This document shows, piece after piece, positions 1 to 64,000 of a stretch of DNA of 64,000 nucleotides. A program made the position numbers and the translations under genes. The stretch's first letter is position 1. Each line of letters begins with the position of its first letter. Origin of the DNA: Dysidea avara (Eukaryota; Porifera; Demospongiae; Dictyoceratida; Dysideidae). A model generated the notes under the pieces. It saw only the letters and a program-made list of their open reading frames with translations, was not told the origin of the DNA and did no database searches. The stretch lies in the NCBI RefSeq assembly GCF_963678975.1, contig NC_089275.1:25419977-25483976 (forward strand). Direction: 5' to 3'.

Positions 1-139
1 ATTATGAATTCATTCTATTTGGGAGGCCTGCAGCCTTTCCATTAGGCTGATCGAGTAGGCAACCTGCAGAGCGTCTCAGGGCTAAGAGGGGGGCCAGAGC
101 TTCAAGTAATGCCTCAGACTTTAGATTCATATGTTAAAT

Positions 140-575
140 GCTCGGTCCATTGAATGAACACTGGACAATACTGTACTTACTCTTTGATGGTGAATCTGCA
201 TGTGGTACAGTTGCTGGTAATTGTACATCTGTCATTGATATTGATGGAGCTAACACCATTAAATGAACACCAGACAATACTGTACTCACTCTTTGATGGT
301 GAATCTGCATGTGGTACAGTTGCTGGTAATTGTACATCTGTCATTGATATTGATGGAGCTAACACCATTAAATGAACACCAAACAATACTGTACTCACTC
401 TTTGATGGTGAATCTGCATGTGGTACAGTTGCTGGTGGTTGTATGTCTGTTGTTGATATTGATGGAGCTCTGATAATGGTGCATATAGTAATAACACCAT
501 GAAATACTGAACATTACTGAACTCACTCTTTGATGGTGAATTTGCATGTGGTACAGTTGCTAGTGGTTGAACATT
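140..575. repeat. 109-bp minisatellite, about four copies
   Basis: A unit beginning ATGAACAC(T/C) starts at 154, 263 and 372, giving an exact period of 109 bp. A fourth, more diverged copy begins near 498 and fades by about 575. Each unit contains TGGTACAGTTGCTGG. Open frames run through the array on both strands because 109 is not a multiple of three and the unit has few stops. I read this as a non-coding tandem array. Confidence 0.9.
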
Positions 576-1356
576 AATTTTGTTGTTGATGAAGCTGCGA
601 TAATGGTGCATAGTGATAAATAATACCATTGGATAAACAATTGACATACAAGGGAGGTGTTGCTCTACCTCTATACTATGATCAGTGACCTTGGTTACAG
701 CACTGAGCAAGACTGATTTTACACGATGGATAACAGTCAAGCTATTTCCTAGCATGGTCAAAGCTGAACAAGTAAGTATATAGTGCACAGAAATATTGCA
801 AAAATAAATGGAATCAGAGCAATAATTATTGACAAGGTAAGTTTACTGCAAAGTCATCGGTCAAATCAAAAATCAATTGCTGTTTCCAGTACCATATCAT
901 ATCAAATGTGCATGACTGGGTCTGAGAAAACTGGTCTTATCGCCCATGACAGTAGATTTGATTTTTCACCAATAACAGAAAAGCTACATGAAAAAACTAT
1001 CAAATTTCATTATTAAAATCAGAGTAGTCTGCTTATGCTGGCTGCTTTTCCCAAGCACAGTGGCAATCTGTATGAGCAGTCTGGGGGCCTTAATGGAGTT
1101 CTGGACAGCCTGGGGATGGCTGCATAGCACCACATGCTGATAGTCAACCTTGGTTTAAAAACTATGGGAAACTTAGCTGTTGGCTACTTGTACAGTGAAT
1201 GTTCTAAAAGGTAAGGAATTGGTATAAAACGTGTGAAAATTTGGTACACATAGCTTCAACCATTGGCAAGCTACAACACACTAACACTTAAAACCGGCCA
1301 TTTCTCGATACTGTTAAAATAGGTGATAAGACTGGTTTTCATGGAATTAAGCATTA
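576..1356. other. Intergenic, no gene recognised
   Basis: AT-rich sequence with short open frames and no recognisable protein or repeat boundary. It separates the minisatellite from a transposase remnant. Confidence 0.5.
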
Positions 1357-1594
1357 AATGTGGATGAAAATGATAGCTACCTTTCATTTGAAGAATCATA
1401 AAAGAGAGAAATGCTACCAATTATATATATATGTACGTTTCTACACATCCTACAACACTCAGGCTTGTGAGCAGACATTCTCATTGCTGGGAAAATTCCA
1501 TAAAATATTATCATTCGTGCCAAAGACTCACAACAGTTTTTATCTGCATAGGTTATGTATAGTAGTCAAGAGGAGGAATTTATATTATGATTAA
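1357..1594 (+). pseudogene. DNA-transposase C-terminal remnant (KDZ-like)
   Basis: A 78-codon open frame contains NTQACEQTFSLLGKFHKIL followed by a YLHRL...VKRRN segment. An N-T-x-x-C/A-E-Q-T-F-S-x-L-G pattern followed by an aromatic-rich stretch is, from memory, typical of the end of Kyakuja/Dileera/Zisupton-type (KDZ) transposases. Only this tail is visible. No catalytic region, terminal repeat or upstream frame could be tied to it, so it is probably a short relic. A domesticated exon is possible but nothing supports it. Confidence 0.4.
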
Positions 1595-2690
1595 ATTACT
1601 GCCGCAACATTGGGGGAAAACCAATTATGAGAAACACATAGCATAGAATCCTTGGAAGTTGCCTTTAGCATGTTTAGTTGGTCAATTGCAGTATGAGAAT
1701 TTAGTTATATATGCCTATATACTTTATCGCTAGCAATACAACATAGCATTGTAAAGCTATGTCCAGATTGAAAACATCACTCAATTAATTCATGGGGATC
1801 AACCGAAAAGTACCATACTGTGTTTACTTACTGTATAGTGAAAATGCTGCACCTTCAAAAGTGTAGCCACACTTGAACAGTGCGTGCCATAATCAATTTT
1901 AAACATTATTACCTTGAGTTTGAATAGTTTACATTTCTGCATTGATTTCTTGAAGTAAGATAATAAAGGAACGATATGGAAAGAAATATGGGTGGCAAAA
2001 ACTATATGGATGGCAAAACTATTGTACGCCAAATTTTACTCTTACCACATTTAAGATGAGACCTTTATACTACTAAACTAGTTTGACAGACACATACATC
2101 ATTACATAATATTATCTAGTTGGTCTTATGTACATGCACCCATTCTCTACATAAGGCCACTCCAAATAAATTCTCTGTTTCCCGTCCTGGACTCAAGCAT
2201 ATTTGCATGCGGGCGGGTGGTTCATTTCCATTATTAGTTATAAGATTGGCAGCTTTTCAAGCCATTATTTGCCTTGCACAACCATAAAAAACTGCATAAA
2301 GGTATGCTTAAGCTTATTCCTTCCTTTTGAAATTGCAAAAATAGCACAAACGTGAAGTTTGTGCAGACTTGATAGCACTGCTGACACATGAGCTGACATG
2401 GTTTCAAATGAGCCTGTCAGTATGCAACAATAACCGGAAAATAATGGAAGAATACGGGGAAGGGTGGGTGGGCATGCATGCCTTAGTGTACCCCATTTTT
2501 ATTTCATGTTTACAAGCTGTTTACCAATTTCTAATGGCTTTATTACATATTGTCCACCTCGATGCTTTCATACCATGCAGATATATTGTTTACTTGTTTA
2601 CTATAGGCTTATAAAAAGTTCATCGCATATCTAGGATGATTTAAAGGCGACATTTTAGGTGCTGCTCATCATTTTGAGGGCGATCCCAAT
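1595..2690. other. Intergenic, nothing recognised
   Basis: AT-rich, with scattered short frames on both strands. No splice-bounded exon, RNA gene or terminal repeat was recognised before the transposon that starts at 2691. Confidence 0.5.
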
Positions 2691-2785
2691 CTAGATAATA
2701 GAGTACTTAAAAGGGATAGGAAACGCAATAACGTGACGTCACAAAATACGTACATTTCTATTGGAATTCCGTGTAGTACGTCACG

Positions 2786-5689
2786 CGTGGCCAGACCGCT
2801 TTTTTCTCTTTGTCATTGGGTAGGGAGAAAAAAGGGTCTGGAACAGTTCGAATCCCACATTCGTCTTGGCACTCCCCGGTTAATTCGGGGGTGTTAACCA
2901 AAGAAACGTGATGCGTTTTCAAATAGTAGCCGCTTGCGTCAATCAATTTCAAGAGCGTATTTATAAACCTATCAGCATCTAAAGCTGCCTTTGAGGCGAT
3001 AATAGATTGAATCGAATGTTAGTTGTTTAGGTAAGCTAAGTCTTTGTTTATTGTTGTGCTGTGGCATTCTTGTTACAATGGAGTTTAAGCGCATGGGTTG
3101 CATAGAGCAGCTCATGTATTTTCGACCCCCATGAGTTTTCGGACGCGATATTTCCTAGAAGAACAATGAGAGCCGATCATTTATGGTACTATTATAAAGA
3201 CCTATCACTATAACCTCCATGTATAAAATTTGAAATGATTTGGTTATATCGTGTGGCTGCAGTGACCTTCGAAAGCCACTGTCCAAAAAAATGGATGCTC
3301 GGACAAAGTAACGTTCGTTCGGACTCTCCATCTCTACTCTTGCCATGCAACTTACATGCTATTGTGTGGTAGTGATTGGTAGAGCTATCCTTGAGCTATC
3401 CCGTGATATAAGCAGATTAGATTTTTATCAGCTACAGTTGCAACTATCGCCTTTTTCCCAGACGTGGTAACTTGACGAATCGTCGGACACAAACTTGCAA
3501 TTATAATTCCGGACACAGCAACTTATTGCGATTACTTTGGCATTTTTTGAGTTTAAGTATAGTACTAGCTAAGAAACATTTGAAAACAGCTATTAGACAC
3601 CTGTGTAGAGTGATTTTTTATCAATTCGAGATGGAAATAGTAGCTACCTCATATAGCTACAATACATTAGGCCTAGAATAGCTACATAAAATTGCTCAAA
3701 CTTAAAATAATTTATATATTTGAACTTACTTGAGACAAGGGAGGTAAGAAATAAACCACAACAATACACAGGAGGTCGCCACTGCTTTATAGCCTTAGTG
3801 ACTGTTCTATTAGAGTATATATTAATTAAACTTCATTAATTGCATCCATAGTATAATTTTATGTATATGCAGACTATCTAAGGGTGCATTAGTGCGAAAA
3901 CCAGTTTTAAAACTGCATTAAATTAATATACTCTAATAGAGCAGTCACTAAAGCGATAAAGTAGTGGTGACCTCCAGTGTATTGTTGTGGTTTATTTCTT
4001 ACCTCCCTTGTCTCAAGTAAGTTCAAATATATAAATTATTTTAAGTTTGAGCAATTTTATGCAGCTATTCTAGGCCTAATGTGTTGTAGCTATATGAGGT
4101 AGCTACTATTTCCATCTCGAATTGATAAAAAATCACTCTACACAGGTGCCTAAATAGCTGTTTTCAAATGTTTCTTAGCTAGTACTATACTTAAACTCAA
4201 AAAATGCCAAAGTAATCGCAATAAGTTGCTGTGTCCGGAATTATAATTGCAATTTTGTGTCCGACGATTCGTCATGTTACCACGTCTGGGAAAAGGCGAT
4301 AGCTGCAACTGTAGCTGATAAAATCTAATCTGCTTATATCACGGGATAGCTCAAGGATAGCTCTACCAATCACTACCACACAATAGCATACAAGTTGCAT
4401 GGGAAGGGTAGAGATGGAGAGTCCGAACGAAAGTTACTTTGTCCGAGCATCCATTTTTTTGGACAGTGGCTTTCGAAGGTCACTGCAGCCACACGATATA
4501 ACCAAATCATTTCAAATTTTATACATGGAGGTTATAGTGATAGGTCTTCATAATAGTGCCATAAATGATCGGCTCTCATTGTTCTTCTAGGAAATATTGC
4601 GTCCGAAAATTCATGGGGGTCGAAAATACATGAGCTGCTCTACTTGTGACGTAAGGTAAGTAAGGGGGTTTCCGGACAGCTGGGTATTCCGGACACTTCA
4701 CTTTTAATCCGCTACTGAAGGATGGAATAGAAACCGATCAGGCTATGGTTTATGCACCTAAGTACCCTACTTGTGTACTATAAAATACTACAGTTTTGTT
4801 CGATAGCTTTAAGGATTACCGAGATACATCACAATTTGCTTGCGCGTGTAAAATATTTTTGTGTAAAAACTTTCACTACGCATGTTACCAGGAGATTGAG
4901 GGCACCATTTGTAATTCTAAGCCACCATAGGCATCACAAATGATCAGTCACACTACTCAGTGAACGGGTATATGATTTAGAGATAGTACAACTGGAATCC
5001 AAGCCCATTACCTGCGACGTGTTAACTGGCACGCGCAATCAACACAACCAGCATCCCGGAGAATCCCCAAGCAAGGATCCGCGGGGCCACACTACTTAAC
5101 TATGCTGTTTCAGTGTTAAGTCAAGGACTGATACAGATTTCCGGGCAGTAGATCAAATGTCGCATCTTCGAAAGCGCTGCAAGACACTCACATGGTATGA
5201 GCAAGGCTGGTAGCAGTTCTGCTTCTTAAAAATCGCTGTCACCAACAAAGTAACCTGACAAATAGAATGCTTTGAGTCTCTGCTGGGCCATGACACTCAA
5301 TAGAGTGCAACATTTCCCATAACAATGGCAGGTACGCCTTTTTTAAGTGGTGTCCGGAAACCCCAGCCATGTAAATTTTTGGCATTTTCTCAAACTGCAA
5401 ATTTAAACTGCTCTTTCTCCTAGCACCCTATACTTTACCATCCACAATTTATACCACCTATAGCCTAGTTCATTAGCTACAATTCGGCACTAAGCATTTT
5501 AGAATCCGTTTTTCTCTCGAGGAGAATTGAACAAATTTTTAATACATGTGCAAACTTTGTCCGGAAACGCCCGCCCCTACCTTAGCCTCGTGACGTGTCA
5601 AGACGATTGTGGGATTCGAACTGTTCCAGACCCTTTTTTCTCCCTACCCAATGACAAAGAGAAAAAAGCGGTCTGGCCACGCGAGACTA
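2786..5689. mobile_element. Foldback element with TAGTCTCG-type ends, nested
   Basis: The left end starts CGTGGCCAGACCGC and the right end closes GCGGTCTGGCCACG followed by CGAGACTA. Terminal arms extend about 90 bp (2786-2875 against 5600-5685). The shorter host-element copy at 41660-41700 reads straight through this point, so the insertion is certain. The last bases, CGAGACTA, match the end of the element at 35469-35995. The left end lacks the corresponding TAGTCTCG, probably through a small deletion between CG repeats. The interior holds a large inverted repeat (separate entry) and no transposase. Confidence 0.75.
3104..4641. repeat. Giant inverted repeat, arms about 730 bp
   Basis: Arms at 3104-3836 and 3921-4641 are inverted copies with only scattered differences, separated by about 84 bp. 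Short frames of 63 codons on opposite strands (3155-3346 minus, 4399-4590 plus) encode almost the same peptide only because the arms are copies. The inner arm ends carry TACTCTAATAGAG next to CAGTCAC, a motif that recurs elsewhere in the window. The whole structure lies inside the 2786-5689 element. Confidence 0.9.
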
Positions 5690-6459
5690 CGTCACGAACA
5701 TACTCGTTACGCTTGCTGCGCTTGTATCAAAGAGAAACAAATTGTTGTAACGACAGAATTTTGTAACCAACGACTGTGAAACTTCGCTACAGTGAACTCA
5801 AGTAAGTAATCGAGGGAACTAGGATGGTACCAACCCTCAAGGAAGTTATACGAAAAATTAAAGCAAATTGAAAGTGAAAAAAAACGGCCCAAAATTACTT
5901 TAAACCACTTAACTTTCTTCGTAAACATATTCTATCCTTTTAACTGTGATAAACCTATTCCTTACCATTTAACAGAGGGAACCAGAGGAAATATCGGAGC
6001 AAAACAGGAACTGTTGCTTGAAGAAACGACTAAGTATCTTGCATTTTTTACCAAAAGTTTAAACCACCTTGCAGTACAACGCAACGGTAAAAGACTGTGT
6101 TGGTGACATGCCTAGCTTACCACAAGATTCGAAAGTGGAACCGGCTATAAAAGAAGCGGTATGGACGAGGCATGAAGGTACTATGAGCGAAAGTATGACA
6201 GCTAGCGTGTAACAATCACGGTTAATGCGATACGCTTTGTTACAAAATCTACGGTCTGAATTCTCTCGCCAAAATCTCTCACATAGGCCTAAATACTTGC
6301 TGTAGTCTGTTGGATTACTATTTACGCTGCTTAGAACACTAATTCCCATGCTTGAGCACAAAACTGTCTTGTCCTTTCAAGTCATGCGTAACGGAAATCC
6401 AGCAAACCGGAAATCGCTTGCGTTTCCTATCCCTTTACTCTATTACTGTATTATCTATG

Positions 6460-7129
6460 TCCCTACTTATAACAGTACTTCGATATTAGGGACCAAAACA
6501 TGGTAATGTGTCATGCGGCCAAGAAAGCCGGCATGCTACACTGTGAGTATATTGACAGGAAGAAAGAAAACAGCCTTTTCATGTGTGCATATATATAGCT
6601 CCATGGCCCCTTCTCCAAAACACACCATTTTTGCATTGTAGCTGTCCGCCAGGTAGGGTAGGCCACCCAACAAATTTGATTAAATTCGAACCACCAATTT
6701 GCAAGATATGGGTGTTCAAAGTTTCGATTTAATTTCTTCATTTTTCCTTCTTAAGCAGTAGGAGGGCAGGGGCTTTAATATCTTTTTGCACATGCACTTG
6801 GCAAAAATTACTATAAAATGCAAGCATTTAACCGATTGCCTTGATCTTTGGCACATATGAAAAGGATATAAAGGCATGTACCAAGTTTGCTATGAATCTG
6901 ATTAAAATCCAAGGAGTTATGAGCACCTATTCACGTTAAGACTTGAAAATTGGTGTGTACATAGCTAGGTTGATCATTTTAGCAGTGTATTTTGATGGTT
7001 TGAAAAGCATTAGAGTTACAGCTACAAAGTTATAAAGCAAAAACCAAACAAATGTAAAATTTTGGGATTGAGATACTCTAATATAGCAATCACAAAAATG
7101 TTGAAAAAACTTACCACAAAACAATGTTG
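6460..7129. other. Intergenic, no gene recognised
   Basis: AT-rich sequence with no convincing coding exon. A TACTCTAATATAG motif occurs near 7075. Confidence 0.45.
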
Positions 7130-7225
7130 AAAAATTTTTACCATGCAGAGATCGAACCAGGGACCTCCATACCTAACACTCCCATCCTTAACTACTGAAC
7201 TACTATTATTTTGGCTCATCACTCC
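7130..7225 (-). repeat. tRNA-derived SINE head
   Basis: Read on the minus strand, the segment has an A-box-like TAGTTCAGTAGTTAAGG and, about 45 bases on, a B-box-like CCTGGTTCGATCTCTG. This spacing and order is that of a tRNA-type internal promoter. It does not fold convincingly into a functional tRNA, and no CCA-side acceptor stem was found. It is best read as the 5' head of a SINE. Confidence 0.5.
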
Positions 7226-7477
7226 ACTTATTTCTAGTTTAAGTCTGCTTATAAATAAAGTTCATAATTTTTCATAGATCTACCAATAGAAGTACTAGAA
7301 CATTCTCCGTATGTTCTATTAGAAGTCCTCAAAAAGTATGTGCTCTATAAGTATTAGTACCAAATACTGAAGTAAAGCATGCCATTGTATATAAGTAAGA
7401 AGAAATGTGATTAAAAATAAACCCCAAAGTCAGCCATAGGCTGGTTTTGGGACTAAAGTACAAAAAGAAGTGAAATC

Positions 7478-7725
7478 TGTGTAAAAACAGCCAAACTGTA
7501 AAAAATGGTGCGGCCTTAAAAAGAAAGCCTGGGTAAAAAAAAAGTTGTGAAATCAAAGGTTGTGGCCAAGAAATGGCTGCAATGATGTTAATACTAATAA
7601 ATTTTAAGAGTGTGCATTCTTAAAATTTACTAGCATTAACGTCATTGCAGCCATTTCTCAACTTTTTTCACCCAGGCTTATTAAGGCTGCGCCATTTTTA
7701 CAAAGCTTGGTTGTTTCTGTGTGGC
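7478..7725. repeat. Foldback MITE, arms about 110 bp
   Basis: The left arm contains AAATGGCTGCAATGATGTTAA and CTTAAAAAGAAAGCCTGGGT. The right arm has their inverse, TTAACGTCATTGCAGCCATTT and ACCCAGGCTTATTAAGG. The left arm carries about 18 bp absent from the right arm. The loop is short. No coding potential was seen. Confidence 0.75.
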
Positions 7726-8432
7726 CCGGATAGTAATGTCGGACCAATTTCAGGAATAACAAACAGGTAATGAAAAGAATCATGAATAGGATGATTTTCA
7801 GAAATAATTTTATTCAAACGCTTATAACATAAAAAGATTGAGATATAGAACATTCACCAACCCAGTTGCCCAAGAGTAAATGTGACTTCTCTATTAGAGT
7901 ATCTTAATCTTTAACAATTTTATGCTTGCTATATACATTTGCAGAAGAAAACAGATGTAATCTGCTATATTTCAGAAGTCACTCCTTATTAGGGAATTTG
8001 AACAGAGGTTATCTGTTTACGTCATTTTAAGTTAGTAACGGTTACTAGAAACCACATTTTTGAGGCAAAAATTAATGGGACCCATGCAAGAAAATAAAAC
8101 TTTTTGTGATTTTGCACAATTGAAGAAAGACTTGGGGGGAAAATTACTACACTGAGTGAGTTACTTATATTACTGAACAGCCAGTTGAAGAGCGGGAATC
8201 AAGGGGACTGTATGGGTTAACTCAGCGGTACAAGCCAGCGACCAGCTGGAGTTTAATGGCCCTGTTTCTTCAGCTGCGAAGCAATATTACTAAGCAACAA
8301 ATAACATAACAAATGCACCACAGCTTTCTTATTTTCACTAGCGTTCTTCAGCTTGTATGTAACTCATTCTTTCCTCACTCATTAACGAAAATAACCTGTA
8401 ATTATACAGAAAATATTTCAAATGGATAACCT
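7726..8432. other. Intergenic, nothing recognised
   Basis: AT-rich sequence. A CTCTATTAGAGTATCTT motif occurs at about 7892. No gene was seen. Confidence 0.4.
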
Positions 8433-8950
8433 CCAGTATTGGGAGTAACGCGTTATGTAATATTATTATTTTAGTGGTAACTAAGTAATATAACTATGAA
8501 AACAGGTAATATAACTCAAGTTACTTTACTTACAAATGTAACTCGTTACCTAAGTAATATAGTTACTGTAACAAATCTAATATTATTACAAGTAACGAAG
8601 TTACTAATCTCGTTAGTAATCCACTGAGTAACGCCTAGCCACAACGAAGTAATGAAGCCTACTGAATGAAGCTTATTCGCCAGCTTCTTACTTATAACCA
8701 AGATTTGCACATTGTCCAACAACACAATCATGTCACGTGATAAGGTGGTAGTTTCACACGTGACAGCTTAAGGCTGTGGACACAAAGTAATTTAATATGT
8801 AATATTATTATAGTTACTTTATTTTATGGGTAATATCAAGAGTTCATAATATATATACTATATATATTATGAACTCTTGGTAATATGTAACTGTAACTAA
8901 ATAGTTCAGTTGCAAGTAATATGTAATATGTAACTAGTTACATATTATAT
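8433..8950. mobile_element. hAT-like MITE rich in GTAAC/GTAATAT
   Basis: It begins CAGTATTGGGAGTAACGCG and continues with dense repeats of GTAAC and GTAATAT in both orientations. The start resembles the CAGTGTTGGGGAGTAACG ends of known animal hAT MITEs. The right boundary is unclear. It carries a 43-bp palindrome inserted at 8837. Confidence 0.45.
8837..8879. repeat. 43-bp perfect palindromic insertion
   Basis: Arms of 21 bp are exact inverse copies around a single central C, starting CAAGAGTTCATAAT and ending ATTATGAACTCTTG. GTAATAT stands on both sides (8830-8836 and 8880-8886), which looks like a 7-bp target duplication. GTAATAT is common in the surrounding repeat, so the duplication is less secure here than for the CATAGAT insertions. 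Confidence 0.75.
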
Positions 8951-10044
8951 ACATATGAAGTTTGCTTTCAATAATCTTGAACAGATCTTTATGGCCTGCG
9001 TGATCTTTTTCATTCTTTAGTGCCTGAGTAAACTTCTTTATGACATTTCCCTTACTGGCTTTTGTCAAAATCTCATTGAGCGAGAGTATCCTCTTCTGGT
9101 GATGTCATTGTACTCAGATTGAGTTAATATCCCTTGTCTCATCAAGTGTGGTGAAAGAGAATCAAATTTCTGGACTTCTGTTCACGTAGACTGCGTATAA
9201 ATTTGACAGTAGGACTAGAAGGATCTATAAAATGACAAATATTATGAATTCATTGTTCAGCTCATACTTCAGTAGTTTACAATAGATCAATATTTTGCCA
9301 TGCTAGTGATTATGCATTGTGTGTGACCCATTTAGCAGAAACCCTTTGTTGCATAATTCTAAGTATGCAGGAAATTTTTGAAAGGTTAAATTTATTTTTA
9401 AAAATTGAAAATATAGCAATGCATTTTTGAAAATATTTTGATCAGAAATAGCTAGCTAGCTACAAGGGCCAATATTTTATCTTAGTTCTAGGTGATAATA
9501 AAGTATAAACAAAGTTTGAGTGTTTGTTTTCTACTATAATACCAGTTTAATAGCTAGCTATAGCTATAGACCTCAGTATAGCTAAGCTGGAAAGGCAAAC
9601 ACGATTCAATTTCACAAGTGACACCATGAGTCTTGAAGCCTAGGAGGAAATTGTTATTCTAGTCTGAGTGAAAATAGCTGGAAGAGATAAGAAAGCCAAC
9701 CAACTGATCTCCAGGCTGTTCAGTTGGATTAACAGAACAACACGAACTAAATGCAATTCTACCAAAGTCAGATGAGTATTTATCAATAAAAATGTATGTT
9801 TCACTGAACAATCAATGTTGCCATTGTCATTATAAAACTTAATACATATAGCACAAACCCTTCTAGTTGTGCAGCATAGTAAAGTGGATCTCTTTCATAA
9901 AATATTTTTTAAAACTTCCAATCAAGCACTCCTTTTCAAAAATTTAACCTTTTGAGAATTCTGCACTATACAGTATTCAGAAAAAAAATTAAATGCGGTG
10001 AAATATAAAGCTTAAATTAATAAAACCTATATCCAGCTACCATT
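8951..10044. other. Intergenic, nothing recognised
   Basis: AT-rich sequence with TAGCTAGCTA runs near 9450 and 9550. No gene, RNA or element boundary was recognised. Confidence 0.45.
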
Positions 10045-10052
10045 GTGGTTAC

Positions 10053-10503
10053 TAGGGCTGAGCGATTGTGACACTTTGCTACTTCACGATTGTAGGATGC
10101 AACATATTACGATTATGATAACTATCACGGTGTTATAACTCACATGCATCAGCATCATGCATGTACAACTTTGTATGAGTACAACCTGTTTGACACGATT
10201 AAGGCCATAGGCAGTTAAAGTTTAATACGAACAGTATAATAAATAATAGTATCCTTAAAATTCAATGATTTCTAACAGGTAAGCTTTAAACTATGCAGTA
10301 AGATTTGTTCACACAATGAACTGTATCAGGATTGTTTTCTAGATCGTGTTCTTCCACGACAGTATGTGCCACCATTTTGAATATACTAATATAAATTTGC
10401 ATGTGATGTTACAACATCACGATTATTTATACCACATATCAACATCACAATGTTCAGAGACAATCACAATTAATCCCACAATCGATATAATCTCCCAGTC
10501 CTA
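10053..10503. mobile_element. hAT-like MITE, 451 bp
   Basis: Ends TAGGGCTGAGCGATTGTGA and ...ATAATCTCCCAGTCCTA are imperfect inverted repeats of the TAGGGCTGGGCGAT type common in animal hAT elements. Flanking 8-mers GTGGTTAC (10045-10052) and GTAGTTAC (10504-10511) match at 7 of 8 positions, as expected of an aged hAT target duplication. There is no coding capacity. Confidence 0.75.
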
Positions 10504-10511
10504 GTAGTTAC

Positions 10512-11189
10512 TTGTACTGTACATGAAAAAAAATCTTTTGTTTTGTTTCTAAGGACATTTGACTCGGATACATGTATGTAACAGTTAAATGGCTATACCC
10601 CTTAGGCTCTATTGTCTATCAAACAGGCTAGCTTTACTTTGGACTCATTACATGAGATGGAAATCTAAACACCAGTCACAAAAAAGTCAATTAGGAAAAA
10701 AAATAGAAACGGTAGCTTTCAGTACTTTAGCTCAACAAAAATTACTTAACAAACATCATGAAGAGAGCCTCTTTACTCATTGACTCATTCCACTGTTCCA
10801 GTGCTTCAGCATTACAACTCCCTTCTTTGTTTAAGCTTATAGCTACCTCGCAACATCATCACTATGCAGTGATTCCTCCTGCATGGCTAGGATTGTCACT
10901 TATGACTGTCCATGGGCCAATTTCCAACACAAGACTAAATGAATGCACATGCAAATAACAAACCCAATAGTATGTTACTATTTCCCCATGCTATGGTGTT
11001 GATGATGTTTTGAGATACCATCACGGCCTTATTGTCACACTAAGAACTTGTACGTTTTATCCTGGTTTTATTAACGATTAATTTATTGTAGGTTGGAGAC
11101 CTAGCAAGAGGATCTTTAAAAGCTGAGGTGTTCAAAACACAAAGATCAGAGATCATGGTCTCTAACCAATTTAGAAAATGGAAATGGTG
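10512..11189. other. Intergenic, 5' side of the LINE
   Basis: Short frames only. It may include the LINE 5' region, but no ORF1 was recognised and the LINE 5' boundary cannot be fixed from one copy. Confidence 0.4.
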
Positions 11190-14152
11190 AAGAGTTGTCC
11201 AAATTAATATAACTGATGCAAGTACTATCTCAAGGGGCTGGTCTCCAAGCAAATTCTCAAAACCTACAATCATTGAATCTAGCAATTGTAAATTGTCGTA
11301 GTGTTGTAAATAAATGTCCTGAGCTTGAAACCCTACTCCATGTACAAAAGTTAGACCTCCTCATGGGAACAGAGTCCTACTTAGACGAAAAAATTATGTC
11401 CTCAGAAATTTTTCCCCCACATTACACTGTTTATCGAAACGACAGAAATCGACATGGTGGCGGTGTATTCATTCTAATTAGAAATGAGATCCCATCTTCT
11501 CTGTTACATGTTTCTACATCAGTCGAACAAGTTTGGGTGCATATCCATATGAAACACAAGCAAAGCATCATAGTGGGTTCAGTCTACTGTCCTCCAAACT
11601 CTTCTACAACTATCCTAGATGAATTAGAAAATACCATCAACGACATCAGAAATGCCCATCCAACAGCAAGAATATTTCTTGGTGGTGACTTTAATGCTTC
11701 TGGAATTGATTGGCAATGTAAATCATTAACAGAATCATATGTACCTGTATCCTTTAGGGAGAAACTCCTTTCAATTACAGAAGATCTTCATTTCGAACAG
11801 TTGGTTACCACACCTACAAGGGGTACAAACATTTTAGACTTATTCTTTGCTAGCCACCCAGATCTAGTGACATCCTGCCAAACTACCCCTGGCATCAGCG
11901 ACCATAATGCAGTTGTAGCGGATATCTCCACTCAGGTTAAATTAGTAAAGAAACCTCCTAGAGAAATCTTCCTATATCATAAAGCAAACTGGGACCTTAT
12001 ACGAGAAAGAATGTTAGACATCTATGAGAGATATTTTGAACTAAACTCTACCACCCAGAGAAGTGTGAACGAAAATTGGGAATATATTTATGAGAAATGC
12101 TCACAACTAATACAAGAGATGGTACCCAAGAAAACTATTGGTAGTAAGTTCCACCTACCCTGGATGAATGCTGCACTAAAACGACTGATCAAGAAGAAAC
12201 AGCGAACTTATAATCGTGCAAAGAAATACCAACGTACAGAGGATTGGGATGAATATAAAAGACTACAACATCAAACTAAATGTATGACGCGTCAACAGCA
12301 CAATCAATATCTATCTAATATTTCAAACCCTGAATCTGGTAATAACAAAATGAAACGTTTTTGGCATTATATTAAAAGTAAACGTCAAGACAATATCGAA
12401 ATTGGCGCCTTAAAGGACCAAGCAGAGAATATAATTACTGACCCACTAGAGAAAGCAGAGATCCTAAACAACCAGTTTAAATCTGTATTTACCTCCGAGG
12501 ACACTAGTTGTATTCCAGATAAGGGTAATTCTCCCTATCCATCCATCCCAGACATTCACATTACACTAAATGGTGTGAGAAACCTTCTTGCTGAGTGCGA
12601 TACAACTAAATCCCCGGGTCCTGACAACATACATGCTGCATTTTTGAAACAAGTTGCTTCTGAAATAGCTCCTCTACTGACACATCTCTTCAATCAATCA
12701 TTAAGAATTGGCACTGTGCCTGACTCCTGGAAACAAGCTAATGTAACCCCAATATATAAGAAGGGTGATAAGACTGATCCCAGAAACTATCGCCCAGTGT
12801 CTCTTACATCTTTGGTCTGTAAAACATTAGAACACATTTTAGTTAGTCAAATAATGAAACACCTCGAGTCAAACAACATATTAACTGATGTACAATATGG
12901 ATTTAGATCAAAGCGATCATGTGAAGCCCAGCTATTTCTTGCAGTTGATGATTTTGCCAGAGCAGTTGATAACAAAGTTCAGGTTGATGTGGCTATCTTA
13001 GATTTTGCAAAAGCTTTTGATAAAGTTGCCCATGCTAGGCTAGCTCACAAACTGAATTTCTATGGTATAAGAGGTGAATTGTTACAGTGGCTACAATCGT
13101 TTCTTACAAATCGTACACAAAAAGTAATCATTGATGGTAGGCAGTCTTCACCTTGCAGTGTAACATCAGGTGTACCACAAGGATCAGTGCTCGGTCCAGT
13201 GTTGTTTCTGATATATATAAATGATATTGTAACTAACATCCACAGTCAGTTGAGACTTTTTGCAGATGATTGTTTAGTTTATCGTCCTATCTACTCACCC
13301 GAAGATCATAAGATACTCCAAAGTGATCTTGACACATTATCATCATGGGCTGATATTTGGCAAATGGAATTTAATGTTTCAAAATGTTGCATCATGCAGA
13401 TATCTACACTACATTCTGCTAGTGAGTTCTCCTATACAATGTACAAAATCCCCTTAGAAGTTGTTGAGAGACATCACTATTTGGGAGTACTTTTAGATAA
13501 CAAGTTGTCATGGACCCCTCACATAAATTCAGTGTGCAATAAAGCTAATCGTCTACTGGGATTTTTGCGAAGAACTCTCCACCATTGTCCACCTCACTTA
13601 AAAGAACATGCATATAAACAGATTGTCTTGCCATCTATTGAATACTGCTCTTCTATCTGGGATCCACATCAACAATCACTCATTCACAAGTTAGAGATGA
13701 TACAACATCGTGCTGCACGTTTCGTGTTAAATAGACCTTGGAGAAGGAATCATAGGGACAGTATAACTGAAATGTTAGTGGAATTAAAATGGCCAACACT
13801 GGAAGATCGTAGGAAACAGGCACGTCTGATGCTGTTGTTTAAGTTTGTAAACAAATTAATTTATGTTCCAAATCAGTATCTGCCAGTGTTATCTCCTGCA
13901 ACAAGTACCAGGGCAAACCATCCCTTGAAGCTATTACAGTTGTATGCCAGAACAAATCGATATAGTAACTCTTTCTTACCAAGATCAATACCAGACTGGA
14001 ACAATTTAGATATGGAAGATCTTGACAATATAGACTTACTTACTTTCAAAAACCATTTGCAAAATGCATAGACACTAAAATTTTGTTTTTGTACATTAGC
14101 GATTTACCCAATGGGTTTTGCTAATCAATAATAATAAATAAATAAATAAATA
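11190..14152 (+). mobile_element. CR1/L2-like LINE with complete ORF2
   Basis: One long ORF is followed by an 80-bp 3' region with a small hairpin (ACCCAATGGGT) and the sequence GGGTTTTGCTAATCAA, then an (AATA)n tail to about 14152. A truncated relative with the same tail lies on the minus strand at 57165-57660. No ORF1 precedes ORF2, so the copy is either 5'-truncated at a lucky point or belongs to a lineage without a recognisable ORF1. Target duplications were not identified. Confidence 0.85.
11216..14071 (+). CDS. LINE ORF2: endonuclease-reverse transcriptase, 951 aa
   Basis: An apurinic-type endonuclease lies at about residues 20-235: it starts LNLAIVNCRSVVNK, contains MGTESYLDE and GGDFNASGIDW, and ends near PGISDHNAVVADI. 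The reverse transcriptase runs from about residue 455 (SPGPDNIHAAFLK) through ILDFAKAFD (catalytic Asp 596), SGVPQGSVLGPVLF and FADD (Asp 684-685). The tail ends in the FLPRSIPDWNNL block usual for CR1/L2-group elements. It is 951 codons with no interruption. An in-frame TAA lies two codons before the ATG, which sets the start of the open frame. ORF1 is absent upstream. Family assignment beyond CR1/L2-like needs a tree. Confidence 0.92.
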   Translation: MQVLSQGAGLQANSQNLQSLNLAIVNCRSVVNKCPELETLLHVQKLDLLMGTESYLDEKIMSSEIFPPHYTVYRNDRNRHGGGVFILIRNEIPSSLLHVSTSVEQVWVHIHMKHKQSIIVGSVYCPPNSSTTILDELENTINDIRNAHPTARIFLGGDFNASGIDWQCKSLTESYVPVSFREKLLSITEDLHFEQLVTTPTRGTNILDLFFASHPDLVTSCQTTPGISDHNAVVADISTQVKLVKKPPREIFLYHKANWDLIRERMLDIYERYFELNSTTQRSVNENWEYIYEKCSQLIQEMVPKKTIGSKFHLPWMNAALKRLIKKKQRTYNRAKKYQRTEDWDEYKRLQHQTKCMTRQQHNQYLSNISNPESGNNKMKRFWHYIKSKRQDNIEIGALKDQAENIITDPLEKAEILNNQFKSVFTSEDTSCIPDKGNSPYPSIPDIHITLNGVRNLLAECDTTKSPGPDNIHAAFLKQVASEIAPLLTHLFNQSLRIGTVPDSWKQANVTPIYKKGDKTDPRNYRPVSLTSLVCKTLEHILVSQIMKHLESNNILTDVQYGFRSKRSCEAQLFLAVDDFARAVDNKVQVDVAILDFAKAFDKVAHARLAHKLNFYGIRGELLQWLQSFLTNRTQKVIIDGRQSSPCSVTSGVPQGSVLGPVLFLIYINDIVTNIHSQLRLFADDCLVYRPIYSPEDHKILQSDLDTLSSWADIWQMEFNVSKCCIMQISTLHSASEFSYTMYKIPLEVVERHHYLGVLLDNKLSWTPHINSVCNKANRLLGFLRRTLHHCPPHLKEHAYKQIVLPSIEYCSSIWDPHQQSLIHKLEMIQHRAARFVLNRPWRRNHRDSITEMLVELKWPTLEDRRKQARLMLLFKFVNKLIYVPNQYLPVLSPATSTRANHPLKLLQLYARTNRYSNSFLPRSIPDWNNLDMEDLDNIDLLTFKNHLQNA

Positions 14153-15069
14153 CAATAATGAAAATTCCAATATTTACTAAGTGCAGAGCGGGACAATGGG
14201 CATGGCAGGAGGTGGTGAATACAGGCTGGCTGGGGAGAGGTGTGAGTACTGGTAACTATTAAGTGAACTGGCCATGGATGAGGTGTAGAGCAGGGGAGGG
14301 GGTGTTGTTGCCGAAGGTGTGGAAATTGTGCTGTACAAGCTTGATTGACAAAAGGTAATTGATAATGGGCAGAACAGTTGTCACAAGTTGTTGTCTATTA
14401 GGTATTTATACCAAGCATGGTTTCATATACGGACCACACCCATGTTACAGATAGCTGCAAAATAACCATTCTACAAGGAAGCTTACCCATCTAGGTGTTT
14501 GGTACAGTCCATATACAGTTTAGTTCACTCTATATTAAAGTTATTGTCACTTAATGATGAAAGTGTATTATGTACTATGTCTTTAATAGGTAACTAGTGA
14601 CCTACTGGGCTTGTAGACATAACTACTAGTGCTGAAGGTGACTTCCAAAATACAACACATAGTGCAGAGTTGTATGTGGCTTTTGCCAAATGTAATACCT
14701 TTATTTTCCCTATTTTTTTCAATTGCTTTGGTCAAGTCAGAATATCCAGATAAGGCCTTTTTCATGCAAGTTTCTCCAGTTAGCTTTTCTGATTCCTTGT
14801 CCCTTTGCACCTCTCTTTCTCCAAGTAGTCAATGCAAAAAGGAATGCTCTTTGATCTTTACCTTCGAAACCATCTACCATGCTTGATATTGTTTCCAGAG
14901 CAGTTTGAGGTATACTCAAGCATATCCCAATCTTCATCCAATCAGCATAACTATAGCAATGTAGAAAAATCCCCCATGGTGGGCAATGCAGTGTCAAACC
15001 CTGTAGATTACAACAATTAATTGTGATCACATTACAAATAAGGTAGTAATTAGTATACACAACTCATAA
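14153..15069. other. Intergenic with a doubtful death-fold-like exon
   Basis: On the minus strand a frame at about 14737-14957 reads YADWMKIGICLSIPQTALE and continues TISSMVDGFEGKDQRAFL...TWRKR. It follows a plausible acceptor (pyrimidine-rich stretch ending CTATAG at about 14958). The spacing W-x3-G-x2-L...LE-x-I...W loosely resembles a death-domain core. No donor or partner exon was found. It could be a last exon, a relic or chance. Confidence 0.2.
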
Positions 15070-15323
15070 CACAGCAAAAATAGTGTTCCAATACTACATA
15101 TTCTAACCCCGTCTTTATTCAGTATTGGAACAACTATTTTAAAAAACTCCTTATAACGAGACAAAACGAGCCTTAAATCTATAAATGACTCTAATGTTAT
15201 TCACTATCGGGGGTTGTGGCCTGTTTTTGTTTGAGCCAAGATAGAATATTTGGACTATTAGTTCCAACACCTAAACATAGACGGAACAAATACGGTCAAT
15301 ATTTGTGTATGAATTATGCTGTG
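15070..15323. mobile_element. PIF/Harbinger-like MITE, copy 1
   Basis: It begins CACAGCAAAAATAGTG and ends GAATTATGCTGTG, with TAA on both sides, matching the 3-bp duplication of PIF/Harbinger elements. Copies lie at 29205-29422 and 33143-33376. The interior is shared, including CAGTATTGGAACAACTATTT. It is non-coding. Confidence 0.75.
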
Positions 15324-15783
15324 TAATTTACTTTCAATCATATCCTTCTACATATATGACCGGATTATCAGCCTTAATAATGTCACATTTTACAACTCAA
15401 ATATTTATGATCAAAATGAGGCATTCCAAACTACCAATCAGGTTTACAATGATTGGAATCATTAGTCAGTATCCTGAATTACGACAAATTCTGTGAAATA
15501 TTTTAACAGGTGCACAAGTGCTTTAATGGTGACACAACAAAGTAGCTCTAGATTTCATTTCACATGTAACATTACAACTGATTTTCCAAAATCCAGTCAC
15601 ATATATTAGCAGTTACCATGTAAGAAACCTGATGACACCACAATTACACGGAGAACATGCATGCGCGTCTCCAAATTGTCATGTGACTATGTTAATACAC
15701 ATGACACCCATATGCATGCATTACATACACTTGAAATAACATTGGTAATTCAAATTCATAAAAAGGCAAGTCTAAGGCACACA
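15324..15783. other. 3' flank of the acyl-CoA oxidase gene
   Basis: AT-rich, presumably containing the 3' UTR of the minus-strand gene that ends at 15784. Nothing else was recognised. Confidence 0.4.
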
Positions 15784-17763
15784 CTACAGTTTTGCATTTG
15801 GTGGTTTGATGAGTTTCTTTAGATACTGATGATAAGCAGGATGTACTTCTGACTTGTTCCGAGGACTCTTCAATGCCCACTGATACAAGTGGTTGTACAC
15901 ATCTCCATCATATCGACCTGCCACTGAGCAAAGTAGTTCATCCTTGTAGTCAAATGCATCTACTAGTGGTACGGCTTCTTGTCTGATTAACACCAGCAAC
16001 TTGTATACTTGGTCTTGTACCATATCAATCTGATTGGAGCTCATGTAACCATCCAGTTGAAATTCTCCACCAATCTCAGCTATTCTATGAAGCGCAAATA
16101 AGTTGCAAAGTGCTGTCAAGATTTTCTGATTGTTGGCAGAGGCTGTGGCTGAGTTTATGGCAGTCAAAAACATCTGTAGTACTGATAAATGGCAATGTGC
16201 TCTGGCAGCTCTTACCCACTCCACAGAAGCTAAATTCCATGCAGTCATTTCATCTTCTCCTTTAGCCAATGCAGCTCCAGTCATGTGGTTAGCTCGAGAC
16301 ACCAAACGCATAGCACGTTGACGATATGCTTCTACTAGTGTGTCTGCATCTAATACATGATCAAGCTTACGAGGGGTCCAGGTCTTTTGAGGAGGATAGT
16401 CTGATGCCAGGTACTTCACATCTTGTGACAGCTGAGATTGTGGTAGTCGCTGTGAATACAACTTGCGTAAGAATCTAGCAGTCTGCAGGTACAGTACTGT
16501 GTTTTCTCCCTCATAAGTTTGTGCAGGGAGTGTGGTCATGTACACATATGGGATACCACTGGCTAAGGAATAGCCCATTCCTCCACATGCAAGCCTACAG
16601 ATCTCCATGCCATGACAAGCCATTTCTGATGAGAAAGCCTTCAAACCTGCACTAGTTGCATGTAGTACTGGAAGTGACGTGAGAACTCCTTTGCTTATCT
16701 CACTTGTCGATGACAAATAAAACTGCTTCATTAAACTTCCAGCCATTCTTAATGCATAAGCATTGGCAATTTGTGGGAGCAACTTGTGTTGCTGGGTGAC
16801 ATAGTCTAAAATCTTTACCTCTGGGCCATCTGGCTTAGCCGGTGTCTGTCTTCTAATTATTGAATATCTAGTAGCAATGGTAACAGCACGTGACAGACCA
16901 TCTGCAGAAAGTGACACTATGCCAGTTCGTATCAACATCATAGTTCCATAAGATAGCCTTTCATGGGATGGTTTAGTATAAGTACCATCAGGATCTACCT
17001 TGGCGTGACCCATCAACATATTATCACGTGGAATACGCACATTGTTCATCTTCAGAAAACCATTGTCTATCCCAAAAGAGCCAAACTTTGGTCCAATGTC
17101 ACCTAAAGTTATTCCTGGTAATGGTTTATGATTCTCCAAGTCCCTCAGTGGCACAATAAAGTGATGGATACCATAATCTTTGTCCTTGATGATGAGTCTT
17201 GCAATCACCACTGCATGTGTAGACGTGTGTCCTAGTCCACCAGGCCACCATTTTAGGGAGGTCAACGTTGGACTGTTTAGCACAAACTCCTGAGTAGTGG
17301 AGTCATATGTTGCGGTAGTTTCCAAACCTCTGATGTAAGTTCCATGCCCCATCTCAGTTTGACCATATGCTCCAATAATTTCCAGTTTCTTAGCAACATC
17401 AAGCCACTGTGCCTTCTGCTTCTCATTAGCTTGACCTTCCAAATTCGGAACGAACATATCAAAATGAACAGATACTGGCAGAACAGTATTTAGTGCTCGC
17501 CTGAGGTAACGAGTTTGTACTGGATCTGGTTTTAGTTGATTGATTTTCTTTGTAAAGTGAACAGCCTTTTCCGTATCACGCATAAACTGTTCTTCTGTTG
17601 ACAAGTAGTACGTGTCCTCATTATTAAATACAGGATCTGAGAATACTATGGCTTCGGTTTCTCGCCTTATCTTTGTTACAGAAGCTCCTCCATCTAGTAT
17701 ATTGGTCAGTTGTTCCACGTCAAGGCTACTTCTACTGCGTTCTTGCGATAATTCCGATGCCAT
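15784..17763 (-). CDS. ACOX1-like: Peroxisomal acyl-CoA oxidase, single exon
   Basis: The predicted 659-aa flavoenzyme would oxidise fatty acyl-CoA to trans-2-enoyl-CoA, passing electrons to O2 to make H2O2, the first step of peroxisomal beta-oxidation. The length matches human ACOX1 (about 660 aa). Family blocks are QTEMGHGTYIRGLETTA, KWWPGGLGHTSTHAV, DNGFLKMNNVRIPRDNML and ACGGMGYS, followed by TYEGENTVLYLQTARFL. The Glu in TYEG, about residue 418, corresponds to the catalytic base. The C-terminus is AKL, a PTS1-like peroxisomal signal. The ATG of MASELSQERS is chosen because the open frame four codons further upstream has no ATG. The whole coding region is in one exon with no splice signals needed. 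It could be another ACOX paralogue. Confidence 0.95.
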   Translation of the reverse strand: MASELSQERSRSSLDVEQLTNILDGGASVTKIRRETEAIVFSDPVFNNEDTYYLSTEEQFMRDTEKAVHFTKKINQLKPDPVQTRYLRRALNTVLPVSVHFDMFVPNLEGQANEKQKAQWLDVAKKLEIIGAYGQTEMGHGTYIRGLETTATYDSTTQEFVLNSPTLTSLKWWPGGLGHTSTHAVVIARLIIKDKDYGIHHFIVPLRDLENHKPLPGITLGDIGPKFGSFGIDNGFLKMNNVRIPRDNMLMGHAKVDPDGTYTKPSHERLSYGTMMLIRTGIVSLSADGLSRAVTIATRYSIIRRQTPAKPDGPEVKILDYVTQQHKLLPQIANAYALRMAGSLMKQFYLSSTSEISKGVLTSLPVLHATSAGLKAFSSEMACHGMEICRLACGGMGYSLASGIPYVYMTTLPAQTYEGENTVLYLQTARFLRKLYSQRLPQSQLSQDVKYLASDYPPQKTWTPRKLDHVLDADTLVEAYRQRAMRLVSRANHMTGAALAKGEDEMTAWNLASVEWVRAARAHCHLSVLQMFLTAINSATASANNQKILTALCNLFALHRIAEIGGEFQLDGYMSSNQIDMVQDQVYKLLVLIRQEAVPLVDAFDYKDELLCSVAGRYDGDVYNHLYQWALKSPRNKSEVHPAYHQYLKKLIKPPNAKL

Positions 17764-18250
17764 TTTTATCAGCACGAAAGGTCACAGAGGTGTATATCTA
17801 TGATATAATCTATGGTCACACTAGTCTCCCCAGCCGGGCTCGCGCTAATGGTGTTTGCGGCTGGGCAGAGACTACATCTTATTTTTTGGTGTACCCATAA
17901 TCTTTATCTATCTAATATCTATGCGGTAATTAAGCTTTAACAATATACACATATAATATATTTACAAACCATACTTGCTGAAGCTGATGCATATTTGTGC
18001 CGGCAAAGAAACCAGAGACACGAGCAAGCTCGCGAGCAAGACAAAGTACGCGCTAAAATTGTCACGTGATTCCATTAAAGTAACGAATTTATTAGAATGT
18101 CCCCAGCCGCCCACTCGCTCGATCGCGTGGGCGGATGGGGACAAGACTACAGCTAGTGCATGTCAAGGTTCATGCCTTTCCTCTTTTTGTGCATGTGTGC
18201 ATGAACACTGTATTTTTATGCCGGCGAGGATTGCTCGGTAGCTAGCTACC
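17764..18250. promoter_or_regulatory. Upstream region of ACOX with GC-rich hairpins
   Basis: An E-box CACGTG lies at about 18062 within GTCACGTGATT. Two GC-rich inverted repeats interrupt AT-rich DNA. One is the 53-bp TAGTCTC palindrome at 17822-17874. The other spans about 18099-18141 (CCCCAGCCGCCCAC...GTGGGCGGATGGGG). Promoter function is inferred from position only. Confidence 0.35.
17822..17874. mobile_element. 53-bp TAGTCTC palindromic element
   Basis: It starts TAGTCTCCCCAGCCG and ends CGGCTGGGCAGAGACTA. The arms are inverse copies apart from two extra bases, around a loop of about 21 bp. The ends match the TAGTCTCG group (35469-35995, 2786-5689). No flanking duplication was found, so insertion is inferred from the ends. 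Confidence 0.5.
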
Positions 18251-18439
18251 TAGTACGAAGTTATTACATTCCTTTCGTCGTGCTATAGATTATCTACCCA
18301 CCCTTAGTTTTTCTGTTTTATCCTTTAATGCTAGTTGTATGGAATCAAGGTGATTGCCCGTATGATATTAAACTATCGGAGGGTACAAAACTGAAGTTGA
18401 CTATAAAGTGGGGATTGAGTTCCACAGTTTAATTGTTGA
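18251..18439. other. Intergenic spacer
   Basis: AT-rich. Nothing was recognised between the ACOX upstream region and the retroelement fragment. Confidence 0.4.
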
Positions 18440-19390
18440 TTATTATTTTTTTTTACATTAAGATACTAAGACAATGATGATATAAATAAACAATTAAACA
18501 GTGGGCAGAGAGGCAAACTCTGCCCAGTCGGACTCAGTCCTGGGATGATGGTATTGTTGCCATTACAGAAGCAGCATTGCCACGTTGAACATCAATGGCA
18601 ACCTTCTGAATCAAAAATTGGGTGGCCCTATTATCACCAGACTGTTCCATCACCCGGGAACCTATCCGCCTCGCTAATGAGCGTGCACATGATCCCCAAG
18701 CATCCAAGGTCTCAACACATAAAGGGGAGAAGTGAAATGATGGAATCAGAGAAGAATACTTTCTGCACTTAGCTGACTCTGCAGAGTTTGCCAGCCGGCT
18801 GGCACCACTTGCAGAAGTAGATAAATTAGATGGGGCTAGGGTGTCTGAACAGGTAAAATCCCAGAGCAAGGGTAAGCCCCGTGACCAAGGAATCAATGAC
18901 ATGCCATCTGGCCTCCTACCATTACGACACACACCGACTGGCAGGAACACCTCCAGACACCAGAGCACGACGAATAGTTTCATTCACTGCAGCGTGCCGA
19001 GAAATACGGCCTCCACTACGCCTGCAAGACAAACTGTGAGTTCCAAAAACATCAACTTTACTGCCACAAACACACGTATGTTCGACAACGATGGGAACAC
19101 CGAGACGTAGGCCAAGAGCAATCCTCAAAGATTCATTGTCCAGCTTAGTGCACAAGGAAGGTACAGGCATAGATTATATCTATGGTACAGGTAGAGCACC
19201 AAGCCACGCACCAGACTCTGAGGAGGAAACTGACAATAGACGAGCCTTTGTTCTAGCATCAGAGGCAGAGTCCAAAAGAGATGAATAATGGTGTTCGTAA
19301 AGCAGTTCGTCCCAACTATGTTGATAATGTCTGCGGTCTTCAGGGGGCATAGGAAATTCAGCAGACCATTGTCGATGGAAAAAAGAAATT
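18440..19390 (-). pseudogene. Retroelement 3' fragment: CCHC finger and endonuclease-like domain
   Basis: Read on the minus strand, the fragment shows HTCVCGSKVDVFGTHSLSC (a C-x-C...H...C knuckle) and RHAAVN, then a region with RRPDGMSLIPW followed by LLWDFT. The RPD...WD spacing is like the restriction-type endonuclease of R2/NeSL/Hero-group LINEs. Similar domains recur in uncharacterised RT proteins of cnidarians and sponges (from memory). The copy is broken and lacks the RT. Near its 3' end are a GGGCAGAG...CTCTGCCC hairpin and an A-rich tail. A 17-bp palindrome is inserted at 19168. Confidence 0.6.
19168..19184. repeat. 17-bp CATAGAT palindromic insertion
   Basis: CATAGAT-TAT-ATCTATG, flanked by GTACAGG on both sides (19161-19167 and 19185-19191), a perfect 7-bp direct repeat. 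It lies inside a retroelement fragment, so it arrived after that element. Confidence 0.8.
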
Positions 19391-19759
19391 TAAAACTAGT
19401 TGTTAATGCTGCATCAAATATCTACACCTGCGTGGCGGTTTCCCCACTCTTAATATACTGTACTGAGTTGGTTGTGACTGCTCTATTATAACATCTAAAT
19501 CATTTCTGTCATCTATGACTTACCAGAAGCTGAAGACAGAGAGTCTGTCTGTTTTAGCTTTGCTCAAAACTGCGTATGATCTTGAAACCCCAATTAATAG
19601 AGTTATTATTAACGTTTTACAGTGACCAGCACTGAAGGTCTGACAGCAACTTGTGCTGCAGCCTTAGGTTAGGATTACCTAACCTAGTTACAAGGACTCA
19701 GACTTAAACAATGACTTATAGCAAATAAGGTGTAACAGAAAAGGGACCAAAGTAAGGAA
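19391..19759. other. Intergenic spacer
   Basis: It contains GTGACTGCTCTATTATAAC at about 19475, an instance of the recurring CTCTATTAGAGTA motif. No gene was seen. Confidence 0.4.
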
Positions 19760-19885
19760 AAAATTCCTCCAGCTCCAGGATTCGAACTGCAGGTCACCGA
19801 AGTTGTACATATGGGAAGAAGGGTTGAAAACAAGCACAGACCTTTGTTAGTATGCTTTAAGTCTGCTGATGACAAGGCTATTGTT
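19760..19885 (-). repeat. Possible tRNA-derived SINE fragment
   Basis: On the minus strand, a B-box-like GCAGTTCGAATCCTGG occurs downstream of AAAGCATACTAACAAAGG. The A box is weak. The arrangement resembles the segments at 7130 and 23803. Confidence 0.35.
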
Positions 19886-21060
19886 GTTTCCTGTGCATAC
19901 TTATTACGTTGTCACAATCAGTTTAAAAGGGTTCTTATGACAGCATAATCATGAGACCCTCACACACCACTGCATGGACAGATGTAATTGTTTGATTCTG
20001 TATAACTATAGTACATACTTTATGGATGTGCAGGTGCAAGCCTTTATCCTTACAAATATTATAATATGATTTGATGAGTTTTATTAATTTTAGCTACTTG
20101 TCGCTAGAAGAGAATTAAAGTCACAAGATCTCATCCCACTCCCTGTTTCAAGCTATTAAAGCATCATTGATTTAATTCACAAGCAAACTGAGGTTTCCAG
20201 GAATTGCAATGAGTGAAATGGATAACCATGTGTGAGATAACAAACAAATGTGCAGTGCATCTCATGTATAATGCACAAGTTCAGGTGTCGGCATATAGCA
20301 CCATGACTGATTGTCGGGACTTGTCATAACACACCATTTACACATTGTTTCAGCTGTATTTAGCATACTTTTGTATGTTGAAAATGACTCTTTAGGCCAT
20401 GTCAGCTTACTTAGCTGTTTCACAGGTCTGACCAACCCATAGGTTAAAGAAATTAAAAGTTTAACAAGTAAAAATTGAATTGATAACTCGAGTGCAAGCC
20501 ACATCCGCATGCTCCTTATAATACATTTAACTACTGTTCAGTTCAGTTTCAAATTTCACACCATAGCTACTGTATTGCCTTGAATTGTGGCCTGGGCATT
20601 TACTTCATTTAATTACTTTTCACCCATCCAAAGCTGTAGGTTAATAAGTTTTCTTTTGTCTTCAGTTGGTGTTAAGTGATGTCTGTGTTATCAGAGTGTC
20701 CTTTTATCTATTCCCCTCTACGTAGAACTCATACCGTTGAGGCTCTCAAATTTTGTAACTGCTCATTTTAGAAATAGACTTAAAAGTTGTGAAAAACTTT
20801 GTATTACGTACACTGATATTCTAGGCTCTCCAACCCAAGATTAGTGCTGAAGCATATGTAACTAGCCACAACATCCAGTGCCCATTACTGTTTAGAAATC
20901 TTTTATCATCACCCAGTGGTGTTTAGTGCTGGAATGAGCAAGGCATATCACTAAATGCCATGTTGACTAATGGATTACTGTAATAATAATATCATGTAAA
21001 TGCAGTATGTACATGGAACTGGGGCACTAGCCATGCAATAAAATTCACTGTAATACTGTA
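19886..21060. other. 3' flank of the ZIP gene
   Basis: AT-rich with no recognisable gene. Its proximal part is presumably the 3' UTR of the minus-strand transporter. Confidence 0.4.
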
Positions 21061-24000
21061 TCAGTACAAAAATAATAGTAAACTAGATGCCATTATAGCC
21101 ATCCCTATTATCAGGGAGACAGGAACTAAATGACGTGTCTTATCTTGAGAATACTTGTAGGCAGTTGGTAACAGTTCCATTAGTGATATGTACACCATCA
21201 TTCCTGCTACAAGGCCAAACAATACTCCATATACAACTGAGCCAAACAACTCTTTAAAAATCAGCCAGCCAAGTAAGGCCCCGATTGGTTCTGAAATTCC
21301 AGAAAGGAATGACCACCACAGAGCCTTCAGTTTACTACCAGTAGCAAAGTACACTGGCATAGCAACACACACACCTTCAGGAACGTTATGCATGGCTATT
21401 GCTATAGCTAGTGCTGCTCCCAGTGATGGAGATGAAAGGGTGGCCACAAATGTTGCAATTCCCTCAGGAAAGTTGTGTATCCCAATTGCCAGACATGTCA
21501 GCAGTCCCATCTTACGAAGACTATTCGTGCTGTGCTCTTGTTTGTTATCAGCAGTGTTTTCCTTGATAGATCCCTTCTCCAACTAAAAGATAAACAACAT
21601 GTAACAAGTGATGCATAAGTTACTCTAATATACTGTAGGTTTATAGAGCGCCCTGATTGTTAGTAGGATGTAAACTGGTATACAAAATAATGGTTGATGG
21701 AAGTGCTGAAACAATTATTTGGTTATTTGACTATTTAGTCGGTATGACACTATTTGATTCATTACCACACTATTCAAATAATTGTTAGCACTTTGTACAC
21801 TGTATTCAGATGGAAAAGCCAGCTTGAAACATAAGATTGTGAATGAAATAATGTATCTATGCTGTACAAATTCTATTTTAGAAAAGATAAAAATAGCTCT
21901 TAGGTTTTACCTTACTCCCTATTCAGTCATTTTGTTCACAACTATTCGAATAGTAAAAATTGCTATTCATTTCAGCACTACTTGATAGCATACATACTTG
22001 AATAGTATTTCATACAGGGGTACAGTACCACCTTTGGGTCACATATAGGTGGATGCAAATTATGGGAAGTTATGGTCACCAGGAGCACATCGAATCCTAT
22101 GGACAAGGCAGCATATAACTTCGTAAACAGCAAAATTCAAACATGGCTGCCATGTACTATAATAAGTAACTTATAAAATTTCCAAATTAGGATATTATGC
22201 GAAGGTGCATGCTCGAGTACGTCACATTTCAATGCAACAAAACAAAGCTATGGAAATGAAGTTCAATGGCATGAAGGAGGAATAGTAGCACAGGCTTAGC
22301 AGGATAGTCTTCCTACAGTCACTAATCATGTGAAATTACTCTGCTTGACTATTCCAAGCTTTACCTTCGACTCAACAATCTTCCTATGGACTACTATGCA
22401 CAGATTATCAGTTCAGCCTTCCTGTGGTGCAGTTCTTTATTCTTAAAGTGTAACAGCTACCGTTTTCAGAAGATCTGGGTAAGGATATTCTAACACAAAT
22501 AGCAGTTCTTATACGCGCAGTTATATGGCTTCTTGTAATTTTATGAAATAGTATAGAGAGGCTTTGTAGTGAGCAAAAGGCTTTTTATTGCATTGTATTT
22601 GCCATGCAAACTATTGGTAGCGATATCAGTTCTCAGAGCATTTGTACAGATTACCGATATGGTAGAAATTGCCATATCAGCAGCTGATCCGATCACCGAT
22701 CCGATTATCGGTACATCTCTAGTAGCAGCCCATCCAGTGTATCTCTGTTGTGCGCAAGAATGATGTAATCAATTATATACATAGTAACATCGGACACCAT
22801 GTTTGAATTTTGCCCATGGTATTGGTAGTGTACATGCTCCCTTGTCCATAGGGTCCGAATGAGCTCCAGACCATGTTTTCCCTTTATTTATGTGGTGATT
22901 GTTTGCCATCCCAATACAATTGTAAAACCCCCTCCTCTAGCATATTTTAACTAGAGGTGCACTGATATGGAAATTTTCCAATATTCCGATAACTAATATA
23001 TTGGCTACAAAAGTTACTGATTCTGATACCTATATCTGAACATAAAGGTTTTCAGTATGGACACTACAATAAATGTTTAAAAAATGTGGCAAAAAACTTA
23101 ATCCTTAAAGCCACAAAAAGCTTTACAAAACGCATATGCACCACATCCGCATAGTGGCTACTGATACTGATTGATCGATAACTCGTACAGTATATGGAAG
23201 GCCACACGGACTTGAAATCAAGATTTTCGGAATGCTGACATCACAAAGAATAAAATGGTGTCCAAGTTTTACTGATTTTGATGCTCCTTCGCCAAGTTAT
23301 GACGGTTTAAACACAGGGATGTAAATTCGCATACAGTTTTAGAGAAGAAGCAATCTTTGAGGTTTGTAAACACTGTAGACTCTAGTCGTGTGGAAGGTGT
23401 TTCTGTCAATGTACAAGTTGATATGGCCCACTGTGGCACGGTTCAAGCAGCGTTGCTTTCAGCAAGTCCCTCAAGATTAGTCACCTTGTTATCATCTTCA
23501 CTAGCGAAGCGTTAGAGTGAGCTGATGGCCAATTGAGGACAGATTTTCAATTTAAACTAGACGAAGAAGATCGTGAAACACAAGGAGAAACAGTACTAAC
23601 TGTTTTATTATTGACATCTGTAAGTATATAACACTTTGTTATGAAAACAGTTGTTGGTTAAACTTCATGCATTTTTCATGCGTTTTCTATTTTGCCACAT
23701 ATGCGCCTTTAAGGGTTAAAAGGTGGTCACTAAAACCTACATGTATGTAAAGAAAAAAAAAGAATTGTGAAAAAGGTAGTGATAAAAAGGTCTGTAAAAA
23801 AGAAAAAGTATGACTTGAACCCTGGCCATGAAAACCTTTGCAACTTAAGACTCATGCTTTAACTATAGTGCTACCAAGTCAACCATGGAATGCCTTTGAC
23901 AATTATAGTACCTATGTGTAATATCTGCTCTTATCCGCTAAAAAGATCAGATTCGATTGTGGGATTGGCTGTCTTCATTATTGTCTGTGATGCTTTCTAA

Positions 24001-26270
24001 CCGATCCTAGGCAAGGCAAGAAGCAAGGACACTTTACTTCAGTGCTTTCTAACATTTCATGACAAGGGAAGTCATATTTCTACAATATATCCTATACTTC
24101 AGCTGATTCTGCTGACCCGAGTGGGCACTATTTAGACTCTCTGAATTCAAACTGCAACTAAATGTCTACAAAGAATGCTACATCTCCAAGTAAGCAGAGA
24201 GGTATTGACAGGAAAAGGCATGCTAATTTTACCCCACCAAATTCTAAGCAGCAAAAGGACAAGAACAAAGAAACTGTAACTGAACCAGAGGATATATGTG
24301 CTGTGTGTGACGAGCCAATCTTAGAATGGTCAGAAACTAGTGATGGACAGGAGGCTATATTTTGCGAAGGCCGTTGTAATGCCTGGATGCACCGTAAATG
24401 CAGTGGACTATCTTCAACCTTATTTGATATCCTTAGTAATGAATCGAAAGAACCTTACCGCTGTTGTCACTGCATTTTTACACATCAAAGAGATGAAATT
24501 AACATCCTAAAACAACTTGTTGAGTCTTTGACTGAAAAAATTTCTAGCTTGGAATCCAACAACTCTATCACATCCAACTCAACTTCCAAAACTCCGAATT
24601 TAATAGAAGCTAACCACTCCATCACAACTTCTGAAACTCCAATAAGTAATCATAATCACCTTTGTACTCCTTCCTCAGGTCTTGTTGAACCTCCCAAGGC
24701 AAAATCTGATAAACTGTTTAATGTGGTCATGTATGGAATTAAAGAATCCCAACCAAACAGTTCACGAGCCACTAGACTAAAACATGACATGGAAGCCATG
24801 CAAAATGTGCTTACTAATATTGATCCTGCTCTCTCTAAGTCATCTATTAGGGATTTCCATCGACTAGGAAAATACAATACCTCCAATCCAAAACCCAGAC
24901 CTATATTAATTAAATTTCTTCGCACTTTTGATGCAACATCTGTCTTATCTAAAAGATCCTCAGTACCAAGACCAATTCTAATCAAACCTGTCATGACCAG
25001 AGAAGAAAGAGCAATCGAAGCAGTCTATCTGAGAACAAGGTGGCAATTAGCTCAGAATGGCACTGACAAGAATTTTGTCAGGCTAAGAGGAAACAACATT
25101 TATGTCAACAAGAGTCTCTTTGGCACAATTGAAAGGTCCAGCAGCACAGAATCATATGTAATGACTCCTATTACTACCAATGATCATTAAGTTATTAACT
25201 TTGACGATAAGAGCAACTGTACATGTTACTTAACTTCTTTCTCAAGAATTTATCAATTACAGCCACCCACCTTCAATCTAAACTCTCCTTAGCAACTGTA
25301 CGTATGTATGTATGTATGTAAATAAATATGTAAATAAGTAACATAGGGTAATGTACAAGGCTGTTGGTACAAGTTACCTTCAGGCCTTTGGTGTGTTTAC
25401 ACCATAAAGTTTTAAATAAAATAAATAAATTAGTCAACTTTTTATTGATACCGATATCAATACTGGTGCACCTCTAATTTTAATCACCAAGATTTCCCAA
25501 TGGAGCATCCAACTGTCAGTGCTGATACTGTACTGAATGTGATCTAGTTAACCTTATCCCCACCATTTGGTAAACATGTAACTAAACACAATACACACCT
25601 TGTCAAGCATTTCGGCATAAGATGCTCTTCTAACCATCTTTGGCTCACTATTCTCCGTGTTATCACCAGGTGTATTTCTCAGTTCTTCACAAGCAAAATT
25701 AGTGATAGACGGTAACTCATCAGAAATCATAACATCAGATTTATCCTTACTGATAGTTGATGACGTAGAGTTAGTTTCAGGTAGTACACATGAAGGGCAA
25801 TTTGATTCAGTTACGTCCACGGTTCCTTTATTTGTTGAGGAATTCTTATACCAACTGGAATTACAACAGTATAAAAACCCACAGTCCAACTTTATGAGAA
25901 ATTTTGTCAGTAAGTCAAGCACTATTGTTAATAGAATTCCACCGAAAAAGCTAGCAACTGCAACTAGGTCATAATGCTCTGGTATTTCACAGCAAAAGTA
26001 CTGGTTGGATTTAGTCAGTATTTCAGTGAAGGACACATACAACATCACACCAGCAGCCAGGGCTAAACTACAAGCTAGCCATTGTTTACTGGTTCTCTTC
26101 ACACAAGGAATAAATGGGAGAAAACTGCCGAGAAGTGTGGCCAGTCCAGCAGCAATAGTGAGACCAAATGCAAGACCCACATTATCACCTCCTTGATCAT
26201 CACACAGCTCAGGAAGTGGACAATCGTCTTTTGTATAGTTCAGGATAGTAGTAGTGTTTGACATATCCAT
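21061..26270 (-). CDS. ZIP zinc transporter (ZupT/ZTP29-like), two coding exons
   Basis: Exon 1 (26270-25599, 224 codons, from ATG) joins exon 2 (21582-21061) in phase 0 across a GT-AG intron of about 4.0 kb, giving about 397 aa. TM1-3 are in exon 1: VGLAFGLTIAAGLATLLGSF, QWLACSLALAAGVMLYVSF, then FFGGILLTIVLDLL. They are followed by a long Ser/Thr/Asn-rich loop and the junction MLDK|LEKG. Exon 2 carries the signature pair HNFPEGIATF and HNVPEGVCVAMPVYFATG, whose His/Glu residues bind metal in ZIP proteins, and four or five further TMs. It should move Zn2+ (or Fe2+/Mn2+) into the cytosol. The motifs are closer to bacterial ZupT and plant ZTP29 than to LIV-1 ZIPs. A broken duplicate lies at 38821-40239. 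Confidence 0.93.
22085..22865. repeat. Diverged foldback element in the ZIP intron
   Basis: Left-arm segments CTATGGACAAGG and AAAATTCAAACATGG recur inverted on the right as CCATGTTTGAATTTTG and CCTTGTCCATAGG. The arms are about 90 bp and the loop about 600 bp. Inside, near 22600-22722, is a lone hAT-type end (CCGATTATCGGTACATCTCTA) related to the right end of the 30346 element. Confidence 0.6.
23803..23890 (-). repeat. tRNA-derived SINE head
   Basis: On the minus strand, GGTTGACTTGGTAGCACT (A-box-like) is followed by GTTAAAGCATGAGTCTTAAG and then CCAGGGTTCAAGTCAT (B-box-like), with tRNA-like spacing. It is not an intact tRNA cloverleaf by eye. Confidence 0.5.
24162..25190 (+). CDS. LINE ORF1 with PHD finger, no ORF2 attached
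   Basis: This is a 342-aa open frame. Residues 46-106 hold a C4HC3 PHD-type finger: CAVCDEPILEW, FCEGRCNAWMHRKCSGL and YRCCHC. Then come a short coiled coil (ILKQLVESLTEKISSLESN), a Ser/Thr-rich linker, and a C-terminal RRM-like domain (NVVMYGIKES, FHRLGKYN, RPILIKFL). PHD fingers in ORF1 are known in CR1-type LINEs. After the stop are about 190 bp, a GGTGTGTTTACACC hairpin and an AAATAAATAAAT tail near 25430, after which hAT sequence resumes. No RT lies between ORF1 and the tail, so this copy is ORF1-only. Its tail differs from that of the 11216 LINE, so they are different families. Confidence 0.8.
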   Translation: MSTKNATSPSKQRGIDRKRHANFTPPNSKQQKDKNKETVTEPEDICAVCDEPILEWSETSDGQEAIFCEGRCNAWMHRKCSGLSSTLFDILSNESKEPYRCCHCIFTHQRDEINILKQLVESLTEKISSLESNNSITSNSTSKTPNLIEANHSITTSETPISNHNHLCTPSSGLVEPPKAKSDKLFNVVMYGIKESQPNSSRATRLKHDMEAMQNVLTNIDPALSKSSIRDFHRLGKYNTSNPKPRPILIKFLRTFDATSVLSKRSSVPRPILIKPVMTREERAIEAVYLRTRWQLAQNGTDKNFVRLRGNNIYVNKSLFGTIERSSSTESYVMTPITTNDH

Positions 26271-26725
26271 TATGACCTATAGAAAACACATGCATAAGAA
26301 CGTAGAGCCATGAGACTATACTGTATCAGTGGAAATCACACCAACAACAATATACATGTAGTTTCAATACAATAAGTATACGAAACTGCAGGATACAGTA
26401 ATTTGATCCATAAAAAAGTTGATGTGCTTCTTCGTATAAGTTAGTAAGTTACAAACAAAGTAAGTATGCCTTTAACGTATTAGTGTCAGTGGCGGATCTA
26501 GGATTTTTAAAAGGGGGTTTCTGAAAGTTGGTATAGCTATAAGGCATCTGATGACATTTCTCCAGAAACTTTGTGATTTTAGAAGCTCTGAGATCAGATT
26601 TTAGGCTACTTTAATAAATCCAATGTTTTAAACTGTAAATACTATAGCTAACTATAGGGCAAAGGTGGTGACTATAAGCTGTAGCTTTGATTGCTCTATT
26701 AGAGTAGTTACTTGACTGCTCTATT

Positions 26726-28256
26726 ATAGGGTCTGTAATCCGAAGAATCAACTTTTACAAATTGATCCCCCTACCATTGTGGGATGTTCATTGTAGTATC
26801 CCATTGCTAGATCCACCATGAAACCGGAGACACAATTGTTGTCTTCACAGAAATATCGATTTCAGTATTTCGCAAGATGCTAATTTTGTTTTTAAAAATT
26901 TGTGCTCCGCACAAAGGAGCGGACAAAACTTGTTACTTAGCTAGATATTATCTAGAGTTATTGTGTAGTTAAAAAGTACGTACAGTAATAAGCAAATGAT
27001 TCACTGGGTTCCCGGTACAGGGGTACAGGGTTGCTTTCTTTCAAAAATCAGAAAACAAAACACAATTTTTCAAATTCAAACTGCCCTACCTGGAGCCAAG
27101 ACAAGAAAAGCCAACTTTTCCTCATAGTGATGTGGTAAGGTTGGATGCATAGTTTGTCTACGCTGTTAGTCTGGAAAGGATCTGAGACTTCTCACCATCT
27201 GGTGAAGAACGTCAAAATTTTCAGTCGTCATTCCACAGGATTCTCTCAATGGTGCCAAAGTCCTTTCCAGTACTTCTGATGTGACACTGGTCACCTAATT
27301 TTGTTTAGAATGATGATAAATTATGGTCCACAAGTTTGGTAGTATTAGCAGTTGGTGTTTCTGTGATTTCGTACGATGCAGTATACCAGCAGCTCGCCAG
27401 GAGCTCCTCCCAGCTCGAATCGAAAATGAAAGATTTTGTGCTTTTTTTGGTCTGTTTTGGGATATTTTGCAATATAATGGTGATGTAGGGTGATCTAGTA
27501 AATATTTGAAGCTGCTGTGGAGCATGAGAGGTGAAGTCAAATTTGGACAATTTAGCTTGCTGCTGTGGTGCATTGCTTAGAGTGAGGCGTGGAATCTGTG
27601 CATGAAATAATAATTGATAACCGCTGCTACCGAACATCCAGAGACATCTTTTGCCATAGTTTTAGTCAATAAGTAATGATTGTTGTGGCTGTAGAAGCAC
27701 TGGAAATGGCTAGAGAGTGCGACACAATTCTTTAATGCTGTAGAAAATTTTGACACTTGTCACCCAGATCATAGATTATCGATAATCTATGCCCAGATGG
27801 TGAGAAGTCTCGGATCTTTTCCAAACTAACAGAATAGACAGACTATACACCCAACCATATCGAAACACTATGAAGAAGCGTTGGCTTCTCTTGCCGTGGG
27901 TGGTAGGGCAGTTTGAAATCGAAAATTTATATTTCTTTGTCTGTTTTTTCAAAGAAAGCAGCCCTGTGCCGGTCACTCAGCAAATAATTTGCTTATTACT
28001 GTGCGTACTTATTATCTACAAAACTCTGGATATGATCTGGCTAAGTAGCAAGTTTCATCCGGTCCTTTGTGTGGAGCACGAAATTCTAAAAATAAATTTT
28101 GCATCTCGTGATATACTAAGAATGATATTTCTGTGAAGACAACAATCGTGTCTCCGGTTTCATGGTGGATCTAGCAATGGGGATACTACAATGAACATTC
28201 CACAATGGTAGGGGGATTGATTTGTAAAAGTTGATTTTTCGGATTGCGGACCCTAT
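26726..28256. mobile_element. Foldback element, arms about 480 bp
   Basis: The left end ATAGGGTCTGTAATCCGAAG is inverted on the right as CGGATTGCGGACCCTAT. The arms run to about 27210 and from about 27750, for example CATGAAACCGGAGACACAAT against its inverse near 28150. The arms have diverged by substitutions and small indels. CTATT flanks both ends (26721-26725 and 28257-28261), and both lie in a CTCTATTAGAGTA-like motif. The right arm carries a 22-bp palindrome (27770). Frames in the arms are not conserved between arms. Confidence 0.75.
27770..27791. repeat. 22-bp perfect CATAGAT palindrome
   Basis: The 11-bp arm CATAGATTATC is followed by its exact inverse GATAATCTATG. CCCAGAT flanks both sides (27763-27769 and 27792-27798), a perfect 7-bp repeat. 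The opposite arm of the host foldback (about 27200-27215) has a single (A/C)CCAGAT-like site without the palindrome, which serves as an empty-site reference. Confidence 0.88.
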
Positions 28257-28327
28257 CTATTAGAGTATCTCGATCGTTTTTAATGCAGTGGGAGATGAAA
28301 AGTGAAGTGTTGCTGAGGGTTTAATAG

Positions 28328-28929
28328 TAGTGTAGCACCGACATGAATTTTTTTTCACATTTACCGATTATTTGCCTATTCCTGTAACCGATATGCAGAT
28401 ATTTACCAATATTTTTCAATTCTTCAGAACAGGGGAGGAGGAGCAGAAAATCACCTAAAGTTTATGTGTATAAACTGCATTTGTAATAATAATGTAATCA
28501 ATGTTATTAATTGTGTGGGCAGCCGACCTGCAATGTTTTCTACAGTTTTGCCACTAACTCCTTTCATGGAAAAGGAAGCCAAGTAGTTATAAAACATCTA
28601 AGCCAGCTTATCAAACAGTGTTTATAATGGGATTCCAGTGTGAAGAGTGATCAACTTATTGCGTGGGCGGCCAATAAGTATACACAGCCTACTATAGCCT
28701 TGCAACCATACTTGTGCAAGCAAACAAGCCAAAACAGTTACAAAACAGTTATAGCAAAGTGACAGTCACCACCTTCTTTACTTTCACCTGTTCATTGCCG
28801 TCATTAACGATTGATTGTGGGTTTCGATTAATCAGCAAATTATTTCCGCTTCGTAGCCGATACCGATACTTGTAAAATTAGCTAATTCGGCTGTTACCAA
28901 TAATTCAACCGATTATTGGTGCAACACCA
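28328..28929. mobile_element. hAT-like MITE, 602 bp
   Basis: The left end TAGTGTAGCACCGACATG and right end CGATTATTGGTGCAACACCA are imperfect inverted repeats. TTTAATAG stands on both sides (28320-28327 and 28930-28937), a perfect 8-bp duplication. Subterminal ACCGATAT repeats resemble the other hAT-like copies. Non-coding. Confidence 0.85.
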
Positions 28930-29204
28930 TTTAATAGCTATAAATGGTGTCAGTTAAGTACAGCTGCATGCACGTGACAGAAACACAGTGGCATAGTTGT
29001 TTGATATGACAAATTGTCAGTACAACAATGTTTATGTATTTAGACTTCCATTGAGCTAAATTCAAAAGGGGGTTTCCAGAAACCCATCTAGACCTGCCAC
29101 TGAGTGTTTAACTATGAACGAGGGTGGATTCAAGGGGGTTCTTTGGAAGTCCCCACCAAAGCACATTTCAAAAATACATTCAACAAACTGTGGATGATTA
29201 ATAA

Positions 29205-29422
29205 CATAGCAAAATTTGTGTTCCAGTACTACCTATACTAATTCCGCCTTTAATCAGTATTGAAACTAAAATAATCACTATATATACCGAGACAAAACAG
29301 AGCACTGATTCTAATGTCATTCAGTATTGGGACCTGTTTTTGTCTCAGTTTAGTGAACTTCGTAGTTCCAATACTGAAATATAGCACAATATAGGCAGTA
29401 TTTGTACACGATTTTTGCCGTG
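29205..29422. mobile_element. PIF/Harbinger-like MITE, copy 2
   Basis: It begins CATAGCAAAATTTGTGTTCC and ends TTTTTGCCGTG, with TAA on both sides. It aligns with 15070-15323 and 33143-33376 along its length but is the most diverged of the three. Confidence 0.7.
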
Positions 29423-30337
29423 TAAAAGTCCAGTGTGTGAACTGGCCACTTGACTTCTGCAACACTGTTATGTCATTATAGTGCCAAATACCCTGCTACT
29501 TCAAATTTTATGTACTGACAATAATAAAAGCTATACAGGGAATTTAATACTTCTTGCAATTTCATAAGAAATGCGTAGTGTAAATGCGTACTAGTGTGAA
29601 TGCGTATGCATGCATGTTTTTATAAGTGATTTATCTGGCGCCACAATAATGGTGGATACCCATATCGTGCCTCAGACTGCTTTATACACAAAAATTTTCT
29701 TTAACAGGGTACGTGATAGCATAGGGCTACGTGAACCTTACAAAAAATTATTCAAATTTGATGCATGCACATATTCATACATTAGGGTATGAGACTTTAT
29801 ACCACACTAGAATGACACTCGGCTATGAGAAGTAATTCCTGTCCTTAATCATTGCTATCAGGTACCACTAAAACACTTGCAGCTACTTTTGACATTCAAA
29901 ACTGATAAATTCTGCTAGCATCATGTGCCATTTGATTGGCACATTATTTTGCATGGTTCACGCAAACCGCTGTATTTCACTTCGAGAATAGCAAAATATA
30001 AGAGACACGCATGTACAACCACACTACGCATTTTGCACGAAATTGCAAGTATTCCCTGTAACCAAGGTGCCTTTATCACCACTACTTGTGGAATAGTGAA
30101 CATTCAATGCTGTTTAGGTTGAAATGCTTCCCTTTAATCTTTGCTGGCATCATTAAGGCTAACAACTAAGTGAGCTATGAACACGTTCTACATATTTCAT
30201 TTTTCTTACTAGCTTGAGAACAACTGCAAAACTATGACCACTGTTCTTTGAATCTAGTGCACCCCTCCTTATGAAATTCTAGATCTGCCTTAACCAAAAA
30301 AGCTATATGTCTTGACACTGCTACATGAAAGTTCAGG
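29423..30337. other. Intergenic, nothing recognised
   Basis: AT-rich. Two frames of 60-65 codons overlap on opposite strands near 29925-30122 but show no family features. Confidence 0.4.
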
Positions 30338-30345
30338 CTAATAAT

Positions 30346-31051
30346 TAGAGGTGTACCGATATAAGAAAACTAAACCGATCCGATACCGATACGATATGGA
30401 TTAATCATTTTCAAACCGATACGATACCGATACGATATACCGATATAACTAAGTGTAGCTATTTATGTTTGAAGAACCACATATGCCATGTTTAACTTTA
30501 TTTTAGCTACTGAAGAAACTACTGAAGACAGTCTTAAGATTATTGGCTATGCTTGGTTACCCATGGTGGTGTGGCCTCTATTGACAGCTCAGACTATAAG
30601 GCACCCACAAATATTTTAATACATGCCCCTGCCAAGATTAGTCCAGATTAGTCCGGATTACTCCGCATTTTAATGGCTTGTAGAGATGGCTGGTTGTTTT
30701 ATGCCGTGCTCTTGGTTAATCTTTTTGCTGTTTCCCCAGGCTCATCACTGAGTGTTTGTTGTATGATTGTAAGCTTTGTGACAACAAAACAGTAATTATC
30801 CACGCACTTAGATGGCTTCGCGTAACGTACTGCTTTTAGACAAGGAAGATAACTACTGTTTCCCGCCCTTGTTAGCTAAATAGTAGGGTTTATAATATGG
30901 CTTGATCATTGGACAGTGTCCTCAAGATAGTTCAGTTGTATATCGGTGTATCGTATCGGTTTTTAGCAGCAATATCGGCTCCCACCGATATAGTAGAAAT
31001 GTCTATATCGGCCACCGATACGATATGTATCGGTATATCGGTACACCTCTA
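30346..31051. mobile_element. hAT-like MITE, 706 bp, with GATA-rich ends
   Basis: The left end TAGAGGTGTACCGATATAAG and right end TATATCGGTACACCTCTA are inverted. CTAATAAT flanks both sides (30338-30345 and 31052-31059), a perfect 8-bp duplication. Both subterminal regions carry runs of CCGATACGATA, which in hAT elements often serve as transposase binding sites. Non-coding. Confidence 0.9.
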
Positions 31052-31059
31052 CTAATAAT

Positions 31060-32380
31060 CATGACAGGTGTTACGTTATTGGTAAGCAAACCCAGTATGG
31101 CATTTGAGTACCAGTCTGAAGAACTTACACACTGTAGAAAACCAGTCAAGTAGGTAAGGAGTGAATAAGATCAGAGCCAAGTCAACTCAAAGCAAAAATG
31201 TATACTCAACAAATTAACTTGACAACAATGTGGCAAAGCACTGCTCTAAAGTTAGATCTTCAGTTATCATGCTTTTGTGTGTAAATTCTCTAGATAAAAA
31301 AGACCACCACATTTTGCATGCACACAAGCATAGAAAGCCAAGTAATTTTAAGTCAGCTTATAGCAGGCCAGCTTTTGAGGGAATTCATAACTCATCTTTA
31401 GGCAGTTACTTTGCTCAAACATGATATGAAGATGGATAAGCCTGTGAAACACTTCCACAGCTGTGGAATTCCTAAAGTGATTCACATCATCTAACAAGTG
31501 CAGCATAACAAATAACTACCAGTCAACACAAAGGGAAAATCCACATGAAACACATGAGGTAATTTAATACCCAAACACATGAAATCACCAGTTGTTGTCC
31601 AGTACAAAGAGTAGGGTGGATACCTGTGATGTAAACTCTCTTTAGGGAGTATCATATTTACAATGTAACTTATGACTTCAAGTAATGATCCACACATGCA
31701 TGGGAAAATGTGGTATGGTAACTTTATTAAACCTTAAATGATTCAATATGCAGTGACAAAATATCATTTACTACTAAACTGGTATTCATTTCATGGGAAG
31801 CATACTAGCTAGATAAACATAAATTCACATACGAGACGAAATTACTTCACTGCATAACGTACAGACTTAGTGCGCATACACACAGCAGACTTTATTGAAT
31901 ATATGTGCCATACCAGTTTTAAAGACTCGAGGTTCAAACAGGTGAACTACCAGTTGGCGGTTAGGGAGGACGTTGCTGTCGAGCGTTGCTGTCAAACAAT
32001 TAGTATTAAGAGCGCCTCACTTCAGTTTGATGCCTGTCTAGTGAAATTCCGTCAAACACTGGGTGTTTCATACACATGTCTCACACCGCGGTTTTCATTC
32101 AAAACACGTGAAATTGCTTATTGCGTAAAATGTATCGCCCAGCAAAAACGTGACGTCATTCACGTGATCTTAGGGTTTTGAGTTATCCTAAAAGCCAGAG
32201 GGGGGGTTTCAGAAACTGGTCAAGGCAAAACTATCATAAACAAATCATTATTTTTATGCAATTAGCCAATCAATGGAGTACATTTTAGGAAGTATCAGAG
32301 CATGTAGTCAATTATATATTAGCTATCTACTCTAATAGATCAGTCACATTTTGTATTTTTAGACGGCTTAACCAACACAT
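31060..32380. other. Intergenic, no gene recognised
   Basis: A 103-codon plus-strand frame at 31870-32181 has no recognisable domain and no clear splice context. A CGTGACGTCATTCACGTG segment at about 32148 combines CRE-like and E-box-like sites. GGGGGGGTTTCAGAAACTGG at about 32200 resembles a subterminal piece of the CAGTGGCGGATC family. Confidence 0.4.
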
Positions 32381-32442
32381 TAGTCTGGCGCCGCCGCCCC
32401 CCCCTTCTCGCAAAACTAGAAGGGGCGGGTGGCACCAGACTA
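32381..32442. mobile_element. 62-bp TAGTCTGG palindromic element
   Basis: It begins TAGTCTGGCGCCGCCGCCCC and ends AGGGGCGGGTGGCACCAGACTA, leaving only a short loop. Flanking 9-mers CCAACACAT and ACAACATAT match at 7 of 9. It is the smallest member of the TAGTCT group with a plausible duplication. Confidence 0.65.
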
Positions 32443-33142
32443 ACAACATATTAGCTCCACCTCTCAAATCCTTAGCTTGCTCTTTATACTATGCCAGCAG
32501 ATTTCAGAAGTACTGAAGCATACTGAGCCTATATATCAATTAAAATGTCAGCTCTAAAGTTATTTGGTGAAAATATTATTACCAGATTTAATTTCAAAAC
32601 ACATAATTTTCAAAAATTTTCTGGGGGAGCATGCCCCTAGGATCCTCCTAGATTTAAGTGTGCATGCAACAGAAATCAAACCTGTCACCAAAATTCCTTT
32701 GTAGCTACCTCCAGAATACATGTATTACTCTTGACACTGTTTGCTGCACCGGGCTATGATACCACAATAATCCAAAATTCTCAGACTGCTTTTTTTTTTT
32801 TTGTGTGTGTCAGTGTGGGCAGGGGTCTGCATGGTGAAATTTGTCTGATTCAGAGAATGCATGGCTGTAAAGAGGGGCGCGTAATCTATGTCAACATTAT
32901 GCCATTAATCAGCAGCACAGTGATATCATGATCAGGTGCAGCTGCATGACTATTGTGCCATTTAAATAAACAAAGATACAGTCCATGGAGTACTGGTTCT
33001 ATACACATCAATTGAATAACAAAACACATATGCAAGGACACACATAATATACACAGAGGAGGAAAGCCTTTAGCTGCCATGCAGGTCACACAGCCCACAC
33101 CTGTCAACTGGGCAGGTGTGACCTCTATATGGCAACCATGCA
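32443..33142. other. Intergenic with element scraps
   Basis: GGGGGAGCATGCCCCTAGGATCC near 32623 recurs in part near 34940 and looks like an eroded element end. A T-run and TG-rich stretch lie near 32790. No gene was seen. Confidence 0.4.
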
Positions 33143-33376
33143 CACAGCAACAAAAATAGTGTTCTAATACTACCTATTCTAACCCTGTCTTTATTCAGTA
33201 TTGGAACAACTATTTTAAAAAACTCCCTATACGAGACAAAACTAACCTCAAATCTATAAATGACTCTAGCGCTATTCACTATTGGGGGTTGTGGTCTGTT
33301 TTTGTTTGAGCCAAGGTAGAGTTTTTGGACTGTTAGTTCCAACACAGTCAGTATTTGTGTATGAATTAATGCTGTG
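33143..33376. mobile_element. PIF/Harbinger-like MITE, copy 3
   Basis: It begins CACAGCAACAAAAATAGTG and ends GAATTAATGCTGTG. It is nearly collinear with copy 1 (15070-15323). Flanks do not show an intact TAA pair. Confidence 0.7.
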
Positions 33377-34120
33377 CCAGAAGCTATTCTTTTGTGGGGC
33401 CTAGCTCATTTCCAGAAGGATTATGCCAGTAACTCATGCCAGATAAATAAATGCATACTGGCAAATCTGTAGCTATCATGTCTCAAGAATGAAGGGCTGC
33501 CTAGGCCAGGCGTTCAAAGGCCAAAGTCCTACAAAGTCCTATACCCATTTGCAAAAACTATATATTTTTACAACTATAGTATAGCCTCCAAATGCATGGG
33601 CATCAGCTATACACATAGTCAATAGTAAACTAGTACTGAACCAGTCACAGCTTGCATTTTATAACAGTTATTATAGGTAGTGAACAGAGCTATAGACCTT
33701 GTGTGTTAAAGTGTCAGTTGAGAGTAGGCAGGTTGATGAGAGTTCTCACCAGTATGTGGAGCACACTCAACATGCGGGGTTACAATACATGAATTTTTGA
33801 CCAATGCCTAGCTACCACAAGATTGAATCTGCATGCATGCAAGCCAAATATTAGATGGAAAAATTGTAAAAAAAGGTTGAGATCTGGAACAATTTAAGGA
33901 AATAGTGAACAGAAACCAAACAGGAAGAACAACCTATAGTATAGGTATTTGCAACCTTGTACCTATAATTTTATACTGACATAATTTATAAGCTACCTTT
34001 GATGCCACTTCTTGTGGTGCAGAATTGCAGGTAATTGCCATTTCAGTCTGACTTATATAAGCAGCCCTGTTACCATTTACAACTAGCTTGTAATTATACA
34101 TGGCCTTTTGACCACAACTA
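33377..34120. other. Intergenic, nothing recognised
   Basis: AT-rich, with only short frames. Confidence 0.4.
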
Positions 34121-34505
34121 TAGTATGTTCACGTTGAGCTGAACCCTGAAAAACAGCTAAAAATTAAAAGTGGATTTTTTCTCAATAGAGTTAACATTTC
34201 TGCCAACCAGATGATTATTGGTAACAGCAAAGGTGTCAACAACAGACATGTACGGTTTGGCTCCATTACAAGTTCGGGAAAGGGCTCTAATGGATACTGT
34301 ACTTATATGGCTTCTCCATAGGAAATGTATTGTGAAAATTTTGATTGGCTGTAAATATTATGTCAAACATTTGAACAACAAGATTTTGAAATATTTTTAG
34401 CGGATCAAGCAGTACTACAAATGAGCCAAATTTCAAGATCATGTGTAATTGCATCCATGAGTTATTAAATGTTTTTGAGGATTCAGCTCAACGTGAACAT
34501 ACTAT
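34121..34505. mobile_element. 385-bp MITE with 35-bp inverted ends
   Basis: TAGTATGTTCACGTTGAGCT at the left is matched by AGCTCAACGTGAACATACTA at the right, continuing as GAACCCTGAAAAAC against GTTTTTGAGGATTC. TA flanks both sides and could be a Tc1/mariner-type duplication. Non-coding. Confidence 0.75.
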
Positions 34506-34748
34506 ATGTTTGACTCTTTTTTGTAGCCCCTGAGCGTTACCCAATGTGTGAAACGTATAGGCAGTTGGCATTTGTTCAGTACCCCTGGTCACTAATTAAA
34601 AGAACTGGAGCAATGCAACTAAATATCTTGCTCAACAACTCACATATGAGTGCGCATGCACACACATGGCCACACCCATGCACTGCATGTATCAGTCATG
34701 TCACACACAATCCATGAAGCAGTTACACTTCAATAAGGTCAGTGGCGG

Positions 34749-34975
34749 ATTTAGGGAGTTTCAAGGTTTCCATGGAAACCCCCTTTGAAAAATAATTATG
34801 CATCAGTTGAGCATTTTAATTAATTATTGCGGCATGCACCTATAATAAGCAATGTGCATGCTCGATGTGCATTTATTTTACAGATAATTTTACACTAAAT
34901 TTTTTGCCAAATGCAGTCTCAGAGCATCTAAATTTCAAATTTCATGGGAGAGCATGCCCCCCCCCCCCCCCCTAG
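34749..34975. mobile_element. Partial CAGTGGCGGAT element
   Basis: It begins CAGTGGCGGATTTAGGGAG, then GTTTCCATGGAAACCCCC, and reaches a run of about 20 C near 34954. The matching right end was not found. Confidence 0.5.
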
Positions 34976-35459
34976 CGTATGCATGCATCACATGTGTGCT
35001 TTGCACACATTATACAGCTATACAGGATGAGCTATAGCATTAAAAAGATATAGAAGTCTCCATTGAGGTACGAAATACACTAATTGTGACTTAGATCACC
35101 TTAAAATACAGTGATTTTTCAAATTGGCTGTCCAATGTAACTATTATGGTATTTTTGGTCATGTGGCCACTTTTTGGATGTTTTTGTGCATTAAAATTAT
35201 GCTGATACTCGCTGATACTAATGCTACAAGCAATCCAATAATACTCTAGCACTTGTTTTGCTTTATCTTAAAGGTCAGTCTGTGTGAAAATCTCCAGAAA
35301 CAACAAAAGGAAGCAACTTTTCATTTTGAGTTGGAAACCCTATATATAAACAAATCAACCTCCTAAAATTTGAGTTGGTCCCTAAAAATCGATAAGGCGC
35401 ATGTGACTCTATTCTTCGCGCAGCGCTTATCAATTGGAGTACTGTACTCTGTCCTTGAG
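34976..35459. other. Intergenic
   Basis: No gene was recognised. Its right part becomes more GC-rich towards the element at 35469. Confidence 0.4.
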
Positions 35460-35468
35460 GGCTCACAC

Positions 35469-35995
35469 TAGTCTCGTCCTCGCAGACCCATTCTCCGGGG
35501 TGGCGCTTATCGATTAGAAGCGCCCCCCAGAGGAGGGTGGAAGCTGTTTAAGCGCCGTTAAAATGAATTATGCTAAATGCTCGTTTTCTGGATTAACTAA
35601 ATCGTGTGGATGGTGTAACGAAGTGTGGCATCATTGTCTTGTTGAAGAATATACATACCTGGTTTAGTGCAAGCGTACTACGCGCTGAAGTGTTTCATCA
35701 GTTTTGCCCTGAAAACTAAGTGATTTTACAAAACAAAGTACATCATCATAATGCTAACACGAAGTACAATCTAAATATCTAATGATCCCCACCGTTCGCT
35801 AGTTTTGTATTGCGACTATTGAGGCTCACGTGAAATTCTAAACAGAGGTATGCAATTAGCGTAATATTTTCGAGCATCGCTCCGTCTATTATCTATGCTT
35901 CCACCCTCCTCTGCTTCCCCCCTTTCAGAGGGGGCGCTTATAATCTCTAATCGATAAGCGCCACCCCGGAGAATGGGTCTGCGAGGACGAGACTA
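35469..35995. mobile_element. MULE-like MITE, 527 bp, abutting a gene
   Basis: TAGTCTCGTCCTCGCAGACC at the left is the inverse of GGTCTGCGAGGACGAGACTA at the right. The arms continue through ATTCTCCGGGGTGGCGCTTA for about 65 bp. GGCTCACAC flanks both sides (35460-35468 and 35996-36004), a perfect 9-bp duplication as in MULE elements. The next gene's ATG is only 24 bp beyond, so the transcript probably starts in or before this insertion. Confidence 0.9.
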
Positions 35996-36019
35996 GGCTC
36001 ACACACAGAAGATCAGAAG

Positions 36020-38004
36020 ATGGACAACGCCTCTGAGAGTGACCACCTCCAGCATCTTTATCTCACTGGAGTGAAACCAAATGGTAATGAAATTGGTGCT
36101 GGCGCGTACGGGAGAGTTTTCGAGGTGGAATATTGCGGGAGTGTTTACGCGGCTAAAGAAATTCACTCCATTTTAGTACAAGGAGTTACTCCAGAAGAAT
36201 ATGAAGCGACAAAGAAAACATTCCTTTCTGAGTGCATTCGTAGCGGGGCCCTTAGTCACCCAAACGTGGTACAGTTTCTAGGAGTGTACAATCCTAGTGG
36301 ACAGTCGCGATTACCAGTTCTAGTGATGGAGAGGATGCAGGAGAGCCTTACGTCAGTGGTGAGGAAGTACCCAAATATTCCAATGTCTGTGAAGTTGTCT
36401 ATGTTAGTGGATGTGTCTAGAGGATTGTGGTACCTACACAGCCATAATCCTCCCGTTGTCCACCGAGATCTTTCTCCCAATAATGTCTTATTGAACAGCC
36501 AGTTTGTGGCAAAAATCAGTGATCTAGGAGTAGCCAAAGCAATCACACCTGACAGTACAAACACAAAGACTTGTGCTCCAGGAACAGTAGACTTCATGAG
36601 CCCAGAAGCTTTGTTGCCATCTCCTAAGTATGGTCCTTCCCTTGACGTATTCTCCTATGGCGGATTGATACTTCATGTGGTGAATCAAGAGTGGCCTACT
36701 CCATTACACTATGTTCTGACTGATCCTGAAACAGGACGAAAGGTAGCATTATCTGAAACAGAACGACGTCAAGAGCACATGAAGAAAATGATAGGAGAGG
36801 CAGTACCAGCAGATTTACGAATATTAGTTGAGCAATGTCTTCATGATAATCCAGATATGCGTCCTCAAATAACAAATGTGTCAGAGAGAATGAGTAGGAT
36901 GAAAGAAGCAGAGAGTGGTTGGAATCCAGCCGTTACCATGAACTCTGTGACATGGCAAGTAGGACACGTGACTGAGAAGTTGGCCATACCACCAACAGCT
37001 AAGGCACAGGTAAAAAAATTCTACATATTGACAGATACTGTGTATTACCTTATTGTTCACAGCAACCGGTGGATGTCCCAGATATTTTTAACAAGGCAGT
37101 AAAGGTGAAATGGAACAATGTACCTCCTCTACCAGTTGGTCGATCAACGTGTATTGCTGTGCTATTGCATGGATCAATTTACGTTGGTAGTGGTTTTGAG
37201 GGAAGAAGTGTCAATGATCACCTCAGCTGCTACAGATTAGATGTGTACAATTTATATACCAACCGATGGGACCCCAACCCCATCACCACACCATACCGTG
37301 CTTTTGCTATGACTGTACTGGATGATAAACTGATAACTGCTGGAGGATTAGTTAATGTTGATGAGACCACCAACAAGGTACTTGTTCTTGGTGCTGGACA
37401 ATGGATGGACTACAATGTATTGCCAACTGCCAGGAGTTGTGCTACTGCTGTCGGATGCCATTCCATGTTAATTGTTATAGGAGGAAAGGCCATAGTGAAG
37501 GGTAGATGGACTGCAATACCAACTGTTGAGTTACTAGACAATACCAATGGATGTTGGTATACTTGTGGCAACCTCCCAACACCACACTTCCAGTTCAAGA
37601 CAGCTGTTCTGAATAACACACTCTACTTATTGGGTGGACATGATGTGGAAGATAAATCTTCACCAAAAGTGTTTTCTGCTTCTTTGGAGACACTCTCAAC
37701 TCACCAGTTAAAGTGGCAGTCTCTAAATGATACTCCGTGGCATTGTTCTTCTCCTGTTGTTGTGTCTAACAAGTTCTTGTTGTCAGTTGGAGGAAGACAC
37801 TCATCTGATGCAACCATCCAGTCTAGTGAGGTACATGCTTTCAATCCATCAACTGGTTTATGGGAACTAATGACAAATATTCCAGTAGCAACCAGTGGTC
37901 CGACAGTTGTGGGTGTGGCTGACAACATATTCATATTGGGTGGAACTGTTGGCTTTCAACAAAGGTTGATCTCTGCTAATGTGTGGAGTGGCATATTTGA
38001 ATGA
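36020..38004 (+). CDS. TKL-like protein kinase fused to Kelch repeats
   Basis: Exon 1 (36020-37009) and exon 2 (37063-38004) join in phase 0 over a 53-bp GT-AG intron, giving 643 aa. The kinase occupies about residues 20-300: GAGAYGRV loop, Lys46 in YAAKEI, HRDLSPNNVLL (Asp150), DLG (168-170, in place of DFG), and SPE (194-196) in place of APE. All catalytic residues are present and the HRDLSPNN form fits TKL kinases. Residues about 330-643 form Kelch-type blades (VGSGFEGRS, TAGGLVN, VIGGKA, LLGGHD, SVGGRH, LGGTVG). No signal peptide or TM is seen. The Kelch half probably recruits substrate. Similar kinase-Kelch fusions are, from memory, numerous in sponges. The substrate is unknown. Confidence 0.92.
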
Positions 38005-38820
38005 CTATATAATATAGACTTAGCTACCTTTGTGAGTAGCTTATACAGTTATAATGATGTACGGCAATGCATCAGTTTTTAGTCAAAGCAACTGACATTT
38101 CAAAATTAGAATTTCATTATGTCTAGACTGTAGGTAGCATACATGACACTTACATAATATGGTAATTAAGTGGCATTCTCTCACAGAAGCATATACAGTG
38201 AGTTGTATAAAATGGAGGTCATGCCATCCATCAGTTATTTTTATGCCTCACCATTTAGTCTGGCTGGCCGACCATGCATTTTTAGTGATTTTAATATTGA
38301 TCATGCCTTCATTTGTAATTATTAATTTTTTATGCTTAATGGAAAAGGTGAGGTGTTGAAATTTTACAAGTGAGAATGACATAACTGTTATATGAAAGGT
38401 TAAAGTGGCTGATATAGTGACTAACATTTTTTGTCGTGTAATTATGCATAGCAACAAAAAAGTAAATTAAAATTATAGATGTGGTTGCAGAATCTGCCTG
38501 GCTGTGAAGGAAGCATAAGTGTCTGGGCTGGATATAGCCGCCACAGGTACTGAATGAGGTAATGGAACATGTAGGTGTGTATTGAAAGAGGCTGGGGAAT
38601 ACCCTACAGCTATATGCATACACTCCTAGTATACACTTTTTTTACTGTCTATGGGGCCACGTCATGATGTGTAAAGTACGAATGCGGCTACACAAACTTA
38701 TTAATGTATATTTCCAGTCCCCAATCATATAGTTGCTGATTTGAGCAGTAATTGCATATATACACCATTTAATTATACACAGGAGAATACTATCTGTAAT
38801 TTAATCTGACTATTATTTTA
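38005..38820. other. Intergenic between kinase and ZIP duplicate
   Basis: AT-rich. It presumably holds the 3' UTR of the kinase-Kelch gene. No other gene was recognised. Confidence 0.4.
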
Positions 38821-40239
38821 TCAGTACAAAAATAATAGTACACTAGATGCCATTATAGCCATCCCTATTATCAGGGAGACAGGAATTAAATGACATGTCT
38901 TATCTTGAGAATACTTGTAGGCAGTTGGTAACAGTTCCATTAGTGATATGTACACCATCATTCCTGCTACAAGGCCAAACAATACTCCATATACAACTGA
39001 GCCAAACAACTCTTTAAAAATCAGCCAGCCAAGTAAGGCCCCGATTGGTTCTGAAATTCCAGAAAGGAATGACCACCACAGAGCCTTCAGTTTACTACCA
39101 GTAGCAGCAAAGTACACTGGCATAGCAACACACATACCTTCAGGAATGTTATGCATGGCTATTGCTATAGCTAGTGCTGCTCCCAGTGATGGAGATGAAA
39201 GGGTGGCCACAAATGTTGCAATTCCCTCAGGAAAGTTGTGTATCCCTATTGCCAGACATGTCAGTAGTCCCATCTTATGAAGACTTTTCCTACTGTGCTC
39301 TTGTTTGTCATCCTTAGCTGATCCATTCTCCACCTAAAGTGTTACCATAATAACTAGATAAGTATTCAGTGAAGCAGCATGCAGATCTCAACTGTATCAA
39401 TTGCTCTATTAGAGTAGAGTAGTTTATGCATTCTATTATTTAAGCAACTATACATACTGTAACTGAACAATTATAGCTACCTCATCAGACATTTCTAAAT
39501 ACGAAACTATTCCATCTTCATTATTTACTCCATTGACTACTGGCTCAATTGCTTCAGTGCAATTGGTACCATTGCTGATGGTGCTATTTGGCTGAGTTTC
39601 TGGGTTGTGAGATTCAACATTGGTTTCATCAGAGGGCATACATTCTAATTCCTTACAGGTAGGGTTAGTAATTAAGATGGCAACTCATCAGAGTTTGCCT
39701 TGGAGTTTGTAACATCCACTTCCTCAGTTGCTGAAGAGCTACTTCCAGGCAGTACACTTAAAGAACGGTTTGACTCAACTGGAATGTCCACAATGTGCTT
39801 GTTCTTATACCAACTTGAGTTACCGGCACAGTATGAAAACTTTGCACATGCAGTCCAACTTCATGAGAAATTTTGTAATTAAGTCAAGTACTATTGTCAA
39901 CAGAATTCCACAGAAAAAGCTAACAACTGTAACTAGGTCATAATGTGGCCACACTTCTCGGCAGTTTTCTCCCATTTATTCCTTGTGTGAAGAGAACCAG
40001 TAAACAATGGCTAGCTTGTAGTTTAGCTCTGGCTGCTGGTGTGATGTTGTATGTGTCCTTCACTGAAATACTAACTAAATCCAACCAGTATTTTTGCTGT
40101 GAAATACCAGAGGTCCAGCAGCAATGGTGAGACCAAATGCAAGACCCACATTATCACCTCCTTGATCATCACACAGTTCAGGAAGTGGACAATCATCTTC
40201 TGTATAGTTTGGGACAGTAGTAGTGTTTGAAATATCCAT
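38821..40239 (-). pseudogene. Duplicate of the ZIP gene, disrupted by inversion
   Basis: Exon 2 (39333-38821) encodes 170 aa nearly identical to the intact gene, with one extra Ala in AATGSK. The intron is short (39334-39472). Exon 1 homology runs to an ATG at 40239 (MDISNTTTVPNYTEDD). The segment coding TM1-TM2 (39945-40112) is inverted, and the variable loop shows in-frame stops and frame changes, so no full transporter can be made. Homology ends at the stop codon on one side and about 40 bp upstream of the ATG on the other. Retention of the intron means DNA-level duplication rather than retrotransposition. Confidence 0.85.
39945..40112. other. 168-bp microinversion within the ZIP duplicate
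   Basis: This segment encodes LLGSFLPFIPCVKRTSKQWL and onward to CCEIPE on the plus strand, while its flanks encode adjacent parts of the same protein on the minus strand. In the intact gene the same segment (about 25977-26144) is collinear. The breakpoints carry CTGG/CCAG on the two sides, a short inverted homology that may have helped the event. Confidence 0.88.
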
Positions 40240-40388
40240 TATGGTCTGTTGAAAACACATGCATATAGAATGTACAGTGTTATTGCATTGAGACTATAAG
40301 CTTTGTTGTATACAGTCAGTGCACTGATGTAGCTATAGGAACAATAATAATAATAATAATACCGATGAAATCACATATTTATGCTGTC

Positions 40389-41240
40389 CAATGGCGGATC
40401 CAGGATGGGGCATTTGGGGCAAATGCCCCCCCACACACACACACACCTTTCGGAGGAGCCATACAGCCATACTTGAGTCTGATTAAAATATTAAACTTTA
40501 TGTCAGGCCAAGATCAGTTTGTAAAACTCATGAAATTATGCACATTTTATTAGAATTTATTACAAATTGACCAGAAACCAAGTCAAACTAGCAGTGAAAT
40601 TGTCATCCAGCACATTCGTGCGTACTAAGCACCTCTAAAATTAATTATCGTGTTTTATGATTATGATTATATACTGGGTCGAGACAGCACAGCTGATAAT
40701 TGACCCAGGTAATTACAAAAACAAAAATAAAAACATTTAACATATACATGCATGCATAAAATTATTTATTGTGTGATGACAAGGTGGTTGGTAAAAATTT
40801 CTGTGGGTTGCTCTTCAATAAAATTGTTAGGTGAAGTGTTCCATTCTTTTAAAGTATTCGGAAAGAAACTTTTCTGATACGATACAGTGGAACTGACTGG
40901 GATAATAAATCGATGTTGATGGAGCTGTCTAGTTGGATACTGAGTTGGTAAGAAATGAGTTGGTAAGAAATAAGATGGTAGCTGTATGGAAGGAATAAGC
41001 TGATGAACAATTTTGTGTTGATGTTGGTTAAGACATTCAGAGTCTTTTAAACAGCTTTTAAGGCTTCACAACCATCTGCAAAGGCCAAAATGATAAAAAT
41101 CAACAGTGAGACACTGCTAAGAGGTGATTATTTGCTGTTCCAAAAATGCAGCAACTAACAATAGAATCTGGCTTTCCCCAACCACCCACAACTTAGCCTG
41201 TTTGTGCCCCTCCCTTTGCCAGCTCCTGGATCCGCCCTTG
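40389..41240. mobile_element. CAATGGCGGATCC-end element containing a LINE tail
   Basis: CAATGGCGGATCCAGGATGG at the left is inverted at the right as CCTGGATCCGCCCTTG. CTGTC flanks both sides, a 5-bp duplication as at 26487-29102. A LINE 3' fragment is nested inside. Confidence 0.65.
40640..41070 (-). pseudogene. 5'-truncated LINE 3' end
   Basis: On the minus strand, a frame ending at a stop at 40766-40768 reads ...SYQKSFFPNTLKEWNTSP and then NFIEEQPTEIFTNHLV. This is the FFPRTI-x-WN-LP block that closes CR1/RTE-like RT proteins. The 3' region has a CTGGGTC...GACCCAG hairpin and an (ATAATC)n tail near 40660. It is a family distinct from the 11216 LINE. Confidence 0.7.
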
Positions 41241-41596
41241 CTGTCTGTGATAGTCTCATACATAACCAGACTGCTTGGGTCAGCATAGCAGTGTTTTTAT
41301 TCTACTGACATTCCCAGCATGTAGGATTTTGCTCTACTCTGATTGGTGTTAAGCTGTAGGAAAGGCTTGTTGCAAATTAGTGCAGAACCGATAATACAGC
41401 TATACAGGACTTTGAAATACTGCTCTCAAGTTATCATTGAACAACCTGCAGCTTAATGCTAATCAGAAGCTGTTGCTAGATGCAGAACAAGAGGTCCTAT
41501 ACTAAGTTCAGCAGAACATTTTCCATATCAAAACATATGTATGGGAAGCATTTTCAGGTGGTCAACATTAAAAGTTTTCAAAACACTGGGTTAAAC

Positions 41597-42424
41597 CATA
41601 GATAATAGAGTAACAGGGATAGGAAACGCAATAACGTGACGTCACAAAATAGTACATTTCTATTCGAATTCCGTGTAGTACGTCACGAACATACTCGTTA
41701 CGCTTGCTGCGCTTGTATCAAAGAGAAACAAATTGTTGTAACGACAGAATTTTGTAACCAATGACTGTGAAACTTCGCTACAGTGAACTCAAGTAAATAA
41801 TCGAGGGAAATAGGATGGTACCAACCCTCAAGGAAGTTATACGCAAAATTAAAGGAGATTGAAAGTGAAAAAAACGGACCAAAAATTACTTTAAACCACT
41901 TTACTTTCTTCGTAAATATATTCTATCCTTTTAACTGTGATAAACCTATTCCTTACCATTTAACAGAGGGAACCAGAGGAAATATCGGAGCAAAACAGGA
42001 ACTGTTGCTTGAAGAAACGACTAAGTATCTTCCATTTTTAACCAAAAGTTTAAACCACCTTGCAGTACAACGCAACGGTAAAAGACTGTGTTGGTGATAC
42101 GCCTAGCTTACCACAAGATTCGAAAGTGGAACCGGCTATAAAAGAAGCGGTATGGACGAGGCATGAAGGTACGATGAGCGAAAGTGTGACAGCGTGTAAC
42201 AATCACGGTTAATGCGATACGCTTTGTTACAAAATCTATGGTCTGAATTCTCTCGCCAAAATCTCTCACATAGGCCTAAATACTTACTGTAGTCTGTTGG
42301 ATTACTATTTACACTGCTTAGAACACTAATTCTCACAAAACTGTCTTGTCCTTTCAAGTCACGCGTAACGGAAATGAAACCGGAAATCGCTTGCGTTTCC
42401 TATCCCTTTACTCTATTATCTATG
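41597..42424. mobile_element. CATAGAT-family element, 828 bp, intact ends
   Basis: It begins CATAGATAATAGAGTAACAG and ends CTTTACTCTATTATCTATG. Inverted ends extend about 33 bp through GGGATAGGAAACGCAA. GTTAAAC flanks both sides (41590-41596 and 42425-42431), a perfect 7-bp duplication. The interior matches 2720-2785 and 5696-6430 of the older copy. A short minus-strand frame (42136-42357) has a counterpart in that copy but is too short to be a transposase. Confidence 0.92.
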
Positions 42425-42659
42425 GTTAAACCCTTAAAAATTAAGAATTATGCATTAAATAAATCTAATATCTGTTTAATATCTTTTTTGAAACCTCAAC
42501 TTAGTAAAACAGGCTGATCATAAAATCTCATCATTCCTTGTCATTTGTTGTCCAATGTAAAATACATGTATTTTACACTACATACAAAAAAATTTACAAC
42601 CTTAACTCACAAAATCTCTACAGGACACCATACAATAAAAGAAAGCCCTTGAATTTCTC

Positions 42660-42700
42660 CATAGATACAGTATACCAGTATATGGTATACTGTATCTATG
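42660..42700. repeat. 41-bp CATAGAT palindrome
   Basis: Arms of 18 bp (CATAGATACAGTATACCA and its inverse) surround a 5-bp loop. ATTTCTC flanks both sides (42653-42659 and 42701-42707), a perfect 7-bp repeat. It lies only 236 bp from the 828-bp member. Confidence 0.88.
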
Positions 42701-42707
42701 ATTTCTC

Positions 42708-43859
42708 TATCCAATTCCGACCGTACAAATGGGAAAATGTTGCCATAGCAACAGTTATTTACTGCTTATGACGACATAATACGCGCTCCATACTAAAATT
42801 TAATCATCTCAGCGGGAAAATCCCAATTTACAAGTTGTTGTCCTCCACCAAATTCGCTAAATTTGGTATCATTCTACGCAGCGAAGGATGCTTAATAAGA
42901 CTCCGACCGTACAAATTGTTAAACGGGTCAGTTTACAAAGATATGTTAAAAAACACGTGTTTTTACGGACTTTCTGAACACGTAAATTTTGCGGTACAAG
43001 GCTCCTTTTTAGCTTCCCCTTCGTTACTACACAAAGAACTTACACATGAATCGAATCGCCTTTCATCAAAGAGTCCGATAAACCAAACTCCATGTCTGTC
43101 AACCAGAGTACGCGAAAGTTATGGCGCTTTGTTTAAAAGACGGTGTTATTTTATATGAAACGGGCGTAACCCATTCGGAAATCCGGAATATCTTACACAA
43201 GTTTTGATATGCAGACCCAGGCTATATCTCACGATGACGAGAAAACTACATACCTATACACGTGTATATTGATCCTTAGGAATTTTCACAACTTGTAAAT
43301 TGCCACCAGTGGAAAAAACTAAGTGCTGGACAAACTGCAGCACATGCTGTGTACAGTATGAAAGCTATAGGACCATATAATCTCACTGCACTGGAAAGAA
43401 ACTCAGTTGTAAATGCTTACAAAATTTTCAACACAAAACTGGGGGTAGCTATAATACTACTGTAGAGATGATCTCATGTGAATCTCAATGCTCTTGTGGC
43501 TCGAAGTAGCTAGCTACTTGGAAGTCAAAGCCGACACACACATGCAGTGTGCATTTAATTCAGTATGTTAGCATTACTAATTAAGTGACCAATGCTCAGT
43601 TTTAAACTAAGCGAGTTAGCTTGTACACTGGGCAGTCATCCAGCAGCTTATCATACAAACGCATCCAGTTCACTTGGATAACTATAACAGTCATTCAGTG
43701 CGGACACTGAGAATTTACCACTTACTGGCTTACACGCAGGTACTGCATGCTAAGTCACAGCAACTCAGTCGAGAATATGGTTGTCAAGGAGGACTACGGT
43801 ATTTGACAGCTAGCAATAGTCTACTTAAAGTGTGCAGTTCTCATCATTGGTTCTTTTAA
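42708..43859. other. Region upstream of the NADH dehydrogenase gene
   Basis: A 107-codon plus-strand frame (42835-43158) shows no family features. CCGACCGTACAAAT occurs twice (about 42718 and 42902), and TTTACAAGTTG recurs inverted near 43292, hinting at an unrecognised repeat. No gene was called. Confidence 0.4.
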
Positions 43860-43944
43860 TATACCATCGGTAGCTGTGGTGCATATTACGTCATCGAGAA
43901 CACGTAATTTGCATAATCAATATTAGTCACGTGAGAGTGTGGGT
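43860..43944 (+). promoter_or_regulatory. Candidate promoter of the NDH-2 gene
   Basis: Within 65 bp of the ATG are a CRE-like TTACGTCATCG, an octamer-like ATTTGCATAAT and an E-box in GTCACGTGAG. The identity of any bound factor is inference from these consensus matches. No TATA box is obvious. Confidence 0.4.
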
Positions 43945-54704
<10,760 letters not shown>

Positions 54705-55430
54705 TTAGTATACTACGTGTGTTCATAGTTGTATTATCATTCTTGCATCCAATAAGGTACAGGTACACCCCCTGTACGTGTAATCAATTTGCTGAAAGTC
54801 ATGCCATTTTTGAATTCTTTGTTGGATTTATAAGTTATATGGGTATCAAACTCCTCCCATAGAGGAAATATTTATACTGTACATAGAGCTGAGATGTGCA
54901 GTAGCAAAGTTCAGTAAAGCTGATCACGTTTGGGGTTTTATTGAGTAGATGTAGGTCACTGTGACACATTATCGGATTATTTCAGTGGCCAGATGACCTT
55001 ATTTGACAGGTTTTACAGTCATGTTATAGCTAAGTTCCAAGTACCATATAGCAAGGTTTTATTTTTGAGGGATTTTTTTTGCAGATTGGCAGCTGTCCAT
55101 GAAAATTGTTACCTTGAAATTTGCAGCTCAATCAGTTTGAATGTTCCCTAAAAGTGATGCCCCCTCAAAACTTTTGGGTGGTGGCAATCCGTGAAAATTT
55201 TCCCTCAAACATATATCATGATTAAGTTGAGAAGCCTTATTTAGTAGCCACTTCTTTAATAAGACCACTTCACTGTAGTGGCCATCTCTTAGAACAATAA
55301 AAATAAGGCCTAAGGTCATCACTAGTTCATTATAACAATGTATAGCATCCATTAAGATGAGACCTCTGTACACAATATGATTACCACATGTAGTATAGTA
55401 TCTCATTATGCAGTTTTGACCAGTAGAGAA
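54705..55430. other. Convergent 3' flanks, with a MITE-like segment
   Basis: The 3' ends of the NDH-2 gene (plus) and the next gene (minus) face each other here. At about 55045-55205, ACCATATAGCAAGG with TTGAGGG and, further on, CCCCTCAAAACTTTTGGG plus GGCAATCCGTGAAAATTT resemble an eroded, widely dispersed MITE type. The boundaries are unclear. Confidence 0.4.
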
Positions 55431-56867
55431 TCAAAGATGAAAAGATATTTTAATGATGAAAATGTACAAGAATAAAAACAACTTTCGTTTCATAGTGTCC
55501 GCCTGACAGGTAGATATACTGATGTTAGCAGGATCAGTCAGCTGGTCTCTCATCCCAGGTATAGACATGACCCATACATGAGGGTTATGAAGGACCCCTA
55601 ATTGTACCAGTATGGGGGTAATTCTGTTGTACAGTTGATCACCTTTCAATAAGTCCGGGATAACTTCCCTAATCCCAGCATAACGAATAGAATCAATCTC
55701 TAGTAGCGATGATAACTGCATATCAACAGCGTAGACACCGACAGCTTGAAGTAGGTCATTGAATATCTCTGTACCTCGTTGTGATAGATTGTAAGCATAT
55801 ATCCTAGTAGCATTAACAACATACTTCACATTAGAAATAGTCCACTGTTCTAGTACTGATGTAGCCTTATGTGACTGGAGAGCATTGAACCCTACATAAC
55901 CCCTACTAGTAGATTTATCAAACCCACCTTGAATTCCTCCTACAACAGCATTGATGTGGACAATATCACTAACACAAGACGTTTCGGCACAAAATGCTAC
56001 AATGTCAGCTTGTTGCAGTTTTGACAACACATCTCTGCCATGTGTCCGAGGGCACTGTCCATCCATCACAAACTTCACAACATGTTGAACACCAGTTGTA
56101 GTTTCATTTGCAGCTCCAGGACTATTTATAAAATACACATTTTTAATCTCACTACCCAGTATCTTGGTAGTTAGAACTTTGTGGTTGTATGTCACTGCAT
56201 CTGGATCCTTCCCTGCACCAATAATATAGAGTCGTAGGTTGGGGGACTTTGCAAGCATAAGCACATCAAATAAGATGTACAGAGCAACAGCATCATCTAA
56301 ATTCCAGTCTTTGCCTGTATCATTGACTGTTATAACAGTGTTTAAGCCTGTACAATTGCTAATCAGTTCCATATACAGGGAATATGCATAATTGTGATGT
56401 TGGGTGAAATCTCCAATGAGTAAACTCACTTCTTCCATTGTAGGGTGTTTGTTACAAGCTAACAAATATGTTACAGCTACAATGACGTCCATTAAGGATG
56501 AATTCCCTTCTGGGAACTTAATCAAAGCAACACTACAATCAAAAAATCTACCATGATTTTCGGTTTTAGCATCAACCCACTTGGCTACTGACAGGAACAC
56601 TTGAGCATGGTCATATATCCGATGTGGTACCTGCATTATCCTCGGGTTGTAGAGGTGTGAGAATTCCTTAAATGTCATATCTTTGATGGTGTCAATGAGC
56701 AGTCTCTTACGAACATTACACAGAGTCATCCTGATGACAACACTGAGCAACACTGATCCTATTGTGATAGTTAGCCATGAGAAGTGACAGTTTAACATAA
56801 CATTGATGATCAGAAGTAAGACAAAGATTACATTTAGTAATACAATGTAACTTATTGACCTCATCAT
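55431..56867 (-). CDS. Membrane-anchored protein, nucleoside-hydrolase-like
   Basis: 478 aa from ATG (MMRSIS). Two hydrophobic segments at residues 5-24 and 31-48 suggest an N-terminal hairpin anchor. The C-terminus is also hydrophobic (LFLFLYIFIIKISF). The core has VITVNDTGKDWNLDDAVALY (177-196), reminiscent of the DxDxGxDDAxAL metal/ribose motif of inosine-uridine nucleoside hydrolases. Later comes VVGGIQGG...YVGFNALQSHKA, like the family's MGG...EFN block. The first Asp of the family motif appears shifted or replaced, so catalysis is uncertain. I do not recognise a named family. It may be a divergent or non-catalytic member of that fold. The coding region is a single exon, convergent with the NDH-2 gene. 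Confidence 0.6.
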   Translation of the reverse strand: MMRSISYIVLLNVIFVLLLIINVMLNCHFSWLTITIGSVLLSVVIRMTLCNVRKRLLIDTIKDMTFKEFSHLYNPRIMQVPHRIYDHAQVFLSVAKWVDAKTENHGRFFDCSVALIKFPEGNSSLMDVIVAVTYLLACNKHPTMEEVSLLIGDFTQHHNYAYSLYMELISNCTGLNTVITVNDTGKDWNLDDAVALYILFDVLMLAKSPNLRLYIIGAGKDPDAVTYNHKVLTTKILGSEIKNVYFINSPGAANETTTGVQHVVKFVMDGQCPRTHGRDVLSKLQQADIVAFCAETSCVSDIVHINAVVGGIQGGFDKSTSRGYVGFNALQSHKATSVLEQWTISNVKYVVNATRIYAYNLSQRGTEIFNDLLQAVGVYAVDMQLSSLLEIDSIRYAGIREVIPDLLKGDQLYNRITPILVQLGVLHNPHVWVMSIPGMRDQLTDPANISISTCQADTMKRKLFLFLYIFIIKISFHL

Positions 56868-57019
56868 AGTGGTTGATCACTACTGTCGTAAATGCCTAGT
56901 ACTTCTTTTACCTGGAAATAGTCAATTAAAACATGAAAATACCTTGAGAGTTGAGACACATTACTACATATTGTACTTTGCGTGGGAGGATCAAAGTGCT
57001 GTTGGGGGCATACAGTACT

Positions 57020-57093
57020 GATTATCCACGTAACTGTACACTATAGTCATATAGTACAGTTTATGAGCATACTGTACAGTTACACGGATAATT
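57020..57093. repeat. Imperfect 74-bp palindrome
   Basis: GATTATCCACGTAACTGTACA on the left pairs with TGTACAGTTACACGGATAAT on the right around a loop of about 32 bp. Outside it ATACAGTAC occurs on both sides at slightly different distances. No exact 7-bp flanking repeat was found. Confidence 0.6.
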
Positions 57094-57164
57094 GGGCAAA
57101 TACAGTACATTTGGGTTAATACAGTACAATTATGCATATGTACTATTATATGAATACATTTATT

Positions 57165-57660
57165 CAATTTATTTATTTTGTTGATTAGCAAAACCCATCA
57201 AGGGTACAACGTGATTATTATGACCATCATAATTATGATGAATGTGTACAACAAAAAAAGGCAAGTATGTGAATCCTCGGACTAACATGCGACCACAGAT
57301 CTGATCTACACAGTAGTCAGTTGTGGGCATGGCAAGGGAAAAAAAAGTGCAACTACACGCATATGTACATACATACATACAACAAGAAAAAGGTAACTAC
57401 AAAACCTAGTTCAATCTAATGCCACAAAAATCATATACAGACAATGAGATAAACTTTAAAGGATAATCTAAATCACAATTACTTAAGTCCTCAATGTTCA
57501 AGTTGTTCCAGTCTGGGATTGTCCTTGGCAAAAATGAATAAAGATATCGGTTTCTGGCAAACAGTTGCATGAGCTTTTGATTGTACACGTGGTTCGCCCC
57601 CAGCCCACAAGGAATCCTAGTAGACGATTTGCTTCGAGTCAATGTGTTGTATGTTATCAT
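57165..57660 (-). pseudogene. 5'-truncated LINE, same family as 11190-14152
   Basis: The minus-strand frame (57660-57406) ends in RNRYLYSFLPRTIPDWNNLN, matching NRYSNSFLPRSIPDWNNLD of the complete ORF2. Beyond it lies CCCTTGATGGGTTTTGCTAATCAA and an AATAAATAAAT-type tail, matching the full element's 3' end. Confidence 0.88.
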
Positions 57661-57762
57661 TTGGTTTGCTAGTGATGTGCACTAGCAGCCTACATAAGAT
57701 GGTATGCTCGAGGGCACGCCCGATCATCATTTGGTGAGTAGGATATTATACCCCTGTATTTA

Positions 57763-58454
57763 GGCCACTACAATGAGATTACTTGTTTCTCATCAACCGC
57801 CCGCACCAAAATTTTCTTTTGCCCATGCGCACTCATTATTGCACGAGATGGCAGCATGGCTTTTTTGAGGGTTTATCACGTAGAAAAGCACTATTTCCAT
57901 GAAAAACTGCAATCCCATTGAGATACAGACACCATTTATGAGTGTTTTTTACTTCTGTGTTGATTAGAGCTTTCTGGAGCATCAACAACCACCAAGGCAT
58001 CAACAGTGAGTGCTAGTGTACATTAGACCATACACTAGCATTGGTATTGTGACCTGCATGCCCTATGTGCATGGCCATCATATCTAAGAGACATAGTAGC
58101 TTTAGTGTTGCTACTTCTGCCACAAGCTTACACAGCCCCTCCCCCTAATAAGACTGACCAGCCTACATGTGCTAAGACTGCTGCTGCATGGTACATGACT
58201 CCAAGACTGGTGGAACTTTCGCAAAGGACTTGAATGCTTTGTTACTGAAGTTGAAGTTTATGTGCACTTGGAATTTTACCCTCAGTGTGCACCAGTGCTT
58301 GGTGTGCATCCTGCCAATAGCCTAAAATAAAGGATTATTATACTGGTTTTGTACAAATATGCTATGGCTTGTGCAATAATGAGATAACCCGCTCGACCGC
58401 ATGTGTTACTCTATGAGAAGTTGATGAGAAACAAGTTATCTCATTGTAGTGGCC
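57763..58454. mobile_element. 692-bp MITE with 35-bp inverted ends
   Basis: GGCCACTACAATGAGATTAC (continuing TTGTTTCTCATCAAC) is inverted at the right end with one mismatch. TTA stands on both sides (57760-57762 and 58455-58457), consistent with a 3-bp PIF/Harbinger-type duplication. Non-coding. It lies directly upstream of the death-domain gene. Confidence 0.85.
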
Positions 58455-58455
58455 T

Positions 58456-58546
58456 TAGTCTTGCGTAAACCAGACCAACTTTGTTGCGCGAGTGTGGGTG
58501 GTCTCCACCCACATACGAAAGAACAAAAGTCGGTCTGGGGATGTGT
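58456..58546. mobile_element. Partial TAGTCTTG-end element
   Basis: TAGTCTTGCGTAAACCAGACC resembles the reconstructed end of the 2786-5689 element (TAGTCTCGCGTGGCCAGACC). An internal GTGGGTGG...CCACCCAC hairpin and AAAAGTCGGTCTGG follow. The far end is missing or merges with the gene's 5' region. Confidence 0.35.
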
Positions 58547-58716
58547 TCACTGTTACACAGCACCACATAATAACGTACCGTCGTTGCTATTCTAGCCAAA
58601 AAAATGGAGGCTGCGCGCGTCACAGTGCCATCGCCTACGTACCAATTCCATCTGATGCTTCACCTGAGAAGCAAGCGCACGTGATCGAGGAATTACGTTT
58701 ATTGGAGCTGAGGGTC

Positions 58717-61348
58717 ATGAAGGGGTGGTGCTCATCAATCACTGAACACTCCTCCATACGTGAGTTTACCGCAGTTTAATTATCCCAATTTGTTTTATGA
58801 GGGGAATTTTTGTGTTTGTTTGTGTGTGTGCTGTTCGAAGTAAGCGAGGACACTGATCAGATTTTTGAGTCAGTCAGCACGACTGACTGCAAGAACTAGA
58901 GCAAACCCCTCTACCTCGGCTGGCGGATAGATTGTACTACTTAGACATTAGCTAGATAAGAAGCTGTGCTGAATCAAGTACGTGTATAGCTACAATGTAA
59001 ATCATAGCACTATGAGTCAGCATGGCCGGGCCACATTAGCTATTCTATACTGCTATAGCTGAACTATTACACTCAACGAATCTTTTTGGCACGTGATTGT
59101 GCTGATTGCCAGATTGGAACATTTAATTTTTCTTGTGTGTGTGTGTGTTGTACTGTAACTTTGTTTTATTTTTAAAGCCTCCTTGCCATGCCGCTAGTAT
59201 GCTTGCACATCAGTATAATTGCCATGTTGTGTCTGGGGTATATGTAATTGTATGCTATGTGTTTTTGAAATCTTAATGATGGTTTACTCTCTCTATACTG
59301 GTGCTGTGTTCAACCTAGATAAGTTATTGAAAGCATTTCACACTATTCTAAAATCAGTGTTGCTAGTACAGTGTGTTCGATATTTATTTTAGTTTACTGG
59401 ACAGACAGACAATGTCTGATGCGTCCAAGAGACCAGCCCGAAAGAATACAATCACAATACATGTTACATCTACAATATTATTTCATGCTATAAAATTTAT
59501 TAATCAAAAGAGCTCGGTAAATTGTTAGCAGCTGAAGTTCTCAGTGCCAATCTACATTTCAGTTTCCCCGGGTAAACTTTCTTTTGGTTTCAGAAAGCTA
59601 TAACTTGGAAACTGTATGAAGTTTCTTAGTGCCTTGCTAGCTACCTGCAATGATAGCTATCAATTCAGTTAAATGCCATAATCAAGATTTATTCTAATTG
59701 ACCAAAGGCTGCCTCGGCATGCATAGTCTGACATAAACAGCCTTGTGTCTCGATTATATAATTTCCCTTAAACTATAATGCGTAACTTTACATCAGAGTC
59801 TGCAATTCTTAATAGGTATATACAAACTTCTATGACATACCCAACTGGTCAGGGATGTTTATCCAAATAGTCAACAACATCATGATACTGTTCATTTCCC
59901 ATTTCTTCAACTTAGAGTATGAATACCTCACAACTAGTTTGATTCAGTGCATCCTGAATCTCTAACTGCTCATGAATCTCTTAGCAATTTGTTTAAAGAA
60001 ATGTAGATATCTAGAGATAAGCGTGCAGGTAAATGCAATTCTCAGGGAAACATATATCCCTGTGTAAGTCGCTGTGATATGTGTTTCCCTGGAATAATAA
60101 TGTTTTGGTTTCTGTAGCAACAGCAGTAGCTGCTTCTGCTGCCGGCCACCGCCACCATTGCTGCTCCTCTGTATAACATGTGATAATGTGAAATGGAGTA
60201 CCACATTTATGTACATTTTTGTATATTATTATAATTACATTTATTTAAGCTACTGTAGCATACATGTACGCGTTGAAATAAACTTTTATCAGTTGTACAT
60301 GTTTTATCTATATAGATTTATAGATTTTGCTGCACATTTCAACATGGCAACATTTAGTGGTTAGTAGATTGGTAAAAGTATTTTACTTAGTGTTCTTATG
60401 TATATGGTGTTATAATAGGTGATGATAAGCCAAGTTTAAGGGACCTTGCTAATTTGGTTATTCCTCATATTGGTGCAAAATGGTATAATTTAGGACTTCA
60501 GTTGCTAGATTCTCACACTGAATTAACCAACATTAAGGACAGCAGTGCTTATAAAGATAATGAAGATCGCTGTAGAGAGATGTTTTCAAAATGGATTGAC
60601 ACGGATAAGAAAGCTAGCTGGAATAAAGTGGTTTCTGCATTAAAGTCACCAAGTGTTAAACTTATAAGCTTAGCAAATGACATTGAAAAGGTAATGGATT
60701 ATTTAATAATGTATACAGTACGTAGTTTAGGCAGGATTATACAGTATACGTGTAAAGTTTTGAGATGGAAACGTTTCATAGATAAGTATATATGGCAAGA
60801 TTTGGGCAGTTATCACATGTACAGCTATTCACTTGCATAATCGATAATGTATCCAGCAGAAAAGTAGTTGAGGAGTAATAATAATGATAAATATAATTAT
60901 GCAAAACTTTTCCACCTAGAAAATTTATATATATATATATGTATATGTATAATGGTATATATATATATATATATATATACTGAAATCCAGAGCATTTCTG
61001 TCTGCTGTGTAAACCTTATTAAGTTACCATATAGCTAGCTACAGGTACATATGATATAGCTATGTGCTTTTTCATATTGTGGCTGTCGGTCTGTTGCTTT
61101 ACAAACCCTATTGATTCGTATTCCATACCTCGATCATATTGATTACACGCAACAGTAATGTTTGCATACGTAGTCTGTAAACTTCTGTGCATGCTATACA
61201 TACCCCTAAAGGTTGCATAATTGTTGTACAAAAGCTTTACTCCACATTATGAAGTATATATCATATTCATTATGCTAACATGTGTCTGTTGCAGGAAAAT
61301 GTTTCCAAGAAACCATCAGGATTGTTTATGAAAGTGAAAGGTTTTATG
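58717..61348 (+). CDS. Death-domain protein, partial, three exons seen
   Basis: Exons: to 58759 (donor GTGAGT), 60419-60690 and 61295-61348. Phases match (1 then 0), giving ...EHSSIR|DDKPSLRDLANLV... The second exon holds a death domain: LRDLANLVIPHIGAKWYNLG, then LTNIK, CREMFSKWIDTD and SWNKVVSAL, with the W-x2-LG and W-x2-V/L-x2-AL pattern of the fold. It would act as an adaptor by binding other death domains in immune or cell-death signalling. The first exon's frame is open from 58459 with its only ATG at 58717, so the N-terminus may lie there or in an unseen exon. Upstream residues (YVPIPSDASPEKQAHVIEEL) look coding. The third exon (ENVSKKPSGLFMKVKGFM) ends at GTACGT. Further exons were not found. 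Confidence 0.65.
58760..60418. other. Intron of the death-domain gene
   Basis: AT-rich. An imperfect palindrome CAGGGAAACA...TGTTTCCCTG lies at 60043-60091. No transposon ends were recognised. Confidence 0.45.
60925..60985. repeat. (TA)n microsatellite
   Basis: Two ATATAT runs are separated by GTATATGTATAATGG, in the second intron of the death-domain gene. Confidence 0.85.
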
Positions 61349-63640
61349 GTACGTATGTGTGTGTATACAGGGTACGTACATGCACCCAGATTGATGTGCT
61401 CAGTTATACAAATCCCTGGGTACCATATTTACTCAAATAGTGTCGCACCCACTATACATAAAATAATAGAGCATATAACTACTCTAGTTATACAAAAATT
61501 TCTGGTAACTGATCTCAATATACTAACCATACCCTCACATGATCAGATTGCTAGTGACACTACCTCATCATCATCTTTGATGATATCTGTTTTATAGGCT
61601 TATGACTTCTTGCAGGCTGGCCCCTAGAGGGCTATATATAGTCAATTATTGTAAGTGACACAGCTAGGGATGTGTCAATTTTGCAATCAAAATTTGGATA
61701 GCTTCAAAATAAAATGCTGACATAATAAGTGTACTTTTTGTAACCTGGACAGTTGGGAATATAAAATTTGCACAATTTGTAATCAAATACTCTAGTAGAA
61801 CAGCCACTGCTTGGGAAATGGCTAAAACAAAACAGACAAACATAGGTGGAATACGCTAAGTGGGTGGAAAAAAGCAAAAACACTACACTTCAAAGGTTTG
61901 TTGGTCATTTTTTTTTCCGAGAAAACATGTCTGATTTGACTTGCTATGGAAGAACATTAAATTTAATTTTTAGTGAAAACGTGAAAATTGCAACAATTTG
62001 AATTTTTTCTTGCTAGAATGGACAGGAACTGTTGTTTCACATAATGGGATTTTATACTGTGCCCTTCTGAGTGGTTTGTTTATGTGAGGCCAGTTACACC
62101 ACATAACAACAGGCTGGTATTGAGTTCATTCATCATTACATCACTTCTTTCGTGTCTGTAACATTACTACAATTTATCGAATCACGTTTTGTGGTTGTTG
62201 GTGGTATTGAATTACGTTTAATGGTTGTTGGAGGCATCAACATTTATATTTTGGCAGGTGGTCAGGTTGTTTTATCACATGATCCGGTGTCACGTTATCC
62301 TCTCTCAGCGCAGGTTGGTGACAGGCACGTAGCTGCTATTACATTTTTGAGCCTTTGTTGTAATCTGTATGGCTTGATGTAGGATTTGTGGCCCCTGCAG
62401 CTAACTCGAGCCTATCTGGGTGAGAGTTCCATAGCCCAAAGAAAGTCCATAGTGGGGTAGCAGGGGGTCATAAGTGGCTAGTTGGAGTAGTTTAAACCTT
62501 GCCAGAATGATCATATTGTTTGAGCTTGGTTTTTCTGTCGCGCAGATGAAATCTTGTCACCTTTGATAGGTGCTGTTAAGTGTTAGCAAGTGTGTCTGCC
62601 TACTCGTGGCTGACCTGGCCACCTCCATGAAAACCATTCCAGCAGCATAGTTAAGAGCTGCAATTAGTTAATGGTTGTTGATACTGACCAGCATAGAAAG
62701 GCACATCTTTCAAAATGTTAAGTGAGTGATTTTGTAGTTATCAGTGTCATGCCTTTGTCTGGCGAGCAGTCAGCTGTCAGACTGCTCCAACTTCATTAAT
62801 ACTTAGTTGCATAACTCTGCAGTGGTACCGTAGCCTTTGTTTGACTTACGCTAAGATAGGCGTGTCACCAGCATGTTGTAAAGTTGGCAATATCTGTAGC
62901 TGTATAACTTGTTAATCTATAAAATATATACATAGCTGCATATGTGTAACCAGTGTGCTGCCTGTGGCTGAGGTACTGAGGAGCAAGTGCATTTTAGTGG
63001 CTATATGGGCTGTTGGATTTTAGCAGTGTAGTCATGTGATGATGACCTAGCTGATGTGCCACTGCACTATGTCCCAAGCTCGCGGTGCAGTCATAGTGAG
63101 TAATATTGGCTCACCTGCTTGTGTGCGCTCTTGACACATTTGATGTGTTCCCCATATCCAGACAGTTGAGGTACAGCCCAGTCTGACGTGTCTATGTGTC
63201 ACTAATCTGATACTGCTTACCATGTCTTGAGCAATCTCACATCTCTATTCATAGTGTAGGAATCTGTGTTAAACATGCCTGGTGTGATTTCAATACGCCA
63301 GTGCATGAAATAGCTGGCATGTGGTAAGAATCAAATAGCTTAGTGCTACTTTGTCTTGTTGCCAGAAGTAGTGCTACCAGATCTAGACTTACACGATTGC
63401 TTTGCATGTTCGGTGGTCACCATAGCTGTTATATAGTGTGCTGCTTATCTGTCACATCCTGTAAGTAATGCTGGCATATGTTATTGATGTATTGTTGGCA
63501 TGTGACTGCCCTCTCCCTCTGCAAAGTTTAACATACTCGGCATATCCAGCCGTGTGCTCAAAAGCAGTCTTTTCTTCCTCTTTACCCACACTAATCATAA
63601 AGGCCTAGTGCCTGTCCATTTCTCGCCTACTACAGCTCTG
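61349..63640. other. No further exon recognised
   Basis: It may be intron of the death-domain gene or intergenic. A 76-codon frame at 62152-62382 contains VVVGGIELRLMVVGGINIYI, an internal near-repeat of no known family. AAATACTCTAGTAGAACAGCC near 61783 is a variant of the recurring CTCTATTAGAGTA motif. Confidence 0.35.
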
Positions 63641-63970
63641 CATCAGCTATATCATTAGCACCTGACAGCATCATTTACAGTATATTTGACGACTATACAG
63701 TGGTAGCACAGTTCATTACAGCTGCACATCAGCTATACATTAATGGCAAAAGATGTAACAGCTACTCAGTTGATTACAGTGGCATATCAGTTATTGCACT
63801 TGACTGAATGGCACGACAGCTACATTTGTAGCATTATACAGCTACACATCAGCTAATCATTACCACTAAATGGCATTATTTACTTGCAGCAGCTGCGGCC
63901 ACAGTTCAAGCACACTTCAGTTCAAGCACACTTCAGCTACACTGAGAGCATATGACTGCACCTGATGTGA
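63640..63970. repeat. Degenerate tandem repeat, about 119-bp period
   Basis: CAGCTGCACATCAGCTATACATTA (about 63719) and CAGCTACACATCAGCTAATCATTA (about 63838) mark successive units, with CAGCTAC and TCATTA pieces between. It may continue past the window. Confidence 0.5.
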
Positions 63971-64000
63971 CAGCTAAGTGACCAGCACAGTAGAGTCAGA

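Follow-up and report, generated by a model that had tools for sequence, protein, structure and literature searches.

P-type transposons are relatives of the fruit-fly P element, and a THAP domain is usual in their transposases. In the literature found, and within the portions of the sources available to us, P-element cleavage geometry is described for one enzyme, that of Drosophila, with a length of 17 nt. Cleavage by the Drosophila P transposase produces 3' tails of 17 nt. Excision joints from flies preserve each tail over a length of up to 17 nt, are flanked by the 8-bp duplications and contain microhomologies and templated filler, which depend in part on polymerase theta (PMC2895639, PMC7776569, partial texts). 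The sequences that a Drosophila P element requires for transposition measure at least 138 bp at one end and 216 bp at the other, according to the available part of a paper on Anopheles P elements (PMC1562414), a text in which the word "footprint" is absent. Galileo, a P-superfamily element of Drosophila, makes 7-bp duplications with the consensus GTAGTAC (PMC2775673, available part).

The sites analysed here, from the sponge Dysidea avara, share with the Drosophila P joints, as far as these are covered by the same partial texts, the order of duplication, tail of up to its whole length, microhomology or filler, inverted tail and duplication, and because their layout matches they are read as excision footprints. 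The tip of the Drosophila P element also starts with CAT, as here. However, the duplication is 7 bp long instead of 8 bp, the 17-nt tail is replaced by family-specific tips of 23 and 26 nt in two sampled families, and the joints form a natural genome-wide set, whereas those of Drosophila come from induced laboratory excision. With a 7-bp duplication and a stub that can exceed 17 nt, the elements are not canonical Drosophila-type P elements. As in Anopheles, where P elements are accompanied by P-MITEs, autonomous elements and short non-autonomous relatives have common ends, although the duplications in Anopheles are of 8 bp (PMC1562414, available part). The terminal repeats of Galileo are long and internally repetitive, in contrast to the inverted ends of about 31 and 41 bp in the two complete elements described below, and Galileo has a THAP domain (PMC3688188, available part), while none was detected in the frames and open reading frames scanned here. 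Zebrafish Pdre2 and THAP9 are likewise P-type and found outside insects, and are excised in cell assays; unlike here, Pdre2 has 8-bp duplications and 13-bp terminal repeats, and excision by zfTHAP9 in S2 cells gives larger deletions of flanking DNA (PMC10983969, PMC7776569, partial texts). The preliminary description of the locus regarded 7-bp duplications as uncommon among named superfamilies; one such superfamily is known to make them, as Galileo shows (PMC2775673). We are highly confident that the short palindromes were left behind by the excision of P-superfamily DNA transposons, as footprints, and do not represent ultrashort transposons.

The window, i.e. the whole 64-kb stretch of DNA that was analysed, contains four features that the preliminary description had assigned to a single transposon type. 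All four were confirmed at their positions, with CATAGAT...ATCTATG ends and perfect 7-bp repeats (GTACAGG, CCCAGAT, ATTTCTC and GTTAAAC), and their common ends and 7-bp duplications support the assignment. The first (19161..19191; no strand is assigned to this or to the following features) is a putative 17-bp excision footprint, CATAGATTATATCTATG, with the 7-bp duplication GTACAGG on either side. Its arms appear, by eye, compatible with CATAGATTATAT... ends joined over a 2-nt overlap. The second (27763..27798) is a putative 22-bp footprint, CATAGATTATCGATAATCTATG, with CCCAGAT duplications, for which an empty-site form of the host repeat exists; donor families for the 17-bp and 22-bp footprints are only loosely assigned. 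The third (42653..42707) is a putative 41-bp footprint between ATTTCTC duplications, made up of 18 nt, a 5-nt filler and 18 nt. The intact ends of its donor family consist of the tip CATAGATACAGTATACCAACA, of 21 nt, followed by GGGATTGGAAAC, and at least four other footprints belong to this family, with a different joint in each, one of them likewise 18 + 5 + 18. All three short forms had been described as palindromes, which is strictly true for the 22-bp insertion at 27770, a perfect 11 + 11 palindrome, but not for the 17-bp insertion, an imperfect palindrome with a 7 + 3 + 7 layout.

The fourth feature is an 828-bp non-autonomous P-type element at 41597-42424 (41590..42431 with its GTTAAAC 7-bp duplications). 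The tips preceding GGGATAGGAAACG are 19 and 18 nt long, no coding domain was found in the one reading frame scanned, and five footprints belong to its family. A decayed longer relative of about 3.8 kb (2692..6459) has the core motif at both ends, but has lost CATAGAT from its left end, and its duplication is degraded. Alignments of 758 and 94 bp with the 828-bp element show 94% and 93% identity, respectively, and six-frame translation revealed no Pfam domain in this relative. A scan of the window for more sites of up to 75 bp, tolerating a single mismatch in either end and up to two across the duplication, gave none beyond those already known.

An intact end consists of CATAGAT, a family-specific spacer and the conserved core GGGATWKGAAAC. 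Genome-wide (550.8 Mb in 108 contigs), this pattern is present 530 times in forward and 540 times in reverse orientation, against 1 and 0 times for the reversed-pattern control. The tip is defined here as CATAGAT plus the spacer, and its length was taken from 52 distinct ends among 100 listed rows, with one doubled-tip row excluded. Among these ends it ranges from 15 to 27 nt, the commonest value being 23 nt (15/52). For the CATAGATAATAGACAC family a 19-nt tip was expected and the lone intact end found has 23 nt; the longest listed arm in this family, 22 nt as measured by eye, lies within the 23-nt tip.

Autonomous-looking elements with the same ends, of the kind that the preliminary description had suggested looking for, were found through their transposase. 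When the genome was searched for PF21787, the RNase H domain of P transposases, at least 151 matches were obtained (150 of 447 candidates were scored); several of them share identical scores and frames, which gives the impression of recent copying. Six stretches around such matches were fetched, and two of them contain complete elements, each with CATAGAT at its ends and a perfect 7-bp duplication at its flanks: one of 4936 bp (L027:716-5651, duplication AGTGAGT) and one of 4467 bp (L028:473-4939, duplication TTCCAAG). Their matching inverted ends are about 31 bp long in L027 and 41 bp in L028, so that both P-superfamily traits, terminal inverted repeats and a target duplication of 7–8 bp, are present. 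PF21787 scores 80.5 bits in L027 and 90.5 bits in L028, and PF21789 scores 24.8 and 41 bits, respectively (cut-offs 24.6 and 24). The GTP-binding insertion domain PF21788 (cut-off 24.8) reaches 31.6 bits in L027 if stops in the frame are replaced by X and 19.5 bits, under the cut-off, in a single open reading frame; in L028 it is under the cut-off both ways, with 17.3 bits in a single open reading frame and 15.9 bits with X at stops. On the basis of their predicted transposase domains, these are P-superfamily DNA transposons.

A THAP domain was matched neither in L027 and L028, each scanned in three frames of the coding strand, nor in the scanned open reading frames of L025, L026, L029 and L030, searches that an intron-split or diverged domain could escape; its apparent absence from these elements is unusual. 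A phmmer comparison of the L028 transposase exon with solved structures gave no P-element structure, the sole match having an E-value of 0.75 and looking unrelated, and for this reason no catalytic residues are claimed. The element in L029 has matching inverted ends but lacks a perfect duplication, and no paired ends with a duplication were found in the fetched stretches of L025, L026 and L030. Ten further elements were sampled at both ends; nine have a perfect 7-bp duplication and one has a duplication with one mismatch.

The short palindromes appear to be two spacer stubs joined bluntly, via microhomology or with filler. The joints were analysed in two well-sampled families, with tips of 26 and 23 nt, using their common 18-nt tip start as query; one arm is therefore at least 18 nt long by design, and the arms were left room for up to 24 nt past the 26-nt boundary. 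The search gave 102 forward and 89 reverse matches, against 0 and 0 for the control, and 73 places among the matches listed were scored, 46 in the 26-nt family and 27 in the 23-nt family. The core GGGATWKGAAAC is present in none of these 73 listed places. In the 26-nt family, the longer arm is the full 26 nt in 16 of the 46 listed places and 25 nt in seven. In the 23-nt family it reaches 23 nt in three of the 27 listed places, with modes at 20 nt (11 places) and 21 nt (8 places), so most arms end 2–3 nt before the boundary. Three formal overruns, of 1–2 nt, are present among the 73 listed places, all in palindromes of 52–55 bp where one arm has been altered by a base change or insertion, or where the joint contains a single extra base.

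The joints of the 73 listed places are blunt in 19 cases, contain 1–6 nt of microhomology in 25 and apparent filler of 1–24 nt in 29; part of this filler will be later point mutation. The stubs are often asymmetric, as in L048, where 26 nt come from one end and 9 nt from the other, and 58 distinct sequences are found among the 73 listed places. One identical 40-mer is present at five of them, a recurrence that would be explained by a joint favoured by the 6-nt self-complementary sequence TCCGGA. Three fetched copies of short forms recurring identically (L053, L054 and L057) have different duplications. When 40 places of the two families were fetched with their flanks, the 7-bp duplication was perfect in 25 and had at most one mismatch in 30 (mispaired-flank control, 21/1560), and a near-perfect duplication was lacking in 10. 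The boundary was also assessed for all families, the two main ones included, at 95 listed places (50 of 50 listed of 14–44 bp and 45 of 50 listed of 45–75 bp). Here, 119 arms of at least 11 nt match a listed end, one of them overrunning the tip, by 1 nt, and the core GGGATWKGAAAC was found in none of the 95 (0/50 and 0/45).

CATAGAT-N(0-30)-ATCTATG, corresponding to forms of 14–44 bp, is present at 3046 places in the genome, compared with 297 for the reversed pattern. Forms of 45–75 bp number 622 (control 64) and those of 76–106 bp number 232 (control 60). The preliminary description had proposed comparing such a count with chance, and at 14–44 bp it is far above it, with an approximately tenfold excess over the reversed pattern. 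The number 3046 overstates the number of events, since a repeat that carries a footprint has itself multiplied: the 40 copies scored, of 710 candidates, all include the footprint and match the full query, or all except its last base. Its footprint or a near copy accounts for four of the 50 listed places of 14–44 bp, two of which were aligned as copies of the repeat. Forty places among these 50 listed of the 3046 were fetched with their flanks. A perfect 7-bp duplication is present at 18 of the 40, and one with at most one mismatch at 22, while mispaired flanks from the same places gave 17/1560 with one mismatch allowed. Perfect duplications of other lengths, namely exactly 5, 6, 8 or 9 bp, were found at no more than one of the 40 places. 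At the other 18 places a near-perfect duplication is absent; about half of the fetched places of 14–44 bp thus keep the duplication, and the remainder could represent older, altered or spurious cases.

The 22-bp palindrome at 27770 is located inside a dispersed repeat. A genome search with this host repeat gave 41 matches, of which one is the window copy, 38 span the site and two are partial. Twenty of the 38 spanning paralogues were fetched, and all 20 have the empty site TCA-CCCAGAT-GGTGAG, with one CCCAGAT and without the palindrome; the window copy has therefore gained exactly 22 + 7 bp. An inverted paralogue within the window (27032-27202), about 0.6 kb away, also lacks the palindrome and has one C fewer at the site. 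The refuting condition named in the preliminary description, palindromes that are never polymorphic or absent among orthologous alleles or species, is thereby addressed in part, through paralogous copies of this host repeat.

The perfect 7-bp duplications, the identical short forms at several loci with differing duplications and the empty sites at the 22-bp palindrome all fit the interpretation given in the preliminary description, in which CATAGAT ends suffice for a transposase to move any sequence, even one as short as 14–50 bp with little more than two 7-bp half-sites. The duplications and empty sites do not decide the matter, because tiny mobile elements would show both. Such elements are nevertheless very unlikely, since the core GGGATWKGAAAC is missing from every listed place in both counts (0/73 and 0/95), the arms stop at a family-specific boundary, the stubs are often asymmetric and filler is frequent. 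The sequences also mostly differ (58 distinct among 73 listed), and Drosophila P elements need more than 100 bp per end (PMC1562414, available part). Mobility of half-sites is rejected because short forms without core, with asymmetric stubs, filler or microhomology and a stop at the boundary have the features of excision and end joining.

Excision footprints would share the retention of both ends and the duplication with internal-deletion derivatives, which arise from interrupted gap repair without end joining of cut tips. Forms of 45–106 bp do exist, and several of the listed ones of 76–106 bp retain the core, but the endpoints of gap-repair deletions should scatter through the element, whereas the counts drop from 3046 to 622 to 232 with increasing length and the arms end at the boundary between tip and core; we give this explanation hardly any probability. 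Chance palindromes or hairpin-prone repeats would account for the listed places without duplication, and the amplified footprint-bearing repeat does inflate the raw count. For the bulk of the sites this reading is refuted by the tenfold excess over the reversed pattern and by the 7-bp duplications, perfect at 18/40 places against 17/1560 for mispaired flanks even with one mismatch allowed, and its probability is close to nil.

To explain the sites as excision footprints, the following mechanism is proposed. A P-type transposase would insert the element, making the 7-bp target duplication. In excision, one strand would be cut at the outer tip, beside the duplication, and the other at the border between the family-specific tip and the core GGGATWKGAAAC, and each side of the donor break would retain the duplication plus a single strand of tip length (23 or 26 nt in the well-sampled families). 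Since the tips at the two ends of an element are identical or similar, the single strands could pair imperfectly. The break would be sealed by end joining, with trimming, microhomology of up to 6 nt or short filler, to give a product with the order duplication, stub, filler if present, inverted stub, duplication. The anatomy, the donor families, the boundary, the duplications, the empty sites at one locus and the P-type transposases in elements with the same ends are observed. From the Drosophila relative we infer that the tails are 3' strands and that the joining is alternative end joining in which polymerase theta acts. Excision itself we infer from the anatomy, because no locus was found with a full element in one copy and a footprint in another among the repeat copies compared (40 scored copies of the amplified repeat and 20 fetched paralogues at the 22-bp site).

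A 17-nt staggered cleavage does not describe these families, in two of which the stubs are up to 26 and 23 nt long, as read indirectly from the footprints. The retention limit shifts with the core (26 and 23 nt), which suggests that the core determines where the inner cut falls. We think it probable, though with some reserve, that the enzyme places this cut with reference to the core motif instead of at a fixed distance from the tip, that tail length and sequence vary by family, and that the partial self-complementarity of the tail steers donor-site repair towards short palindromic scars, now present at thousands of places. The evidence for a core-anchored cut comes from two well-sampled families, one of which reaches the limit in 3/27 places, and weaker data from others.

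A search of literature that consisted mostly of papers outside subscription, seen in part, gave no description of natural P excision footprints collected across a genome, or of P tails that vary in length, which hints at novelty. What appears new is a natural archive of P excision scars from which the cutting reaction can be read, together with evidence that the inner cut would sit at the core, so that tail length would differ between families. Many natural joints from many families constitute a comparative read-out of the cut site, of what the enzyme measures from and of P-break repair in the host germ line. Short palindromes with perfect flanking duplications resemble minimal transposons and can be scars; annotation should not count them as such elements.

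For the duplication, 8-bp matches were found at 0/40 and 1/40 fetched sites in the all-family and two-family sets, compared with 18/40 and 25/40 at 7 bp. The 43 perfect duplications lean to GTWWWAC, recalling the palindromic GTAGTAC consensus of Galileo given in the available part of its description. At the seven positions, the counts are G 23 at position 1, T 29 at position 2, T 18 and A 11 at position 3, T 17 and A 15 at position 4, A 20 and T 11 at position 5, A 34 at position 6, and C 22 and T 15 at position 7.

A repeat with a 31-bp footprint inside it (a short palindrome of two inverted tip stubs, read as the scar of excision of a P-superfamily transposon) is exemplified by the copy at 4786–5320 of the fetched Dysidea avara stretch L023, and is found at 39 other places among those scored. 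Forty of 710 candidate places were scored, and all 40 copies match the repeat over its full length or minus one base, footprint included. The footprint reads as a single scar event, later multiplied along with its host repeat. Another footprint, whose 17-nt stub belongs to the L027 family, is located on contig C1 of the whole genome (G000:C1:7465600–7465625), the sequence common to both flanks being 6 bp (CAGTGC), not 7. An intact element of the same family lies about 600 bp away (G000:C1:7466215–7471150), a pattern that local reinsertion would give.

In the P-type transposases of the six stretches matching the RNase H domain PF21787 (L025–L030), no THAP domain was detected within the frames and open reading frames scanned. 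Four of the six, the ones that were compared, contain a second open reading frame of 330–373 amino acids on the strand opposite the transposase: L027 (4525–5517, minus strand), L028 (447–1565, plus), L029 (419–1408, plus) and L030 (305–1312, plus). Two genes on opposite strands would be an unusual layout for a P element. The L028 frame is related to the other three, with identities of 38%, 41% and 28%. None of the four matched Pfam, and a search of solved structures with the L028 frame, the one used, gave no credible match.

In the window, the open reading frame list also contains a 952-residue frame (11213–14071), which by eye resembles the endonuclease and reverse transcriptase of a non-LTR retrotransposon, and a tandem repeat (52700–52960) that codes for (PACL)n in one frame.
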